NCBI RefSeq assembly: GCF_900566075.1
Contig: NZ_UPHU01000002.1
Span: forward strand, 1-64,000
Length of the DNA: 64,000 nucleotides
Reading direction: 5' to 3'
From: Mycobacterium pseudokansasii
Lineage (GTDB): Bacteria > Actinomycetota > Actinomycetes > Mycobacteriales > Mycobacteriaceae
Made by a program: the position numbers and the translations under genes. This document shows, one piece after another, positions 1 through 64,000 of this stretch. How positions within the stretch are numbered: the stretch's first letter is position 1; the number at the start of each line of letters is the position of its first letter. The notes below the pieces were generated by a model. The model did not search any database. It was not told the origin of the DNA and saw only the letters and a list, made by a program, of their open reading frames with translations.

Positions 1-522
1 ATGACCAGTGGACTGGACATGATGAAGGCGGCCCGCGACAAGAAGAAGGGTTCCCGGGTTGGCAATGAGATGCCCCCGCCGCTGCACCCCGCTCGGTCGA
101 CTCCGGTCAAGCTTCCGTGGGCACCTGAGGCCGCCGCGGAGGTCGAAGACTCACCCACACCCGCACCCGAGGCGGTCGGAGCTGCGCCAGCTGCGGACTC
201 GCCGGTGCCCGCTGCTCCCGCGGGGCCGGCGCGTACGGCGGCGGCCCCGGTCCGGCGTCAGCAACAGAAACGTCCGGCAGCAGATCGTGCGGTGAGTTCT
301 GAGCTGATCCCGACTACGGCGTACCTCGAAATGGACGAGGATCGCTTCATTCGCCGCACGATCGAGGCTGGCCGATATGGCAAGCCGAAGGTCACCTCGG
401 CTAGCGCGGTCATCCGCTACGCGGTGCAGTACCTGGCTCGGCACATGACCCCGGAGGAAGTCGTTGCGGCCATCCGAGAGGCCGCGCCGGAGACCTCGAA
501 CCAGGGCAGAATCCGCCTTTAA
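1..522 (+). CDS. Putative ribbon-helix-helix DNA-binding protein, partition-type
   Basis: A 173-residue protein. The N-terminus is basic (a KKK run near residue 15), residues about 40-95 are a Pro/Ala-rich linker, and the last ~70 residues form a compact domain (TTAYLEMDEDRFIRR, then helices with SAVIRYAVQYLARHM) that looks like a ribbon-helix-helix fold. Small proteins with this layout often act as the centromere-binding partner of a ParA ATPase on plasmids. No ParA is visible because the gene starts at the first base of the window, so the start could lie further upstream. Three tandem 8-bp repeats directly follow the stop and could be its binding site. The partition role is inference; it could equally be a simple repressor. 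Confidence 0.5.
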   Translation: MTSGLDMMKAARDKKKGSRVGNEMPPPLHPARSTPVKLPWAPEAAAEVEDSPTPAPEAVGAAPAADSPVPAAPAGPARTAAAPVRRQQQKRPAADRAVSSELIPTTAYLEMDEDRFIRRTIEAGRYGKPKVTSASAVIRYAVQYLARHMTPEEVVAAIREAAPETSNQGRIRL

Positions 523-546
523 CCGTTCTACCGTTCTACCGTTCTA
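523..546. repeat. Three tandem copies of CCGTTCTA
   Basis: Three exact 8-bp direct repeats begin one base after the stop codon of the RHH-type gene and are followed by CGGGTAGA. Short directly repeated sites next to an RHH gene are typical of operators or centromere-like sites; that role here is inferred. Confidence 0.6.
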
Positions 547-620
547 CGGGTAGATGTGAGGCGGTGTGCGGTTTACCGGAGCATTTGAAAGCCGTCCGGT
601 TCCACGACGCGCGTGTTCGT

Positions 621-649
621 GTATGACATATGTTATAGTGGTGTCATAC
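621..649. promoter_or_regulatory. Palindromic operator over the promoter of the RHH-YfbU gene
   Basis: GTATGACA (621-628) and TGTCATAC (642-649) form a perfect 8-bp inverted repeat with a 13-bp spacer. The spacer holds a good -10 hexamer, TATAGT (634-639), placed 26 bases upstream of the GTG start at 665. This is the geometry expected for autoregulation by the RHH domain encoded immediately downstream. Confidence 0.65.
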
Positions 650-664
650 AGACAGGAGCGCCGT

Positions 665-1426
665 GTGGCCGTCATCAACATCCGCGTCGAGGATCGGATC
701 CGCGACCAGCTCAAGAATCTGGCTGACGCCGAGGGGCTCACGCTGAGCGAATACGTCCGCGATCGCCTCCTGGAGGTGATCGTTCCCCCCGACTACCGGC
801 CATCGGACGACTACGACGGTGAGCCGGCGCCGGAGACCATGCGGATCGCCGACCGGCAAGTGCTGTCGTTGCTGCACCGCATCCTGGCGCGTGTGCTGCC
901 TGAAGATGCCAACGGCGAAGACGGGGACGAGGCGTATCAGCTTCAGCGTGCAGAGGTGATCGAGAAAGGCTTCACCGGGGAGTACTGGAGGGAAGTCGCT
1001 GGGTTCCGGACCGAGTTGTCCAAGCTCGACTGCGACCGCGTCCTCGACATCCTCGACATGTTCCGCGTGATCACCTACAGCATCGCGAGGCTGGCGAAGA
1101 AGGGAACGCCGGTCAGCGAAGACCTGGAGTACGAGCTGGAATTCCAGGGTTTCGACTACCAGGACAAGCTCGAAAGCCACATGGCCACTTATGTCGAGTT
1201 TTTGATGACTGACGATCGATGGACCGAACTGCGACCTCAGCTGGAACGCAACGGTGGTGGCAACTCCCACCACCGGACACTCGGCGCCTACATGCGCATG
1301 CTCGCTGAGTACCGCCGCATCAAGGACGCCCGCGGCCGAGGGTCCCGCCGGGACGACTACTTGCTGTCCACCGAGGAGTTGGAACAGATTGCCGCCGCCC
1401 GAGTCCACCCGTCACACCGTGGGTAG
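665..1426 (+). CDS. RHH DNA-binding domain fused to a YfbU domain
   Basis: The start chosen is GTG 665, six bases after AGGAG (654-658); an upstream reading would run through the operator. Residues about 1-45 (VAVINIRVEDRIRDQL, TLSEYVRDRLLEV) are a textbook CopG/Arc-like ribbon-helix-helix domain. Residues about 55-245 match the YfbU family, seen in RIADRQVLSLLHRIL, VIEKGFTGEYW, CDRVLDILDMFRVI and the C-terminal YLLSTEELEQIAAAR. YfbU of E. coli is a stand-alone protein of poorly known function; here it is tethered to a DNA-binding module, which suggests an antitoxin-like or sensor-regulator role. A DUF3800-like gene follows 54 bp downstream. Family assignment is firm by eye; function is inferred. 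Confidence 0.75.
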   Translation: MAVINIRVEDRIRDQLKNLADAEGLTLSEYVRDRLLEVIVPPDYRPSDDYDGEPAPETMRIADRQVLSLLHRILARVLPEDANGEDGDEAYQLQRAEVIEKGFTGEYWREVAGFRTELSKLDCDRVLDILDMFRVITYSIARLAKKGTPVSEDLEYELEFQGFDYQDKLESHMATYVEFLMTDDRWTELRPQLERNGGGNSHHRTLGAYMRMLAEYRRIKDARGRGSRRDDYLLSTEELEQIAAARVHPSHRG

Positions 1427-1479
1427 CTCAGTCGGGCTGGCCGGGCCGAACCGTCCCCGCGTCGAAATACGGTGTCTAA

Positions 1480-2157
1480 GTGGCCAGTAAAGCGTGGGTG
1501 CAGCAGAGCGGCGCCGTGACCCTGCTGGCCGATGCGTACCGGCGTGCACGCGGCGGCTATGTCGCATTCCTCGACGAAAGCTTTGAGCTGGGAGCCAACC
1601 GGCGGACCTTCTACCTGATGTCGGCCGTGGTCGCCCATCGCGACCAACTGGAGCCGCTACGCGACGGCCTCGTCGACGTCGTGGGTGACCGGTTCTGGCA
1701 CACGACGGACAGTCTTCTCACCGAGGACGGGCGCCGGCAGGCAGTAGAGGTGGCGCAGTACCTGGGTGAGGAGAACGGCACCGAAGTGTGCATCGTGTCC
1801 TGCCGAATGCCCCTGGGCGATGACGGCGGAGACGCTGCGCGCCGTGCGTGCTTCGGGCAGCTCGCCGCGAGCCTGTGCACCGGGACGCAGCCGTTGGTCG
1901 GCGAAGTTCACCTGATGGTGCTTGAGCAGCGTGAGACGCAACATGAGCGCAGTTTCGATGCCAAGATCGTCAAGGACTTGCGGGCGGAAAAGGTGATCTG
2001 CCGTCAGTGCCAACTGAAGCAGGCTTCTCCGCGGGACGAAAAGTTGCTCTGGCTTCCGGATCTGGTGTCCTCCGCGGTCCGGCGCAGCATCACTCACCAG
2101 GAGAAGGATCTGCTGGAACCGATCGAACACATCACTCGGGTGCTGAACTGCCCCTAA
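1480..2157 (+). CDS. DUF3800-like protein (RNase H-fold candidate)
   Basis: A 225-residue protein starting at GTG 1480. The N-terminal YVAFLDESFE followed by a hydrophobic FYLMSAVVAHRD strand is the DUF3800 signature (an acidic F-hydrophobic-DES motif followed by a beta strand), and the distal helix region around WLPDLVSSAVRRS resembles the family's C-terminal half with its conserved D. DUF3800 proteins are thought to have a ribonuclease H-like fold and are common on mobile elements and near defence genes. It sits 54 bp behind the RHH-YfbU gene in the same direction, so the two probably form one transcriptional unit, possibly regulator plus effector nuclease. The pairing's function is inference. 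Confidence 0.5.
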   Translation: MASKAWVQQSGAVTLLADAYRRARGGYVAFLDESFELGANRRTFYLMSAVVAHRDQLEPLRDGLVDVVGDRFWHTTDSLLTEDGRRQAVEVAQYLGEENGTEVCIVSCRMPLGDDGGDAARRACFGQLAASLCTGTQPLVGEVHLMVLEQRETQHERSFDAKIVKDLRAEKVICRQCQLKQASPRDEKLLWLPDLVSSAVRRSITHQEKDLLEPIEHITRVLNCP

Positions 2158-2512
2158 AAGCAGAGCAACCCCGGCGCGCCGTAGCCACCAACCGGGGTCA
2201 GACAGATCGTGGGGCCGAAACCGCAGAATCCGTACCTTGCTCCTGACGAAAGTATGCCACCTGCGGCACACGAACGTCCAGGGTTAGCGCTGTCACAGCA
2301 CCCCGAAGGTTTCGCCCGAGCACGTCTAATCAACGAAGGTCAGATCGTGGGTGCGCTGCTGTGAGATTTATGAGGCTTTCGCCTAAAACAGTTGCTTAAA
2401 TGACGTAAACATGCCTGTGTTGCGCTGATGCCGCTGTTGTTCTACCGGTGTCATACTGGGAGATGTACGATTCCAGCATCGGGGTCTTGACCACGGGCAC
2501 ATCAGGAGGGTC
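2158..2512. other. Intergenic region with a possible leader peptide
   Basis: No convincing gene. GGTCAGATCGTGGG occurs at about 2339 and a near copy (GGTCAGACAGATCGTGGGG) at about 2197. GTCATACT at about 2450 could contain a -10 element (CATACT). A 23-codon reading frame starting at ATG 2464 ends inside the next gene's 5' end and might be a leader peptide, but its codon content is unremarkable. Confidence 0.35.
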
Positions 2513-2554
2513 ATCATCACCGCCGCGCCGTTAGACGAGGACGCCGCCGCCGAC

Positions 2555-3373
2555 TTGGCGCGGTCCTTGCTCAGCGACGGCCATCCCATTGCTTACGTGA
2601 TGGCCGAGACCGGGCTGTCGGAAAGCCACGTTGAGATGCTTGCCAGCAGCACTGTGGAGCCTGACGTGAAGCGCCTGGCCAAGTACATGAATGTGCGGCT
2701 CGCCGAGCTAGGGATGAGCCAGTTGGAAGCGAGCAAGCTCGGCTTGGTGTCGAGGTCGACGCTGAACCTCCTCGGTAAAGATGACCGGATCCCCGGCCGC
2801 AGCACGTTGTCCAAACTCGATGAACTTCTGTCCTGGCTACCCGGTTCTGCGCACGCCACGATGTACGGCTCGGAACCCAAGACACGTGAGGCAAGCGTCG
2901 GCAAGCGGCAAGGGCCTGTCGTTAACCGCGACGCCGAGGACGATTACGACAATCTGCGCATGTGGATCGAGAAGCGGCTCCTGGAGTTGCAGATGAGCAA
3001 AAGCCGCCTGGCCGCTGTCGGCGGCCCGGGACGTACGACCCTGGCAACGATGGGTAAGCGTGGGTACAGCCCCAACGCCGAAACGCTGGAGCGCATCGAC
3101 ACCCACCTGATGTGGGAGCCCGGCTCGGCGTTGGCTGCGCTTAAAGGCGGCAAGCCCGTGAATCGGCGTATCGAGGTGAAACCGCACCCCGCGATAGTCC
3201 CGATCCATTCGATCGTGGACCGGCTCAAGTTGCTCAAGACCCGCATCGAACGCCAGCAAGAGACCCTCAACCAGCAGGCGCGGGATATCGATCAGGCGCT
3301 GGCACAGGCGCATCTGGTCATCGAAGACTTGACCCCGCCGCAACACCGCGCAAATTTCCCGGCGTCAACATGA
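2555..3373 (+). CDS. Protein with tandem duplicated HTH domains and a coiled-coil tail
   Basis: From TTG 2555 this is a 272-residue protein, but reading continues in frame upstream and the best ribosome site, AGGAGG (2504-2509), points to an ATC codon at 2513 or 2516, so the true N-terminus is probably 13-14 residues longer. An N-terminal helix-turn-helix (IAYVMAETGLSESHVEML) is followed by two related ~70-residue units (about 40-105 and 130-197), each with an RLAELGMSQ/RLLELQMSK helix, a SRSTL/GRTTL turn and a final WLPGSA/WEPGSA segment. The last 50 residues (RLKLLKTRIERQQETL) should form a coiled coil for dimerisation. It is probably a plasmid-encoded transcription regulator of the methylase/helicase operon downstream. 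Confidence 0.6.
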   Translation: MARSLLSDGHPIAYVMAETGLSESHVEMLASSTVEPDVKRLAKYMNVRLAELGMSQLEASKLGLVSRSTLNLLGKDDRIPGRSTLSKLDELLSWLPGSAHATMYGSEPKTREASVGKRQGPVVNRDAEDDYDNLRMWIEKRLLELQMSKSRLAAVGGPGRTTLATMGKRGYSPNAETLERIDTHLMWEPGSALAALKGGKPVNRRIEVKPHPAIVPIHSIVDRLKLLKTRIERQQETLNQQARDIDQALAQAHLVIEDLTPPQHRANFPAST

Positions 3374-3490
3374 CGTCGGCGCCCTACGCAGGGCATTCAG
3401 GTGGCCAGCCAGCAGGGCAGTCCTGCCGGCCCGCTCACCGGGCACGGGCACGGCTATTTCCGCCGATGCCGCAGATCAGGAGATGTACTC

Positions 3491-4183
3491 ATGACTAGCG
3501 GCATCGGGAGAACACTATGGCCCGCCAAAACGGCGACCAACAGCGAGATTTGTTCAGCTTCGAGGAGATTGACGACACCAGTGACCGAGTGGATGGGCCA
3601 GGCGGTCAACGAGGTGTACCGCCAGTGGCTGGAGCTACCTCAGGACTGGACACCGCAGCACAAGAATCGGTTTCTGCGCGAGGAGACCGCCCGACTGGAC
3701 CGGTTGGCAGCGCAGATGGCCGACGACCTGGCGGCGTCGTCGATTCAGGAATGGACCGCACGCCACGGCCAGCATCCGGACTATCAAACGACCGTGAAGT
3801 TACGCCAGACAGCGTTGCAGAACGCCCGCGAGGCGGTCGTGCGCCAGGAACTCTACGATCAGATTCCGGAGCCCCCGGAACAGACGGTGGACTTCGACCC
3901 GCCTCTGCATCAGCCGCTGCCGCCCAGTCAGGTGCCGTGGAATCAGCGGTGGAACGACGCGCGGTATCGCAGCGAGCCGGGGGAGCGGATCGAAGCGCTG
4001 ACCGAGATGGTGTGGCCCGCCCCGCAGTTTTCGGTGATGTTCCGCATCAAGGCGGCCTACCTCCTCAGCGCCCGCCTGGAGGACGAACTCCCGGTTCCGG
4101 ACGGTCCTCAGCATCCCCTGGCCACCGACCTGGCGCCCCTGGTGTACGAGGATCTTCGGGCCGACGGTTACCCCGTGGAGTAA
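3491..4183 (+). CDS. Hypothetical protein upstream of the methylase/helicase
   Basis: Unrecognised. The reading frame from about 3579 on (VTEWMGQAVNEVYRQW, then a helical, Glu/Arg-rich middle and FRIKAAYLLSARLEDE near the end) has normal protein-like composition and ends with the TAA at 4181-4183. ATG 3491 has an AGGAG eight bases upstream, but the first ~30 residues from it look non-coding, whereas another frame from ATG 3517 (MARQNGDQQRDLFSFEEIDD) looks genuine and stays protein-like only until ~3580. The simplest reading is that the gene begins at 3517 and shifts frame near 3577, or that GTG 3581 is the start. It overlaps or abuts the downstream methylase frame. Confidence 0.5.
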   Translation: MTSGIGRTLWPAKTATNSEICSASRRLTTPVTEWMGQAVNEVYRQWLELPQDWTPQHKNRFLREETARLDRLAAQMADDLAASSIQEWTARHGQHPDYQTTVKLRQTALQNAREAVVRQELYDQIPEPPEQTVDFDPPLHQPLPPSQVPWNQRWNDARYRSEPGERIEALTEMVWPAPQFSVMFRIKAAYLLSARLEDELPVPDGPQHPLATDLAPLVYEDLRADGYPVE

Positions 4184-6150
4184 CTGAGCCCGAGCCCCAG
4201 CTGTCGCTGTTCGAGGACTTCGACCAACCCACAGACCCCGCCACGATCGATCCCGGCGGCACACCGCTGCCAGCGGCGCGACCACCGGCGACTCCCGCTG
4301 CGCCGCCGTCGGCCACCGATGTGCCACCAGTGCCGACCACGGCGGCTGTGGCCGCGACCAGGACCGGCGCGTCTACCGACATCCCCAGCTCGCAGCAAGC
4401 ACCTACCGCAGAGCTGGTGCCATCACAACCGCCAGCGCCGGAGATCCCCGCTGTTCACGTCGAGGACCCGGCGCAACCGTTTACGCTCAGCACCGAAATC
4501 CGGGTGCCCTCGGGGACCAAAGCGCGCATCCACGCCAACCTCGCTGCCATCGACGTCCTCGAGCGGCTCAACCGTGAGGACGGACGCCCCGTCACCACCG
4601 CCGAGAAGGAGGTGCTCGCGACCTGGTCAGGATGGGGCGCCTGCGCCGAGCTCTTCGATCGCCGCAACGACACCTACGCCACCGAGCGCGAACAGCTGCG
4701 CCAAACGCTGGGCCCCGATGCTTACCGCGCCGCCGAGGCGAGCATCCTCAACGCCCACTACACCGACCCGCTCATCGCCGCGGCCATGTGGGATGCGCTG
4801 CGCCAGGCCGGGATGCACGATGGACGAGTCCTCGAACCGGGCTGCGGGGCAGGAACATTCATCGGCCTCGCCCCCAAGGGCGCGGTCATGGTCGGCGTCG
4901 ACAATGACACCGTCACCGCCGCCATCGCCGCCGCCCTCTACCCACACGCGCAGATCCGCGCCGAAGGCTTCGAAACCACCCGCGTCCCGGCCGAATCATT
5001 CGTCGCCACGATCGGCAACGTCCCGTTCGGCAACTTCACCCTGGTCGACCCCGCCCACAATCCGGGCCGATTCAGCATCCACAACCACTTCATCAACAAG
5101 GCAATCAGCCTCACCGCCCCCGGCGGCTACGTCACCGTCTTGACTAGCCGCTACACCCTCGACAGCGTGGATTCCCGGGCGCGACGCGCCATGGCCGCCA
5201 AAGCCGACCTCATCGGCGCGCTACGCCTACCGTCGAGCGCCTTCAAGCGTGTGGCCGGCACCGAAGTCGTCACCGATATCCTGGTCTTACGCCGCAAAGA
5301 CACCGGTCAAGCCGCCGAGGACGACCTGACCCGCTGGATCGACACCGAAGATATTCCCTTCGAAGACATCGCCCACCTCGTCGACCGCAACGTCTTTGGC
5401 GCCCAGAAGGCCGACGACGCCTTCCACGTCAATGAGTACTTCCTCAACCATCCCGACCACGTCCTGGGCGCCTACGCCCTCGGCCAAGGGATCCACGGCT
5501 CGCCCACCCTCAAAGTCGTGGGGGAGCAGCCCACCCGTGAAGCCCTGGCGCAGCAGGTACGTCAGCGCCTGTCCGACATCGTCGAATACGCCCTAACTCA
5601 CGATAAGGGGCTGACCGCCACCGCGGACTCCCTCATCGAGGTCGATGACAGCGTCTTTGACGCCGGCTTGTTCACCGCTGCCGAACGCGTTGACCAGCCA
5701 CCCATGGACACACTGCGCTACTACCCACCCACCGACAGCATCCAACGTTGGAGTGGCCACAGTTGGGAAGAACAACGCACCCCGAAAAGCCGTCTGCGCG
5801 AGACCCGTTCGTTGATCGAACTGCGCGACGCTGCGACCGCGGTCATCGCCTCCCAACGTGACGATCAGCCCCTTGAGGTGCGCGAGCAGCTGCGCGCGCA
5901 CCTCAACAAGCTCTACGACTCTTATGTCGCCAAACACGGCCCGATCAACCGCTTCAAATGGATTTATCCTGCGCCCCCGACCCAGGAGGCTCACGACCGC
6001 AAAAGTCGCCAAGGTCGAAGAATCGTGGCGCAAAGCCCGTGGTGCCGAAGGGGTGCCCTACCGCGGTCCCGTTCCCGAGCACCTGCTGGAGGACTGGTCG
6101 CAGAAAGCGTGGGAGCCCGCCAGCCCCTACAAGCGGCGCCCCCATCTTGA
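4180..6150 (+). CDS. N6-adenine DNA methyltransferase half of a DarB-like methylase/helicase (frameshifted)
   Basis: This frame is protein-like from about 4183 (LSLFEDFDQP) and carries the methylase half of a very large fused protein. An SAM-binding motif I, EPGCGAGTF, lies at about 4837-4863, and a motif IV variant, GNVPFGNF, at about 5011-5037, in place of the usual NPPY/F. Homologous text stops near INRFKWIYPAPPTQE...HDRK (6003); the remaining ~48 codons to 6150 are out-of-frame. Such methylase-SNF2 fusions are long (about 1,800-2,200 aa), are common on conjugative plasmids and ICEs and resemble phage P1 DarB, an antirestriction protein. The start is unclear: GTA 4180 overlaps the previous stop where a GTG would be expected; GTG 4321 is the next in-frame start. 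Confidence 0.7.
   Translation, partial: VTEPEPQLSLFEDFDQPTDPATIDPGGTPLPAARPPATPAAPPSATDVPPVPTTAAVAATRTGASTDIPSSQQAPTAELVPSQPPAPEIPAVHVEDPAQPFTLSTEIRVPSGTKARIHANLAAIDVLERLNREDGRPVTTAEKEVLATWSGWGACAELFDRRNDTYATEREQLRQTLGPDAYRAAEASILNAHYTDPLIAAAMWDALRQAGMHDGRVLEPGCGAGTFIGLAPKGAVMVGVDNDTVTAAIAAALYPHAQIRAEGFETTRVPAESFVATIGNVPFGNFTLVDPAHNPGRFSIHNHFINKAISLTAPGGYVTVLTSRYTLDSVDSRARRAMAAKADLIGALRLPSSAFKRVAGTEVVTDILVLRRKDTGQAAEDDLTRWIDTEDIPFEDIAHLVDRNVFGAQKADDAFHVNEYFLNHPDHVLGAYALGQGIHGSPTLKVVGEQPTREALAQQVRQRLSDIVEYALTHDKGLTATADSLIEVDDSVFDAGLFTAAERVDQPPMDTLRYYPPTDSIQRWSGHSWEEQRTPKSRLRETRSLIELRDAATAVIASQRDDQPLEVREQLRAHLNKLYDSYVAKHGPINRFKWIYPAPPTQEAHDRKSRQGRRIVAQSPWCRRGALPRSRSRAPAGGLVAESVGARQPLQAAPPS
6001..6004. 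other. One-base frameshift site joining methylase and helicase frames
   Basis: An AAAA run follows the codons for HDR. Reading it as AAA restores continuous homology (HDRK then VAKVEESW), so one extra A, or a +1 shift, separates the two frames. The site does not match a classical -1 slippery heptamer, so mutation or a homopolymer sequencing error is more likely than programmed shifting. Confidence 0.75.
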
Positions 6151-9100
6151 TGGCGGCATGAAATACGATCCCCGGTGGGCCAACGTCGCGGCCCTGGAGA
6201 TCTTCGACGAACAAACCGGCGAGGCACTCAAAGCTCCGATTTTCTCCGTTGACGTCCTCAATGTCCGTGCCGTCCCGGACACCGCCGCCACCATCGAAGA
6301 TGCTCTCGCCATCAGCATCGACCAGCACCAGCGCATCGACATCGCCTACATCGCAAATCTATTGGGCACTGATCAGGCCGTCGCCGCAGAACAACTCCGT
6401 GGACTGGCCTACCCGTCGCTGGATGATCCCGACGAGCTAGTCCCGGCAGCGACCGCGCTGTCGGGCAACGTCCGCGAGAAGCTGGCTGCCGCCATTGCCG
6501 CGGCCCAGCGTGATCCGGCCTACCAGGATTACGTCAGCGCGCTGCGGGAGGTGGTTCCGCGCGACAAAGAAGCCTCCCAGATCAAGACTCGCCCGGGCGC
6601 ACCGTGGATCGACGCCAAATACGTCGCCCAGTTCGCCCGCGAAACCTTCAGCGCCCCCACTGTGGTCGCCGACCACGTCGGGGGCACCTGGTCGGTGGAA
6701 TGCGCACGCTACCAACGTGAATCGGTCTTGATGACCGAGACGTGGGGTACCGCCCATAAAGACGCGATCGAGCTGCTCGATGCGCTGTGTAACTCTAAAG
6801 CGATCACCGTCCACCGCCCCGCTGAGGAGGTGGCTGAAACCGGTGGCCCCAGCATCGATTTCGAAGCGACGTTCGCTGCCCAAGCTAAAGCCGCCAAGAT
6901 CACCGACGAGTTCCAGAAGTGGATCTTTGATGACGAGCAGCGTCGCGAGGAACTGGTCGCCGAGTTCAACAAGCGTTTCAACAGCCTTGTTGCCCCGAAA
7001 CATCGGGGCAACAAACTCACCCTGCCGGGTCTATCGGACCGGTTCGAACCGCACTACTATCAACGAGACGCCGTCGCCCGCATCATTGCCGAACCCACTG
7101 TGCTGCTTGATCATACGGTCGGTGCTGGGAAGACGGGGTCCATGCTGATGGGTGCGATGGAACTCAAGCGTTTGGGCCTGTGCAAGCAGCCATGGATCGT
7201 GGTTCCCAACCATATCGTGGAACAAGTAGGCCGCGAAGCCGCCCAGTGGTACCCGGCAGCTCGCATTCTTCTCGGCACCGCCGGCACCGACCCCGACGGG
7301 CGCCGGCGCTTTGTCGCCCAGTCAGCCACCACCGACTGGGACATGGTCATCATGCCCCAAAGCCTGTTTACTGCGATCGGCGTTAGTGAAGACACCCAAG
7401 TCGACTACGTGCAACGCCAGCTCGACGAGCTAGAGAATTACGCCGAACGCGCCGAGACCTCAGTCAGCAAGAAGCGCGTCGAACAGCAGAAGAAGCGGCT
7501 CGCGACGCGCCTGAGCGACCTGACCAAGCAGGAGCGGAAAGACACCGGCCTGAAGTTCGAAGAAACCGGTGGCGACTACCTTTTTATCGACGAAGCCCAT
7601 ATGTACAAAAACAAAGGGCGCCTGAGCAATATCGAGGAACTGTCATGCCCGGCGGCCGCGCAGCGCGCCGAAGACCTCGCCATGAAACTGGAAGTACTTC
7701 GACTTCGCCGCCACGACGAGGGCCGCGCCGCCGGCCTGCGCCCCGACCAGGTTGTCGAGCGCGTCACCACCTTCGCCACCGGCACCCCCGTGGCCAACTC
7801 CCTCGGCGAACTCTGGGTCATGCAAAACTACCTGCGCCCGGATCTGCTGGCCGCCGCCGGTGTCGCCGACATCAACGACTGGGGTGCGACCTTCACCGCC
7901 CCGGTTAGCAGCGTGGAAGTCAACGCCACTGGCACCAGCCTGCGGACGGTGACCAGGGTCGGAAAATTCTGCAACCTCCCCGAACTGCTGGCCCTGTCGT
8001 CAATCTTCACTGACGTCGTCACCCGCGACCAAGTCCCCGTTGAACTACCACACCTGGCCGGAGACCGCCGACGGGTTGTGAGCATCACCCCTTCCCAGGA
8101 AGTCAAGGACTTCATCACCGACTTGGGCTGGCGTCTCGATCACCTCGACCCCAAGCGTCCCGACAAGGACAACCAGCTCAAGATCGCCAACGACGGCCGT
8201 AACGTGTCCTTGGACCCACGCCTGGCCAACCTGGACCCGCCGGCGATCTCGCGCGCCACCGAAGTCGCCGACGACATCATGGCGTTGCACCGCGCCAACA
8301 TCGACAACATCTACCGCGACCCCGAAACCGGGCAAGAGATGCCGATCCGAGGGGCCTTCCAGATCGTGTTCTGCGACCGCGGCACACCGTCGAAGGACCC
8401 TCGCCAGTTCACCATCTACGCCGCGATTCGCGACGAGCTCGTCGCCCGCGGCATGCCCAGAGAATCCATCGCGTTCATCCACGACGCGGTCAAACCGGCC
8501 GACAAGCTCAACTTGGCCCAGCGATGCCGGACAGGCGAGATCTCGGTGCTGATCGGGTCCACCGAGAAAATGGGCACCGGCACCAACGTTCAAACCAGGC
8601 TGCGAGCCCTCCATCACGTCGATGTTCCCTGGCGGCCGGCCGACCTCGAACAACGCGAGGGCCGAATCATTCGACAAGGCAACCAAAACCCCGAGGTCGA
8701 CATCGTCAACTACGTCACCGAAGGGTCCTACGACACGGTGATGTGGCAGAAAGTTGAAGCCAAGGCCCGCTTCATCGAACAGATCAAACGCGGCGAAGTC
8801 GACATCGACGAAATCGAGGACCTCGGGGGAGGAGATATTTCCGGTGCCGCGGCCGAAACTAAAGCCATCGCCACCGGAGACCCCCGCTACATCAAGCAAG
8901 TCCAACTCGCCGAGGACGTCAAACGGCTCTCCGCGCTCGAATCCGCCCACCGCGATGCCGCAGCCCGCCGCCGACATCAACGCCGAGACACCGAACGCGA
9001 ACTCACACGGGCCCGAGAAGAACTCGACATTCTTGAACCCGTGCTCGAGAAGATCGCCGCCCACGCAGACCAAGCGCCCACTGTCGTCGTCGGCGGCCGA

Positions 9101-9826
9101 TCCTATGCCGAACGTAGTGAAGCAGCCATCCCGTTCGCTGCGGCCTGCCGCGACGCCTACGCCGCGCTCAGGGACAAGTCCAGTTTTAGCACCCGACCCC
9201 TGGACGCCACCCTCAACGGAATCAGCATCACCGCGCGACGAAGCCACCTCAAAGGCGAACTGCAACTTACTCTAGATGTGCCGTCGACCACCGTGGGTAT
9301 CGAGGAGGCCGACCTGTTCGCCACTTTGCCCAGAGCCGCCGGAACCAACCACATCACCAAGGCGCGCGGGCTCTTACAGCGAATGGAGAACACCTATAAG
9401 GATATTCCGCACTTCAACACTCGACTCGAGCGTCGCGCCGCGACCCTACAAAACGAGCTCGACGACTACGACAGCACCAGCCTCGGGGACTTCGAGCACG
9501 CCGACGAGCTAGCCGCCAAACGCCTCGAACTCGAGACCCTCAGCGCCCAGCTCCGTTTGGAAGCGCAAAGCGAGGCCGCCCAAGCGGCCTCAGCGGCAGC
9601 CCGCGAACGCATGCTCGAAGCGGGCCGCCAACCAGGATGGACGCTGGACATCAATCCCACTCCCGCGCTGATCGCCGACGCCGGTCTCGTCGATGCCGAG
9701 AGTTACCGCGCCGCCCAGCGCCTCGTCGAACGACACCGCGCATCCGAATACCGAACACAGCGTGAAGCTACAGATCACGAGCAGGACCGCCAGCGCAGCA
9801 ACGATGACGACGACCGGAGCCTGTGA
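6002..9826 (+). CDS. SNF2-type helicase half of the DarB-like methylase/helicase
   Basis: About 1,275 codons continuing the methylase frame after the AAAA run. Superfamily 2 helicase motifs are all present: Walker A GAGKT (about 7125-7139), DEAH box in FIDEAHMYKN (about 7585-7614), motif III-like TFATGTPVANS (about 7771-7803), motif V-like KMGTGTN (about 8568-8588) and motif VI QREGRIIRQGN (about 8651-8683). The C-terminal 350 residues are rich in charged helices and probably coiled coil. The protein would translocate on DNA and couple to the methylase; its plasmid role is thought to be protection from host restriction. There is no good start codon near the junction, so unless frameshifting or re-initiation occurs this half may not be made. 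Confidence 0.8.
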   Translation, partial: KVAKVEESWRKARGAEGVPYRGPVPEHLLEDWSQKAWEPASPYKRRPHLDGGMKYDPRWANVAALEIFDEQTGEALKAPIFSVDVLNVRAVPDTAATIEDALAISIDQHQRIDIAYIANLLGTDQAVAAEQLRGLAYPSLDDPDELVPAATALSGNVREKLAAAIAAAQRDPAYQDYVSALREVVPRDKEASQIKTRPGAPWIDAKYVAQFARETFSAPTVVADHVGGTWSVECARYQRESVLMTETWGTAHKDAIELLDALCNSKAITVHRPAEEVAETGGPSIDFEATFAAQAKAAKITDEFQKWIFDDEQRREELVAEFNKRFNSLVAPKHRGNKLTLPGLSDRFEPHYYQRDAVARIIAEPTVLLDHTVGAGKTGSMLMGAMELKRLGLCKQPWIVVPNHIVEQVGREAAQWYPAARILLGTAGTDPDGRRRFVAQSATTDWDMVIMPQSLFTAIGVSEDTQVDYVQRQLDELENYAERAETSVSKKRVEQQKKRLATRLSDLTKQERKDTGLKFEETGGDYLFIDEAHMYKNKGRLSNIEELSCPAAAQRAEDLAMKLEVLRLRRHDEGRAAGLRPDQVVERVTTFATGTPVANSLGELWVMQNYLRPDLLAAAGVADINDWGATFTAPVSSVEVNATGTSLRTVTRVGKFCNLPELLALSSIFTDVVTRDQVPVELPHLAGDRRRVVSITPSQEVKDFITDLGWRLDHLDPKRPDKDNQLKIANDGRNVSLDPRLANLDPPAISRATEVADDIMALHRANIDNIYRDPETGQEMPIRGAFQIVFCDRGTPSKDPRQFTIYAAIRDELVARGMPRESIAFIHDAVKPADKLNLAQRCRTGEISVLIGSTEKMGTGTNVQTRLRALHHVDVPWRPADLEQREGRIIRQGNQNPEVDIVNYVTEGSYDTVMWQKVEAKARFIEQIKRGEVDIDEIEDLGGGDISGAAAETKAIATGDPRYIKQVQLAEDVKRLSALESAHRDAAARRRHQRRDTERELTRAREELDILEPVLEKIAAHADQAPTVVVGGRSYAERSEAAIPFAAACRDAYAALRDKSSFSTRPLDATLNGISITARRSHLKGELQLTLDVPSTTVGIEEADLFATLPRAAGTNHITKARGLLQRMENTYKDIPHFNTRLERRAATLQNELDDYDSTSLGDFEHADELAAKRLELETLSAQLRLEAQSEAAQAASAAARERMLEAGRQPGWTLDINPTPALIADAGLVDAESYRAAQRLVERHRASEYRTQREATDHEQDRQRSNDDDDRSL

Positions 9827-10344
9827 AGCAAAACCGGGACGGGTTGCCGCATCCCTTGCGCGCAGCCACCTGCTTCACCGATAAACAGGCATATAACGCA
9901 ATCGATGAACATGCGAATCTGCAATGAGTGTACGATCAAAGATGACAGTATGGACGCCGACGCCTCGGTCTGCCGTACGCATCGAACTATATTGGGGGAG
10001 AGGGGTATAGGTGAGTCGGCGCCGAAGTCGTTCGAGCCCACCATGGCGACACCACCCTGGCGCGGGGGCGAGCGAGGAGCCTACGCGTGAACACTGCGCT
10101 ACGCGAAGCGACTGTTCAGGTCGCCCCATGAGCGGACCGGCGTCGACATCCCCAGGAAGTGTCGCGCCGCGGTGTTACCGTTGGAATCGGCGTCACGGGC
10201 CGGACGGTTCCCCCCCTGCCTTCCGATGTTCATCGAGCAATCTCCCGCGAAACGTGGACGCTGCCCGTGACGCCACCACGGCTTGTCACACCCGGGAGCT
10301 ACGCTTCCCGCTATTCAGGTCGACGGCTGGGATGGGGTGATCAG
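9827..10344. other. Gene-poor interval after the helicase
   Basis: About 500 bp with only short, Arg/Ser-rich reading frames (for example from 10011) that do not look like proteins. A Cys-containing frame from 9905 (MNMRICNECTIKDD) is the only one with any protein-like text, but it lacks a convincing ribosome site. TATAGG near 10006 could be a -10 element. Confidence 0.4.
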
Positions 10345-10974
10345 ATGAGCACAGAAATCGTTGTCCGCGATCCCTGGTGGGAGTATGCCCGGGGGTGCGC
10401 GGCCGCGTTGACCTCGGGCGCGCCGGCCCCGTCGATCGCCGTGTACGGCCCGATCTTGAACGACGACGAGGATGCCCGGTTATGCACCACGGCGATCTCC
10501 AGTCGACTTGTTGCCGGAGATGGAAGCTACCAGCGGTCCTCGACCTTTGTCATGGGCAGCCCCTTGCTGATGGCCGGAATGCTGGCGGCGCAAGGGGTTG
10601 CCAATAGTCGACGCCGTAAGCAGGCCCAGCGTGATGAAGTCCCACAATGGCGCGAACAGCGCCCGTGCACTGTCATCGTCACCGATGAGCGGCTGATGTG
10701 CAGTCGCTCAGACGGGACGTTCACCGACTTCTGGTTCGGCTACGTCACCGAGTTCTATCCCGACTTGCATTCGCGCACAGTGACCTTCGCCTACGGTGAG
10801 CGCTGCGTGCCGCTGCAGCTGGCGGGCCCGGCCACTGTGGCGATCGCACTGTGGTCCGCCCAAGCGCTACACGGGTCGGCCTGGGTCAACGACATCCGTC
10901 TGCATCCGTTGCTCTCGGGCGGGTCCGGGGTGTCCACGCTGACGTCGCGGCCAGCGATCGGCGCTGTTAGATGA
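10345..10974 (+). CDS. Hypothetical protein, possibly PH-like
   Basis: A 209-residue protein; ATG 10345 (MSTEIVVRDPWWEYARG) follows GGGGTGAT at a suitable distance, and the upstream in-frame sequence is not protein-like. Residues about 70-90 (VMGSPLLMAGMLAAQGVA) are hydrophobic and could be membrane-associated, followed by a basic stretch SRRRKQAQR. Residues about 110-185 alternate short strands (CTVIVTDERLMCSR, RTVTFAYGERCVPLQL) and end in a helix, compatible with a bacterial PH-like domain. It faces the kinase gene tail to tail with only 16 bp between. No known function. Confidence 0.65.
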   Translation: MSTEIVVRDPWWEYARGCAAALTSGAPAPSIAVYGPILNDDEDARLCTTAISSRLVAGDGSYQRSSTFVMGSPLLMAGMLAAQGVANSRRRKQAQRDEVPQWREQRPCTVIVTDERLMCSRSDGTFTDFWFGYVTEFYPDLHSRTVTFAYGERCVPLQLAGPATVAIALWSAQALHGSAWVNDIRLHPLLSGGSGVSTLTSRPAIGAVR

Positions 10975-10990
10975 GACCGGCCGCGCCAGC

Positions 10991-12532
10991 TTAAGAGTGC
11001 GACGCCCACCACGCGTAGAGGTTGTTGAGCGCTGCCCCGTCGGGGGTCGGTGCTGATTCCACGACGGCCAAAAACCGGTCGGGGTCGAAGGTCCAGGCGA
11101 TCAGTGGTCGTCCGTCGGTGGCGATGCCACAGAAAAGTGTGCCTTTGGGTGTCGCCGGGTCGGCGAGGTGCCGCCAGGGTCCAGGGGACTGCATGTTGCC
11201 TGGGCACACCACAGTTGTTGCGGTTGCGATGACATGTGCCAATGCGTCCTGCAGTGATTGTGTGTCGCGTGCCAACGAGTAGGTCCCCGAGATCGGGCCA
11301 CCGGGATCTTGATTGGGTCCGCAACTCATGATGACCTCTGCGCTTGGGTTCGTGGGAGCCTGTGAGTTGCACGCGCCAGGCGGATACCCATTGGGCAGCA
11401 AAATCTTTCGTGGTGAAGGTGCTGACGTGTGGGTCGTCGGGGGAGGGCTGGCCCTCACCGTGCGGTCGTCGTGGCCGGAAGGCGCCAGCCAGGCCAGCAC
11501 CACCGTAACGAGGACTGCCACCGCGGCACCGCCCAGCAGGACCATCGACCGCTTGGACCCAGGGTGGTGGGCTGGCCTGCTCGACGGGACCGGCGTCACT
11601 GATACACGCGGCGGCAGGGGGGTGGTCGGTGAAGGACGGGGGGAGGGGCTCAAGGCGTGCGTGGCCGCAGCGGCAAACTCGCCGGCCGTGGTGTAACGAT
11701 CCGCGGGACGTTTAGCGAGCGCCTTGGACATGACCTCGTCGAGCGCCGGGGGAGCCCAGGGCAGGAGCGCTGAGAGCTTTGGAGCGGCTTGCTCCACATG
11801 CGCGTGGGCCATGGCCGCGGCAGTGGAGTACCCAGGGAACGGGACTGAGCCGGTCAGGAGTCGAAAGAACGTGCACCCAAGCGAATACACATCAGCGCGC
11901 CCGTCGATGGCGGTCTCGCCGGTGATCACCTCCGGTGCGGTGTAGGCGAAACTAGCAACGAGAGCGCCTCCAGGCTCGCGCTCCGATGTCGCCGATACGA
12001 CCTCGGCTGCGCCAAAGTCGGCGAGGACGACCCGTTCCCGCCCATCCGGGCGCCCACCCAGCAGGATGTTCGACGGCTTGACGTCCTGATGAACGATCCC
12101 GCACCTGTGGGCGTAGTCCAGTACCTCGGCCACCTCGTTGACCACCCGTAGTGCACGCACAGGGGTCATCGAACCGGCCTGCAATGCGGCCTCGGCAGTG
12201 GTGCCCTCGACGTACTGCATCGCGATCCACAACTGACCGTCCTGGGTTTCGCCGCGAGCGTAGATCGCCACGACGTTCGGGTGTGCCAGCCGAGCGGTGG
12301 TCTGACCCTCCCGCTCGAAGCGAGCGCGGATTTCGGGATTGCCAGCCAGTTCCAGGGGTAGCACTTTGAGCGCCGCCCACTGGCCCAAGACGGAGTGCCA
12401 CCCCAGGTACACCAGGCTCATACCGCCGCGACCCAAGACGCGGTCGATACGGTAGCCGGCAATCTCATCGGGCTGGTCGGGCACCGACTCAGGCTCGCTC
12501 ACCTGCAAACCTCCCACCGGCGTTTCTACCAT
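10991..12532 (-). CDS. Transmembrane serine/threonine protein kinase, PknM-like
   Basis: A 513-residue Hanks-type kinase. The domain (about 25-295) has the Gly-rich loop VLGRGGMSLVY, the ATP lysine in ALKVLPLEL, the catalytic loop HQDVKPSNILL (HRD changed to HQD), DFG in LADFGAAEV and the APE motif in YTAPEVITGET. A Pro/Ser-rich juxtamembrane linker leads to one membrane segment (about 331-353, SMVLLGGAAVAVLVTVVLAW) and an extracellular sensor of ~150 residues with four cysteines, suggesting two disulfides. This layout resembles PknM-type kinases of M. marinum-group mycobacteria, which also occur on plasmids. It would phosphorylate cytoplasmic targets in response to an envelope signal. HQD is a tolerated change in some active kinases. 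Confidence 0.85.
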   Translation of the reverse strand: MVETPVGGLQVSEPESVPDQPDEIAGYRIDRVLGRGGMSLVYLGWHSVLGQWAALKVLPLELAGNPEIRARFEREGQTTARLAHPNVVAIYARGETQDGQLWIAMQYVEGTTAEAALQAGSMTPVRALRVVNEVAEVLDYAHRCGIVHQDVKPSNILLGGRPDGRERVVLADFGAAEVVSATSEREPGGALVASFAYTAPEVITGETAIDGRADVYSLGCTFFRLLTGSVPFPGYSTAAAMAHAHVEQAAPKLSALLPWAPPALDEVMSKALAKRPADRYTTAGEFAAAATHALSPSPRPSPTTPLPPRVSVTPVPSSRPAHHPGSKRSMVLLGGAAVAVLVTVVLAWLAPSGHDDRTVRASPPPTTHTSAPSPRKILLPNGYPPGACNSQAPTNPSAEVIMSCGPNQDPGGPISGTYSLARDTQSLQDALAHVIATATTVVCPGNMQSPGPWRHLADPATPKGTLFCGIATDGRPLIAWTFDPDRFLAVVESAPTPDGAALNNLYAWWASHS

Positions 12533-12597
12533 CGAACGCGAACTGTACGGAATCCGTGGCCGCCTCGCTCAAAGCCCGCTACCCCTACTGACTACCT

Positions 12598-13983
12598 TTA
12601 ACGCCCGGGGATCCACACCCGCTGTGCTCGATTGGAGCTGCAGTAAATAGCTTGCCTGCCAATGTAATTCGTAAGCGTTCCTAGGATATCGGGGTCGCGG
12701 TGAGCGAGGACCGCTCGATCATCGGCAGAAGTAATCCCTACCCGCATGTACGGATACCGTCCAAGCGCCGGGTGAAGAACTCCGGTCGAGTCGAGATCGA
12801 CGTTATAGAAGGTGAGTGCCCTTGTCGGCCATTGCAAGGACTGAACTGTGGGTAGCTCTGGCACGCATTGCCCGTCGTAGACGACGATCGCCGGCGGTCG
12901 GTCCGCAGCCATCAGTGACGCTTGGCTGACAGTGCGGGCGATTTCGTACCTTGGGTACTGTTGTCCGCTGTAGTCACAGATGCTCATCTCCATCCCGTTG
13001 CTGCGGCCGAACATGACACCGCTAAGAAGATCGCAGGCAAACCGGTCGGGCTCGGCAACGTCGGGCCCAGCTTTGGGGTCGTAGAACTTTTGCCAAAACG
13101 CCGTGAACCGGGCGTCGAAATCCCGTGCGTAGGGGTCAGTACCTTGACGTTTCAGCTCGGTCAAGGTGGCGAAAGTATCTTCACCAAAGGCGACAACGGC
13201 AAGAAATGTATAGCCAGCCTGCAAGGGTGTTGTGGGAACGTGCGGGCGTATCTGCAGCAACTCGGCTGCCAGGCGTTTGGCATCGCTGAGAGTGGTGATC
13301 CCAAGAAGCGGGTCGATGGCGATTGGGGACGCAGACGCCAACTCTGGACGGTTAGTGCCGATCCGAAACCACTCCACCTTGTTCTGCCCGAGTCCCTCAG
13401 CCATGTGTCCCAAGGCCAGATTCCGCAGCTTGCACAGGGTCTCGTCGTCTGCGACTTCGGAGTCGATTGTCGTGACGCCGTGGCGGGCCAGCACCATTGG
13501 GTACAGCACGTCGAAGCCCAGATTCGTCAAAACCGGCCCCTCGAGGTAGCACGGCTTTCCTGTGTCAGGAAAGAAACCCAGATACGCTGCCCCTATCTGC
13601 GAGTCGCGTTCGGCGTGCCGGTACAGCGCGGCGAATGTCTTTGTCGCAGAACCAACGACGTGCTCCGGTTGGCCGAAATAGTCCAGTAGAGCCCTACGGT
13701 CGTGCTCGTCGCCGGCCAAGGCCTGTGGTTGTTCAAACGTCTGCTGATAAACCCCAAGTTCGGCCACCGCCTGCGTATATCCCGTTGGCCAGCCATAGGC
13801 ATGATCGAACATGAACAACACAGCGGAGCTAACTTCGGGCTCGTCGCCCTTTTCCAGTGCGGCCTGCAGCTGGCGGTGAGGGCCGCCCGCGTCGGCGACG
13901 CTTTGTTGGCTGAAATGGAAATACTCCCGCGTGTCCTTCAAGAAACCCGCGAAGGCCGGTGTGTTCGGTGTTCCGGAAGCCAT
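12598..13983 (-). CDS. Large HTH-domain regulator, hypothetical
   Basis: A 461-residue protein; ATG 13983 (MASGTPNTPAFAGFLKD) is preceded by AGGGGG and is preferred to longer readings whose extra N-terminus is Arg/Pro-rich and not protein-like. Residues about 8-60 (FAGFLKDTREYFHFSQQSVADAGG...) look like an XRE-type helix-turn-helix, ending with the YGWPTGYTQAVAEL segment. The remaining 400 residues form a large mixed alpha/beta domain with no motif I recognise. Proteins of this kind (small XRE head, long unknown body) occur on actinobacterial plasmids and near the termini of ICEs. It is followed in the same direction by the kinase gene, with 66 bp between. Confidence 0.65.
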   Translation of the reverse strand: MASGTPNTPAFAGFLKDTREYFHFSQQSVADAGGPHRQLQAALEKGDEPEVSSAVLFMFDHAYGWPTGYTQAVAELGVYQQTFEQPQALAGDEHDRRALLDYFGQPEHVVGSATKTFAALYRHAERDSQIGAAYLGFFPDTGKPCYLEGPVLTNLGFDVLYPMVLARHGVTTIDSEVADDETLCKLRNLALGHMAEGLGQNKVEWFRIGTNRPELASASPIAIDPLLGITTLSDAKRLAAELLQIRPHVPTTPLQAGYTFLAVVAFGEDTFATLTELKRQGTDPYARDFDARFTAFWQKFYDPKAGPDVAEPDRFACDLLSGVMFGRSNGMEMSICDYSGQQYPRYEIARTVSQASLMAADRPPAIVVYDGQCVPELPTVQSLQWPTRALTFYNVDLDSTGVLHPALGRYPYMRVGITSADDRAVLAHRDPDILGTLTNYIGRQAIYCSSNRAQRVWIPGR

Positions 13984-14120
13984 GCCCCCTATCTTGCAAC
14001 TAACATTCCCTAACATGCAACATGTTTTTGATGTTTTGGTGGGCGGTTCGGTGAGGAAGTGCAAATACCGGTCCGGCCTACCTCGGCGGTTCCCCCCGAA
14101 GCCGGGACTACTGCAACGAA

Positions 14121-14924
14121 CTACTCCTGCAATCGGATTTGGACTGTGCTGTCCCGGACATGAGCCAAGGCGCTCCGCGCGTCGTCGAGGTGGACGTAGG
14201 CCGTCGCCTGGCCGTAGAAGCGGGGATGTCCTGGCAATGGCCTGCATCCGACGCGGACCCAGTCTGGGTCGATGTCCTCGCTGCAGAGGAGTCGACGGGT
14301 CGACTTGGCGGTCGCAGCCAGTGCTGGCATGACAACGAGCCCGCTGGTCGTGGGTAACATCGTGTGGATCGTCTCAGCGATTGCCCACGGTCTCATCAGC
14401 GACTCGCCCGGCAGACGGGTATCCATGGTCGCATCCAGCACCAACAGCACCGTGCTAATCGGCATTCCTGCGGTGAAGTCGTCGTCTTCGTCCAGCTCTG
14501 GAGTGAGCCACTCGTGGTCGAAAAGCTCAGTGAAGACTTCCGCGCGCGGCCCGTAGAGCGGCAGCACCTCCCGGGGGCCTTCGTACCCGGCGCGCAGAAT
14601 GAGGAACTGTACGGTACCGACGACGACCTCGCGGGCATTGCCGCGGGCATCAAGGTGTGACAGGCGAAGCTCGGCGCGCCACTCCTTGCACGCCGAGAGT
14701 GTGGACCAAGTGTCCGCACTCTCGTAATGCATTCGCGCAGCGCCGAACTCAAGCGTGGCGCTACCGACCGTGTGTGTGACATCGGCGCCGTCGGGGACGT
14801 AGTCGTAAAGGAATGCGGTCAGGTCGGTGCTAGTGATAGTCGGTTCTCGCCGCAAGGCATCCGATGGGGCGAGCCTGATTGCGTCCTGGGCTTGCGTCAT
14901 GGCGCGGTGATTGTCATCGTGCAC
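14121..14924 (-). CDS. Hypothetical protein
   Basis: A 267-residue soluble protein, start ATG 14924 or the internal ATG nine codons later. Alternating strands and helices (SATLEFGAARMHYES, ISTVLLVLDATMDTRL, TSGLVVMPALAAT, FYGQATAYVHLDD) suggest an alpha/beta fold. There are no transmembrane segments, signal peptide or recognised catalytic motif. It lies 137 bp upstream of the HTH gene 12598-13983 in the same direction, so the pair might be co-transcribed and functionally linked. Codon use matches the neighbours. Confidence 0.6.
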   Translation of the reverse strand: MHDDNHRAMTQAQDAIRLAPSDALRREPTITSTDLTAFLYDYVPDGADVTHTVGSATLEFGAARMHYESADTWSTLSACKEWRAELRLSHLDARGNAREVVVGTVQFLILRAGYEGPREVLPLYGPRAEVFTELFDHEWLTPELDEDDDFTAGMPISTVLLVLDATMDTRLPGESLMRPWAIAETIHTMLPTTSGLVVMPALAATAKSTRRLLCSEDIDPDWVRVGCRPLPGHPRFYGQATAYVHLDDARSALAHVRDSTVQIRLQE

Positions 14925-15210
14925 ATTCCCACGTTACGACCTCAGCGCCGACTAGATCCCGCACCACCACTTACCCGCCGCGACGAGTTCGCGAAACGCG
15001 CGATGACCAGGGAGGGTTTGCAGGCGCTGCGCACGACGCTCGGCGAGGCGGCCCGCGGCGGTTGTTGAGACGCCGGTCCTGGGGCCCCCACTCCGAGACG
15101 TATTTCTTGGCGAGGGTCGGCCGATCACGATCCAGCCCAAAGCTGCTCGTCAAAACCGGTTGCACCGCATGTCATTTTGTCACGTGACATATTCCTTTCG
15201 CTATTTCAAC

Positions 15211-15522
15211 CTATGGCGACTTGAACACGTCGTGATCCCCGACGCGCCGCCATCGGCACCGCAATTCGCCATCGACGGTGACGAACTCGAATGTCGCGCG
15301 ACCGTCTGGGCTGGAAAATGACCATGTCATCTCCAGGACGCCGGGAGCGCTCTGCACTGTCTTCACGCGAAGTGCTCGCGGCCAGGGCGTCGCCGGATTT
15401 GCGGCGTAGGCGTCGCATGCAGCTATGAACTTCGTCTTTACTACGTTCAAAAAAGCAGCGCGGTGCTCGGGCTTGAGCCGGCGCACGTCGCCGTCGAACG
15501 CCGGGGTGGTTTCGAACTTCAC
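15211..15522 (-). CDS. RelE/ParE-superfamily toxin
   Basis: A 103-residue protein with the compact ParE/RelE layout: MKFETTPAFDGDVRRLKPEH at the N-terminus, a LRVKTVQSAPGVLEMTW strand pair in the middle and FEFVTVDGELRCRWRRVGDH at the end, where the basic RWRRVGDHD matches the usual active-site strand. It overlaps the stop of the upstream AbrB-like gene by four bases (ATGA), the normal arrangement of antitoxin first, toxin second. It probably acts on ribosome-bound mRNA or gyrase; which cannot be told from sequence. Confidence 0.75.
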   Translation of the reverse strand: MKFETTPAFDGDVRRLKPEHRAAFLNVVKTKFIAACDAYAANPATPWPRALRVKTVQSAPGVLEMTWSFSSPDGRATFEFVTVDGELRCRWRRVGDHDVFKSP

Positions 15523-15860
15523 GGCGACGGCGAGACCTCGGCCGCCGCGTCGTCTGACCTGGCCTCGTCGTCGAGCTGATCCAGGTGCGCCATAAAGGAT
15601 TCGCTGCCGTCGTGAACAGTGACACGTCCGGCCGCGACGTGCTCGTCGACTTCCTTTTCGCGTTGCTGCCAGCGATCCTGCCAGAACCAGCGCTGATCAG
15701 CGGGGACCGGGAGGGCTGGCCGAAGCTCTAAGACACCGTCTTCACGTTCGGTGATCTCGACCTGAGCGCCGGACTCATCGAGATGCAGTCGGCGCCGAAC
15801 GTCCGCCGGTAGCGCCACGACGCCTCGGGCCTGGACCGCCACGAACCCATGAAATGTCAT
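15519..15860 (-). CDS. AbrB/MazE-like antitoxin
   Basis: A 113-residue protein. Residues about 8-45 (VAVQARGVVALPADVRRRLHL, then VEITEREDGVLELRP) form the swapped-hairpin AbrB/SpoVT DNA-binding fold. The rest is acidic and helical (WQQREKEVDEHVAAGRV, SFMAHLDQLDDEA), fitting a toxin-neutralising tail. It is the first gene of a two-gene operon with the RelE/ParE-type toxin, overlapping it by ATGA. A short palindrome 50-65 bp upstream is a likely operator for autoregulation. Together they would stabilise the plasmid by post-segregational killing. Confidence 0.8.
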   Translation of the reverse strand: MTFHGFVAVQARGVVALPADVRRRLHLDESGAQVEITEREDGVLELRPALPVPADQRWFWQDRWQQREKEVDEHVAAGRVTVHDGSESFMAHLDQLDDEARSDDAAAEVSPSP

Positions 15861-15911
15861 ATCTCAAGTATGCACGATTACGTCAATACGGCAAAGACGT
15901 ATTGCTGTTTT

Positions 15912-15924
15912 GCAGTAATACTGC
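15912..15924. promoter_or_regulatory. 13-bp palindrome in the divergent promoter region
   Basis: GCAGTA-A-TACTGC is a perfect 6-bp inverted repeat lying between the antitoxin start (15860, leftward) and the HTH gene (16012, rightward). A plausible antitoxin-complex operator. Confidence 0.45.
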
Positions 15925-15940
15925 CGATAATAGTGATTAT

Positions 15941-15980
15941 GTCAACTGACAGTTTGCACTAGCGTATACTGAGAGTTGAC
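15941..15980. promoter_or_regulatory. Imperfect 13-bp inverted repeat around a -10 box
   Basis: GTCAACTGACAGT (15941-15953) and ACTGAGAGTTGAC (15968-15980) match at 11 of 13 positions with a 14-bp spacer. TATACT (15965-15970) sits at the inner edge of the right arm and is a good -10 for the HTH gene starting 42 bases downstream, so its own product is a likely ligand. Confidence 0.5.
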
Positions 15981-16011
15981 ACCATCGCATCGTCGCAGAA
16001 TACTTGCCGGC

Positions 16012-17247
16012 ATGGCAACCCCTCGCCTCGTCGAGCTGATCGACCGCTACAGGAACTCCCACGGGGTCAGCGAGGCCGAGCTTGCTCGCCGGATCGGCGT
16101 CACGCGGGAGAATCTGCGTAAATGGCGAACCAACGGTGTCCGCAGGCTGCCGGAACGCGACAATCTCGCTGCGGTTGCCCGGGTTACCGGACGCGCGTAC
16201 CGCGACGTCCTCTCGGCCGCTCTGTTTGACACCGGCTATCTCACCGTCGAGCATCCCGCGCAACCGCGGCCCTACACGGAGGTCCTCCAGGACGCCATCG
16301 CCGTCCTCACCGAAGCTACCCGGTTAACCAATCAGCCTATACGCCAAGCTAGTTCGGGCGGGTGGGAACCCAACCCAGATCCCCGCGCGGCACTGCCGAT
16401 CGACTGGGCGGAGTTCGTCACCCTTGCGCTGGCCGGCGCTGCCGCCAACGTCGGCGGCGTCGAGGCCGCGCTAGCCGGTCGCGCCGGCTCCTGGGAAGCC
16501 GAAATGGTGCGTCAGACCCTCAATTCCACCGTTTTCAACGACAAGGACTTGCTGCGCCACCGCACCGAACCCGTCGTCGTCGACCTCTGGGTGGAAAGCA
16601 TCCTCGATCACCTCAACGACCCCAGCGACGATCTCTACGCCGACGCGGCGAATGAGGTTGACGCGCGCGCCGAAACGGTCCCCCACCCGACCGATCTGCC
16701 GCCGGGCCCCTTCTCCCCTGACGACCCACGCCTAGCCAACAAGCCTTGGGTCGAGGTGACTGACGACGGATACCTCCACATCACCTACCTGCACTGGACA
16801 GGCGACCCGGACGACCTCGCTCTGCTAACCACACTGACCGAAGAAGCCCGCTTCCACCGCGACCCCACCCCCGGAGAAATCGCCTATGAGCAAGCCGTGC
16901 AAGCGATCTCAGCGCAAGTCGACGCAGTCGACGCGCTACAGCGACGCGAATACTCCGACTACGCGGCTCGGCTCACCCAGGCGATCAAGGACAACATCGC
17001 GGAGCTTGAGCTAACCGTGCCCGTCACCGTTTCTGTCACTCTTGCCCCCGAGGATCGCGAACCCGGGGCATTTGACGCCCACGCACCGCAGCCTCTCCCT
17101 CGCAACGTCATCGAGAGTGCCATCGACAGGGCCATCGCCGAAACGCCAACACCATCGATGTTGCCGGGTGGCCCTCTGGACCGGCTCGCCCCAGACATTC
17201 TCAAGACGGCGGGCGGGTTAAAGGAAACCGGTGACGACGGTGAGTGA
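16012..17247 (+). CDS. XRE-type HTH protein with long C-terminal domain
   Basis: A 411-residue protein from ATG 16012 (MATPRLVELIDRYRNSHG); an earlier in-frame ATG at 15976 overlaps the operator and gives an unlikely basic leader. Residues about 5-65 form a helix-turn-helix (SEAELARRIGVTRENLRKW, then LPERDNLAAVARVTG). Residues about 250-270 (GYLHITYLHWTGDPDDLALL) and a later helix pair suggest a separate folded domain. The final 60 residues are Pro-rich. It overlaps the next gene by 17 bases, so the two are translationally coupled. Probably a plasmid repressor or copy-control-linked regulator; the body domain is unknown. Confidence 0.65.
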   Translation: MATPRLVELIDRYRNSHGVSEAELARRIGVTRENLRKWRTNGVRRLPERDNLAAVARVTGRAYRDVLSAALFDTGYLTVEHPAQPRPYTEVLQDAIAVLTEATRLTNQPIRQASSGGWEPNPDPRAALPIDWAEFVTLALAGAAANVGGVEAALAGRAGSWEAEMVRQTLNSTVFNDKDLLRHRTEPVVVDLWVESILDHLNDPSDDLYADAANEVDARAETVPHPTDLPPGPFSPDDPRLANKPWVEVTDDGYLHITYLHWTGDPDDLALLTTLTEEARFHRDPTPGEIAYEQAVQAISAQVDAVDALQRREYSDYAARLTQAIKDNIAELELTVPVTVSVTLAPEDREPGAFDAHAPQPLPRNVIESAIDRAIAETPTPSMLPGGPLDRLAPDILKTAGGLKETGDDGE

Positions 17248-17728
17248 GTCCGACCTGGCCAAGGTGTCGGAGGCCTCCGAGCTGTGTGGCATGCCCATCG
17301 ACGTTCTCAAGATGATGGCAGCCGATGGTCTACTGCCCCAGGTCGTCCGGGGGAAGGCCGGGCATGTGTATTTTCCTCGGAGCGCGATTCCAACGTGGAC
17401 CGAGTGTGTGAAGCTGCTGAGGGAACAGCGTGATCGACACCTGCGGCGCGCGGCATCGGCTCTGCGCCGTCTAGAGAACGAACTCGAGGCAGTGCGCAAC
17501 GACATTACCGAGGCCCGCGAATACCCGCAACAGACCCTCGGCATCGACCTCATGAGCTTCGGACACTGGCCCTATGACCGCATGGCGTCAACGCTGCGCG
17601 GTCAACCGCTCATCACCGGTGTGCTGGAGCAGTTCACCACCGAGCGGATCGCCATCACGCGGTACCACGACGCCTACCTCGACGCCCTGGCGTCGGAGGG
17701 GCGGCAGGCCCGCGAGGACACCCTCTGA
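17231..17728 (+). CDS. Small HTH/coiled-coil protein
   Basis: A 165-residue protein starting at GTG 17231 inside the end of the preceding gene (17-base overlap, coupled translation). Residues about 10-55 (SEASELCGMPIDVLKMMAAD, then GHVYFPRSAIPTW) look like a MerR/excisionase-type winged helix that reads a plasmid site, and residues about 58-95 (LREQRDRHLRRAASALRRLE) form a strongly amphipathic coiled coil. Partner and target are probably the XRE protein just upstream or a shared operator. No catalytic motif. Confidence 0.6.
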   Translation: MTTVSESDLAKVSEASELCGMPIDVLKMMAADGLLPQVVRGKAGHVYFPRSAIPTWTECVKLLREQRDRHLRRAASALRRLENELEAVRNDITEAREYPQQTLGIDLMSFGHWPYDRMASTLRGQPLITGVLEQFTTERIAITRYHDAYLDALASEGRQAREDTL

Positions 17729-17810
17729 CCCACGGGAGCCAGCCGCGATCCGCTTACTGGGGTCCCTGGGTTCTCAGCGCGACAGGGCGACACCGGCGAG
17801 TGGGGGTGCG

Positions 17811-18110
17811 TCAGCCGGTCGCGTCGGTGTCGCTGTCCTGGGGTTCCTCGTTGAGGATGCCCTTGGTGAGGGCTGACGGAGTGGTGCCCAGTGCGTCGGC
17901 CAGGCGCGAGAGCACGACGACGGTCAAGTTCTTGTGGCCGTTCTCAAGCTGGTTGATGTAGGTGCGGTGGATACCGCTGCGCTCGCCGAGTGTGGTTTGA
18001 GCCAGGCCGAGCTTTTCACGGCACGCCTTGATGTTCGCGCCCAGCCGCATCTGAATCGCGTTCTCGTCGATCGTCACCGTGCGGTCCCACTCTCTACGCG
18101 TGTTGCGCAT
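17811..18110 (-). CDS. Restriction-modification controller (C) protein-like XRE regulator
   Basis: A 99-residue HTH protein; GTG 18077 is a likely alternative start because the ATG at 18110 lies within a C-box-like site. The core (RLGANIKACREKLGLAQTTL, GERSGIHRTYINQLENGHKN, LTVVVLSRLADALGTTPSAL) closely follows C.AhdI-type controller proteins, including the IHRTYINQLE recognition helix. ATAGTCTACA overlaps its start and recurs, doubled, in the palindrome at 18764-18803 before the downstream operon. C proteins activate their own and the endonuclease gene and repress the methylase; here a C5-methyltransferase lies 3.9 kb downstream of the palindrome. Family firm; assignment as a true R-M controller inferred. 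Confidence 0.7.
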   Translation of the reverse strand: MRNTRREWDRTVTIDENAIQMRLGANIKACREKLGLAQTTLGERSGIHRTYINQLENGHKNLTVVVLSRLADALGTTPSALTKGILNEEPQDSDTDATG

Positions 18111-18118
18111 AGTCTACA
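18108..18118 (-). promoter_or_regulatory. C-box half-site at the controller gene start
   Basis: On the + strand ATAGTCTACA (18109-18118); the same 10-mer is found in each arm of the palindrome at 18764-18803. Its overlap with the ATG supports autoregulation and a downstream GTG start. Confidence 0.55.
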
Positions 18119-18130
18119 GGGGCGTATCGC

Positions 18131-18585
18131 TCAGAACAGGCCATCGCCGGTCGCCTCCTGCCACCACTGCTCAAACCCACTGCGCTGCTTGGATTCCGCC
18201 CCGGCTGGTGCCGCGTTCGCAATGTCAAACTTGAACTGGCCCCGGCGTGACGGCCAGGTGGTCGACGCCGCCGTTCACGCGGTCACGCAGTACGTGTCGG
18301 AGGATGCCGTCCCCGCCGCGCACGGGGACACCGGGCTGTCGGGTGAGGAGCTCGGCGATGATGGTGCGGCCATCGGTGGCCAGCACCCACCCGTAGCGAC
18401 CGGGCGGTGATGCCGGCCTTGCCGTCTCTGCCAGGGCGCACCACCCGCCGAACTTCGTACAGCGACCAACCGCCAGTGCCCAGACGCTTCTCGAAGAGGG
18501 CGTGCAAGCGGTCCTTATTGGACCGCGCCACCTCGTTGGCTTCGAAGCCAATCCCGTGGCGGTACCGCTGTGGCCGCGCTCTCAT
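18131..18585 (-). pseudogene. Decayed gene next to the C-like regulator
   Basis: Protein-like text runs leftward but jumps between all three frames: RHGIGFEANEVARSNKDRLH and GGWSLYEVRRVVRPGRDGKAG from 18585, then YGWVLATDGRTIIAELL (about 18400-18330), then QFKFDIANAAPAGAESKQ ending with a TGA at 18131-18133. At least two frameshifts are needed to join them. The product is not recognised. Its position, 20 bp upstream of the controller gene and in the same direction, is where a C-regulated gene such as an endonuclease could lie, but nothing in the text proves a nuclease. The first part may instead belong to the PAPS-reductase-like remnant upstream. Confidence 0.45.
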
Positions 18586-18720
18586 GACCCGTCATTGCCA
18601 CGACCAGGGCGAGATCGGCGAGGCCGAAGTCACGCACGACCGGTTCGGTGATCCGGCGCATCAGGAGCGCCGTGCTGTCGAGCCCCAGCCGAAGGACATG
18701 ACGACCAAGCCGTGTAATCC
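18579..18720 (-). pseudogene. Remnant of a PAPS-reductase-like (ATP pyrophosphatase) gene
   Basis: Leftward reading gives MSFGWG, then after one missing base LDSTALLMRRITEPVVRDFG and LADLALVVAMTGHE. Together SFGWGLDSTALL is the PP-loop (SGGxDS-like) of the PAPS-reductase/ATP-pyrophosphatase superfamily. The text stops at 18579, so this is an N-terminal fragment with a frameshift inside the nucleotide-binding loop. A separate intact member of the superfamily lies at 48929-49771. Confidence 0.6.
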
Positions 18721-18763
18721 GTTGTGGGGAAACTTATTACGGTCCTGTCGCGTTCCGCCGCCT

Positions 18764-18803
18764 GTTGTCTATAGTCTACACATTGGTGTAGACTATAGAC
18801 AAC
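18764..18803. promoter_or_regulatory. 40-bp perfect palindrome, C-box-like operator
   Basis: GTTGTCTATAGTCTACA (18764-18780) and its exact reverse complement (18787-18803) flank CATTGG. Each arm contains TATAGTC/GACTATA, the core of C-protein boxes in restriction-modification systems. It ends 22 bases before the TTG start at 18826 and contains TAGACT as a possible -10, so occupancy should control the whole rightward operon. Confidence 0.75.
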
Positions 18804-18825
18804 ACCACGGCGTCAGGGGAACACG

Positions 18826-18984
18826 TTGAGCGACCTCACCACCGACCAGCGCTGGCTGCTCTACTTCATGGGCGGCTGGCAGATCCGTGACTGCCTGATC
18901 GACACCGCTGGAACCGACCACCTGATGCGGTCCATGGGGGGGCCTGTGGGTTCACTGGCCCAGAAGGAGGCCCGGAGTGGATGA
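18826..18984 (+). CDS. Small protein, first gene of the accessory operon
   Basis: A 52-residue protein from TTG 18826 (MSDLTTDQRWLLYFMGGWQI...), with AGGGGA seven bases upstream. Its TGA overlaps the next gene's ATG (ATGA), showing translational coupling. Aromatic and hydrophobic content is high but no membrane segment or motif is clear. It directly follows the C-box-like palindrome, so it is the promoter-proximal gene. Function unknown; small phage- or plasmid-encoded modulators often sit here. Confidence 0.6.
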   Translation: MSDLTTDQRWLLYFMGGWQIRDCLIDTAGTDHLMRSMGGPVGSLAQKEARSG

Positions 18985-19358
18985 CTGGCTGGGAGACCCG
19001 CAACGGTAAGGTCCACGCTCCCGGCCGATGTGAGAGCCGGGTGGTCATCACCAAGGCTCAGATCAACGCCTACGCCCGCAGCTTGCGCGAGAGCGTCCGG
19101 GCCGAGCTGGTTGCACTACGCGCCGAGGCCCGAGCTGAGGTGAACCGCACCGCGGGTTGGTGTCACTGCCCGTGGTCCCAGACCGCTCCCAACGCCCACA
19201 GCGGCCCATGCCAGCGCTACCACCCGACCGATGACGAAGATGACGCCCACTACGCCACCGTTCGGCGGATCGACTACGCCCTGGACGAGGTCCTGTGGCG
19301 CGCGCTCGACCTGCACCGCGAGCCGGTCGGGCAACTGGAGCTGTTCGCTGCGCTGTGA
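18981..19358 (+). CDS. Hypothetical protein with a Cys/His cluster
   Basis: A 125-residue protein whose ATG overlaps the previous stop. Residues about 25-50 form an amphipathic helix (KAQINAYARSLRESVRAEL). A cluster WCHCPWSQTAPNAHSGPCQR at about 55-75 has three cysteines and two histidines, which could bind zinc. The C-terminus (DYALDEVLWRALDLHREPVG) is helical. No catalytic motif is visible and no family comes to mind; its operon position suggests a DNA- or nucleotide-related accessory role. Confidence 0.6.
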   Translation: MTGWETRNGKVHAPGRCESRVVITKAQINAYARSLRESVRAELVALRAEARAEVNRTAGWCHCPWSQTAPNAHSGPCQRYHPTDDEDDAHYATVRRIDYALDEVLWRALDLHREPVGQLELFAAL

Positions 19359-19408
19359 CCCGTAAGACCCCAACACCTGATCCATCTACCACGCAAAGGA
19401 TTTCGTTC

Positions 19409-19786
19409 ATGACCACCACCTACGTAGCCAGCGTGTCACCGTTTACCGCGACGGCCCGTGATGACCGCAGCCCCGTCGCGCGTGTGCGCTATGTCAGCGA
19501 CGGCGCCATCTACGTCAAGGTCGCCGACGTCAGCCACGACGCGCTGCCCTCGGTGACCGGGTATCCCATCGAGTTCTGGCTTCGCATCGACCACCTAGCC
19601 CGCCAAGCACACCACTACCTCGCCGACCTGATCGCGGCCAGAAAGATAGCCCAGGTCACCACGTTCGAGGAACTGCCCCCCGCCGTCGTGGCGCGCATCC
19701 GCGCATCCAGCGAGGTCGCCCAGCTCGGCCCTGTCGAGACGACCTACCTCCAACTACGCATCACCGACTTACTCCGCTTCGGCTGA
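19409..19786 (+). CDS. Hypothetical protein of the accessory operon
   Basis: A 125-residue protein; ATG 19409 (MTTTYVASVSPFTATARDDR) is chosen over earlier in-frame starts that overlap the upstream gene. AAAGGA lies 10 bases upstream. The middle holds strands VARVRYVSDGAIYVKVADVS and a helix around EFWLRIDHLARQAHHYLADL. No recognised domain. Same direction as the preceding gene with 50 bp between, so likely co-transcribed. Confidence 0.6.
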   Translation: MTTTYVASVSPFTATARDDRSPVARVRYVSDGAIYVKVADVSHDALPSVTGYPIEFWLRIDHLARQAHHYLADLIAARKIAQVTTFEELPPAVVARIRASSEVAQLGPVETTYLQLRITDLLRFG

Positions 19787-19838
19787 AGCCGAGCGACACG
19801 CCCACCCCGACGATCCGCCAGGTCTTGGAAGGTAAACC

Positions 19839-20010
19839 GTGGCCCTCATTGAGACGATCGACCCCCCGATATCAACCTTGCGCTGCAAGAACGGCATTGG
19901 CGCACAGCTGCAATGGCAGATTCCCGAAGCCGAGCTTGAACATCGCCTCGACGCAGCCGCCTACGCGGCCGCCGCAATCCTCAACGCCCCATCAGTGCGG
20001 CCCGAGGGGA
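19839..20010 (+). pseudogene. Small gene cut by the IS200/IS605 element
   Basis: Starts at GTG 19839 (MALIETIDPPISTLRCKNGI) after AGGTAA and reads protein-like through LEHRLDAAAYAAAAILNA to about 20008, where the left hairpin of the insertion sequence begins and the text becomes meaningless until a chance stop at 20048. At least the C-terminus is lost. The product is not recognised. Confidence 0.5.
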
Positions 20011-20098
20011 CCGGCGGCTTGAGCCGTCGGGGGAATCGGGCTTGGTGACCAGCGTGTGATCGTGAGTTCTGTCGGTGTCGTTGCGTAACGTTCGGGTC

Positions 20099-20506
20099 AT
20101 GTCAGGTCAGCGGTTCCGTCGCACTCCGGGTGGGGTGTGCTCGCTGGGGCTGCATCTGGTGTGGTGCCCGAAGTACCGGCGCCGGGTGCTGGGTGGCGGC
20201 GTAGCGGTCCGCTGTACCGAGTTGTTGGAGCAGATCGCCGACGAGCATGGCTGGCAGATCGTGGCCAAGGAAGTGATGCCCGATCACGTGCACCTGTTCG
20301 TCCGGGTCGGGCCGGCCGACGCGCCGGCTGCGGTGGTGCGTGCGTTCAAGGGCCGCACCGCCCGTGTGCTGCGCGCAGAGTTTCCGTATCTGCGGCGGTT
20401 CGCGAAGGTGCTGTGGTCGCCGTCGTATTTCGCGGCCTCGGTCGGGTACGTCTCAGAGTCGACGGTGCGCCGCTACATCGAGCACCAATGGGACGCGGTG
20501 GCCTGA
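20099..20506 (+). CDS. tnpA: IS200/IS605 HUH (Y1) transposase TnpA
   Basis: About 135 residues from ATG 20099 (an earlier GTG at 20075 is possible). The HUH motif is HVH in MPDHVHLFVRV, and the catalytic tyrosine is in VRRYIEHQWD near the C-terminus. LGLHLVWCPKYRRRVL is the usual N-terminal strand of the family. The enzyme cuts and joins single-stranded element ends folded as hairpins. All key residues are present, so it looks active. tnpB follows with a TGATG overlap. Confidence 0.9.
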   Translation: MSGQRFRRTPGGVCSLGLHLVWCPKYRRRVLGGGVAVRCTELLEQIADEHGWQIVAKEVMPDHVHLFVRVGPADAPAAVVRAFKGRTARVLRAEFPYLRRFAKVLWSPSYFAASVGYVSESTVRRYIEHQWDAVA

Positions 20507-21687
20507 TGCGGCGCGCGTATGTGTTCCGGTTACGCCCGACAGCACGCCAGCACGTCGCCCTGGCGGCGTGCGTCGAATCCCACCGCGAGTTGTATAACGC
20601 GGCACTGCAGGAACGCCGGGACGCCTGGTCACATAGCACGACCCGGATCTATTACGGAGGCCAGTCGGCGCAGCTGACCGAGATCCGCAGTGTGCGCCCG
20701 GACCAGGCGGTGTGGTCGTTCTCCAGTCAGCAGGCCACGCTGCGCCGGTTGACCAAGGCGTTCGACGGATTCTTCCGCCGCGTCAAACGCGGTGACACAC
20801 CGGGCTATCCGCGGTTCAAAGGTAAGGCCCGCTTCGACAGCGTGGAGTGGCCCAAAGACGGTGACGGAGCGCGCTGGCTCCCCGACCACAACCGCGTGTA
20901 CCTGCAAGGCATCGGGCAGGTGAAGGCGACGGTGCATCGCCCGGTGCAAGGACGGGTGAAGACGATCCAGATCAAACGCCAAGGCCGTAGGTGGATGCTG
21001 GTGCTCTCGTGTGACGACGTGCCCACCAGTCCGTTGCCGGCGACCGGCCGGCAGGCCGGTGTCGATGTCGGGGTGGTGACCTACGCGACGTGTTCCGACG
21101 GTACCGAGGTCGCCAACCCACGCTGGGCACGGCAGGAGGCGGCTCGGTTGGAGGCGGCTCAGCAGCGGCTACAGCGGGCCCAACGCGGCTCCAACAACCG
21201 GATCGCGCGCCGGGAGACGGTGGCCGCGCGGCATCGTAAGATCGCCAACCGGCGTAAGGACTTTCACCACAAGCAGGCCCGCGGCCTGGTGGCCGCCTAT
21301 GACCTGTTGGTGGTGGAGGATCTCACGATCGCGAACATGGTTCGCCGGGCGAAACCCAAACCTGACCCACAGCGGTCGGGGCAGTTTCTGCCGAATGGTG
21401 CCCGGGCGAAGTCCGGGCTCAACAGAAGCATTAGTGACGCTGGCTGGGGTCAGTTCGTCTCGATACTGCGCGCCAAAGCGGAAGACGCTGGGCGCACCTG
21501 GATCGAGGTCAACCCCCGGCACACCTCCGACGGGTGTGAGTGCTGCGGCCACGCAGCACCCGAGAATCGCGTCAGCCAAGGGGAATTCGTCTGTCAACGG
21601 TGCGCCCACACCGCACCAGCAGACCAACACGCCGCACGCAACATCCTCAGGGCTGGACTGGCCCTACACGCCGCAACCGCAGCGTAA
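20506..21687 (+). CDS. tnpB: RNA-guided nuclease TnpB (IS605-type)
   Basis: A 393-residue protein starting at ATG 20506 across the tnpA stop. RuvC residues are recognisable: D in GVDVGVVTYAT, E in VVEDLTIANM and D in ADQHAARNIL. The zinc-finger insert is CECCG...FVCQRC. The N-terminal half (RLRPTARQHVALAACVESHRELYNAAL, then GYPRFKGKARF) is the standard TnpB RNA/DNA-binding region. TnpB uses an omega-RNA from the element's right end to cut the empty donor site and so keep the element. Length is normal and no catalytic residue is missing. Confidence 0.9.
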   Translation: MRRAYVFRLRPTARQHVALAACVESHRELYNAALQERRDAWSHSTTRIYYGGQSAQLTEIRSVRPDQAVWSFSSQQATLRRLTKAFDGFFRRVKRGDTPGYPRFKGKARFDSVEWPKDGDGARWLPDHNRVYLQGIGQVKATVHRPVQGRVKTIQIKRQGRRWMLVLSCDDVPTSPLPATGRQAGVDVGVVTYATCSDGTEVANPRWARQEAARLEAAQQRLQRAQRGSNNRIARRETVAARHRKIANRRKDFHHKQARGLVAAYDLLVVEDLTIANMVRRAKPKPDPQRSGQFLPNGARAKSGLNRSISDAGWGQFVSILRAKAEDAGRTWIEVNPRHTSDGCECCGHAAPENRVSQGEFVCQRCAHTAPADQHAARNILRAGLALHAATAA

Positions 21688-21735
21688 AAGAAGCCGGTCG
21701 CTTCCAGCGGCCGGAGAAGTCACTCTTTGAGAACG
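21590..21735 (+). ncRNA. Probable TnpB omega-RNA at the element right end
   Basis: Inferred from position only: in this family the guide RNA scaffold spans the 3' end of tnpB and the right-end hairpin (21694-21714 here), and the guide is the flanking sequence just past the element end. Exact borders are not visible. Confidence 0.35.
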
Positions 21736-21774
21736 ACCTCACGCCTCACGCCGACCGAGCGCGCCGCTGCCGAG

Positions 21775-23447
21775 GATGTCTACGCGTCAACCACTCTCAG
21801 GCCAACACCAAGAAGGCCTACGAGCAGGGCTTGTCTCTGTTCGACCTGGAAGACCCCGACTTCGAGGCCAGCGTGACCCGCTCCGAGCGCGACCGCGCCA
21901 CCGCAAACTGCGTGCTGCACTACGTCGCCCAGCACCACCCCCGCCTGATCCTCATCGAGTGCACCACCGAACTGACCTCCTGGGGACCGGCCATCCCGGG
22001 CAAGCGCAAGGTGGGCGACGGGTCCACCTACCGCTGGTGGCTTAAGCAATTCGACCTCCTGGGCTACAAGCACCGCGTGCTCTACCTCAACTCGATGTTC
22101 TTCGGCGTCCCCCAGTCCCGCGACCGCCTCTACATCGCCTTCTGGGACCGTCACCTGCCGACCCCCGACCTCGATCACCGCCCAGCCGCCTGGTGTGGCC
22201 ACTGCGACTCGCTGGTGCAGGCCGTCTGGACCTGGCGCACCGGAGTCCCCCCGACTGGCTCGGTGCGCTACGGCAAGCAATACGACTACCGCTGCCCCTC
22301 CTGCCGCGCCGTGGTCGTCCCGCGCACCACGCCGTCCCTGGCAGCTCTGGACCTCACCGACCTGGGAACCCGCATCGGCGACCGCGCCAAGCCCCTGGCA
22401 CCAGCGACCATGGCGCGCGCCGAGCGGTGCCGCCAGCGCTTCGCCGACTTTCCCGCCGTCCTGATGCCGGCCAAATCGGTCTACGGCTCCGAGCGCCAAC
22501 CATGGCAACCGATGGCCACCCAGACCAGCCAGCAGGAGACCGCACTGCCGTCCACCGGCGCACTGCTCGCCGCCGCCGGAAACACCTACGAGCGGCCCGG
22601 ATCAGACTGCCGCAGAGGGGATCTGAGCCAGCCGCTGTGGGCGCAGACCGCCACCAACACCACCGGCATGCTCACCCCGCCGGTCGCGCTCACCGGCCAG
22701 ACGATCGCCGCGCACCGCCACAACGGCGACGGCAAGCACCTCACCCTGCCCATGGACACCGTCACCAGCACCCATGAGAAGGCTGTCCTGCTCGCCGTCG
22801 CCAACTATCAAGGCAGCCCCCGCAGCGCCGCTGAACCCCTGCCCACCCAACTCGGTTCAGAAACCCTTGGCCTGTTCTCCGGCGGAGTGATCCCCTTCCG
22901 CCGCAACACCGTGCCGACCAGCCACGCCGAGGCAATGCCCACCGTGACCGCTGAGCAAATCCCCGGCGTCCTCACCGCCGCTGGGATGATCAAGAACAAC
23001 GGGGCGATAGACGAGGCGAAGTACCGCAGCTACTCCGTGGACAAGCCGCTGGGAACAGTTGTCGGATCGGCCGTCACCCAAGGAGTTCTGTTCTCGGGCT
23101 GGTACAAGCAGAACGGCAGCACCGGAACCGAAACCGCCCCACACCCACTCACCGAGCCCTTGGGCACCCTCACCGCCAAAGACACCACCGCGCTGCTGAG
23201 CGCGCAGTGGCGCGCCGCACTGTCCGAGCTGACCCTTGAAGACTGCTACTTCCGGATGATGAAGCCCTCCGAAATCGGGCGCGGATGCGGCTTTGACGTC
23301 GACTTCGCCGACCACACCGGCACGTTCATCGTCTGGGGCAGCGCCCGCAACCAGGTCGACGGCTACGGCAACGCCGTCTCCCCAGCTGTCGGCGAATGGA
23401 TCGGCCTGCGCTTGCGCGCCGCCCTGCACCGCGACCTCGCTGCCTGA
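21775..23447 (+). pseudogene. C5-cytosine DNA methyltransferase lacking its N-terminus
   Basis: The protein-like text begins abruptly at VNHSQANTKKAYEQG, which in this actinobacterial Dcm-type family comes just after the catalytic PxC motif IV; the SAM-binding N-terminus (motif I to IV) is absent and IS605 sequence precedes. The rest is full length: IECTTELTSWG (motif VI region), LNSMFFGVPQSRDRLYIAFW (motif VIII), a long target-recognition region with CGHC/CPSC zinc-ribbon-like cysteines, MKPSEIGRGCGF (motif IX) and GNAVSPAVGEWI (motif X). Without motifs I-IV it cannot methylate. It may originally have been the methylase controlled by the C-box palindrome upstream. Confidence 0.75.
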
Positions 23448-23534
23448 TCGCACGGTGGTGGGTGGGCTGACACACCGGCCCACCCACCACTGCCACCACC
23501 GAACTTCACACCCCTCACGACAAGGACCCCCGCC

Positions 23535-24257
23535 ATGAGCCTGACAACCGAAACCCCCTCCCGCCCCGGCAGTTACGCACCGCTGCGCTTCACCCGCAAC
23601 GCGGCGGCATTCCAACGCTGGTGGCCGACGCTGACCGACACCACCGACATCACCGAAGCCATCGACGCGTTGCACGCACCGCAGAGCAGCGACGTCGAGT
23701 CCAGCCTGCACTGGCTGATGATCACGGTCTTCCAAGGCATGACCCCGGTGCCCTGGCTGGAGGTCCACGGACTGCAGCCCACCGCCCGCGTGTCCCACGC
23801 CGTCCTGGACGCTGAGGTGGCTTACGACGGCGACGGAGACTGCGTCGGCGTCGATGTTGTGCTCTCCGTGCACGTGACCGCCGCCGACGGCACTGCGGTC
23901 GCGACCACACCATCGGCCTATGTCCAGTGGCCGGCCAAGACCTTCGCGCCCACCAACGCCGAACCCAGCGCAGCCCTCGGCGAGATCATCGACACCGCCC
24001 TCGATCTCATCAACGACACCATTGCCACCGCCGACCGCTTTGCCGCGATGGCACGGGCTCCACACTGCACCGCCACGGCCCCAGCAGAACCGCAGGACGA
24101 CGGCGAAGACGAACCCGAGGTCGAGACCTGCCGCGACTGCGGCCGCGTCACCCGGATCGACGACGAACCCGTCGACACCGACGCCGCCGATGGGTGGAAT
24201 GGGTATTGCGGCAGCTGCGCAGACCGTCGAGAAGGCCAAGACTCCCCCGACGATTGA
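23535..24257 (+). CDS. Hypothetical protein with C-terminal zinc-ribbon
   Basis: A 240-residue protein with AAGGA upstream of ATG 23535. Residues about 15-60 include FTRNAAAFQRWWPTL; the middle (VSHAVLDAEVAYDGDGDCVG, then VDVVLSVHVTAADG) is beta-rich. The C-terminus has CRDCGRV and YCGSCADRR, a four-cysteine zinc-ribbon separated by an acidic linker. Family unknown. It follows the methyltransferase by 87 bp in the same direction and was probably part of the same operon with nrdH and the PAPS-reductase-like gene. Confidence 0.65.
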   Translation: MSLTTETPSRPGSYAPLRFTRNAAAFQRWWPTLTDTTDITEAIDALHAPQSSDVESSLHWLMITVFQGMTPVPWLEVHGLQPTARVSHAVLDAEVAYDGDGDCVGVDVVLSVHVTAADGTAVATTPSAYVQWPAKTFAPTNAEPSAALGEIIDTALDLINDTIATADRFAAMARAPHCTATAPAEPQDDGEDEPEVETCRDCGRVTRIDDEPVDTDAADGWNGYCGSCADRREGQDSPDD

Positions 24258-24897
24258 GACCAGGCGTGCATGATCGCTAAGGGCGCGTTAGCAGGGTTTG
24301 CGAGGAACCGCATTAAGCGTGCATTTGAGGCCGGTATTGCAGTGGTAATCGGTCCGTACCGAAATACATTGAAGATTCGGTCTCGGTGCCCTTTACAACC
24401 TTTTTAGCTCTTATCAGCTAGGAGGGATCAAAGTCGTCTGTATGGAGCGGCGGCGCGCCCGCGCGGGCCACTGACGGGCGCCCAACGGTTTCAGGCGACG
24501 GCGGCCTTCCAGGGGGTGCGATCTAGCGCCGCGCCACCCGGCGCGCACGCACAGTCAACGCCACTCAGCCGGGACAGCCTATGTGCTGCTCGGATGGACT
24601 TTCTTGCAGCCCGGACCCCGGTCTCGCCAAGGTCGTCGACGCGCCACCAGCCCGCCTTGGTCGGCGCCCGTCACGTCACGCAGTCTGCACGTTCAAAAGA
24701 GGCAAGGAAGACGGAAAGGCATTCCCCAAGTTGTGCTTTTATATGGTGCCCGTCGTCGTGCTGGAATTACAAATAAATTGGTCAGACAATGGCCGAAACG
24801 GCCTGAATTAATGCACCTCTATTGCTTGCATTGTCGGGCCTATTGTATTACAATTGACGTAGCACAAATAATTTGCTAGAGAAATCCGGAGGCGATT
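24258..24897. other. Gene-poor, AT-richer interval upstream of nrdH
   Basis: No convincing gene; a 45-codon frame from ATG 24270 (MIAKGALAGFARNR) is the only candidate. The final ~170 bp are clearly AT-richer than the surroundings and contain TTGCTT (24822-24827) and TATTAC (24846-24851) 18 bp apart, a reasonable promoter for nrdH. GGCCGAAACGGCC near 24791 could form a short hairpin. Confidence 0.4.
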
Positions 24898-25050
24898 ATG
24901 GACACCACGGTTACGGTCTACACAAAGCCTGCCTGCGTGCAGTGCACTGCCACCAAGAAGGCGCTCGACACGGCTGGCGTCCTCGGTTACCGCCTGGTCG
25001 ACATCACCGAAGATTCCGACGCTCGGGACTTTGTGATGAGCCTGGGCTAC
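24898..25050 (+). pseudogene. nrdH: nrdH 5' half (glutaredoxin-like NrdH), interrupted
   Basis: ATG 24898 follows CCGGAGG at good spacing. The frame reads MDTTVTVYTKPACVQCTATK, with the redox CVQC motif, and continues through VDITEDSDARDFVMSLGY, ending after TAC 25050; then foreign sequence gives TFS and a stop at 25062. Mycobacterial NrdH continues at this point with L-x-APVVV..., and exactly that text is found at 48832-48921. NrdH supplies electrons to class Ib ribonucleotide reductase. The truncated protein keeps the active site but loses the last strand and helix, so it is unlikely to fold normally. Confidence 0.9.
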
Positions 25051-25222
25051 ACCTTCTCTTGATGGTTCGATAGTGTCTCAATGAATCGGCCCGGTTGAAC
25101 GCCGGTTTGATAGTCGTCGACCTCGTGCTCGTCACTGAGAGTCGGGTCGACGGGACGTGCACGCGCCAAACGTGCAGCGCCACTCTCAAGCACTGTCACG
25201 AAGTTGGACGGGTTTAGCGGAT
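25047..25222 (-). pseudogene. C-terminal gene fragment cut by the IS3 copy
   Basis: Leftward reading from the IS3 left end gives protein-like text (LNPSNFVTVLESGAARLARA, then DEHEVDDYQTGVQPGRFIET) ending at a TAG-type stop at 25047-25049, right at the element boundary. The N-terminal part is not recognisable beyond the IS, so it was probably deleted. Product unknown; could have been an element-borne gene lying at its left end. Confidence 0.4.
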
Positions 25223-25276
25223 TGAATCGCCCTGGAAATCCCGGAGGCTCCTGACCTTGGAAACGAGGATGCAGGT

Positions 25277-25621
25277 ATGCCGAAGGAACAATCTGCCGGG
25301 AAGTCCACAGCGCGTCGCTACAGCCCGGAGGAGAAGGCCGCCGCGGTGCGGATGGTCCGAGCCCTGCGCGCCGAGTTGGGCACCGAGCAGGGCACGGTGT
25401 CACGGGTGGCCCGCCAGCTCGGCTACGGCGTGGAGTCGGTGCGCTCCTGGGCGCGTCAGGCCGACATCGATGACGGGTACGCTCCGGGGGTGTCCAGCGC
25501 GGAGTCTGCCCGGATCAAGGAGCTCGAACAGGAGAACCGAGAACTCAAGCGCGCCAACGAGATTCTTAAGCGAGCCGCCAGTTTCTTCGGGGCGGAGCTC
25601 GACCGCCAACACAAGAAATAG
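25277..25621 (+). CDS. IS3-family transposase OrfA
   Basis: A 114-residue protein. An N-terminal helix-turn-helix (YSPEEKAAAVRMVRALRAEL, then RVARQLGYGVESVRSWARQ) binds the terminal repeats, and a leucine-zipper-like stretch (RIKELEQENRELKRANEILK) follows. The final FFGAELDR is the standard point at which IS3/IS6110-type elements shift -1 into orfB; the -1 frame here continues as PTQEIVDFIDAHREE. Intact. Confidence 0.9.
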   Translation: MPKEQSAGKSTARRYSPEEKAAAVRMVRALRAELGTEQGTVSRVARQLGYGVESVRSWARQADIDDGYAPGVSSAESARIKELEQENRELKRANEILKRAASFFGAELDRQHKK

Positions 25622-25692
25622 TCGATTTCATCGACGCCCACCGCGAGGAGTTCGGGGTCGAGCCCATCTGCACCGTCCTGCGATCTGCAGGG

Positions 25693-26538
25693 GTGTCGAT
25701 GGCCCCGAGTACCTACTACGACACCAAGTCCCGCGCCCCCTCGGCGCGCGCCCAACGCGACGCAGAGCTTGGGCCGGTCCTGGTACAGCTCTGGGAGGAC
25801 AACTACCGGGTATACGGGGTCCGCAAGCTGTGGAAAACCGCCCGTCGGGCGGGCCACGACGTCGGCCGGGATCAGGTGGCGCGGCTGATGCGGGCCGCCG
25901 GCATCGCGGGGGCGCGGCGCGGCAAACGCGTACGCACCACCACACCGGACCCGGCCGCGGCGCGACACCCCGATCTGGTCGGGCGGAAGTTCACCGCGAC
26001 CGCGCCCAACCAGCTCTGGGTGACCGATCTGACGTTCGTGCCCACCTGGGCCGGGGTGGCCTACGCCTGCTTCATCATTGATGCCTTCAGCAGGATGATC
26101 GTCGGCTGGCGAGTCGCCCCGCACATGCGCACCACGATGGTGCTCGATGCGTTGGAGATGGCCCGCTGGTCACGCGGAAACCTGTTGGCGGGCTTGACAT
26201 GTCACTCCGATGCCGGATCGCAGTTCACGTCCATCCGGTACGGTGAGCGGCTCGCCGAGATCGGCGCGGTCCCCTCGGTCGGGTCGATAGGGGACAGCTT
26301 CGATAATGCTCTGGCCGAAACGGTGAACGGCTACTACAAGGCCGAGTTGATCTACGGCCCCGCCCGCAGCGGGCCGTGGAGGACCGTCGAGGACGTCGAG
26401 CTGGCCACCCTGGGCTGGGTCTACTGGCACAACACCAGCCGCCTCCACGGCTACCTCAACGACGTACCGCCAGCCGAGTTCGAAGGCGCGTTCTACGATG
26501 CACAACGGATCGACCAACCACTGATCGGAATCCAATAG
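25693..26538 (+). CDS. IS3-family DDE transposase OrfB
   Basis: A 281-residue reading from GTG 25693, but the frame is open and protein-like from about 25600, since the active enzyme is normally an OrfAB fusion made by -1 frameshifting. The catalytic triad is visible: D in LWVTDLTFVPTW, D in CHSDAGSQFTS and E in NALAETVNGYYKAEL. Overall similarity to the IS6110 transposase is strong (for example STYYDTKSR, WRTVEDVELATLGWV). All domains are intact, so the copy may be active. Confidence 0.9.
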   Translation: MSMAPSTYYDTKSRAPSARAQRDAELGPVLVQLWEDNYRVYGVRKLWKTARRAGHDVGRDQVARLMRAAGIAGARRGKRVRTTTPDPAAARHPDLVGRKFTATAPNQLWVTDLTFVPTWAGVAYACFIIDAFSRMIVGWRVAPHMRTTMVLDALEMARWSRGNLLAGLTCHSDAGSQFTSIRYGERLAEIGAVPSVGSIGDSFDNALAETVNGYYKAELIYGPARSGPWRTVEDVELATLGWVYWHNTSRLHGYLNDVPPAEFEGAFYDAQRIDQPLIGIQ

Positions 26539-26645
26539 CCCGAGTCTCCGTCAAAACCAGGGCGATTCAAGGAGCGCTGGTGCGCCTCATCAGCGTTCGA
26601 TCACGCAGACCGTTTGCCAGCAGGCGGATACGGGACAATCACCCG

Positions 26646-27014
26646 ATGCCCACTCCAGAACCTGATGCATTTGGTCGCAGTTGGGTTGATGCCTGGAACG
26701 CCCAACGACGTCGAGATAGTCCTTGAGCACTTCGCTGAAGACGTTGTGTTCACCCCACCTGTGGCAGCCCGTGTGCTCCAAGAGAGCGCCCGGGTGGTGC
26801 GCGGAAAGGACGCACTTCGGGCCCTGTTGGAGATCGACACTTCACTAGAGCGTTCCTGACCTGGACCTGCACTTCGAGCCTTGTGGGTGTTTACGTGGGC
26901 ATCGGCGTGATCGTCATCGGCTACCGCAATCAGAATGGCGACCTCGTGACCGAAGTGCTGGTCTTCGACGAGGGCGGTCTGGTCCGCGAAGCTCACGGCA
27001 CCTACCTCATGTAG
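26646..27014 (+). pseudogene. SnoaL-like (NTF2-fold) gene, multiply frameshifted
   Basis: Reading starts at ATG 26646 (PDAFGRSWVDAWNA), jumps frame to DVEIVLEHFAEDVVFTPPVA and VRGKDALRALLE, and jumps again to VYVGIGVIVIGYRNQNGDLV and FDEGGLVREAHGTYLM ending at the TAG at 27012-27014. These are the typical blocks of a ~130-residue SnoaL-like polyketide-cyclase-fold protein. At least two indels disable it. Its last codons lie in the 85-bp repeat that begins at 27006. Confidence 0.7.
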
Positions 27015-27090
27015 ATGCGTGCAGCTGGATAGAGAGGCCGTGGCTTATCGGCGCGGTGGAAGTGGTGAGCGCTGTCTCGAATCTAGACAA
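27006..27090 (+). repeat. 85-bp direct repeat, left copy (resolvase-site-like)
   Basis: Matches 40807-40891 at 82 of 85 positions in the same orientation. It contains TGTCTCGAATCTAGACAA; just past it lie TACGTCTCG and TTGTCTCGAAAC, so several TGTCTCG-type half-sites are grouped as in Tn3-family res sites. The right copy adjoins a serine-resolvase remnant. Confidence 0.8.
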
Positions 27091-27265
27091 TCGATACGTC
27101 TCGTTTGTTGTCTCGAAACTGGACCGTTTGAGGTGGTTTGAGTCGCCCGAACGGCCGACGATACTGGCGGCGCCCAGGCCGATGGTGGCGACTTCGGATG
27201 ACGGCGACGACGGTAGGTGGATGACTTTGATGACTTGGATGGCGAGGCCGCCGGGCGCTCGGTCC

Positions 27266-27847
27266 TTAACGTGGTCGGAGACCGTCAAACATGACGGTAT
27301 GGATGCTGCGGGCGACCAGGGCCTCGTCGAGGGTGTCGTCGGTTATCAGATATGTCAATGCGCTGGTGGTGACGGCGCCAAATAGCGCGATCGCCACCGA
27401 TCGCGGATCATGTTGCGCGACAAGGGAACCGTCGGAGGCTCCGGCGATGAGCAGCGCCTCAACGGGTTGATAGTAGGCGCTGCTGATCATCTCGGCGATG
27501 ACAGGCATACGTGCCGCCCTGCCGAGCTCTCCGATCAGAGCCCGGCAGACCGCTGGGCGCCGGGCCATCACCCGCAGTTGCGCGCCGATGACGCCGCTGA
27601 GGCGTTCAGCGCCGGTGCCGTCAGCGTGCACGACGGCGGCCACATCGTCCGCGATTTCACCCAGCGCGTCTTCCAGCAGGTACGCGAGGATGTCTTCTTT
27701 ACCGGCGAAGTAGTAGTACAGCGTCGCCTTGGCGATCCCGGTTGCCGTGGCGACGTCTTCGATCTTGGTTTCGTTGAGGCCGCTCTCAGCGAACAGTTCG
27801 GCCGCAGCCGGAAGGCGCTCGGCGATCTGAGGTGGGACTTCGCGCAT
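27266..27847 (-). CDS. TetR-family regulator divergent from the P450
   Basis: A 193-residue protein. The N-terminal HTH is canonical (RLPAAAELFAESGLNETKIE, then DVATATGIAKATLYYYFAGK) and the rest is an all-helical ligand and dimerisation domain. It is transcribed away from the P450 gene 70 bp distant. A perfect TTTAGACT-N3-AGTCTAAA-type palindrome lies between the two starts, where it could repress both. The ligand is likely the P450 substrate or a related compound; that is inference from gene context. Confidence 0.85.
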   Translation of the reverse strand: MREVPPQIAERLPAAAELFAESGLNETKIEDVATATGIAKATLYYYFAGKEDILAYLLEDALGEIADDVAAVVHADGTGAERLSGVIGAQLRVMARRPAVCRALIGELGRAARMPVIAEMISSAYYQPVEALLIAGASDGSLVAQHDPRSVAIALFGAVTTSALTYLITDDTLDEALVARSIHTVMFDGLRPR

Positions 27848-27866
27848 TGCTGTTCCTGTTCGGCGA

Positions 27867-27887
27867 GTTTAGACTGCGAGTCTAAAC
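27867..27887. promoter_or_regulatory. TetR operator between tetR and P450
   Basis: GTTTAGACT-GCG-AGTCTAAAC, a perfect 9-bp inverted repeat 20 bp from the tetR ATG and 31 bp from the P450 GTG. Size and position fit a TetR dimer site controlling both divergent genes. Confidence 0.75.
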
Positions 27888-27917
27888 GCTTGTTCTGCAA
27901 TGTGGCAGGAGACCCGT

Positions 27918-29111
27918 GTGACCAAGGCGCAGATTCACTACGACCCCTTCGATGCGGTCATCCTCGACGATCCCTACCCGACCTACCGGGTGTTGCGTGA
28001 TGAAGCGCCCGTGTATCGCGCAGAGGAATCCAACACCTGGGTGCTCAGTCGCCACCAGGATGTGCAAGCCGCCGCGCAAGATCACGATACCTATTCCTCG
28101 GTGGACGGGATATTTCCCATGCCGCCGGGTTCGGACTTCTTCCAGTCGGTTCTGCCGATGATGATCGTGATGGATCCGCCGCGCCACAACCAGCTGCGTG
28201 CACTGGTGAGCAGGGCATTCACGCCGCGGCGCATTGCTGCTCTCAACGATGGAATTGAGGATCTGGCGCAGGATCTGTTTGAGCCTTTAGCTCAGGGGGC
28301 GGGGTCGGCGGACTTTGTGGTGGACTTCGCCGGTGTGTTGCCGGCGGTGGTGATCGCTGATCTGCTGGGCGTGCCGCGTGAGGACCGTGGAAGGTTCCGA
28401 CAGTGGTCGAGCATGCTGGTCCAAGTGGACCTCAGGCAAGGAGACAACGCGGACGCCTTGGCTGCGATGGCGTCGGTGTACGAGTATTTCACCGACTTCC
28501 TCGCCGACCGCCGCAATGCCCCGCGCGATGATTTGATGTCGGCGTTGGTGTACGCCGAGATCGATGGTGTGCGCCTCACCGACGAGGAAGTCCTCGGGTT
28601 TTGTGCGCTGCTGCTCATTGCAGGCCACGAGACCACCTCTAACCTGCTCGGCAACGCCGCCGTCGTGTTAGCTCAACACCCCGAGAGCCGTCACCGCTTG
28701 GCCACCGATCACAGCCTGCTTGGGCCCGCGGTCGAGGAGTTGCTGCGTTACGACTCACCGGCTCAGGGGCTTTCACGAACCTTGACCCGTGATGTCACGT
28801 TACGCGACACCCTGATGCGGCGCGGGGACAAGGTGCTTCTTCTGTTCGGGTCGGCCAACCGCGACGAGCGCGCCTTCCCCGATCCCGACGTGTTCGACAT
28901 CGACCGCAAACCCGAGCATCAGGTCGCCTTCGGCCGCGGCGTCCATTTCTGCCTGGGCGCCGCGTTAGCGCGGATGGAAGCCCGGATCGCGCTGGCCGCC
29001 CTGCTGAAGCGGGTACCGGACTGGGAAGTCGACCTGGCTTCCGCGCAGCGGCTGCGGTCGGGCCCGATCCGGGGCTACACCTCGTTGCCGATCACCTGGT
29101 CAGCAACCTAA
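27918..29111 (+). CDS. Cytochrome P450 monooxygenase
   Basis: A 397-residue soluble class I P450; GTG 27918 is chosen because AGGAG lies 8 bases upstream, rather than ATG 27900. Motifs: I-helix oxygen-binding LLIAGHETTSNLL, K-helix ExxR in VEELLRYDSPAQG, and the heme-cysteine loop FGRGVHFCLGAALARMEA. Length is normal. It needs a ferredoxin and reductase, which are not encoded nearby. It oxidises an unknown hydrophobic substrate; the neighbouring exporters suggest xenobiotic or lipid modification and export. Divergent from a TetR gene with a shared operator. Confidence 0.95.
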   Translation: MTKAQIHYDPFDAVILDDPYPTYRVLRDEAPVYRAEESNTWVLSRHQDVQAAAQDHDTYSSVDGIFPMPPGSDFFQSVLPMMIVMDPPRHNQLRALVSRAFTPRRIAALNDGIEDLAQDLFEPLAQGAGSADFVVDFAGVLPAVVIADLLGVPREDRGRFRQWSSMLVQVDLRQGDNADALAAMASVYEYFTDFLADRRNAPRDDLMSALVYAEIDGVRLTDEEVLGFCALLLIAGHETTSNLLGNAAVVLAQHPESRHRLATDHSLLGPAVEELLRYDSPAQGLSRTLTRDVTLRDTLMRRGDKVLLLFGSANRDERAFPDPDVFDIDRKPEHQVAFGRGVHFCLGAALARMEARIALAALLKRVPDWEVDLASAQRLRSGPIRGYTSLPITWSAT

Positions 29112-29135
29112 GCCACCGAGAGAAGGGCTCGACTT

Positions 29136-29831
29136 CTAGGCCGAGGCCACGGTAGTGGCCGACCCTTCCGGGTTGGTCGGTTCGGCTGGTGTGGTGGTGA
29201 TTTCGCGTCGGTGCGCGGCGAGAAAGTCATCCACGATGCGCGCGCAATCCTGGTGGTCGATGGTGTGAAGTCCGGTCAGGCGGGCGAACACGATCGGGCC
29301 GATCAGTTGAGTCAGGGCCAGCGTGAGTTCGAAATCGCCAAGTTCGGCGCGTGCGTCGGGGGTACCGAGGATCTGATCGAACGGTTCGCGGTACTGGTCG
29401 ATGACGCGCACCTTCAGGGAGCTGAGTGATTGCTGCCGATCGTGGGCATCCTCGACGTCGCCCTCGGAAGGTGGTGGCCCCAACGCGAGCCAGGCCAGGG
29501 TGGTCAGGTGGATCGGTGTTTCCTCGATCAACGCGGCCTGCCGGCTCAATAGTTCGACCAGTCGATCCCGCAGCGAACCGGTCAAGGGCGGAGGCGTGAC
29601 GTGTGGAAGCAGTCGTTCAAAGGTGGCCGCGAGAAGTTGCGCAGAGCTGCTGAAATGCCGGTAGAGAGTCGTGCGGGCAACTTTCGAGGCTTTGGTCACG
29701 GCATCGATGGTGACGGCCTCGATGCCACCGGCACTAAGCAGATGGGTGGCCGCATCAAGCAGCCGCGTCCGCGAGCGCAGCCGTCGCGGATCGATGTCAT
29801 AGCCGTCCTCGACCGAGAACTCAGAGGTCAT
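29136..29831 (-). CDS. TetR-family regulator divergent from the MFS exporter
   Basis: A 231-residue protein; ATG 29831 has GAGGAG six bases upstream and is preferred over the TTG at 29843. HTH: RLLDAATHLLSAGGIEAVTI, then DAVTKASKVARTTLYRHFSS. The C-terminal domain is helical, with an ETPIHLTTLAWLALGPPPSE region typical of ligand-binding TetR proteins. It is divergent from the DHA2 exporter gene, 131 bp away, with a 35-bp shared-motif operator in between. A truncated paralogue lies at 40477-40815. Confidence 0.85.
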   Translation of the reverse strand: MTSEFSVEDGYDIDPRRLRSRTRLLDAATHLLSAGGIEAVTIDAVTKASKVARTTLYRHFSSSAQLLAATFERLLPHVTPPPLTGSLRDRLVELLSRQAALIEETPIHLTTLAWLALGPPPSEGDVEDAHDRQQSLSSLKVRVIDQYREPFDQILGTPDARAELGDFELTLALTQLIGPIVFARLTGLHTIDHQDCARIVDDFLAAHRREITTTPAEPTNPEGSATTVASA

Positions 29832-29909
29832 CTCGCTCCTCAACCCTCAGAACCCCACAATCCTAAACCCAGACGACACTCGGCTGACGTTTCGACGACC
29901 CCACGTTGT

Positions 29910-29944
29910 GGTACTTGCAGTTGCGTAGCGAAACCGACAGTACC
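29910..29944. promoter_or_regulatory. 35-bp operator-like site upstream of the MFS gene
   Basis: Bounded by GGTACT and AGTACC (a 6-bp inverted repeat) with the core GCGTAGCGAAACCGA. The same layout with core GCGTAGCGAGACCGA recurs at 34019-34053 upstream of another tetR, and a weaker inverted copy is at about 31772-31807. It lies 18 bp before the MFS start. Confidence 0.55.
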
Positions 29945-29962
29945 TACCCAGGTGGAGGTGTG

Positions 29963-31723
29963 ATGGATTCCGGTGATCTGACGCGTTTCGCGACGGTGAA
30001 TCTGTCGCGGGCTCAGAAGCGGACGCTGGTGGTGTCGTGCCTGTCGGTGGCTTTGGTGATCGGCTCGATGGCCGCCCTGTATTCCTCGCTATCGGACATC
30101 GCGGCCCAAACCGGGGCGACCCAGAGCCAGCTGACCTGGGTCGTCGACGGATACACCCTCGCCGTGGCGTGCCTGGTGCTGCCCGCTGGCGCACTCGGTG
30201 ACCGCTACGGCCGCCGCGGGGTTCTCATCGCCGGACTCTTGGTGTTCTCGCTGGCCTCGACGATCCCGCTGTTCGTGCAAGACCCGGTCTGGCTGATCGC
30301 CGCGCGCGGCGCCGCAGGGATCGGCGCCGCGTTCGTGATGCCCTCGACCCTGTCGATCCTGACCGCCGGGTTTCCCGAGCACCAACGCGGCCGCGCCGTC
30401 GGCATCTGGGCAGGTGTGGCCGGTTCCGGCGCCATCCTGGGCGTCCTGTGCTCGGGACTGTTGCTGCAGCAATGGTCGTGGTTATCGATATTCGTCGGTT
30501 TGAGCGCCGCCGGCGTGGTCCTTTTGATCGCGGCGCTCACGCTGCCAGAGTCCCGCGAAGAATCCCATCCGGCAATGGATTACCCCGGTTCGGTATTGGT
30601 CGCAGTGGCCATCGGGTTGATGGTCATTGCCGTCACCGAAGCGCCGGCCCGCGGCTGGACCGATCCGGTGGTGTTCGGGCATTTCGCCGCCGGTCTGGTG
30701 GCGTCGGCGATCTTCGTCGTCGTGGAGTTACGCGCGGAGCATCCGCTGCTGCAGTTGCGACTGTTCACCGACCGGGGTTTCGGCAGCGGCACGCTGTCAA
30801 TCATCCTGCAGTTCGCGGTGATGTTCGGCGTGTTCCTGCTGCTTGTGCAGTACCTGCAGCTCATCGTGGGCTATCAGCCGTTGCAGTCGGCACTGGCCCT
30901 GGCGCCCATCATCGTTCCGATCGTGTCAATTTCGTTGGTCGCGCCGCGGCTGGCCGAACGCCTGGGTCTGCGTTTGCTCACCGTGCCGGGTCTGCTAATC
31001 ATCGCCGCCGGGCTGTACATGGTCAGCCGGCTTTCGGTAGACGCGGCCTACACCGACATACTGTTTCCGCTGCTGAGCTTGGGCACCGGGTTGGGGTTGT
31101 GCACCGCGCCGGCCACCGCGGCCATAGTGGCCGCGACACCGGTGGACAAGCACGGTGTGGCCGCCGCAGTCAACGACGCCGCCCGGGAAGTGGGCGCAGC
31201 GCTCGGCATCGCCGTCGCCGGCAGCGTCCTGGCTGCCGACTACACCAACCGCATCCAACCCGCCCTGGCGACGCTGCCCGCCCAAGCGCAGGAACCGTTC
31301 TCCGACTCCCTGGCCGCAGCACTGAAAGTCGCTGCGCAATCGGGACCGTCCGCGCAACGGCTTACCGACGTGGCCAAAGCCGCGTTCGTGCACGGCAACG
31401 GCCAAGCCGCCCTGGTGCTGTCGATCATCACCATCATCAGTGCCCTGATCCTCGCGGTATGGGCGCCCGGCCGCCCACGCAGCGCTGCGGACTCCGCCGA
31501 AGGGCAACCAGCCCAACGGGTCACATCCGGGCGGCAGGCCCGATCCGAGGGCCAGTCAGCCGACGGCCAACGCGAGTCTGACCAGCCGGCGAACCGGTTC
31601 GGCCGGGCAGCACCACGAGCTTCGACGGTGATCCTCAGTGACAACACCGGAATCCGGCGCCGACGCGACGCCGGTCCAGCTGCCCCCGTACACCGCGACA
31701 TTCATGGGTTGTGGTCCCGATAA
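29963..31723 (+). CDS. MFS drug exporter, DHA2 (EmrB/QacA) family
   Basis: A 586-residue protein; ATG 29963 follows GGAGG by five bases. About 14 hydrophobic segments, beginning SCLSVALVIGSMAALYSSLS, with the motif A LGDRYGRRGVLIAG between TM2 and TM3 and motif C-like GIWAGVAGSGAILGVLCSG in TM5, typical of 14-TM proton antiporters. The last ~75 residues after VWAPGRP are polar, Arg/Ser/Gln-rich and disordered, longer than usual. It exports drugs or metabolites across the inner membrane. Divergent from tetR 29136-29831. Confidence 0.9.
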   Translation: MDSGDLTRFATVNLSRAQKRTLVVSCLSVALVIGSMAALYSSLSDIAAQTGATQSQLTWVVDGYTLAVACLVLPAGALGDRYGRRGVLIAGLLVFSLASTIPLFVQDPVWLIAARGAAGIGAAFVMPSTLSILTAGFPEHQRGRAVGIWAGVAGSGAILGVLCSGLLLQQWSWLSIFVGLSAAGVVLLIAALTLPESREESHPAMDYPGSVLVAVAIGLMVIAVTEAPARGWTDPVVFGHFAAGLVASAIFVVVELRAEHPLLQLRLFTDRGFGSGTLSIILQFAVMFGVFLLLVQYLQLIVGYQPLQSALALAPIIVPIVSISLVAPRLAERLGLRLLTVPGLLIIAAGLYMVSRLSVDAAYTDILFPLLSLGTGLGLCTAPATAAIVAATPVDKHGVAAAVNDAAREVGAALGIAVAGSVLAADYTNRIQPALATLPAQAQEPFSDSLAAALKVAAQSGPSAQRLTDVAKAAFVHGNGQAALVLSIITIISALILAVWAPGRPRSAADSAEGQPAQRVTSGRQARSEGQSADGQRESDQPANRFGRAAPRASTVILSDNTGIRRRRDAGPAAPVHRDIHGLWSR

Positions 31724-32208
31724 TAACCACAGGGGGTTGGGCTTGGTGGGCCGCCAACCATCGCCTACCAAAGATACCGACAGTTGCGAAACGCTGCTAT
31801 GCGTACTCTGAGCGGTCAAGACCGAAGCGAAGAGCCGGAGGGCGAGTCCCGCCCGTAGTCGGTCATTCGCGCCCCCACGCCCACGCAAGAAACCAATGGG
31901 ATCGTAACAGTACTGTCAGTACCCCCGTGGGGATCGGTGCAACCGCTGCAGCCCCGCGAGAGGCTCACCGCGATCCAAGAGCGCGTAGTTGCCTGCAGTA
32001 CTGAGGGCGGCATCGTCGTTAGCCTCAACCCCGTAGGCCGTTGAACCGTGTGTCCGTGGTGCACGCCCTATGCTTGGCGGTCGAAGCCTCCTCGCAGTTG
32101 TAGGCGATCTCTTCGCGCAGAAGCAGTTTCGATAACCGGTGCCGCGCCGTTATCAGATCCCCGCGGCAGTCTTGACGGGGCTAGGCGGACAAGTTTCGGC
32201 CGCGACGT
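31724..32208. other. Gene-poor interval with a ghost promoter
   Basis: No credible gene. It holds an inverted, weaker copy of the 35-bp operator (about 31772-31807) and the 38-bp block 31887-31924 that duplicates the mmpL promoter region. Short frames here are Arg/Pro-rich and not protein-like. Confidence 0.5.
31887..31924. repeat. 38-bp block duplicating the mmpL upstream region
   Basis: Identical at 32 of 38 positions to 39706-39743, both beginning AAGAAACCAA and containing AACAGTACT. In the other copy this block sits 20 bp from the MmpL start; here no gene follows it leftward, so it looks like the promoter of a lost gene. Confidence 0.7.
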
Positions 32209-32433
32209 TCATTGGGTTGGCTTGTCAGGCGCATGGTCGTACATTTCCCGCTCCATCAGGTCGTTGTCCAAGAACCAGCTGGAGCGAGGGGGGTAATGGC
32301 GTGGATGCACGGGGCCCTGCTCCACCCGCGCCCTTCGGTGCATCAGGCCGGTAACACTGCGGCCGGCGACCCTGACACTGTGGACGGCGCGGGTCCACCA
32401 AAGGGTCCTGGTTAGCGGAAGCTCGAGCTTCAT
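32209..32433 (-). CDS. Small orphan protein, paralogue of 39926-40189
   Basis: A 74-residue basic protein (MKLELPLTRTLWWTRAVHSV...). The C-terminal block VHPRHYPPRSSW...DNDLMEREMYDH is shared with the 87-residue protein at 39926-40189 (VRPRHYPPRSRS...DDALMNREMYDH), and the N-termini also align (LPLTRTLWWTRAV against LALTKTHVWARGV). Conservation of two copies supports real coding. No known domain; no membrane segment. Both copies lie just beyond a copy of the 38-bp promoter block, so they belong to a duplicated unit. Confidence 0.6.
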   Translation of the reverse strand: MKLELPLTRTLWWTRAVHSVRVAGRSVTGLMHRRARVEQGPVHPRHYPPRSSWFLDNDLMEREMYDHAPDKPTQ

Positions 32434-32992
32434 TTTACCACCGTCACTTTCTCCATACGTTTGCGCGACTGTCCGTGGCACACGTCGCGGAGCTTGGTTC
32501 GATGAGCACGGCAAGCGACGTGCGGAGACCGCTTCGTGTAGCGCCTGCACGACGCATCCTTGGATCCGTTGCGTGATCATGATGCCGCCTTCGGTACACG
32601 GTCCGGTGCTCTTAAAAGTACTACTAGTATCGGTCAGATACTAGTAGTGTCGTGACGATACGACTGGTATCGTTCGACAACTGCACCCAGCACCATGCGC
32701 AACTGGGCTGGCCAACGATGGTCGCGGCACCACCGGCGGTACCACTGGCTAGCCCTTGGCTAGCCCTAACCATTCGTCAACAGCATTCGATAGGCAGCAA
32801 CCAGAACACAATGGCTTAACACATTGCTATGCAGCATATTTCAGAGTTCAGCGAGTTGTTGTCTTGACTACCGGCGCCGGTCTGGCCTGGCCATCGCGTC
32901 AACGCAGCGTGTCTGGGCAGAGGTTGTATTGCGCGGCGGCGACGATCTGGGGACCTTGGAAGTTCTGCAAGCCGAACTGGTTTTAGAGAGTT
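32434..32992. other. Non-coding interval upstream of the small orphan gene
   Basis: Contains the double operator at 32619-32672 but no credible gene. A short rightward frame near 32910-32985 (VVLRGGDDLGTLEVLQAELV) is faintly protein-like and could be a relic. Confidence 0.35.
32619..32672. promoter_or_regulatory. Two adjacent palindromes with 5-bp spacers
   Basis: ACTACTAGTATC (32619-32630) and its exact complement (32636-32647) flank GGTCA; then ACGATAC (32654-32660) and GTATCGT (32666-32672) flank GACTG. Both fit TetR-like dimer sites. They lie about 190 bp upstream of the small orphan gene 32209-32433. Confidence 0.6.
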
Positions 32993-33223
32993 TTAGGTGC
33001 TACACCACTGCGAATCTTGTCGCACATGCCGGTTGCCGTTAATCGGCCAGAAGTTGCGGTCCAACATCGTCACGCCGTTAGCATCTAGTTCAGCGAGGTA
33101 GCCTTGGTCATCGGCGCGAGCTGGCGACGCGGTGGCAACGAATTGGCATATGCCAAACGCGACTGGAATGTATACCTTGCCGCCCGAAAAGCGGGCTCTA
33201 CCTAGCAGTTGCGCCTGCCCCAC
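32993..33223 (-). pseudogene. DUF732 exported protein remnant
   Basis: Leftward text VAFGICQFVATASPARADDQ, then GYLAELDANGVTMLD, resembles the signal-peptide end and start of the mature DUF732 domain, a small secreted family restricted to mycobacteria. The usual continuation with its conserved cysteine and the C-terminal helix is missing, so this is a fragment. It is useful mainly as evidence that the element's cargo is of mycobacterial origin. Confidence 0.45.
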
Positions 33224-33375
33224 TAGGGCTACCTACCCCCACTGACGACCGGTGCCGTTATAAAATTGTGGATCGGGATTTCGGTTCACGGCCAGCCGCG
33301 TCCTTGTTCCTCCGAGCTGCCGACATGACAACGGCTGCGGCTGCCGCCGAGCACCAGGTTCAACGCAGTCTGCGC

Positions 33376-34008
33376 TTAGTCGAATCCGGCTAGAGTGAGC
33401 CTCAAGGCTTGTTCCAGTTGGACGTGGAGCGGTGGACTCGTTTTGGTGTCGGTGCTAATCCAGCGCCGAAGTATGAATTGTGCGGTGGCCAAACCCGTGT
33501 GGACCAGCAGCGAGGGACGGATGTCGGTCACCGCGTCGACGCCCATGTGCGTGGCGACCAGTTCGATGAACCGGTGGTTATCGTTCTCGCTGATCAGCGC
33601 CGATTCGCTCAGTAGGTGGGGGGCGGTCCGGATGGCTTCTCGCCAGTATTGCAGATTCTGATTTGCTGTGTCCCAAGCGGTTTCGATAAGCAGACGCATC
33701 AGAGTCTCGGTTGCTGATGCGTCGGACGGCTGGGCGCTGTAGGACGCAATGATTTCGGCGACCATTTGCCGGACGGGTGCGACAAGCAGGTCTTCCTTGG
33801 TGGGTGCGTAGCGGAAGTAGGTACTGATCGAGATTCCGGCCGCGGCCGCGATGTCCTCGGTTGTCACGGCAGCGAATCCGCGTTCGGCGAAAAGCTGGTG
33901 TGCGATGTTTTGGATTTCGGAGATCAACTTGGCGCGGCGTCGGTCCCGTAACGAGCGGATGTTTGCTGACGGCATGCCATCACCGTCGATGTGACATTCC
34001 AACTGCAT
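33376..34008 (-). CDS. TetR-family regulator
   Basis: A 210-residue protein starting at ATG 34008 (an internal ATG at 33975, MPSANIRSLRDRRRAK, is also possible). HTH: EIQNIAHQLFAERGFAAVTT, then EDIAAAAGISISTYFRYAPT. The C-terminal domain is helical with a Trp/Tyr-rich NLQYWREAIRTAPHL segment. The 35-bp operator-like site at 34019-34053 lies directly upstream, and its partner precedes the MFS gene, so this protein is a candidate regulator of that exporter as well as of itself. Confidence 0.85.
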   Translation of the reverse strand: MQLECHIDGDGMPSANIRSLRDRRRAKLISEIQNIAHQLFAERGFAAVTTEDIAAAAGISISTYFRYAPTKEDLLVAPVRQMVAEIIASYSAQPSDASATETLMRLLIETAWDTANQNLQYWREAIRTAPHLLSESALISENDNHRFIELVATHMGVDAVTDIRPSLLVHTGLATAQFILRRWISTDTKTSPPLHVQLEQALRLTLAGFD

Positions 34009-34018
34009 GATGAGCTAT

Positions 34019-34053
34019 GGTACGAATAGTAGCGTAGCGAGACCGAAGGTACT
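34019..34053. promoter_or_regulatory. 35-bp operator-like site upstream of tetR 33376-34008
   Basis: Starts GGTAC, ends GGTACT and holds the core GCGTAGCGAGACCGA; 26 or so of its 35 positions match the site before the MFS gene (29910-29944). It lies 10 bp from the tetR start. Confidence 0.55.
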
Positions 34054-34398
34054 GGGGGTGTTTTCTTGCCGGTGTCGCAGCGTCGGGCCCTTTGGGTTGT
34101 GTGAGGAATTGCCGCTACCCGCATGGGTATTCGCTATCCGAGTGCGCCGGAATCGTCCGCCGATCGGGTCCGCGTTTTCGCACCGCGGTCTGGACGGCAC
34201 AGCTTCAGTACCCACTCATGGCTGTGCCACCAGTACGCTCGTGCTAGCCCCGTTTACCGCACTCGCAGCTCTTGCGGTTGCGCTTGCGGGTGCACGCATG
34301 TCCAACGGTCTGCAAAGACATCGTCTTCCCCGAATGGGGATTTGAGGAATGTCATCCCGCCACCTCTTCGTCGAAAGGCCTAACCCCGAAGTGACGTC

Positions 34399-35013
34399 GT
34401 GATGTCGGTTGACGTACCGCTCCGCGCGGCGCCAGATTCCGAGGTCTGTACCGGGGGCAGCGCCGCAATCCTCGATGCTGCCCGAGCGGTCGCAACGGCG
34501 GGCGGCTTCAAGGCCGTGCGTCTCAAGACGGTGGCCAAGCAAGCTGGCATCACTGTCGGGTCACTGTATGACCATTTCGCGTCGAAGACCGACCTGCTGG
34601 TGACGCTGCTCGCCCATGAGTTTGAGCGGGTGAATCAGGAACGCGACTGGAGCACGTGCGCCGCTTCCCCGAGTGACCGACTGGGATCGTTGACGGCGCG
34701 ACTCCACGACGAGTGGCAGCAAAACCTGCAGCTCACCGAGGCCGTGGTCCGGGCATTCGTTATTGCGGGCACAAACGAAGCCCTGACAGTGCAACACGCC
34801 GCCGACGTCGTCGAAAGCATGCTGGCGCGCACGGTTGGTGGGCCCACGCAGGGCGCTTGCGATAGGCAGATTGCGGGAGTCATCGCTGATATCTGGCTGG
34901 CCAATCTAATGGCTTTCGTCGTCGGACGGGCGACAGCAGCGGAGGCGCGCGAGCGCATTGATCGAGGTATGCAGCGCATTCTTGCTGCGTGGAGCGCGAG
35001 CAAGAGCGCATAG
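34399..35013 (+). CDS. TetR-family regulator (KstR-like)
   Basis: A 203-204-residue protein (GTG 34399 or ATG 34402). HTH: ILDAARAVATAGGFKAVRLK, then TVAKQAGITVGSLYDHFASK. The C-terminal domain (RDWSTCAASPSDRLGSLTAR...IAGVIADIWLANLMAFVVGR) recalls KstR-type regulators of lipid catabolism. It stands alone upstream of the broken DUF6188 gene. The 390 bp before it, back to 34009, hold only the operator-like site and no gene. Confidence 0.8.
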   Translation: MMSVDVPLRAAPDSEVCTGGSAAILDAARAVATAGGFKAVRLKTVAKQAGITVGSLYDHFASKTDLLVTLLAHEFERVNQERDWSTCAASPSDRLGSLTARLHDEWQQNLQLTEAVVRAFVIAGTNEALTVQHAADVVESMLARTVGGPTQGACDRQIAGVIADIWLANLMAFVVGRATAAEARERIDRGMQRILAAWSASKSA

Positions 35014-35088
35014 CAATACTAATAGTCGCGTTGCGCTACTATCGGTAGCATAGGTCGGTGAGTGCCGGCGCCGTCGAAGGGAGTGGTT

Positions 35089-35535
35089 ATGCATGCGCAA
35101 TGGATCGAGCAGTGCACCGTTCAACGAGTCTCGCTGCACGAAGGGCTGGTAGTCGACCTCGACGATTACAACCAGCTGGCGATTTCCCGACCGATGCGGC
35201 TGCCCCTCCCTCCGGCAGGAGGCTGGCCTGAGGAAGAGGTGTTGATCGACCCTATCAATCTTTCGGCCGAGGAGCGGCCACTGTTGGACCTGGCCGGAGC
35301 GACCTGCACGCGCGCCTGGTGCGACGACGAGGATGCGTTGCATCTCTGTTTCTCCCGCGGCCACCGCATCGATGTCGACCCGGATGCGGCCGCGATTTCG
35401 TGGGAGCTCTATGGCAAGTGCCACGGCTAAATGGCGTGTCTGCCGCGGGGTCGAGTCCGAGTGATTCGGCACGATCTTGTTGTTGACGAGAATGACTCAG
35501 ACGCAACGCAACCCGTGGCCATGCCACATCAGTAG
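35089..35535 (+). pseudogene. DUF6188-like gene with an internal stop
   Basis: From ATG 35089 (MHAQWIEQCTVQRVSLHEGL) the frame is protein-like to ELYGKCHG, where TAA (35428-35430) stops it. Reading through continues directly as MACLPRGRVRVIRHDLVVDE to the TAG at 35533-35535; in this mycobacterial family the residue between HG and MACLP is tyrosine, so TAC changed to TAA is the likely lesion. The family (DUF6188) has no known function. GTAGCATAGG upstream and a GCTAC-N4-GTAGC dyad near 35034 may be its promoter/operator. Confidence 0.6.
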
Positions 35536-35706
35536 CCCGCGCGCCTGGTGACATGGCGGCACAAGCGCGAAGGCGATGTGAACGATAGATCGAGCCATCT
35601 CGATGGAGCCTGGAGGACTCGGGCACTCTGACTGCTGACCTGTTTGATCGGTGGCCGGTGCGGTGTCCGACTTGTCAGCCGGGGCGGTTGCAGATTCGCT
35701 GGATGC

Positions 35707-36603
35707 TTATGTCGGGGTCCTTATGGTGCGGTCGAGGAAGTCGGTGACTGCGGCGGTGAACGCGTCATTGTTGTCGCCGGCAACCATGTGACCGGTGCCG
35801 GTGACGTCCGTTGTTTCGGCGTGCGGGACAAGTTGGAGGAATTCGCTGACGGTTTCCTGGGAGACTACGTCTGAAAGTGCGCCGCGTATTAGGAGTGTCG
35901 GCGCGATGATTCGACGTGCTCCTTCGGCGAGAAATCCGCTGATGGCGTCGAACTCCTCGCTGCTTGTCATGAGATTGCCTTGCAGGACATCGAAGTTGGA
36001 GCTGATGAAGGCTGGGTCCCAGCGCCAGATCCATCGGCCGTCGCTACGTTGCCGTAGGACCTTGTGCAGGCCGTCGACATTTTCGGGTCGCGCGCGGCGT
36101 GGGTTGTATTCGGCGATGATGTCGGCGGCGTCATTGAGTGTGTCGAATCCGTCGGGGTGGGCGGCCATGAATGACACGACGCGACGGGCCCCATGAAATT
36201 CGATCCGCGGGGTGATGTCGACCAGGACCACGGCTGCCCAGAGGTCGGGTGGGGCCAGCAGGTGGGTAGCGAGGATGATCAGCCCACCCAGCGACGCGCC
36301 GACGACGGCGGGGGGACTGTCGGCGCTGACGTGTCCTCGTATCGAGATCAGATCGGATACGAACCGTTCGACGCCGTATTGTCCGCTTGGGTCCCAGTCG
36401 CTGTCGCCGTGACCTCGTGTGTCGTAGGCGACGACCGTATAGCCGTGGGAATGGAGTCGACGAGCGGTGGTGGCCCACGCGTGACGGCTCTGACCGCCGC
36501 CATGTAGGAGCAACACGACGGGGCGAGTCGCGGCGTGCCGGTAGCAGTCGGCCACGAGAGTGATCCCGTCGCTGGTGCGGATGCGCTCCTGGCTAATTGT
36601 CAT
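35707..36603 (-). CDS. Alpha/beta hydrolase
   Basis: A 298-residue protein; ATG 36603 overlaps the MmpL stop (ATGA), so the two are translationally coupled, and this start is preferred over a longer reading. Oxyanion HGGGQSRHAW, nucleophile elbow VGASLGG (Ser), acid D in IRGALSDVVSQ and histidine in GTGHMVAGDNND make a complete catalytic triad. The family includes peroxidases, epoxide hydrolases and esterases; the exact substrate is unknown. Coupling with MmpL suggests it modifies a lipid or ester before or after export. Confidence 0.9.
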   Translation of the reverse strand: MTISQERIRTSDGITLVADCYRHAATRPVVLLLHGGGQSRHAWATTARRLHSHGYTVVAYDTRGHGDSDWDPSGQYGVERFVSDLISIRGHVSADSPPAVVGASLGGLIILATHLLAPPDLWAAVVLVDITPRIEFHGARRVVSFMAAHPDGFDTLNDAADIIAEYNPRRARPENVDGLHKVLRQRSDGRWIWRWDPAFISSNFDVLQGNLMTSSEEFDAISGFLAEGARRIIAPTLLIRGALSDVVSQETVSEFLQLVPHAETTDVTGTGHMVAGDNNDAFTAAVTDFLDRTIRTPT

Positions 36604-39600
36604 GTGGTCCGGTGTGGTCGGCCGTTGTGGATCAGGGATTTCCGTTGCGGCCACCAGCTCGCTTCGCGCAGCAGGGTGGCGATCGCGGGAACTGTGAGCG
36701 TGCGAACGACGAAGGTGTCCAGAAGTAGTCCGCAGCCAATGATGAATCCGGCTTGGATCATGATCGCGATGGAGCCGACGATCAGGCCGAACATGCTGGC
36801 GGCGAAGATGAGTCCGGCCGAAGTGATGACCGACCCGGTGTTCGCGACGGTTCGCAGGACCCCCACGCGAATGTTGTGAGCGGATTCTTCGCGTAGCCGG
36901 GAGATGAGCAGCATGTTGTAGTCGGCGCCGACGGCGACCAGAATGATGAACGCAAGAAGCGGTACGGGCCAGGCGATTTCCTTGCCAAAACCATATTGAA
37001 ACACGAGGGTTCCCAGTCCGAGGGCGGCGCCGTAGTTGAGCACGACGGTACCCAATAGGTAGAGCGGGGCGACCAGGGCGCGCAGCAATACGACCAAGAT
37101 GAGGCCGACGATGACGAGGGTCGCGATGGCCAGCTGATGAAAGTCGGCGGCGAGCAGGCGTTGGATGTCGGAGTTGACGGCGGGGAATCCGGCCATCGAC
37201 ACCGTGGCATTGGCCAGCGAGGTGTTGGGTCGTGCGCCATCGGCGACCTCGGTGATTTTGTGGGCGAGGTTCATCGCGTCGCTGCTGTAGGGGTCGTAAC
37301 TGGATTCGATGGCGAAACGCGCGGTCTTGCCATCAGGTGACAGGAAGTGCTTTGCAACATCGGCGAACTGGCGATTTTCGAAGGCATTGGTGGGAAGGTA
37401 GAAACCGCTGGCGTTGTCTGAGCCGGCGGTGGTTCGTGCGGAATTCTGCAATTGGGTCGCGATTTGGCTCATGCCCGAAAGCATTTCGATGTTGCTGTCG
37501 GCAAGGGTGTGCACGCCGGTGGCTAGGGCTTGTGCTCCGGAGGCGAGTTGGCTGATGCCGCTTTGGAGCCGGCGTATGTTGCCTGCCAGGTCGGCGGGGT
37601 CGCCGAGTGCTCCGAAAGCTTTGTCCAGTGAGGTGATTGCGTTTCGGACGTCGGCCACGGTGCCGGCCGCGGTGCCGCTGCCGGGCTGGTAAAGGTCGCC
37701 GAGGTTGGCGAGCTGGCTGAAAAAGCCGGAATTGCGCAGAGCCACCAGGATCTGCACCTGGTCGCGGAGTTGGGCGCATTCGGGTGTGGTCGCACACCAT
37801 GGGGAGGTGTTGAGGGCACCCACGAGCGGGTCGATGGCGGCGATTGCGTTTTGGGCCTGGTCGGCTTGCTGACGCAGCCCCGGGCCGGCTCGGATGGCTT
37901 GGTCGACGGCCGGGGCGGTAGCCGAAAGCTGCTGTAGCAGCGGACGGAACCGCTGGACTTGGGATCCACTGGACTGGGCCTGAGTGAGGATTCCGGTCAG
38001 CGGTGTCAACGCGGCGCGCAAGGTGGTGTCCAGTTGCGCTAGACCGCCGGCGAGTTGGTCGGCGCCGTGGGTGAGTTTGGCCAGGTCATCCTTGTGGGCG
38101 TCTCCCTTGGCGACCGCGCCGGCCATCTTGTTACCGATCTGGCCGTTTTGCCACGACAGTTGAGCCTGGTCCAGACGCGTACCAGTGGGCCGGGTGACAC
38201 CGGAGACCTTGGTGACGCCGGGCAGTTGCGATACTCGAGACGCCATTTCATCCAGGTCGGCCAGGGCCTTGCTGGTGCGCATATCGGTTGGTGATTCGAC
38301 CACCATGAATTCGGTGACGATGGTGTCCTTGCGAAAGTGCCTGTCCAGCAGGTGATACCCCTCATTGCTGGCCGTGGTCTTTGGCTGTCCTTGGCGATCG
38401 TCGTAGCTGACGTGCATCGTCAGCGCGACAGCCGCTAGGCCTGATACCAGCGCCAGACTGGCGACGAGCAGCGGAACGGGCCGCCGGACCACCGCCACGG
38501 CGATCCAGTTCCAGTAGCGCCGCGTGCGATCGGCTTTGGGTTCACCGATGCCGCGTTTGGCCGCCAGCGCCAACACCGGGGGAAATAGGGTCACCGTGGC
38601 CGCAAATCCGACCAAGACGGCGATTGCGCACGCCGGCCCCAACGCGGCGAACACGCTCAACTTCGCGAACACCATGGCCAGAAACGCAAACGCCACGGTG
38701 GCAGCCGAAGCCAAAATCACGCGCCCGATGGTGGCGGTCGCGTTGATTACCGACAGATCGGGCGGAACGTTTTGACGCCGCTGCTCGTGATATCGACTGA
38801 TCAAAAACACCGAATAATCGGTGCCAGCACCCAGCAAGATCACCGTCATGAAGGCGATGGTGAACTGGGACACCGGCATGCCCGATTCGCCCCACGCCGA
38901 TAACACTCCCCGCCCCACCGCCAGGCTCACCCCGATGACCAGCAGCGGCAGCAAGGCGGTAAATACCGACCGGTACACGATCAGCAAGATCACCGCGATC
39001 AAGCCTGCCGTCGCGACCGAGATGACAACCAAATCCTCCTCGGCCGAGGCGATTTGATCGCGGAAGGTGGCCGGGGGGCCGGTGACGCGAACATTGGTGG
39101 CTGAACCGCTGAATGCCTGGGTGGCGATTTTGCGGACCGCCTGGACCGATTCGGCAGCATTGAGATCGCCCAGTGTTCCGGCTACTCCGACCGGCACATA
39201 CCAGGCTTTGCCGTCCCGGCTGACTGCCTGGCCGGCAGTGACTGGGTCGGCCAACAAGTCTTGAACCAGGCGCACGTGCTCCGAATCGGCGCGCAACCGC
39301 GAAATCATCGTGTTGTAGCGCTGGCGCACCGGCGCAGTCAGGCCCGCCGGATCCTCCATCGCGACAAATATCGTCGTCTTGGACCCCTGCTCGCCGAAGG
39401 CCGCACCCATGCGATCCACCGTCTGAAGCGATGGCGCATCGCGTGGTATAAGAGTCACCGACTGCTGTCTGACAACCGTTTCCAGCTGCGGGAACAACAC
39501 CGCCAAGGCGGCGGCGGTTACCACCCACATGCCGATGACCAGCACCTTATGCCGGATACTGAAACCCGCCAAGCGCGCTAGCCGATCGCTGTACGCGCCC

Positions 39601-39686
39601 TCACCGGCCGCAACCTTTTGAAGTCGCTCCCGAACAGGGCGACTCAAGGTCGCCACACCTGAAGAAACCCGCCCGCTGTCTGCCAT
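36600..39686 (-). CDS. MmpL-type RND transporter
   Basis: A 1,028-residue RND exporter. N-terminal TM1 (VLVIGMWVVTAAALAVLF), a periplasmic porter domain, TM2-6 with GAGTDYSVFLISRYHE, a second large extracellular loop (about 440-830) and TM7-12 with VAVGADYNMLLISRLREE; the two Asp-Tyr pairs are the MmpL proton relay. The second loop contains a long helical, Gln/Ala-rich segment with the paired cysteines WCATTPECAQL, the coiled-coil insertion of MmpL4/5-type proteins. No MmpS partner gene is nearby. It would export a lipid or drug; the coupled hydrolase is its only operon mate. Confidence 0.95.
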   Translation of the reverse strand: MADSGRVSSGVATLSRPVRERLQKVAAGEGAYSDRLARLAGFSIRHKVLVIGMWVVTAAALAVLFPQLETVVRQQSVTLIPRDAPSLQTVDRMGAAFGEQGSKTTIFVAMEDPAGLTAPVRQRYNTMISRLRADSEHVRLVQDLLADPVTAGQAVSRDGKAWYVPVGVAGTLGDLNAAESVQAVRKIATQAFSGSATNVRVTGPPATFRDQIASAEEDLVVISVATAGLIAVILLIVYRSVFTALLPLLVIGVSLAVGRGVLSAWGESGMPVSQFTIAFMTVILLGAGTDYSVFLISRYHEQRRQNVPPDLSVINATATIGRVILASAATVAFAFLAMVFAKLSVFAALGPACAIAVLVGFAATVTLFPPVLALAAKRGIGEPKADRTRRYWNWIAVAVVRRPVPLLVASLALVSGLAAVALTMHVSYDDRQGQPKTTASNEGYHLLDRHFRKDTIVTEFMVVESPTDMRTSKALADLDEMASRVSQLPGVTKVSGVTRPTGTRLDQAQLSWQNGQIGNKMAGAVAKGDAHKDDLAKLTHGADQLAGGLAQLDTTLRAALTPLTGILTQAQSSGSQVQRFRPLLQQLSATAPAVDQAIRAGPGLRQQADQAQNAIAAIDPLVGALNTSPWCATTPECAQLRDQVQILVALRNSGFFSQLANLGDLYQPGSGTAAGTVADVRNAITSLDKAFGALGDPADLAGNIRRLQSGISQLASGAQALATGVHTLADSNIEMLSGMSQIATQLQNSARTTAGSDNASGFYLPTNAFENRQFADVAKHFLSPDGKTARFAIESSYDPYSSDAMNLAHKITEVADGARPNTSLANATVSMAGFPAVNSDIQRLLAADFHQLAIATLVIVGLILVVLLRALVAPLYLLGTVVLNYGAALGLGTLVFQYGFGKEIAWPVPLLAFIILVAVGADYNMLLISRLREESAHNIRVGVLRTVANTGSVITSAGLIFAASMFGLIVGSIAIMIQAGFIIGCGLLLDTFVVRTLTVPAIATLLREASWWPQRKSLIHNGRPHRTT

Positions 39687-39705
39687 CCCCGCCCCGCTAC
39701 CTCGA

Positions 39706-39743
39706 AAGAAACCAACGGTATCGCAACAGTACTACCAGTATCC
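39706..39743. promoter_or_regulatory. mmpL promoter-proximal block, duplicated at 31887-31924
   Basis: Lies 20 bp upstream of the MmpL start. It contains GGTATCG and AACAGTACTACCAGTA, giving short dyads; 32 of 38 positions are conserved in the copy at 31887. Likely regulatory. Confidence 0.6.
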
Positions 39744-39925
39744 TTCTACCTGGTCGGCGAAACCGCCACCGGTGTCCGAAGCTCTCTGATCGCCGCGGCG
39801 CAAACGCTTCGAGCTGTACCGACTCGCCGTCGACGGTCCAGCATGTCCGGTATAGCGACACGTGATCCCTTTGAGCAAAAGCGGTTTGACAGTGACGATG
39901 CACCGACTCCGAAACAGTGACTGTT

Positions 39926-40189
39926 TTATGACCGGCGCAGGCGAAATCCCAGCCGGGAGATCAATCTGAGCGGCTCGTCGCGCACGTGGTCATACATTTC
40001 CCGGTTCATCAACGCGTCGTCCATGTAGGAGCGGGAGCGGGGAGGGTAGTGACGGGGACGAACGCGGCCTTGGTCATCGACCGGCGGCTGTGGGTGTAGG
40101 CGCCGAGTGATACCGCGGCGGACCAGCCTGAAATCGCGAACCCCCCGCGCCCACACATGCGTCTTGGTTAGCGCAAGCGGCACATCCAT
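39926..40189 (-). CDS. Small orphan protein, paralogue of 32209-32433
   Basis: An 87-residue basic protein; ATG 40189 (MDVPLALTKTHVWARGVRDF) is chosen because alignment with the paralogue starts here. Shared C-terminal block HYPPRS...DDALM..REMYDH; this copy has an extra 18-residue basic tail (LRLISRLGFRLRRS). Function unknown; not a membrane protein. It lies upstream of mmpL in the same direction with the 38-bp block between, so it may be the first gene of the mmpL operon. Confidence 0.6.
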   Translation of the reverse strand: MDVPLALTKTHVWARGVRDFRLVRRGITRRLHPQPPVDDQGRVRPRHYPPRSRSYMDDALMNREMYDHVRDEPLRLISRLGFRLRRS

Positions 40190-40383
40190 CGCCGACCACC
40201 CCCGCCCGTCTGTGCGATTCCCCCTCGCGCACGCCGGCAGAGTTCGTTCGTCCGCCACACGAACCGGGCTGTGGTCCGCGCCCTGTGGCTGCCCAACCAG
40301 GGATCGTCCGACCCGCTGCCCGATCATGTTTCCTCCTTCGCCGCACAAACGCTTACAGACAAGTGTACTAGGGGTATCGCTCC

Positions 40384-40398
40384 GCTACTCTAAGTAGC
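40384..40398. promoter_or_regulatory. GCTACT-CTA-AGTAGC palindrome
   Basis: Perfect 6-bp inverted repeat between the small orphan gene (leftward) and the truncated tetR (rightward), preceded by GGGGTATCGC. Probably a TetR operator. Confidence 0.5.
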
Positions 40399-40476
40399 GT
40401 TAGTTGCCGAACCAATCGACCGATGCAGGCGCGATTCGGTGGGGCCCGCGTACGCGCGCGGTTTACGGTGAACTAC

Positions 40477-41565
<1,089 letters not shown>

Positions 41566-43035
41566 GTGCCATTGTTCCTGTCGTTCGTGGGCCCGTCCTT
41601 GGTACGCAAGCACCTCGGTGGACAGGTCTTGGACCCGGCCGAAGTTGTGCGGTTGCTGGAGGATCGGGCGATCCCGGCGGGTACACCGGTATTTCTCGAC
41701 GAGATGACGATGCTGCCGATCGAGCCGTTGTGTTCGTGGTTTCGCCACCTGGCGTACGACGATAAGGACGCCAAGACGTTGCATGAGTACGCCTACATCG
41801 TGCGGCGCTTTGTCCACTTCCTTCAGTCCCGCGGCCGCGGCCTGCTTGATCCGACCGAATCAGACTTCCAGGCATACCGCGTTCTGCGGACCCAGACGCA
41901 GGACAAGCCGGTCGGTGATACGACGTGGGCGAAGGAAGCCCAACTGCTCAACCAGCTCTACCGATGGCTGGTCGAACACGGCCATTTGGGGCACCGACCG
42001 CTGCGGATGACCCGCAAGGGTGGCAATCCGCTGGCGCCCCGCGTGCAGCGGGGCATGGACATCCGGCACATGACCCTGGCACAGTACCGGTACTTCCGCG
42101 ACGTCGGTCTCGGCGGCCAACTTCCGAATTCTCAGGTCAGCCCGGTGTTCCGGGGCCGGGCGCCGCTGCGTAACCGGGCCGCCGCGGATTTAGCGCTAAG
42201 CACGGGGATGCGCCCGGAAGAGTGGTCGACAGTGTTACTGCCCGAACTCGGTGCCGGACGGCGCCGGCCCGGCGAGCCGGTTGACTTTGCGGTGCAGGCA
42301 TGCGCGAAGTACGGCAAGTACCGCGAGATCTACGTTCCCACTGCGGCGGTGGATGCTGTGGACAACTTCCTGCTGATCGAGCGCCCGGAGCTCGTCGCCG
42401 CCTCGGCGAGGTCGTTGGCGCGGCGACGCCGGGAGTTGTTTGTGGTCGACCGCGTTGATCACGAGGCGGGAAAGCTGCGTGGTGTCCTTGACGGTCAGCG
42501 CCGGACGTTCACCATGTCCGCGATGGAGCCGGACCTGCGGCGGATCACGATGCAGGAGAACGAGAATGGTGTCGAGCCGCTGGCGGTTTTCATCGGCCAC
42601 GGCGGTCAGATGCTCGGCCCGTCCTCCTGGTACCGGATCCGCTGCGACGCCTGGGAGCGGATGCAGGTTCACGCCGGTCACCCCGAGGCGCCGGTGCTGC
42701 CCCGGCGGCGGTGGAGATGGCACGACACCAGGCACACCTTCGCATTGCAACTGCTGTCCTATCTAGAACGGCAGATGGACGGCGACGAGCCGGACGCGGT
42801 GGCGCGGCGCCGACGCCACCTGGCCTATCTGGGCGGTCACATCAAGCACAACCCGTTGCTGATCGTCAGCCGCAGACTCGGACACTCCAGCCCAGCGAGC
42901 ACGTACGCCTACCTGGAGTACACGGACGACCCGATGAACGCGGTGGACGCCGCGTTCTCAGCGTGGACGGTGCAGGAAGGTGACACCTACGCCGATATCG
43001 CCCGCCGGATGCTCACCGAGGCCGGTGACCGCTGA
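41566..43035 (+). CDS. Tyrosine recombinase 1 (TnpA-like of a Tn554-type module)
   Basis: About 489 residues; GTG 41566 or TTG 41572, the latter having GGGGAG at better spacing. An N-terminal SAM-like core-binding domain (KTLHEYAYIVRRFVHFLQSR) precedes the catalytic domain: first arginine in STGMRPEEWSTVLL, lysine region around KYGKYREIYV, HxxR in WHDTRHTFALQL, and LGHSSPASTYAYLEY with the nucleophilic tyrosine. All catalytic residues are present. It starts a four-gene operon with every junction overlapping, so the proteins probably act as one complex, as TnpA, B and C do in Tn554. Confidence 0.85.
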   Translation: MPLFLSFVGPSLVRKHLGGQVLDPAEVVRLLEDRAIPAGTPVFLDEMTMLPIEPLCSWFRHLAYDDKDAKTLHEYAYIVRRFVHFLQSRGRGLLDPTESDFQAYRVLRTQTQDKPVGDTTWAKEAQLLNQLYRWLVEHGHLGHRPLRMTRKGGNPLAPRVQRGMDIRHMTLAQYRYFRDVGLGGQLPNSQVSPVFRGRAPLRNRAAADLALSTGMRPEEWSTVLLPELGAGRRRPGEPVDFAVQACAKYGKYREIYVPTAAVDAVDNFLLIERPELVAASARSLARRRRELFVVDRVDHEAGKLRGVLDGQRRTFTMSAMEPDLRRITMQENENGVEPLAVFIGHGGQMLGPSSWYRIRCDAWERMQVHAGHPEAPVLPRRRWRWHDTRHTFALQLLSYLERQMDGDEPDAVARRRRHLAYLGGHIKHNPLLIVSRRLGHSSPASTYAYLEYTDDPMNAVDAAFSAWTVQEGDTYADIARRMLTEAGDR

Positions 43036-44957
43036 TGCCGCGCCGCGGAGATCACCAGCGTGAATTCCCACCGGTCCCCGAGCAGCCGGCGCCGGCGGCC
43101 CGCATCGGCATTCGGATGGTGCGAGCTACAAACCGAAGCGGGACGTTGCGGGAAGTCACGTTCGACCCCAACGAGTTCCGGTGCGCTCGGTTGGCCGGTG
43201 AGCTGGCCGACGAATGGGCCGACTACGCCGAGACCAGCAAAATCTCGCACGATTCGGTCGCTCACGGTCAACGATCGATCCGACACTTCTGCACGAAAGT
43301 CGACCTGCTACTCGGCGAGGACGCCCACCGGGCCAGTTTGAACGGCCAGCACCCCGACGTGGCGGCCGTATTGGACGAATGGGAGCGATCCCTTCCCACC
43401 GGCTACCCAGCGGGCTCGACGACACCGGCCGGATTCGCCAGGAGTGTGCGAGCGCTGATCGCGCGCCGCGCACAGCACGAACAGCGACCCGTCACCCCGA
43501 ATCTGCGTCGCCTGGTCGACGGCGCGATCGGAGTGCCCGCAGGCAGCAGCCAGGAACTCGACGAGTTCTCCCGCACGGACAAACGTGCCCTGGTCCGCGC
43601 AGCATGGGCGTGGGCACACCAGCTGGATACCCGACTTGCCGACGGTTGGGCATCGGCCGCACGGGGGCGGCACCCCGCCGAGCACGGGTGGACCGACGTC
43701 ACAAACCTGCTCTGGGGCCTCGCCCGTCAGCAGATCACGCCGAGACAGATCCGCGAGAACCTGCCCGTCGTTGCACGGTGGCCAGCGGAGTTGCGGGCCT
43801 GCATCGAACAGTCTGGTCGGCCCGTCTATCCAGGACTCGCGAAGATGCTCCTGGTGCGTTGGCTGGTGAGCCAGCTCTACCCCGCTCACCTCGACCTACA
43901 CCCCTACCGGGTTCTGCTCGTGGCGGCCACCGGGCACGCGCCCGAGGAGGTCACCGCGCTGACCGACACCGATGTCGAGTTCCTTCCCTCGGGCGTCCGG
44001 CTGACTCTGATCAAGCGGCGGGCCCGGCAGGTCCGGCACCGCACCTTCGGCACCGAGGCATCTCCGGACACGGTCGGTGAGCCGGTCGACTTCACCGACC
44101 GGCCCCACCGGGAAGTCAGCGCGATCATCCGGCGCCTCATGCACGTCACCGAGCAGGCCCGGCAGCGGGCGCCAGGGACAGCTGGTCGATTGTTTGTGGC
44201 GGCATCGGTCACGCAGGCCTACGAGTTGCGCATCGCGTGGTGGGCCGCCAACAAAGAGCGGTCCGGATTCCTGGACTGGCTGGCCGGAGCAGGCGTGACG
44301 GTCGAGGGAGCACCCGACATCCGCCGGCTGCGCAAGTCGACGAAGGTCGAGAAGGCCATCGCCTTCGGCGGTCGGATCGCCGACGCGGCCAACGACCACC
44401 ACGAGGAAGTGTTCCGGGGGCACTATGCCCAGGGCACCACCTTGCGCGTGATGTCTGGCCAGGTGATCTCTACAGCCCAGGACCACTGGTTCTTCACGGC
44501 GCTGCAAGGGCCGACGGTGCTCACCAGCTCCACCGACGTACTGGACGCACCAGATCCGGCGGCGACATTGGGCCTGACCAGACAGCAGGCCGAGGACATC
44601 CGCCGCGGGGCACTCGACATGGGACTGACCCAATGCTCTGATCCGCACAACTCCCCCTATGGGCGGTCAGGAGAGTTGTGCCCGGTAGCGCCGCTGCGAT
44701 GTCTGGAATGCCGCAACGCGTGGATCCTGCCCAGCGATCTACCTCAGCTTTTGTTGTTCGCTGAGCACCTCGATCGGCTCCGGCTGCGGTTGTCCCCGCA
44801 GCACTTCGCCGAGCTGTGGGGACAAAGCCACGCCAACCTGCAAGCAGTTCTGGCCGAACGCACGGATGAGGAGAAAGCGTTGGCCGGCAAGCACATCGAG
44901 GCCGGTGAGGCCGATCTGCATCTGCCCCTGGCCGCGGACGTGGAGTTCGACCGTTGA
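43035..44957 (+). CDS. Recombinase-like protein 2 (degenerate catalytic residues)
   Basis: A 640-residue protein, ATG 43035 overlapping the previous stop (TGATG). The C-terminal domain follows tyrosine-recombinase layout: LLVAATGHAPEEVTALTDTD takes the place of the first catalytic block but has Ala where Arg is expected, DIRRLRKSTKVEKAI is the box II analogue without the usual HxxR, and VFRGHYAQGTTLRVM supplies H and Y. The final 100 residues contain C..C pairs (LCPVAPLRCLECRNAW). It is probably a structural partner rather than an independent catalyst. Confidence 0.7.
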   Translation: MPRRGDHQREFPPVPEQPAPAARIGIRMVRATNRSGTLREVTFDPNEFRCARLAGELADEWADYAETSKISHDSVAHGQRSIRHFCTKVDLLLGEDAHRASLNGQHPDVAAVLDEWERSLPTGYPAGSTTPAGFARSVRALIARRAQHEQRPVTPNLRRLVDGAIGVPAGSSQELDEFSRTDKRALVRAAWAWAHQLDTRLADGWASAARGRHPAEHGWTDVTNLLWGLARQQITPRQIRENLPVVARWPAELRACIEQSGRPVYPGLAKMLLVRWLVSQLYPAHLDLHPYRVLLVAATGHAPEEVTALTDTDVEFLPSGVRLTLIKRRARQVRHRTFGTEASPDTVGEPVDFTDRPHREVSAIIRRLMHVTEQARQRAPGTAGRLFVAASVTQAYELRIAWWAANKERSGFLDWLAGAGVTVEGAPDIRRLRKSTKVEKAIAFGGRIADAANDHHEEVFRGHYAQGTTLRVMSGQVISTAQDHWFFTALQGPTVLTSSTDVLDAPDPAATLGLTRQQAEDIRRGALDMGLTQCSDPHNSPYGRSGELCPVAPLRCLECRNAWILPSDLPQLLLFAEHLDRLRLRLSPQHFAELWGQSHANLQAVLAERTDEEKALAGKHIEAGEADLHLPLAADVEFDR

Positions 44958-47035
44958 GCCAGCAGCAACCAATCCCTCAGCCCAGTAGCGTCTTCGACGC
45001 CGACGAACCTGTCATCGGCTCCCATCCGCTGCTGCCCGACGCTCGGGTGCCGCAGTTCGGGAACACCGAGGCATGGAACCTCAACGGCGTCATCCGCCGA
45101 CCGGCCAACCTCGCCGCGGCTGCCTGGACATTGGTGTTCTCCGACGAACTGACTGAGCCGTCGTGGAATCTGCTGGCGCGGGAGTTGAGCATGATCATGT
45201 TCAACCCACGGCACCCGGCAGTCACCGCCGCGGGCCTCTACCTCAAACCCGCACCGGCCAACCCAGCCACGGTGCTCAGCAGGTTGAGCCACCTGCGGCG
45301 ATTAGCGAGGTGGGGTCACATGAACGGACTGCCGCCGCAGCTGACGGACTGGCACGAAACCGACCTGCGGCGCCCGATCCGGGATTTGCGCGGACAGCTG
45401 GCGGCCAACACGATCCGGAACTACGTCACGACCCTGAAAACATTGCACCAATACGGGCCCGCCCTGACCGGTCACGGACTGCGAAGTGACCCCTGGGCAG
45501 GCAAAAGCGCCCGCAAAGCGTCACACACTGCCAAGGGTGCGGTTGTGTCCACGCCCGCCATACCGCCCGAACAATGGTTCCCGTTGATCCGCTCCGCCTG
45601 GACCTACGTGCACACCTTCGCTCCCGACATCCTGCGAGCGCAGCAGCGATACCAAGAGCTCATCGACAAGGCAACGCTGGTGGGCGACCACGACTTGCGA
45701 CTGGACCGGTACCTCGCCGACCCCACGAACCCCATCCCGGTTCATGCCGAAGCCGGCCGCAATCAAGGCAGGGTGCACTGGTCCCTGCTGACATTGATGA
45801 TCGGCTCGGATCACAGCCGGCGGAGTAACGTCTTCCGCCGCAATATCTCTACCGGCGGCCAACGAATCACCCGAGTCAAGAAGGCGGTCGCACAAGGACA
45901 TCCGACCACGACCGGCATCATCGACGACCTCGTTCTTGTCGAACACAGCAACGGTACGAGTGCCTCCTGGCATCCCGGGCTCGACCCTCGCGCTCTAGGG
46001 TTCGAGCGCTGCATGCTTCGTAACGCCTGCTACGTGCTGGTCGTGGGCCTGTCGATGATGCGTGACTCGGAGATCCATGAGATCGCCCCCGGCTCGATCG
46101 TCGACTACTACGGAACACCAGCTATTAAATCCACGAAGAGAAAACACGACCCCGGCCTGCCGATCAAGCACTGGTGGATCACCGCTCCGGTCGCCGAAGC
46201 CGTGGTCGTCGCGGAGCAGCTGTCCACCCGACCCGACCGGCTCTTTCCACCCCTGCTCCGACACAATGCCGCTGTCTCCCGCAGCGATCAGATGCTTGAC
46301 GCCTTCGCCGCACACATCAACGCCACCAGCGCCCGGACCGGACTGCAGCAGATCCCGCCCGGCCAGATACGACCACACATGTTTCGACGAACAATGGCGA
46401 TGTTGACCGACCAGTTCCCCGGCAGCGAGATCGCCTTAGGCATCCAGCTCAAACACATCGCTTCCAGAGCGCTGGCCAACCATTCGACCCAGGGCTACGC
46501 CAACGCCGACGGTTCTTGGGCCGGGCATTTGGAGTCCGCGATCGAAGTAGCCCGGTTCCGACGACTCGAGGACCTTTACCAAGAACACAAAGCCGGGAAA
46601 CCGATCGGCTACGGCCCCGGCGCCGAACAGATGACGCAAATCTTTGACGACCTTCAGAACAGAGTCCAAGCTCGAGCCGGCGACGCGAGCGTCGAACGAG
46701 CCCTGCTCCGAAAAGCCCGCATCTCCATACGGTTCGGCGTCCTCAACCACTGCGTCATGGATGAGAACAACCCAGCCGGCGCAGCCTGTCTGGAAAACGC
46801 CGTCGTTCCTCAAGGCCACAAGGGACCGCTACACGATCGGTGTCGCCCGGACCGATGCCCCAACAGCGTCATCGGCCCCGAGCACGTCCCCATTTGGGCC
46901 TCGGAGAGACGTAACCTGCTCACCCTCATCGCCACGCCAGGAGTGTCGACCTGCCGCAGGGAAGCGCTGCAATGTGAATTGAGCGCCGTCGAATCTGTCC
47001 TCGACAAGACCGATGGCGAAAAGGAGCAGCCGTGA
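44954..47035 (+). CDS. Tyrosine recombinase 3 (TnpB-like of a Tn554-type module)
   Basis: A 693-residue protein from TTG 44954 overlapping the upstream TGA. Core-binding domain around TVLSRLSHLRRLARWGHMNG; catalytic domain with R in VVGLSMMRDSEIHEI, lysine around IKSTKRKHDPG, HxxR in RPHMFRRTMAMLTDQ, and LKHIASRALANHSTQGYA with a candidate tyrosine. The C-terminus has a cysteine cluster (HCVMDE...CLENA...HDRCRPDRCPN) that may bind zinc. It is longer than average tyrosine recombinases, as is common in this trio. Confidence 0.8.
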   Translation: MSQQQPIPQPSSVFDADEPVIGSHPLLPDARVPQFGNTEAWNLNGVIRRPANLAAAAWTLVFSDELTEPSWNLLARELSMIMFNPRHPAVTAAGLYLKPAPANPATVLSRLSHLRRLARWGHMNGLPPQLTDWHETDLRRPIRDLRGQLAANTIRNYVTTLKTLHQYGPALTGHGLRSDPWAGKSARKASHTAKGAVVSTPAIPPEQWFPLIRSAWTYVHTFAPDILRAQQRYQELIDKATLVGDHDLRLDRYLADPTNPIPVHAEAGRNQGRVHWSLLTLMIGSDHSRRSNVFRRNISTGGQRITRVKKAVAQGHPTTTGIIDDLVLVEHSNGTSASWHPGLDPRALGFERCMLRNACYVLVVGLSMMRDSEIHEIAPGSIVDYYGTPAIKSTKRKHDPGLPIKHWWITAPVAEAVVVAEQLSTRPDRLFPPLLRHNAAVSRSDQMLDAFAAHINATSARTGLQQIPPGQIRPHMFRRTMAMLTDQFPGSEIALGIQLKHIASRALANHSTQGYANADGSWAGHLESAIEVARFRRLEDLYQEHKAGKPIGYGPGAEQMTQIFDDLQNRVQARAGDASVERALLRKARISIRFGVLNHCVMDENNPAGAACLENAVVPQGHKGPLHDRCRPDRCPNSVIGPEHVPIWASERRNLLTLIATPGVSTCRREALQCELSAVESVLDKTDGEKEQP

Positions 47036-47472
47036 GCAGCCGTCCCGAGGTCTCCGATGATGATGAGCACGACGAGGGAGTGTCGCCTCGTGCTGCGAAA
47101 CGCTTACGCGAGGCCATGGATCGACTGCTGGCCGGTCGCCCGCAACGCACCGACGGACGGCTGATCAAAGACAATCTCTGGAAAGAGGCCGGCGTCAGCC
47201 GCGCCACCATGAACCGAGCCACGCGGATACTGGCTGAATGGGACACCCGGATCACCGCCTCCGACGCATTCACTCCGCGCGAGGCACGCAAGAACGACGA
47301 ACTATGCACTCTGCGAGGAAAACTCGCGGACAAGACACGCGAATGCACGGACCTGCACCGTCAACTCGACGCGGCTGCCACCGCGATCGCCGCCCTGCAC
47401 CACGACAACACCCTGCTACGTCAAGAACTTGACCAGCACGGCCGGCTCGTCGCCCTGAAAGTTCACCGCTGA
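47032..47472 (+). CDS. Small coiled-coil protein (TnpC/DUF6262-like)
   Basis: A 146-residue protein from GTG 47032 overlapping the previous TGA. The N-terminal half has a helix-turn-helix-like WKEAGVSRATMNRATRIL, and the C-terminal half is a long coiled coil (LRGKLADKTRECTDLHRQLD, then AALHHDNTLLRQELDQHG). Proteins of this size and layout close Tn554-type recombinase operons, where TnpC sets orientation and frequency of transposition. Assignment rests on context plus composition. Confidence 0.7.
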   Translation: MSSRPEVSDDDEHDEGVSPRAAKRLREAMDRLLAGRPQRTDGRLIKDNLWKEAGVSRATMNRATRILAEWDTRITASDAFTPREARKNDELCTLRGKLADKTRECTDLHRQLDAAATAIAALHHDNTLLRQELDQHGRLVALKVHR

Positions 47473-47594
47473 GGCCAAATTGCCCAGCCAATTCGCGTTG
47501 TCGCACCAAGATCGATCACGGCCAGAGCCAAGCCAGTCCAGTGTTGTAGGGCCTGATACACGTTCCGCGGCCGACTGGTCGTGTGATGCACGGG

Positions 47595-48382
47595 TCATGC
47601 CTGCGATGCTTCCTGACGCCAGACATCGAGGATGTCGGAACGCAATGGGTACCCGCCCTGCAGCCGCGGGCGCTTGCCTGCCTCGAAATCGGCTGCGAGG
47701 GAACGGAGCCGCTCAGCACCCCCGTGCGGCCCACCCGTTGGCGATTACCCAGGAGTAGACCGAGTCTGCCGGAAGCCGGTAACCGCCGTCTTTGAGACGT
47801 GCGCAGTACAGCGACGGCGTCGCGGCGGTCCAGTGACCCAGCCAGGTCGTTCGCCATGTTGACCGAGTGCGTGAGCGTCTTCAATCCTTCAACCACAATC
47901 GGATCGAGCCCGGAGCTCGGCTCCAGACGAACTGCGGGGCCGAGCAGTTTGGGTTGTGCGGCGGCCGCCCATGCGTCGACTTCGCCATTACCCCAAGGGA
48001 CCACGCAAAGCGCTCGCGTTCGTGGGTCGTCGGCGATCTCACCCAGCTTCTCGCGAGTAGGCCACGCTGCGTGTACAGGACCGCCGTACCAACCGGTGGC
48101 GCGACTCCGCCACGTCCCAACAGCTACCCCGGTCCGGTTGACGAACTCGGGCAGAAGCCGGTTGTTACTGACGTTCGCTAGTCCTTCTCGGATTTCGACT
48201 CTGACCGACTGGTCGCTCCGCGCAAGGCCAAGGGCTATCGCCCACAGGACGGGAAACTTTTCAGAACGCACTGGCTTTCGCTCGCTGAAAACGTTCCGCT
48301 CGTGACCATTGCGCTCCCGCGTCCCTTTGCCGGTCACATAGTCATCGCGAGAAGGGCCAAAGGACGCGGTGGGATAGTGCAA
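47595..48382 (-). pseudogene. Unrecognised gene with at least two frameshifts
   Basis: Leftward text is continuous from about 48310 (KFPVLWAIALGLARSDQSVR, LPEFVNRTGVAVGTWRSRAT, HSVNMANDLAGSLDRRDAVA), changes frame to GGYRLPADSVYSWVIANGWA, then again to ERLRSLAADFEAGKRPRLQG and YPLRSDILDVWRQEASQA, ending at 47595. The product is not recognised; the tail recalls small conserved actinobacterial proteins. It is convergent with the recombinase operon at the element's right end, a cargo relic. Confidence 0.55.
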
Positions 48383-48797
48383 TCGCTGCAGTTGCGAGAA
48401 AGGTCAGGCAAACACGCGATGAGAAGGATAGATGCCTAGTAAAGCCCTACACCTGGGACGCTCGGGAGGCTGCGCGAACAGCAGCCTGAACAGCAGGTGT
48501 GCCGTCAATTCAGCGTCGTAGTACTCCGGAACGGGCACTGGACTAGTCCACAACTAAAGGGTTATCAACAAATATCACAATGCTGCTTAAATATCCCAGA
48601 TGAGCGTTGTTTTGCGCCATTCAGGGCATATAGAATAGGGGCAACGACGTCGTCCTTAAATGGAGACATGACGACCCGGAGAAGAATGTAAAACATCACC
48701 GTCACCCAACATCCGCCTCAGTGCAATGGCATACAACATTTCGGCGCTTCAGAAAGCTGGAATTCGTGCACCGCAGCCCAGAACAACGAGAATCCGG
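48383..48797. other. Non-coding right end of the element
   Basis: No gene. AT content rises towards 48550-48700. The terminal motifs of the element lie at its right edge. Confidence 0.5.
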
Positions 48798-48813
48798 ATG
48801 TCTCATGAGACAT
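48798..48813. promoter_or_regulatory. 16-bp palindrome near the element's right end
   Basis: ATGTCTCATGAGACAT is a perfect palindrome 16 bp inside the right boundary. The left end has one arm only (TGTCTCAATGA at 25074). A likely recombinase binding site. Confidence 0.55.
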
Positions 48814-48831
48814 ACGGATGCTGGAGAATAC

Positions 48832-48921
48832 CTCTCAGCGCCAGTCGTCGTCGCGGGTAACGAGCACTGGTCGGGATTCCGGCCCGACCGCATCAAGGCC
48901 GTCGCCAACCAGGCGGCCTGA
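48832..48921 (+). pseudogene. nrdH: nrdH 3' half
   Basis: In the frame restored by deleting 25051-48831 this reads LSAPVVVAGNEHWSGFRPDR and IKAVANQAA, then TGA at 48919-48921. It is the C-terminal strand-helix of mycobacterial NrdH, including the APVVV cis-proline region and the WSGFRPD signature. It has no start codon of its own. The next gene begins seven bases later, showing that nrdH and the PAPS-reductase-like gene were one operon before the insertion. Confidence 0.9.
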
Positions 48922-48928
48922 GTCGTTC

Positions 48929-49771
48929 ATGGACACGGTCACCACCGGCCCGGCGCCCGACCTGGGGGCCTACGACATCGTCCTGGTGAACAGCAGCGCT
49001 GGTAAGGATTCGCAGGCCAGTCTTGACGTCGTCGTCGAGCACGCCCGCGCCGCCAACGCGCTCGCGAAGATTGTCGTCGTTCACGCCGACTTGGGCGACG
49101 CCGAATGGGATGGGGTGCCTGAACTCGCCGCCGAACATGCCGCGCATTACGGCCTGCGCTTCGAGCTCGCCCGACGCACCGCCAGTGACGGCCACACCGA
49201 AACGATCCTCGAGCGCGTCGCCACGCGGGGCATGTGGCCCGACGCCGCGCGTCGCTGGTGCACCAGCGACCACAAGCGCGGCCCCATCCGCAAGATCATG
49301 ACCAGCCTGGTCGCCGAGCTTCGCGACAACGGAACCGTTGTCGACCGCCCAGTCCGCCTGCTGAACGTGATGGGACTACGCGCGGCCGAAAGCACCGCGC
49401 GTGCTCGCCGCGTGCCCTACACGGCCAACCAGGCCGCCAGCAACGGCAGACGCCACGTGGACGAGTGGTATCCAATTCACCACTACACCGTCGCCGACGT
49501 GTGGGCGCGCATCGCTGCGGCCGGCACTCGGCCCCACGCGGCGTACGCGGCAGGCATGTCCCGCCTGTCGTGTCGCTTCTGTGTGCTGTCCTCACGTGCC
49601 GACCTGATTTGTTCCGCACGCCTGAACCCCGCCCTGGCCGATCAGTACGCCGCCGTGGAAGCCGCTGTCGGCCACACGTTCCGCGCCGACCTGTCAATGG
49701 CCGACATCATCACCGATACCCGCCACGGCAACGCGCAACTCGCGCTGCTCGATCTGGCCGAGATCGCGTAA
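48929..49771 (+). CDS. PAPS-reductase-like / DndC-like ATP pyrophosphatase
   Basis: A 280-residue protein; ATG 48929 is seven bases after the nrdH stop. PP-loop in IVLVNSSAGKDSQASLDVVV, then VHADLGDAEWDG. Cysteines in RRWCTSDHKRGPIRK and LSCRFCVLSSRADL could hold an iron-sulfur cluster or zinc. Members of this superfamily reduce or activate sulfate, or act in tRNA and DNA sulfur modification, and many phage and plasmid versions are of unknown role. With nrdH it suggests a redox or nucleotide modification module. All core motifs look intact. Confidence 0.75.
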   Translation: MDTVTTGPAPDLGAYDIVLVNSSAGKDSQASLDVVVEHARAANALAKIVVVHADLGDAEWDGVPELAAEHAAHYGLRFELARRTASDGHTETILERVATRGMWPDAARRWCTSDHKRGPIRKIMTSLVAELRDNGTVVDRPVRLLNVMGLRAAESTARARRVPYTANQAASNGRRHVDEWYPIHHYTVADVWARIAAAGTRPHAAYAAGMSRLSCRFCVLSSRADLICSARLNPALADQYAAVEAAVGHTFRADLSMADIITDTRHGNAQLALLDLAEIA

Positions 49772-49789
49772 CTCGCCCAAGGAGTCGCC

Positions 49790-50071
49790 GTGCACATGCT
49801 CACCATCGCCCCCGCCGCCGACGCGTCGTCGGTCGCCGTCACCGATCACGCCGATCACGCCGACCGCGACACTGCACTCGCGGCACTGTGGATCTACCTC
49901 ACCGACGCCGACTGCCGCCCGATCTCCAATCAGATCACCGTCGACCATCTGCGACCAAGCCAACGAAACTCCGTGCAGCACCGATCACGACGCGACCGCC
50001 CAGTTCTACTGCGGCTCACCAGAAGAGTTTGTCCAGTTCGTCGGACGCAGCTGGGGCGACGACGACGCCTA
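49790..50071 (+). pseudogene. Small gene with one frameshift
   Basis: From GTG 49790 (or ATG 49796) the text MLTIAPAADASSVAVTDHAD and ALAALWIYLTDADCRPISNQ is protein-like; after ITVD near 49947 it continues in another frame as ICDQANETPCSTDHDATAQF and FVQFVGRSWGDDDA, ending at TAA 50069-50071. A 9-bp tandem duplication (GATCACGCC twice, near 49845) is in frame. Joining the frames gives ~93 residues. Unrecognised; coupled to the PAPS-reductase-like gene by an 18-bp gap. Confidence 0.5.
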
Positions 50072-50106
50072 ACGGCGGCCCACCGCCGAACGGCACACGG
50101 TTGTCG

Positions 50107-50679
50107 TCACCACAGGGTCGGCTGCACTGCGCCGAGCAAGGCAGCGGCCACCAGATCAGCATTCCAGCCATCGGCGACCGCGGCGCGGATCGCGCGTGAC
50201 CGCGCGGCGCGCGCCGCCGTACCGGCATCGCGTGTCAGGATCGCTCGCCGCCCACCGCCGCGCCGCATCCGCGCCATCCGCCTCATGTTGTCGCGTCGAT
50301 CGCCGCCCACCACGTGAACGCCCAGGCCCCGTACGACATCCTCGGCGGTACTGACCCTGACGCAAATCGGGTCGTCACATTCATGGAGCGCGAACACGTC
50401 CGGCTGCAACACAGTTCCCTTGAGCGACAACGCAAGCGCGTACCGCGACGTCCGCACCACATGACGAACGCCGTTTCGGGTGATGCGGAAAACCCCGTAT
50501 CCGTCATCACTGAGACCACCCCGCCAGATCGCACAATCGGTGGCCAGTGGACCCATGACGACGCGCTGTTGGAAGCGCGCGATCTCGTCGGCATGCTCGG
50601 CTGGGTCAACACGCAGCGGTAGCGGTCGCGAACTCCGGTGGGCGCGCCCACTCACGGTGATCTTACTGTCGCCCAACAT
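50107..50679 (-). CDS. HNH-type endonuclease-like protein
   Basis: A 190-residue protein. CAIWRGGLSDDGYGVFRITR, then VRTSRYALALSLKG, and the metal-site-like ALHECDDPICVRV and HVVGGDRRDNMRRMARM follow the order of small HNH nucleases found on mycobacteriophages and plasmids, including the CxxPxC element and the RDNMRRM helix. The first histidine of the motif is in LHECD. Homing or packaging roles occur in the family. It points away from the preceding operon and towards it, so it is separately expressed. Confidence 0.65.
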   Translation of the reverse strand: MLGDSKITVSGRAHRSSRPLPLRVDPAEHADEIARFQQRVVMGPLATDCAIWRGGLSDDGYGVFRITRNGVRHVVRTSRYALALSLKGTVLQPDVFALHECDDPICVRVSTAEDVVRGLGVHVVGGDRRDNMRRMARMRRGGGRRAILTRDAGTAARAARSRAIRAAVADGWNADLVAAALLGAVQPTLW

Positions 50680-50694
50680 AGTTGAACCAGCCCG

Positions 50695-51162
50695 CTACTG
50701 GGCGCCCAACGCAGCTTCGGTGGGTGTGTGGTCAACGGCCTCCGGTGCCACACGGTTGGGCAGCGCCACCACTTGGGCGTCTGGCCCGTCCGAAGACGAG
50801 TCATCGTCGGTGTGGTCCTCGGAGGCGTATTTCATCAGTTCGCGCAGCCGACTGACACTCAGGCCGGTGGTGGCGCTGATGCTCGCCATCGTCTCGCCGC
50901 GCAATCGCATTGCGTGCAGAGCCTTTCCGGCGGCGACGCGGTGCGCGTGCCGCTTGCGGTCAGCTTCGTCCTGCAATTTTTCGACACGTCCGGCGTACCA
51001 GGCGTCGACCTCGTCCACCTGCGCCATGCGCACCGTGAACTCGGTCATATCGGTCAGATTGGCGCGCTCACGTTGTTCACGCGCGGCCGCCGCTTGTTGC
51101 TGGGCCTCCAGCAGTCGCCGACGGGCCAACTTGCGACTCGTGGTCTTTTCCATGGTGGCCAA
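50695..51162 (-). CDS. Small HTH protein upstream of the relaxase region
   Basis: A 155-residue protein; start ATG 51162 or ATG 51150 (MEKTTSRKLARRRLLEAQQQ). The first 80 residues are a charged coiled coil; residues about 85-112 (AMRLRGETMASISATTGLSV, then SRLRELMKY) form a helix-turn-helix like that of small resolvase/invertase tails. The tail is acidic and Pro/Asp-rich. Lying across the presumed oriT from the relaxase and facing away from it, it could be a mobilisation accessory protein or operator-binding repressor. Confidence 0.55.
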   Translation of the reverse strand: MATMEKTTSRKLARRRLLEAQQQAAAAREQRERANLTDMTEFTVRMAQVDEVDAWYAGRVEKLQDEADRKRHAHRVAAGKALHAMRLRGETMASISATTGLSVSRLRELMKYASEDHTDDDSSSDGPDAQVVALPNRVAPEAVDHTPTEAALGAQ

Positions 51163-51521
51163 TCGTAGGGGGGACCCCGGACACTTCCGGCGAATCTCGC
51201 AGCACCCCTGCGTGGGCTGCCGGCCCCGCGTCCGGCTGCCCTTCGTTGTTCGGTTTCAACCCTTCACTTCCGCTTTGCTGCTGACCAGTTTTCCATCGGT
51301 TCACCCTCATGGTTGACCCTCGTCTCACCCTTCACGTTTCGTCTCCCCGTTTCCCTCCATATGAGCTTCATCACCTGCACCCTCCTGCTTTCAGCCCCTC
51401 CTCGCACCACACACCTCTTGCACTAAGGTCACACAACGGTAACGGTCCGGTTGGGGGTAGCTGCTGCGAGATTCCCTGGAAGTGTCCCGATGGGCCCTTA
51501 CCGTTGATTTGTGATGCGGTC
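51163..51521. promoter_or_regulatory. Presumed origin of transfer / relaxase promoter region
   Basis: 360 bp without a gene between the HTH gene (leftward) and the relaxase (rightward). CAACGGTAA (51434-51442) and TTACCGTTG (51498-51506) form a perfect 9-bp inverted repeat 55 bp apart, and GGTAACGG/CGGTCCGGTT dyads lie between. MobF relaxases commonly nick within an oriT next to their gene. No nic consensus can be named by eye. Confidence 0.4.
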
Positions 51522-54500
51522 ATGATGGGCATTCACAAGCTCACAGCGGGCGACGGGTACCTCTACCTGATCCGCCAAACCGCCGCGCACGACGCCGACA
51601 AACGGGGCCGCGGATCCCTGGGTGACTACTACTCGGAAAAAGGCGAATCACCCGGACGGTGGGTCGGCAAAGGGCTGGCCGGTTTGGCCGATCCACCGTC
51701 GCGTACCTGGGTCACCGACCTCGAAGACCGGATGTGGCGGATTGGGCCCGGCTCGGCGGTCACCGAGGACCAGATGAAGGCGCTGTTCGGTCTCGGGCTG
51801 CATCCGAATGCCGGCAAGATCGCCGAGCACCTGATCGCGAACATGGGTGTGCCCAAGGCTGCTGCCAAAGAGGCTGTGAGCCTTGGCCGCCCTTTCATCA
51901 TCAACGACGCCTCCACCGAATTACAGCGCCGCCTCGCGGTCGCCTACCGCGACCACAACCTCAGCGAGAGCCTGTCGTGGAACGCCCCGATTGACGAGAC
52001 GCTACGCGCCAAGATGCGCACCGCCATCGCCCGCGAGTTGTTCGCCGAGACCTATGACCGGCCGCCACTTGATGATCGGGAACTGACCGGCTTCATAGCG
52101 ACCCAGACCCGCGACCAGACCACCTCCACCGCCGGATACGACTTCACGTTCAGCCCGGTCAAGAGTTTCTCCGTGCTGTGGGCGCTGGCGCCGCACGACA
52201 TGGCGAAAACCCTTGAGGAGATCCACGATCAAGCCGTCGCGGACACGCTGGACTACATCGAAAGCAATATGGCGTTCACCCGCATGGGCGCCCAGGGAGT
52301 GGCTCAACTCGACGTAGACGGCGTCGTTGCCACGGCCTTCACTCACCGCGACAGCCGCGCCGGAGACCCCGACCTTCACACCCACCTAGCGGTGAGTAAC
52401 AAGGTCCGCGCTCGCGGACACGACGGCATCTACCGCTGGCTGGCTCTCGATGGCCGACCACTCTTCAAGGGCACGGTCGCGGCCTCGGAGTTCTACAACT
52501 CCCGCATCGAAGCGCTCTCCGTCGAACGCGTCGGGCTGCATTTCGCCGAGACACCCCCGGCCGAACGGGGCAAGCGCCCGGTCCGCGAGATCGTCGGTGT
52601 GCCTACCGAAGTCAATGAGGGTTTCTCCTCGCGGCGGGTGATGATCAAAGCGCGCTACACGGAGTTGGCCAAGGCTTTTCAAGCTGACCACGGGCGCGAA
52701 CCGACCACCATCGAAGCGATCGCGCTGCACCAGCGCGCCACCCTGGACACCCGCACCGCCAAGCACGAACCGCGCTCCCTGGGCGAGCAGCGCCAGCAGT
52801 GGCGTACCCAAGCCGTCGAGATCCTCGGCAGCCCGCAAGCACTGTCAGAAATGCTCATGGCTGCTCGCACACCACGGCGCCGCCAGGCCGCCGACATCAC
52901 CGAAGAATGGATCGCCGAACAGGCCAGCGCGGTCGTGGAGACCGTCGCCGAATCGCGGTCGAGCTGGCAGCGCAACCACGTCTACGCCGAGGCCCTCCGT
53001 GTCGCCAGGGCGGCGGGCTGGGCCACCGATCACGACGTCGTCGAAGCGATCACCGCCGCCGCCCTAAGTCAGCCCAACAGCGTGGAACACGCCCGGACCA
53101 CCGACACCGACCTCGCCGAACCCGCGGTGTTGCGACGGCGCGACGGCGCCAGTGTGTACAGCACCCACGGCACCCAACTGTTCACCAGCCAGGCCATCCT
53201 CTCGGCGGAAAAACGGGTCCTGCACGCCGCCGGACAGACCGACGGCCGCCGCCTGGACCCCGAGCTGATCGAGATGGCGTTGCTGGCCGAAAAAGCCGAA
53301 CGTGGGCGCACATTGAACGCCGGCCAAGAGGCGATGGTCCGGGAGATGGCGTGCTCGGGATCGCGGTTCGAGCTCGCGTTGGCACCCGCTGGGACGGGGA
53401 AGACCACCGCCATGTCGGTGTTGGCGCGGGCATGGGAGGAATCCGGGGGCACCGTGCTGGGCCTGTCGCCCAGCGCCAACGCCGCCCAAGTGCTGCGCGA
53501 TGACATCAAAGCCACCACCGACACCATCGACAAATTCATTTGGCTGCGCCGCAACCCCGATGCCACCGATGATCCGGCCCGCACGTGGTTCGACAAGATC
53601 GACGAAAACACGCTGATAATCATCGACGAGGCGGGCAAGGCCGGCACCCTGCAACTCGATGAAGTGAACACCATCGCCGAGGCGTGTGGCGCGAAAATCG
53701 CGGCGATCGGTGACGACAAACAGCTGGCGTCGATCTCCGCCGGCGGCATCCTGCGCGACATCGAAAGAACCTACGGCGCCCTCAATTTGACCGAGGTCGT
53801 CCGGTTCAAATCGCGCGCCGAAGCCCATGCCGGTCTGGCGCTGCGCGAGGGCGACCCGGCCGGGCTGGCGTTCTACGCCGACCACAGCCGCATCCACGTC
53901 GGTTCTGGGGACACCATCATCGGCGCCGCCTACAGCCGATGGGCCGCCGACACCGCCGCGGGCCACGACTCGGCGATGCTGGCTCCCACCAACGACGTCG
54001 TCGCTGAACTCAACGAACGGGCCCGCGCCGACCGTCTCGACGCGCTCGCCGCCGACCCAACACACACCGCCACGGCGGCGCAGCTGCGCGAAGCCAACTT
54101 GGCCGACGGGCTGCGCGCATCATCCGGTGACATCGTGGCCACTCGCCGCAACAAACGCGCGCTGCGGCTGGCCGGGGGCCGCGACTTCGTCCGCAACGGG
54201 CAACGCTGGCGCGTCGAGACGGTGAAGTACGACGGCTCCCTGGCTGTCTCCCGGATCGACACCGGGCAGAAAGTGACGCTGCCCGCCTGGTACGTCAACG
54301 CCTACACCACCTTGGGTTACGCCTCCACTATCGACGCCTCCCAGGGCATGACCATCGGATCGCGCACCAGCACCGGAACGTGTCACATCATCGGTTCGGA
54401 GAGCCTCTCGCGCCAGCAGCTTTACGTCGCGATGACCCGCGCGACCGATGAAAGCCACGTGTACCTCGAAACCGCAGAAACCGACGCCCACAACGTCCTG

Positions 54501-57467
54501 ACCCCAAAGGCCACTCACCCCAACACCGCCATCGACGTCCTCGAACGCGTGCTGGCCCACGACGGCGCGCAGGTGTCGGCCACCACCGAAGCCCGCACAG
54601 CGGCAGATCCGTTCACCCGCCTGGGCATGGCCGCGCGGATGTACACCCACTCCGTGGGAGCACTGGCGGAAAACACCCTCGGTCCCGTTCGGATGGCCGG
54701 AATCGATGCCGCCGCCGATGAGGTCTACACCGGGCTGACCCGGATGCCGGCGTGGCCCGTGCTGCGGATGCACCTGGCCACCATCGCCATCTCGGGGGAC
54801 AACCCCATCACCCGCCTGCGCGAGGCCGTCGCACAACGCGAACTGAGCACCGCCGCAGATCCGGCGGCCGTGCTCGATTGGCGCCTCGACAGCACCGCGG
54901 CGCATGCGGAGCGCACCGGCCCGTTGCGCTGGCTGCCTGATCTGCCGACGGGGCTCCTCGGAGACGACGACCAGGCGGCCTACCTGCACGCTCGCCATGA
55001 CCTGGTGACCAGTTTGGCCGCCACCATCCGCGACACCGCAGCCAATTGGGACGCCAGTAACGCCCCGGCGTGGGCGCGGCCACTGCTGGATGCCAGCCCG
55101 CAGCTGCGCGCCGAGATCGCGGTCTTCCGCGCCGCCCACGACGTGTCGCCGGTTGACACCCGCCTGACCGGACCCGAGCAATACGCGGTCCGCGACCGCC
55201 ACATCCAGAGGATGCTCGAAGACACCGCCGCCCAGGCGATCGGGCGCACCACGCCGGACACCGCCCGCTTCGAGGCCCTCGTCGACACCATCGATCCGCG
55301 GGTGCGCCGCGACCCCTATTGGCCCCAACTGGCCGGCCATCTGGCCGAAGTCGCCCGCACCGACATCAACCTGTCCCAGCTGCTCGGCGACGTCGCCGCC
55401 GAGGGACCGCTGCCCGACCAGATGCCCGGCGCCGCCCTGTGGTGGCGTCTGGCAGGGCGCTTGCAACCGGCCGTCATGGAGGCAACCCACCAGCATTTGC
55501 GGCCGGCCTGGTTGCCGGATCTGACCGCCGTGTTCGGCAGCGCCATTGCTGAAACGATCGCTGCTGACCCGGCGTTCGCGCTTCTGGTCGCCGCGATCGA
55601 CAACGCCGACCCCACCCGCTGGCGACCCCGCGAACTGCTCCAGGTGGCCTACGAGCATCTGCGCGACGCTGACGACGCCGCCGACGATCACCGCCCGCCG
55701 ATCCGTGCCGACGAATACGCGCGCCTGCTGACCTATTCCGTGGACCTGTTCACCGGGGAACACCCCTACGACCGTGACGACATCCCGCTCCCGGACCAGC
55801 CGCCGCTGACCGCCGAAGAGCACGAAGAACTCCAACTGCGCTACCCCGATCCCGAATATGTCACCGACGATGATCATCTGCACACCGCCGGGCTCTCTGA
55901 TGACGCCCTGCTGGCCAAACTCGGGCTCGGTTACGGCGGCAGCTTCATTGCGCCGGCCCTGGAGGAGGAGGAACTTCCACCAGATCCCTACGCGCAGGTA
56001 TTCGACACCGACGCTGAGTTAGCGTTCGAGGATCTGCTGACCGAGCGGCCACTGCCGCGCCCGGTCGCCGACGTCGTGGCTGATGTCGTGGCGTTGCGCC
56101 GCCAGTATCACGCCGCCACCGAAGCCCTGAACCGTCAACGTGCCCTGGTGGTGGCCGATGAGGGGCCAGCGATGCGGGCCGCTGCGCCTGCCCTGCTGGC
56201 ATTGCGAGCCCGGGCCGAACAGGACCGCCCCTACCTGTTGGCGGTCCAGGACGTGATGGCTCGCTGGGCTGATGCCGAGGAACACTACGACGCTATGACC
56301 GCCTATGTACAACATGAACGCGACCAGCTCGCCGCACTCCAAAACGACCCCAACGCCGATGAACTGGACCTGGTCAGCGCTCGCGCCGCGGTCCGCCTCG
56401 CCCTGATGGCACTGCCACAGACCACCCCGGCCGCCCAATTCCACGCCGAACTCACCGACGCCATGGCCCGCCGCGCTCAGGCAGCGGGCGGCAACGACCG
56501 CATCGTCACCGCCGAGCACGTCGACGCCGCCCGCGGGCGAGCCCAGGACGAGGACAGCGCCGCGCTCAAAGCCGCCCGCGCCGAACGTGACCGCCTCGCC
56601 GCGGCGCTCGAGCGCGCCGAAACCGCCACCGCACTCGCGTTCGCCCAAGCTGAGACGCGAAACGCTGAACACATCCACGAAAACTTGGCCGCGCTGCACA
56701 CCGAACTCGACATGCTCACCGCCGCCGGTGACTACAAAATCGAGCGCGGATTCAGCATCAGACCCGATCTCGCCGCCGAGCTGTCCGAGAACACCGCCCG
56801 AGGCCTCAATGCCATGACGCGCAGCGGTTTCACCGTCACCGCCGTGCACGCCGGCGACAGCGAGGCGGCACTGGACGCGCTGCGGGTGCTGCGCGAGGCG
56901 GCTCGGACCGGCGAGCACCGCATCTTGTGGTGCAGCACCGATAGCGACCGCGCCGCTCGCATCGCCGAACCCGATCCGGCCGAAGCCGTGCACACCGTCG
57001 CCGACCTGCACCGCCTGATCGCCACCGAGGGCGAACAACTCGACAACCAAACCACCATCGTCGTCGACCGGGCCAGCCACGCGGCCCCCGAAGTGCTCGC
57101 CGACTTGGCCGAACACGCCGCCGACACCGGCGCTCGCCTGCTCCTCGTCGATGGCGAGGACCGAGGTTGGCCCCCGGCGCCGTCGGCACCCCTCCTCAAC
57201 CTGCTACACCAGGACCTCCCCTGGTCGGTAACCCTCACCGTCGCCACGGCCACCCCCGCGCGCAGAGCAGCCCAACCCGACCGCGACGCAGTCCTCGATC
57301 AAGCCGAGCGCTGCGACCCCGCACTACTTGACACCGAGGTCACCGACGCCCTCCGCCGTCGCCGCCAGCTACGTCAACAACACAGCACCGGCTACCAGGT
57401 ACATGCTCACCTGTGGGACCGCATCGACGCAACTGACCGCGAACACGACCACACCCGCGAACTGTAG
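51522..57467 (+). CDS. MobF (TrwC/TraI-type) conjugative relaxase-helicase
   Basis: A 1,981-residue protein; ATG 51522 (MMGIHKLTAGDGYLYLIR) is the plausible start, since longer readings give Pro/Ser/His-rich nonsense. N-terminal relaxase: tandem tyrosines in GDYYSEKGESPGRWVG, metal histidines in RAGDPDLHTHLAVSNKV. Then a RecD-like superfamily 1 helicase: Walker A ALAPAGTGKTTAMSV, Walker B LIIIDEAGKAG, GDDKQLASI, and motif VI region SRQQLYVAMTRATDE. The C-terminal ~900 residues are Ala/Arg-rich helices with a second acidic domain near the end. It would nick oriT, bind the 5' end covalently and unwind the transferred strand. Length is at the upper end for the family. Confidence 0.92.
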   Translation: MMGIHKLTAGDGYLYLIRQTAAHDADKRGRGSLGDYYSEKGESPGRWVGKGLAGLADPPSRTWVTDLEDRMWRIGPGSAVTEDQMKALFGLGLHPNAGKIAEHLIANMGVPKAAAKEAVSLGRPFIINDASTELQRRLAVAYRDHNLSESLSWNAPIDETLRAKMRTAIARELFAETYDRPPLDDRELTGFIATQTRDQTTSTAGYDFTFSPVKSFSVLWALAPHDMAKTLEEIHDQAVADTLDYIESNMAFTRMGAQGVAQLDVDGVVATAFTHRDSRAGDPDLHTHLAVSNKVRARGHDGIYRWLALDGRPLFKGTVAASEFYNSRIEALSVERVGLHFAETPPAERGKRPVREIVGVPTEVNEGFSSRRVMIKARYTELAKAFQADHGREPTTIEAIALHQRATLDTRTAKHEPRSLGEQRQQWRTQAVEILGSPQALSEMLMAARTPRRRQAADITEEWIAEQASAVVETVAESRSSWQRNHVYAEALRVARAAGWATDHDVVEAITAAALSQPNSVEHARTTDTDLAEPAVLRRRDGASVYSTHGTQLFTSQAILSAEKRVLHAAGQTDGRRLDPELIEMALLAEKAERGRTLNAGQEAMVREMACSGSRFELALAPAGTGKTTAMSVLARAWEESGGTVLGLSPSANAAQVLRDDIKATTDTIDKFIWLRRNPDATDDPARTWFDKIDENTLIIIDEAGKAGTLQLDEVNTIAEACGAKIAAIGDDKQLASISAGGILRDIERTYGALNLTEVVRFKSRAEAHAGLALREGDPAGLAFYADHSRIHVGSGDTIIGAAYSRWAADTAAGHDSAMLAPTNDVVAELNERARADRLDALAADPTHTATAAQLREANLADGLRASSGDIVATRRNKRALRLAGGRDFVRNGQRWRVETVKYDGSLAVSRIDTGQKVTLPAWYVNAYTTLGYASTIDASQGMTIGSRTSTGTCHIIGSESLSRQQLYVAMTRATDESHVYLETAETDAHNVLTPKATHPNTAIDVLERVLAHDGAQVSATTEARTAADPFTRLGMAARMYTHSVGALAENTLGPVRMAGIDAAADEVYTGLTRMPAWPVLRMHLATIAISGDNPITRLREAVAQRELSTAADPAAVLDWRLDSTAAHAERTGPLRWLPDLPTGLLGDDDQAAYLHARHDLVTSLAATIRDTAANWDASNAPAWARPLLDASPQLRAEIAVFRAAHDVSPVDTRLTGPEQYAVRDRHIQRMLEDTAAQAIGRTTPDTARFEALVDTIDPRVRRDPYWPQLAGHLAEVARTDINLSQLLGDVAAEGPLPDQMPGAALWWRLAGRLQPAVMEATHQHLRPAWLPDLTAVFGSAIAETIAADPAFALLVAAIDNADPTRWRPRELLQVAYEHLRDADDAADDHRPPIRADEYARLLTYSVDLFTGEHPYDRDDIPLPDQPPLTAEEHEELQLRYPDPEYVTDDDHLHTAGLSDDALLAKLGLGYGGSFIAPALEEEELPPDPYAQVFDTDAELAFEDLLTERPLPRPVADVVADVVALRRQYHAATEALNRQRALVVADEGPAMRAAAPALLALRARAEQDRPYLLAVQDVMARWADAEEHYDAMTAYVQHERDQLAALQNDPNADELDLVSARAAVRLALMALPQTTPAAQFHAELTDAMARRAQAAGGNDRIVTAEHVDAARGRAQDEDSAALKAARAERDRLAAALERAETATALAFAQAETRNAEHIHENLAALHTELDMLTAAGDYKIERGFSIRPDLAAELSENTARGLNAMTRSGFTVTAVHAGDSEAALDALRVLREAARTGEHRILWCSTDSDRAARIAEPDPAEAVHTVADLHRLIATEGEQLDNQTTIVVDRASHAAPEVLADLAEHAADTGARLLLVDGEDRGWPPAPSAPLLNLLHQDLPWSVTLTVATATPARRAAQPDRDAVLDQAERCDPALLDTEVTDALRRRRQLRQQHSTGYQVHAHLWDRIDATDREHDHTREL

Positions 57468-57483
57468 ATCGCAACCCGTAGCG

Positions 57484-58497
57484 CTAGCTGCCGGCGGCAC
57501 CGTTGTTGCCGTTAACGAGGCCACCCTTGCCGCCGACCCCGCCGGCGCCACCGTTGAACCCGCCGGCGCCCCCGGGACCGCCGTCGCCGCCGACAAGCCC
57601 GCCGGACCCGCCCGGGCCGCCCGCTCCACCTGTGATCCCGCCGTCACCACCAGCGCCACCAAACCCGCCCAACAGCCAAGCAGCTCCTCCCTGACCCCCT
57701 ACGCCGCCTAAGAAATTACCGTTCCCGCCGAACCCGCCCGGCCCGCCGAAGCCGATGAGGGCGCCGAAGCCGCCGCGGCCACCCGCGCCGCCAATGCTCC
57801 CTCCGAACCCACCGGTCCCGCCGAAGCCGCCTACACCGATCAGGCCTGCGGCACCGCCGGTGCCGCCGGCCCCCCCGGTATTGGTACTGGACCCGCCGAA
57901 ACCCCCGATGCCGCCGAAGCCGACCAGCATGCCGCCAGCACCGCCGTTACCTCCCGCAAAACCTGAATTCCCTGTGCTCCCGCCGGTACCGCCCATCCCA
58001 CCGTTGCCAATCAGCCCTGCAGCACCCCCGTTGCCGCCGACCCCGGTGCTGGGGCTATAGCCGTTGCCGCCATTGCCGTACAACAGCCCGCCGTCAAATC
58101 CGTTGGGGTGTGTTGCAGTTCCGGTTGCGCCGTCGCCGATGAGCGGGCGCCCCAGCAGTGTTTGGGTGGGTGTATTGATCACATTGAGCACCGTCTGCTC
58201 GAAGACCTGCAGCGGAGAGGCGTTGACCGCTTCAGCAGAGGCATATGCATTCCCGGCCGCGGTGAGTGTCTGTGCGAATCGTTCGTGAAATGCAGCCGCT
58301 TTCGTGCTTAGCGCCAGATACGCCTGGGCGTAGGCTCTGAACAACGCGGTGATGCCTATCGAGACCTCATCGCCCGCGGCGGGCAACAATCCAGCCGTGG
58401 AAACCGCCGCAACCGCATTTGCTGCGGTGATCGCTGACCCGATTTCCCCCAAGCCCGTCGCGGCTGCCGCCACTGTCTCAGGCACTACGAACGACAT
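57484..58497 (-). CDS. PE_PGRS protein
   Basis: A 337-residue protein; ATG 58497 ([20 protein letters not shown]) has GGAGGGG upstream. The first ~95 residues are a PE domain ending in the type VII secretion motif YxxxE (YASAEAVN); the conserved linker [14 protein letters not shown] follows, then ~200 residues of GGxGGx repeats (PGRS). Such proteins are exported by ESX-5 to the mycobacterial surface. It converges with the relaxase, only 16 bp apart. No C-terminal unique domain, so it is a short member. Confidence 0.92.
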
Positions 58498-58756
58498 CGA
58501 ACACCCCTCCAAGTGACGGTCTTCTGCCAGTATCCGCGGTGGCTGGTGCATCGGAGCAGTTGAGTTTTGCTCTGTCTTCCGTCAGGCTCCCGCCGGGGGC
58601 GTCAGTCTATAGGCGGGCAAACAACATTTCGCGCATTTGATTCTGGGCACAGGCTTGGGCCTATTGAGGTGCGCCCGTCGCCTGCGCAAATCGGTGAGCT
58701 ATCAAGGACTGGGCCAGCACAAACTGGCTGGACCATACGCGGGCGGCGGCGACAGA

Positions 58757-60718
58757 TCAGAAGGGCAGGACTATCGCGAGCGGGCCGAATCCGAGTGCCC
58801 TGTTCGAGATCAGTCCGATTCCGCGGTTGCTGTCGCCGATGTTGTCCAGCCCGAAGTTGCGGTCGCCGATGTTGTTGAAGCCGAAGTTGTTGTTGCCGAT
58901 GTTGTTGAAGCCGACGTTGAAGTTGCCGATGTTGCTGCCACCGAGGTTGAAGCTGCCGATGTTGTTGTCCCCGAAGAAGTTTAAGCTCCCGTTGTTTCGG
59001 TAGCCGAGGTTGAAGCTGCCGTTGTTTCCGTCGCCGAAGTTCAGCAAACCATTGTTTCCGCTGCCGAAATTCAAGAAGCCCTGGTTGTTGTCGCCGACGT
59101 TGAACAGGCCCAGGTTGCCGGTGCCGGGATCCAAGAAGCCTAAGCCGGCGGCATTGAGCACTGTCTTTTGCGCGTTCACAGCCGCTTGGTGGATCGCCTG
59201 CTGTACGGCCAGGTTGATGCCGGCGATCTGGCTGTTTAGCCCGTTGGTGATGGACGCGCCGACGTAGTTGATACTGCCGTTGATCTGGTCGATGACGAGG
59301 TAGGCGTTGGTCGCTGCGTTGTAGACAATGAGGTTGGCGTTGAGTCCGGCGTTAGTGATCAGGCCTTGGAATTGTTGTGATAGGCCGCCCAGACCTTGCT
59401 GGATGCCAGGCACGCTGATAGGGCTTGAGGGGCCTGCGCCGCCGTTGCCTCCGAGGGGGCCGGTTGCGCCGGCGATGCCGGGTTGGCTGAACAGGAATCC
59501 GCCGGGCCCGGCGCCGCCGCCGGTGCCTGGGGTGCCGGCGAATCCGCCCGCCCCTCCGCCGCCGCCGACGGTGGCGCCGCGGCCTCCGGTGCCGCCGTTG
59601 CCCGCGGCCCCGCCCGTGGCGCCGTCGCCGCCGTTGCCGATCAGAGCCGCGCCATGGCCGCCGGCGCCGCCGACACCGCCCGTTCCGCCGGTTCCGCCCT
59701 GACCGCCAAATCCACCTACGATTTGGGCTGGCCCGCCCGTGCCGCCATGGCCAGCCGCCCCGCCCGCGCCGCCGTCGCCGCCGTGCCCGTAAATCCATCC
59801 ACCGTTACCGCCCGCCCCGCCGGCACCGCCCTCGCCGCCCGCCCCGGCCGGGTACCCCCACCCGTTCAACACAGGATCGGTCCCGCCGGTGCCGCCAACA
59901 CCCCCAGCCCCGCCGGCGCCCCCGGCCCCGCCGTTGCCATACAGCAGTCCGCCAGTGCCACCAGCACCCCCGGCGCCCCCGGCGCCGCCGGTGCCGCCGT
60001 TACCGACGGCGGGGCTCGACCCGCCCGCGCCGGCGCCGCCGGTAGCACCCGCTCCCCCGTTGCCCCATAGTCCGGCCGCACCGCCGGCCCCCCCGGCCCC
60101 ACCGATGCCGCCAGCAGCGCCGCCAAGGCCACCTGCACCCCCGGCCCCGCCGTTGCCGTACAACCAACCGCCGGCTCCTCCGGCTCCGCCGGCTCGGCCG
60201 GGGGCGCCGGTGCCTCCGGCCCCGCCATTGCCGATCAACCCGGCTGCGCCGCCCGCGCCGCCCAAACCGTTGTAGCCATTGCCGCCGTTGCCGTAGAGCA
60301 ATCCACCGGCCTGACCATTGGGATTCGCTGCGCTGCCGGCAACACCGTCACCGATCAGCGGGCGCCCCAGCAGCGTGTTCGTCGGCGCATTGATTACCCC
60401 CAGCAGTTCTTGCTCTACCGCCTGTAGTGGATTGGCGTTGGCGGCTTCGGCGGTTGCGTAGGATCCTGCGCTGGCGTTGAGTAGCTGGATGAACTGGTTG
60501 TGAAACTGCGAGACCTGGGCGCTGGCGGTCTGGTATGCCTGCCCGTGTGTGCTCATCAGTGTGGCGATAGCCGTCGAGACCTCATCAGCGCCGGCTGCCA
60601 GTACCGTGGTTGTCGATGCTTTCACCGCGGTGTTGGCCTGGTCAAGCGCGGATCCGATCGTCGTGATCTGCGATGCCGCCGCCGTGACCGACTCTGGGGT
60701 GGCGAAGAGAAAAGACAT
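58757..60718 (-). CDS. PE_PGRS protein with a C-terminal MPTR-like repeat domain
   Basis: A 653-residue protein; ATG 60718 ([20 protein letters not shown]) follows CGAGGAT. A PE domain with YATAE motif, the GRPLIGDG linker, then about 270 residues of GGxGGx repeats. After the PGRS comes a non-repetitive region ([37 protein letters not shown]) and ~130 residues of pentapeptide-like N-x-G-x-x/NxGxxN repeats ([20 protein letters not shown]...). Those repeats are the MPTR type usually found in PPE proteins. The hybrid order PE-PGRS-MPTR is unusual. Likely an ESX-5 substrate. Confidence 0.9.
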
Positions 60719-60835
60719 GGGAATCCTCGTGTGTAGTCGGACGGGGGTTTGGAAAGCGGGCGGCACTGCCTGGCGTTAGTCTACGTTAAGACGCTGCGAA
60801 AAGTCGCCCGCCTTGAACACTGCATGTGAGTTAAT

Positions 60836-61318
60836 GTGAACCTGTCTAGCTATGACGCCCCTAACGCGCCGATGACCAGGCGAGTGCTGCGCGGATTTGA
60901 TGCTGCGAAGTTCGCTGCACTCCGCCAGGAACGCGGCTTGAGCGTCTCCGATCTAGCACGACTGGGCGACATCGGGACCTCCACCATCCATGCGTGGGAA
61001 GCTGGCACCCGCACCCCACAGGTGGATCTCCTTGCACGCGTCATGGACGTTCTCGGCGCTGCAATCGACCAGGTCGTCTGCATTGACCCCGAAGAGCGCT
61101 ACCCCGGAGATTGGCGCGTCATGAAAGGAATGACACAACCCGAACTCGCGGCAGCCGCCAAAATCGCCACCACAACCCTGCGGGCGATTGAGCGCGCCGA
61201 CCAGTCGCTGAGCGACCACAACGCCAGAACCCTTGCTGCGGTACTGGGTATCAGCGTTGATACTTACCGCGCAGCTTATCGCCGCGCCCGAAGCCGTCCG
61301 CCCGGAACGCAGGTATAG
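60836..61318 (+). CDS. Double XRE HTH regulator
   Basis: A 160-residue protein from GTG 60836; ATG 60872 (MTRRVLRGFDAAKFAALRQE) is an alternative closer to the first domain. Two helix-turn-helices are visible: FAALRQERGLSVSDLARLGD with IGTSTIHAWEAGTRTPQVDL, and MTQPELAAAAKIATTTLRAI with ERADQSLSDHNARTLAAVLG. Two XRE domains in one chain allow binding of a dyad as a monomer. It is divergent from the PE_PGRS gene with 117 bp between starts. Confidence 0.75.
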   Translation: MNLSSYDAPNAPMTRRVLRGFDAAKFAALRQERGLSVSDLARLGDIGTSTIHAWEAGTRTPQVDLLARVMDVLGAAIDQVVCIDPEERYPGDWRVMKGMTQPELAAAAKIATTTLRAIERADQSLSDHNARTLAAVLGISVDTYRAAYRRARSRPPGTQV

Positions 61319-61401
61319 CTGCGGCACCCCCGCGGCCGGGCCTGCGGAAGGCGGACTTCGTCGGCAAAGGCGACCTTCCTCATGGCCAAGGTGGCGTTGC
61401 A

Positions 61402-62253
61402 TTAGCAAACCTTGGCCAACGACTCACTGCGCAGGACCTGTGCGCTCGCATCGATGATCTTGCCGACCGTGTGGTGCCGCAGCGTCAGGCGGCGACCGAT
61501 GTCCCGGTTGGGCAGATTGTGTTCGTAGCTCATCCGCAAAACGTTTGCGATCTCCTCGCGGTCTATGTCTTTGACCGTGATAATTCCGAGCACCTTGTCG
61601 GCCAAATCGACGTACGGCAACACCGACCCCTTGTCAGCGTCAGTGTGGTCGCGAATCGGCGGGGTCGCCGCGGGCGCCGGGGCCACGCCCTCGTGGAGGC
61701 ATGGCCGGTCCGCTGCGGTAGCCGTTGCGGTCACCGACTCGCGTGTCGGTGCGGGCACGTCGCGCGGGCGTTCCGTCTGTTGCTGATCAGCCGGGGTGGC
61801 GCGTTGATCGGCGGCCGAGCTGGGTCGACGCACCCGCATCAGGATCGTCAGACCGTGGATGCTGACGACAACCGCGATCGGAGCAACAGCCCCTACCGCG
61901 GCCCGCAGCATCCAGGGCAACTCCTGCTTAGGCGGCAGGACCGCGTGCAGGTCGTTGCCGCCGACGCTGACTAGCAGTCCGCCGATCAGAACGGCCCAGA
62001 AGAACCGCCGGGCGCCGTGTTCGGACATGCAGACCACAGCGCCGAGGGTGGCCAACAGCGTCGCTCCGTCCACCGTGCAAGGCCACAGCCAGGCTTGGCG
62101 GGGCGGGACGTGTGACCGTACCGCTACGTCGGCCAGCGCGGTGAAGCTCAAAAAGAAGCTGGCCACACCGACGAAGACGGCCAGGCTCACGGCCGCGGCC
62201 CGGATAGCCAGCACAGCCCAGGGGTGTCGCTGGATGCTCGCTTCCATCGTCAT
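61402..62253 (-). CDS. DUF2637 membrane protein with C-terminal HTH
   Basis: A 283-residue protein with four hydrophobic segments in the first 135 residues (LAVFVGVASFFLSFTALADV, QAWLWPCTVDGATLLATLGA, FFWAVLIGGLLVSVGGNDLH and PWMLRAAVGAVAPIAVVVSI), the DUF2637 pattern of actinobacterial plasmids. An Ala/Pro-rich linker leads to a helical C-terminal segment (YEHNLPNRDIGRRLTLRHHT, VGKIIDASAQVL) that resembles a helix-turn-helix. Related plasmid proteins resemble SpdB2-type spread proteins and replication regulators. It is the third gene of a leftward group with 62315-62767 and 62764-63564. Confidence 0.7.
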   Translation of the reverse strand: MTMEASIQRHPWAVLAIRAAAVSLAVFVGVASFFLSFTALADVAVRSHVPPRQAWLWPCTVDGATLLATLGAVVCMSEHGARRFFWAVLIGGLLVSVGGNDLHAVLPPKQELPWMLRAAVGAVAPIAVVVSIHGLTILMRVRRPSSAADQRATPADQQQTERPRDVPAPTRESVTATATAADRPCLHEGVAPAPAATPPIRDHTDADKGSVLPYVDLADKVLGIITVKDIDREEIANVLRMSYEHNLPNRDIGRRLTLRHHTVGKIIDASAQVLRSESLAKVC

Positions 62254-62314
62254 TTTTGTCCTCTCGCAAATACATAGGTGGAGACGTCATGTGCGGCGTG
62301 GCTGTGCTGGTCGT

Positions 62315-62767
62315 TCAGCAGGCCACCTGGTGTGCGGTCCTGGCGTCGAGATCCTCGGGCGGGCGGTCATCGTCGGGCCGGTCCTGGTCGCGGCTGGCGG
62401 TGTCGCCGGCCGCCGGCGCCGGCAGCGGGGTCGGCTCGACAACGGTCCAGCAGACCCGTTTGCGGCCGTCTCGAATTGTCCTGCGGATCAGGCCATGGCC
62501 CTCCAGGCTGCGCAGGTGCCGATAGACGCCGGTATAGCCGTGAGTGGTGCGGCGGTAGGCGACAATGTGCCAGTCCGCATGGCATTCAACGATTTTGACT
62601 CCCGGACCGAGTCGTTTGAGGTCACACAGCTGAGCGCAGGGAGCGTGGGTTCGCTCCGACTTCCACGGCATCCGTTGTGCCAGTTCGGCTGTCGACAGCG
62701 GGACGGGGCTGCGACGAAGTTCTGCGAGCAGGCCTTCGCGCAGCGCGATGGTGTCGGCCGTGGTCAA
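62315..62767 (-). CDS. Winged-helix DNA-binding protein
   Basis: A 150-residue protein starting at TTG 62767, which overlaps the TGA of the upstream gene (coupled). Residues about 8-75 (REGLLAELRRSPVPLSTAEL, then AQRMPWKSERTHAPCAQLCD) form one winged helix and YTGVYRHLRSLEGHGLIRRT a second, with the wing GRKRVCWTVV. The C-terminal tail is disordered. It could regulate replication or transfer genes. Not matched to a named family. Confidence 0.65.
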   Translation of the reverse strand: MTTADTIALREGLLAELRRSPVPLSTAELAQRMPWKSERTHAPCAQLCDLKRLGPGVKIVECHADWHIVAYRRTTHGYTGVYRHLRSLEGHGLIRRTIRDGRKRVCWTVVEPTPLPAPAAGDTASRDQDRPDDDRPPEDLDARTAHQVAC

Positions 62768-63564
62768 CGCCGCCGCCCACGCCGCGCTATGACCGCCACA
62801 CCGCCCGGCTCGGATGAACGCGGCTCGCGGCCGGCGCGACGACGACGCTCATACAGATTCGACCGAACCGGGATCAGCTGCGCAAGCCCCTCGGCGACTC
62901 GTCCCTGCCGCCCCCCGATCGTACGCAGGAAAGACCCTGTGCCAGGGACATCGTCGGGCACCAACGCCGCCAGCGCTACGGTAAGTGCTTGCAGTTCATA
63001 GCGCGGCATTTCTTGAAACCGGCGCCAGATGTCCACTGGAGACGAATCACCGTGCACGTCCTCAACCACCGCCATCGCTTGAGCGAACAGCTTCTCGCAC
63101 TGCGTAATTCGGAAGTACCGGCTGGAGAACGCCACCGGAAGTGCTGCTACGTCGAGACGGTAGCGAATCTCGGCCGCAGGTGCTGATGGCACTTCATCGA
63201 GCAGCAGAGCCGCCCGCACGATCGCCCGATCAGTCCACCGATCCTTGCCGCCGCGGGACCGCGGCGCGGTCCACCCGTCTAAGGCGAACTCATCGGGAAA
63301 CATGCGCAGCAGCCGGTTCAAGACACTGTCCGCGATGCCGAAGAAGGCGGCGACGTCCGCGATCGATGGCGATCCGGCCAGAAAGTCCACCTGACCGTCG
63401 AGCAGCTCGTCAAAAACATCGACTCGGCCCACCAGTTTATTGCGGCGCTCTCGCGCCCGCTCCTGCGCTTTCTTCTCAGCTTCCACCCGCAGCGCGTCGC
63501 GGTCTTGTGCCTCTCGGTCGGTGTTGTCGTGGTCGTAGATGTCGTAATCGAACAGGGCAGTCAT
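62764..63564 (-). CDS. Hypothetical plasmid protein
   Basis: A 266-residue protein; ATG 63564 (MTALFDYDIYDHDNTDREAQ) is preferred because it starts two bases after the TAG of the upstream ASCH-domain gene and has GGAGGG upstream. An acidic N-terminus and a charged coiled coil (DALRVEAEKKAQERARERRN) are followed by a helical domain (SIADVAAFFGIADSVLNRLL...) that looks like an HTH. Role unknown; the operon context (winged-helix, DUF2637) suggests plasmid maintenance or replication. Confidence 0.6.
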   Translation of the reverse strand: MTALFDYDIYDHDNTDREAQDRDALRVEAEKKAQERARERRNKLVGRVDVFDELLDGQVDFLAGSPSIADVAAFFGIADSVLNRLLRMFPDEFALDGWTAPRSRGGKDRWTDRAIVRAALLLDEVPSAPAAEIRYRLDVAALPVAFSSRYFRITQCEKLFAQAMAVVEDVHGDSSPVDIWRRFQEMPRYELQALTVALAALVPDDVPGTGSFLRTIGGRQGRVAEGLAQLIPVRSNLYERRRRAGREPRSSEPGGVAVIARRGRRR

Positions 63565-63566
63565 CG

Positions 63567-64000
63567 CTAGTGCCCTCCTTTCTTGGTGGTGGGGTTGAGC
63601 AGACTGCGTCGGACCAGAACCGACCACGGTGTGGGTCGCAGACCGACGAAGCCGCGGCCCCAGGTGCGGTCGGCGAGCCGTTGGGGATGGGTGAAAACCC
63701 AGTGATAGACCGGAACGTCAGGACGGACCTTGGGTTGCCCCCACGGTTGGCAGCATCCGCGAGAGCGGTGCACGTCGACCAGGGCCGCCGCGCCCAGCCA
63801 CCCTTGCTGGCTGGTGTGCCACCCGGCGTTCATGCCGGCGTTGCTGGCTGCCTTCACCCCCGCGTCGTCGATGCGGGTACCGCCGTAGATGAGCACCGGC
63901 CCGCGGTAGTCGGAGGACCATGTTCGATTCTCGATTGTCTTGCCGCCCAGTCGTTCTGGGACGAGCAGCAGTGAGGCCCACGGTCGGCGCAAGGTGATGC
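63567..64000 (-). CDS. ASCH-domain-like protein, 5' end beyond the window
   Basis: The visible part reads ITLRRPWASLLLVPERLGGK then TIENRTWSSDYRGPVLIYGG, the opening of an ASCH fold (typical start with a xxLRxPWAxxL strand and KTxENRTW). In that family the TTG at 63990-63992 is an internal Leu, and in-frame sequence continues to the window edge, so the true start lies outside. ASCH proteins bind RNA or nucleotides. It ends two bases before the next gene's ATG, probably an operon. Confidence 0.65.
   Translation of the reverse strand, partial: ITLRRPWASLLLVPERLGGKTIENRTWSSDYRGPVLIYGGTRIDDAGVKAASNAGMNAGWHTSQQGWLGAAALVDVHRSRGCCQPWGQPKVRPDVPVYHWVFTHPQRLADRTWGRGFVGLRPTPWSVLVRRSLLNPTTKKGGH

What the first reader, a model, noticed from the sequence alone, without database searches (positions are those of the whole stretch)
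24898..48921. A 23.8-kb Tn554-like element splits nrdH
The 5' half of nrdH (24898-25050) ends after ...VMSLGY and the 3' half (48832-48921) resumes LSAPVVVAG..., giving a full-length mycobacterial NrdH if 25051-48831 is removed; TAC is the only sequence shared at the joints. Inside the ends are matching inverted motifs (TTCTC and TGTCTCA). The right end carries three tyrosine-recombinase-like genes plus a small coiled-coil gene, the Tn554 transposition layout. The halves and the motifs are seen in sequence; the NrdH identity and Tn554 analogy are established knowledge; that these recombinases made the insertion is inference.
Basis: partly seen in the sequence, partly recalled or inferred. Interest (0 to 1): 0.9.

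Follow-up and report, generated by a model that had tools for sequence, protein, structure and literature searches.

The report
Mobile element homing to plasmid nrdH
A 23.8-kb piece of mobile DNA with its own four-gene insertion kit sits inside the redoxin gene nrdH of a mycobacterial plasmid, and close relatives sit at the same codon of nrdH in other mycobacteria, which points to a new actinobacterial branch of a recently described, poorly understood class of jumping element.

Summary
nrdH is split by a 23,775-bp element (25054-48828) on a 117-kb mycobacterial plasmid contig. A related M. aubagnense plasmid has nrdH whole between homologous neighbours. The same family interrupts nrdH at the same codon in M. 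gordonae (twice), Ca. M. methanotrophicum and M. moriokaense: 5 insertions in 4 host genomes. A core-plus-left-end pattern hits 4 of 396 genomes of the genus; its control hits none. Each host also keeps a full-length nrdH; four split copies share a contig with a MobF relaxase, the fifth is on a named plasmid.

The Tn554 label is only partly right. The cassette is a catalytic recombinase, a recombinase-fold protein lacking Arg-I and Tyr, a large catalytic recombinase, and a small helical protein. [quoted passage not shown] A cargo-free 6.2-kb relative in Rhodococcus opacus, compared with an empty site, fixes a 6-bp core and follows the SE rule for it; the window and M. moriokaense hexamers do not clearly do so. 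Tfp similarity is weak. New here: SE-type elements in Actinobacteria, repeatedly found in accessory nrdH. Movement by copy-out is inferred.

The parts
24898..25050 (+). N-terminal part of nrdH (51 codons); continues 3 codons into the element and stops at 25060-25062
   Evidence: NCBIfam GlrX_NrdH positions 1-47 of 72
25048..25053 (.). left 6-bp core (attL), TACACC
   Evidence: register from the left ends of relatives and the R. opacus empty site
25054..25080 (+). left terminus of the element, TTCTC...GGTT...TGTCTCA
   Evidence: same motif at the left end of relatives
25277..26538 (+). IS3-type transposase genes (cargo)
   Evidence: Pfam HTH_Tnp_1, rve, HTH_21
27900..29111 (+). cytochrome P450 (cargo)
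   Evidence: Pfam p450
29136..29843 (-). TetR regulator (cargo)
29906..31723 (+). MFS transporter (cargo)
33376..35013 (.). two TetR regulators (cargo; 33376-34008 minus, 34399-35013 plus)
35707..39686 (-). alpha/beta hydrolase and MMPL transporter (cargo)
40423..41260 (+). short ORFs with a TetR_N domain and with a partial serine-resolvase N-terminal domain (cargo, apparently degraded)
41566..43035 (+). intA-like tyrosine recombinase, 489 aa, with R216, H386, R389, H440, Y449
   Evidence: Pfam Phage_int_SAM_1; alignment of 15
43035..44957 (+). tfp-like protein, 640 aa: recombinase fold in the model, no Arg-I and no Tyr; four invariant Cys
   Evidence: alignment of 16; model and PDB comparison
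44954..47035 (+). intB-like large tyrosine recombinase, 693 aa, with R370, H475, R478, H501, Y515
   Evidence: alignment of 15
47032..47472 (+). srap-like small protein, 146 aa: helical, HTH-like N-terminal part plus a long helix (82-136)
47473..48798 (.). right module, AT-richer towards the end (GC 0.51 in the last 400 bp against 0.65 in the cassette), 96-97% identical in M. gordonae
48799..48828 (+). right terminus, palindrome TGTCTCATGAGACA then CTGGAGAA
48829..48834 (.). right 6-bp core (attR), TACCTC
48832..48921 (+). C-terminal part of nrdH
   Evidence: NCBIfam GlrX_NrdH positions 48-72 of 72

Best explanation
This is a 23.8-kb cargo-loaded integrative element of the SE type, inserted by its own four-gene cassette (intA-tfp-intB-srap order) into an accessory, plasmid-borne copy of nrdH. 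The two catalytic recombinases are thought to cut around a 6-bp core that, in the circular form, lies between GAGAA and TTCTC arms; the catalytically dead middle protein and the small protein would build the complex and set its orientation. In mycobacteria the family uses the conserved Gly-Tyr|Leu codons of nrdH as its habitual address and rides on plasmids. Shown: the insertion, its ends, the 6-bp core (with an exact empty site for the R. opacus relative), the cassette, and recurrence at the same codon in five nrdH genes. Inferred: that this cassette did the inserting, that it moves through a circle by a copy-out route, and that plasmid carriage is how it spreads.
For: Whole nrdH in a related plasmid: M. 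aubagnense NZ_CP122995 has nrdH intact between homologues of the window's neighbours (81% over 444 residues to the left; PAPS reductase 83% and MobF relaxase 71% to the right), with other genes in between. Recurrence: the same left end after nrdH residue GY or GH in M. gordonae (two different nrdH genes), Ca. M. methanotrophicum and M. moriokaense; right ends joined to nrdH C-parts in M. gordonae (two contigs) and M. moriokaense. Specificity: pattern in 4 of 396 genomes, control 0. Self-sufficiency: the R. opacus relative is 6,168 bp and its four genes fill it; Rhodococcus sp. WAY2 has that site empty, giving CACGAG in attB and attL and CAAGGT in attR, the placement described for SEs. The hexamers at the two ends are identical in 4 of the 9 elements whose both ends I placed. 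Cassette order, catalytic residues and lengths match the four-gene cassette beside blaGMA-1 in pAQU1, which I take for its SE (545, 614, 671, 161 aa); the small protein matches Srap (hhalign E 1.9e-6). Vehicle: a MobF relaxase lies on the same contig as the split nrdH in 4 of 5 cases.
Against: The middle protein does not match SE Tfp convincingly by sequence (E 0.033, probability 1.5%). No exact empty site was found for the window itself. In the window and in M. moriokaense the hexamer that looks like normal nrdH is at attR, not at attL (TACACC in 0 and TACCTC in 3 of 37 intact nrdH copies), opposite to the SE rule. Hexamers differ between the ends in 5 of 9 elements: window, L039, L040, L055 (GGACGG/TGATGG) and L059 (CAGGCT/CACTTT, read; the script misplaced its left end). 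In the window and M. gordonae cargo lies between the left end and intA, whereas in SEs intA adjoins the left end. R. opacus shows that the family can use a site other than nrdH. No movement was observed.
Confidence: 0.78

Rival explanations
1. [quoted passage not shown]
For: Four-gene operon with three recombinase-like genes and a small helical protein, cargo, AT-rich far end, hybrid attL/attR; GInts are known at the end of a ribonucleotide reductase alpha-subunit gene in P. aeruginosa (PMC5385486, parts 1-3 of 6 read).
Against: In GInts the third gene is the one lacking catalytic residues (PMC10214605, legend in section 3); here it is the second. No GInt sequence was compared.
Confidence: 0.25
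2. A Tn554-family transposon.
For: 6-bp footprint, large second catalytic recombinase and a small accessory protein, all described for Tn554 in PMC10214605.
Against: An extra conserved recombinase-fold gene lies between the two catalytic ones; Tn554 lacks it (PMC10214605). No Tn554 sequence was compared.
Confidence: 0.08
3. The element at nrdH is a composite: the left end and cargo come from one element, the cassette and right end from another that landed beside it, followed by deletion. (This is about its history and can be true together with the SE reading.)
For: Window and M. gordonae share 41431-48831 at 96-98% but only that stretch and nrdH match between them; cargo differs and left ends are only partly alike.
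Against: A search for remnants of a second cassette in the window cargo and the M. gordonae cargo gave only two weak hits (E 0.010 and 0.012).
Confidence: 0.3

Closest known systems
[quoted passage not shown]
   Same: Gene order intA-tfp-intB-srap; RHRY in the two integrases and not in the middle protein; large IntB; small protein similar to Srap; 6-bp core; few target sites inside genes (SE-6283 uses bcp, a peroxiredoxin gene; PMC9345347, section 6 read).
   Different: Actinobacterial hosts; target nrdH; cargo on the intA side in two members; SE-6283 carries its own bcp, this element carries no second nrdH; protein similarity is weak for Tfp.
[quoted passage not shown]
   Same: Four-gene cassette, cargo, AT-rich far end, hybrid att sites.
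   Different: Order of catalytic and non-catalytic recombinases; the GInt 3' end is described as poorly conserved, here the right end carries a conserved palindrome and arm.
Tn554 family
   Same: 6-bp footprint, two catalytic recombinases of which one is large, small accessory protein.
   Different: Tn554 has no middle protein.
RIT, recombinase-in-trio elements
   Same: Three adjacent recombinase genes.
   Different: In the archetype the recombinases are 315-410 aa and all have the Tyr (PMC10214605, section 13); here 489, 640 and 693 aa, one without Tyr.

Membership tests
SE | four-gene cassette in the order intA, tfp, intB, srap | tested here: met
   A-B-C-D order in the window and in relatives with the full set; the reference cassette in pAQU1 has the same order. 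Ca. M. methanotrophicum lacks C and D in the stretch fetched.
SE | RHRY in IntA and IntB, absent from Tfp | tested here: met
   A: R216, R389, H440, Y449 in 15 of 15, H386 in 14 of 15; C: R370, H475, R478, H501, Y515 in 15 of 15; B: no Arg at the Arg-I position and no Tyr at the Tyr position in 16 of 16, read by eye from the alignment (4 of 16 have an Arg one residue earlier)
SE | middle protein has a tyrosine-recombinase fold | tested here: met
SE | sequence similarity to SE proteins | tested here: inconclusive
   hhalign against the pAQU1 cassette: IntA 4.8e-7 (expected for any two such recombinases), Tfp 0.033, IntB 4.1e-4, Srap 1.9e-6; mismatched pairs were run for B only, 0.37 and 0.11
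SE | 6 bp of attB goes to attL, donor 6 bp goes to attR | tested here: inconclusive
   met for R. opacus against the WAY2 empty site; the window and M. moriokaense hexamers point the other way
SE | imperfect inverted repeats of 13-19 bp at the ends | tested here: inconclusive
   window: TTCTC and TGTCTCA on both sides, spacing differs by 4 bp; Streptomyces members pair better by eye
SE | strand-biased circle, no empty site left | not testable with these tools
   needs DNA from the host
GInt | third gene (ginC) is the recombinase lacking the catalytic residues | tested here: not met
   the second gene lacks them, the third has all five
GInt | sequence similarity to GinA-GinD | not tested
   no GInt protein was fetched
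Tn554 | three-gene set TnpA, TnpB, TnpC without a fourth | tested here: not met
   four conserved genes
Tn554 | sequence similarity to TnpA-TnpC | not tested
   no Tn554 protein was fetched
RIT | three recombinases of 315-410 aa all with catalytic Tyr | tested here: not met
   lengths 489, 640, 693; B lacks Tyr

The most novel reading that the evidence does not exclude
The element is addressed to other mobile DNA. By recognising near-invariant codons of nrdH, a gene found on many actinobacterial plasmids, it lands on transmissible plasmids while the full-length copy of each host stays intact, so a housekeeping codon serves as a vehicle-finding signal.
Probability: 0.35. Interest if true: 0.75.

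Novelty: new variant of a known kind. Interest (0 to 1): 0.62.

Why it matters
SEs have been described as confined to Gammaproteobacteria (PMC10214605), and their copy-out movement is a new, unresolved mode for tyrosine recombinases. An actinobacterial branch with a natural 6.2-kb cargo-free member, conserved ends and a known empty site gives a second system in which that mode can be tested. It also shows a mobile element repeatedly found in a gene that plasmids carry, and it names a likely carrier of efflux and P450 genes between mycobacterial plasmids.

Tried and rejected
Phage origin: the first integrase had no match in 50,697 phage records at E 1e-5. Chance motif: rejected by the pattern control. 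An assembly join: rejected because relatives repeat both joints. Another element splitting nrdH in M. dioxanotrophicus, where an MMPL gene and a two-recombinase cassette lie near the PAPS reductase gene: an intact nrdH-like gene lies downstream and no split copy was found in the 30 kb read. Sequence search of PDB chains with the B and C profiles gave nothing relevant. The order-level draw gave only the window itself at E 1e-100 (1 of 397). The family draw gave 10 of 401 genomes at E 1e-30, of which five are at 27-31% identity. Distant cassettes in other mycobacteria (31-34% to B; loci L025-L032) showed no nrdH piece in the stretches held; their targets were not worked out. The genome-contig scan returned six loci, one of them at 25% only. 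For L054 no right end was found, and for the Rhodococcus MAG the target is unknown. Searches for papers on nrdH as an integration site or on actinobacterial SEs or GInts showed none in their listings (library of open full texts only). Of PMC8190616, PMC7276702 and PMC10121019 I saw passages only.
Full report
What is there. The window is the first 64 kb of a 117,445-bp contig of a 6.43-Mb mycobacterial genome in two contigs; with two MobF relaxase matches I take the contig for a plasmid. nrdH is interrupted: the N-terminal piece 24898-25050 and the C-terminal piece 48832-48921 match adjoining parts of the NrdH profile (positions 1-47 and 48-72 of 72). The element's termini are TTCTC...TGTCTCA (from 25054) and TGTCTCATGAGACAT...CTGGAGAA (to 48828), with a hexamer on each side, TACACC and TACCTC. 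The element is 23,775 bp. The interrupted gene reads on for three codons and stops.

Is it an insertion? Yes, by comparison. On the M. aubagnense HPB1.1 plasmid nrdH is whole, and it lies between homologues of the window's neighbours: an 81% match to the protein at 21540-23447 on the left, and PAPS reductase (83%) and MobF relaxase (71%) on the right. Other genes lie in between on that plasmid, so this shows the gene order, not the exact empty bases. The exact empty site is known only for the R. opacus relative (below).

Is the site a habit? The scan of 84,980 species genomes for close relatives of the 640-aa protein gave five loci at 74-98% identity and one at 25%. M. gordonae has the cassette at 98%. 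Its draft genome holds two nrdH N-parts (contigs C215, C121) with the same left end and two C-parts (C109, C45) with the same right end, all with hexamer TACCTG, in two clearly different nrdH genes. Which left end belongs to which right end is not known. M. moriokaense has both parts (hexamers CACGTG and CACCTG). Ca. M. methanotrophicum has a left end after an nrdH N-part on a 282-kb plasmid; a C-part was not found in its genome and the third and fourth genes are absent from the 25.9 kb fetched, so it looks decayed. R. opacus is different: its element lies in a non-nrdH plasmid site, and its three nrdH copies, one with an internal stop, are not split. For the Rhodococcus MAG the target was not identified. 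A pattern made of the core codons plus the left end occurs five times in four of 396 genomes of the genus, all of them these insertions; the reversed control pattern does not occur.

Where does it sit? In the window genome, M. gordonae, M. moriokaense and Ca. M. methanotrophicum there is one full-length nrdH each; in the window genome it is on the 6.3-Mb chromosome, and in the two drafts I infer the chromosome from its 84-95% identity. The split copies are separate. A MobF (TrwC) relaxase lies on the same contig as the split nrdH in the window, on M. gordonae C109 and C45 and on M. moriokaense C14. No TrwC match was found in the Ca. M. methanotrophicum genome, but its record is a plasmid. nrdH is common on actinobacterial plasmids: the N-part region matched 54 plasmid records, most of them actinobacterial. 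Selection against hits in the main copy could explain the bias as well as a real preference could.

What moves it? Four genes, 41566-47472, overlapping by 1-4 bases, in the same order in relatives with the full set. A and C have the complete catalytic set; B models with the recombinase fold but has neither Arg-I nor Tyr. B and C each have four invariant Cys in the C-terminal part. D is a helical, HTH-like domain followed by a long helix. The R. opacus member is 6,168 bp and is filled by these genes, so they can be the whole mobile unit. Comparison with the empty site in Rhodococcus sp. WAY2 gives the core: attB CACGAG, attL CACGAG, attR CAAGGT. Of nine elements whose both ends I placed, four (L056, L060, L061, L062) have the same hexamer on both sides and five do not (window, L039, L040, L055, L059).

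What is it most like? SEs, by gene order, catalytic residues, lengths and the Srap match, and by the 6-bp placement in R. opacus (PMC10214605: section 3 part 1 of 2, sections 12 and 13, and passages read; PMC9345347: outline, section 6 and section 5 part 1 of 2 read). The SE of pAQU1 was identified by me from its four-gene cassette beside blaGMA-1, which the paper says that SE carries. SE-6283 inserts in bcp, a peroxiredoxin gene, and carries its own bcp; here the target is also a thiol-redox gene but no second nrdH is carried. GInts are the other candidate (PMC5385486: parts 1-3 of 6 read), but there the non-catalytic protein is third. Tfp similarity is weak, and GInt and Tn554 proteins were not compared, so the filing under SE rests on anatomy.

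Results that do not fit neatly. The nrdH hexamer is TACCTG in 31, TATCTG in 3 and TACCTC in 3 of 37 intact copies, read from 36 of 38 loci examined. The window's attL hexamer TACACC is in none of them, while attR TACCTC is natural. In M. moriokaense likewise the Leu-coding hexamer is at attR. Either the target alleles were unusual, or the hexamer placement is not strict (heteroduplex repair, as proposed for GInts). Second, the window and M. gordonae share 41431-48831 at 96-98% but differ in cargo and partly in the left end, so the left module has been exchanged, by a route not known.

Cargo. IS3 transposase, P450, MFS transporter, three TetR regulators, a hydrolase, an MMPL transporter, and short ORFs with TetR and resolvase domains. 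The MMPL gene has relatives at about 77% on other mycobacterial plasmids. No function is claimed for the cargo.

Verdict. A real, precise, recurrent insertion; a new actinobacterial branch of an SE-type element; accessory nrdH as its habitual address in mycobacteria. Copy-out movement and vehicle-seeking are inference.

Noticed in passing
L033 832-5851 (G000:C1 about 1660832-1665851): A second, distant cassette (27-30% to A, B and C) in the chromosome of the same genome.
   Followed up: no
L066 12031-17619 (M. chubuense NBB4 pMYCCH.01): A distant cassette of the same order (25-41%), next to mercury genes merA/merB and about 2 kb from an intact nrdH.
   Followed up: partly
L120 15112-18954 (M. 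dioxanotrophicus plasmid): A two-recombinase plus DUF6262 cassette with TetR and MMPL genes upstream of the PAPS reductase gene; looks like a Tn554-type set in a mycobacterium.
   Followed up: partly
window 43035-47035: Proteins B and C each have four invariant Cys (B 534, 549, 556, 559; C 600, 612, 630, 635), possibly metal-binding.
   Followed up: no
window 48185-48353: A stretch of the right module is 74% identical in M. moriokaense although most of the rest of the module shows no match.
   Followed up: no
window 20137-21687: TnpB-type OrfB protein (IS605/Cas12f-like) upstream of nrdH.
   Followed up: no
L053 13957-19575: In Ca. M. methanotrophicum molybdenum-cofactor genes stand where the third and fourth cassette genes would be.
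   Followed up: no
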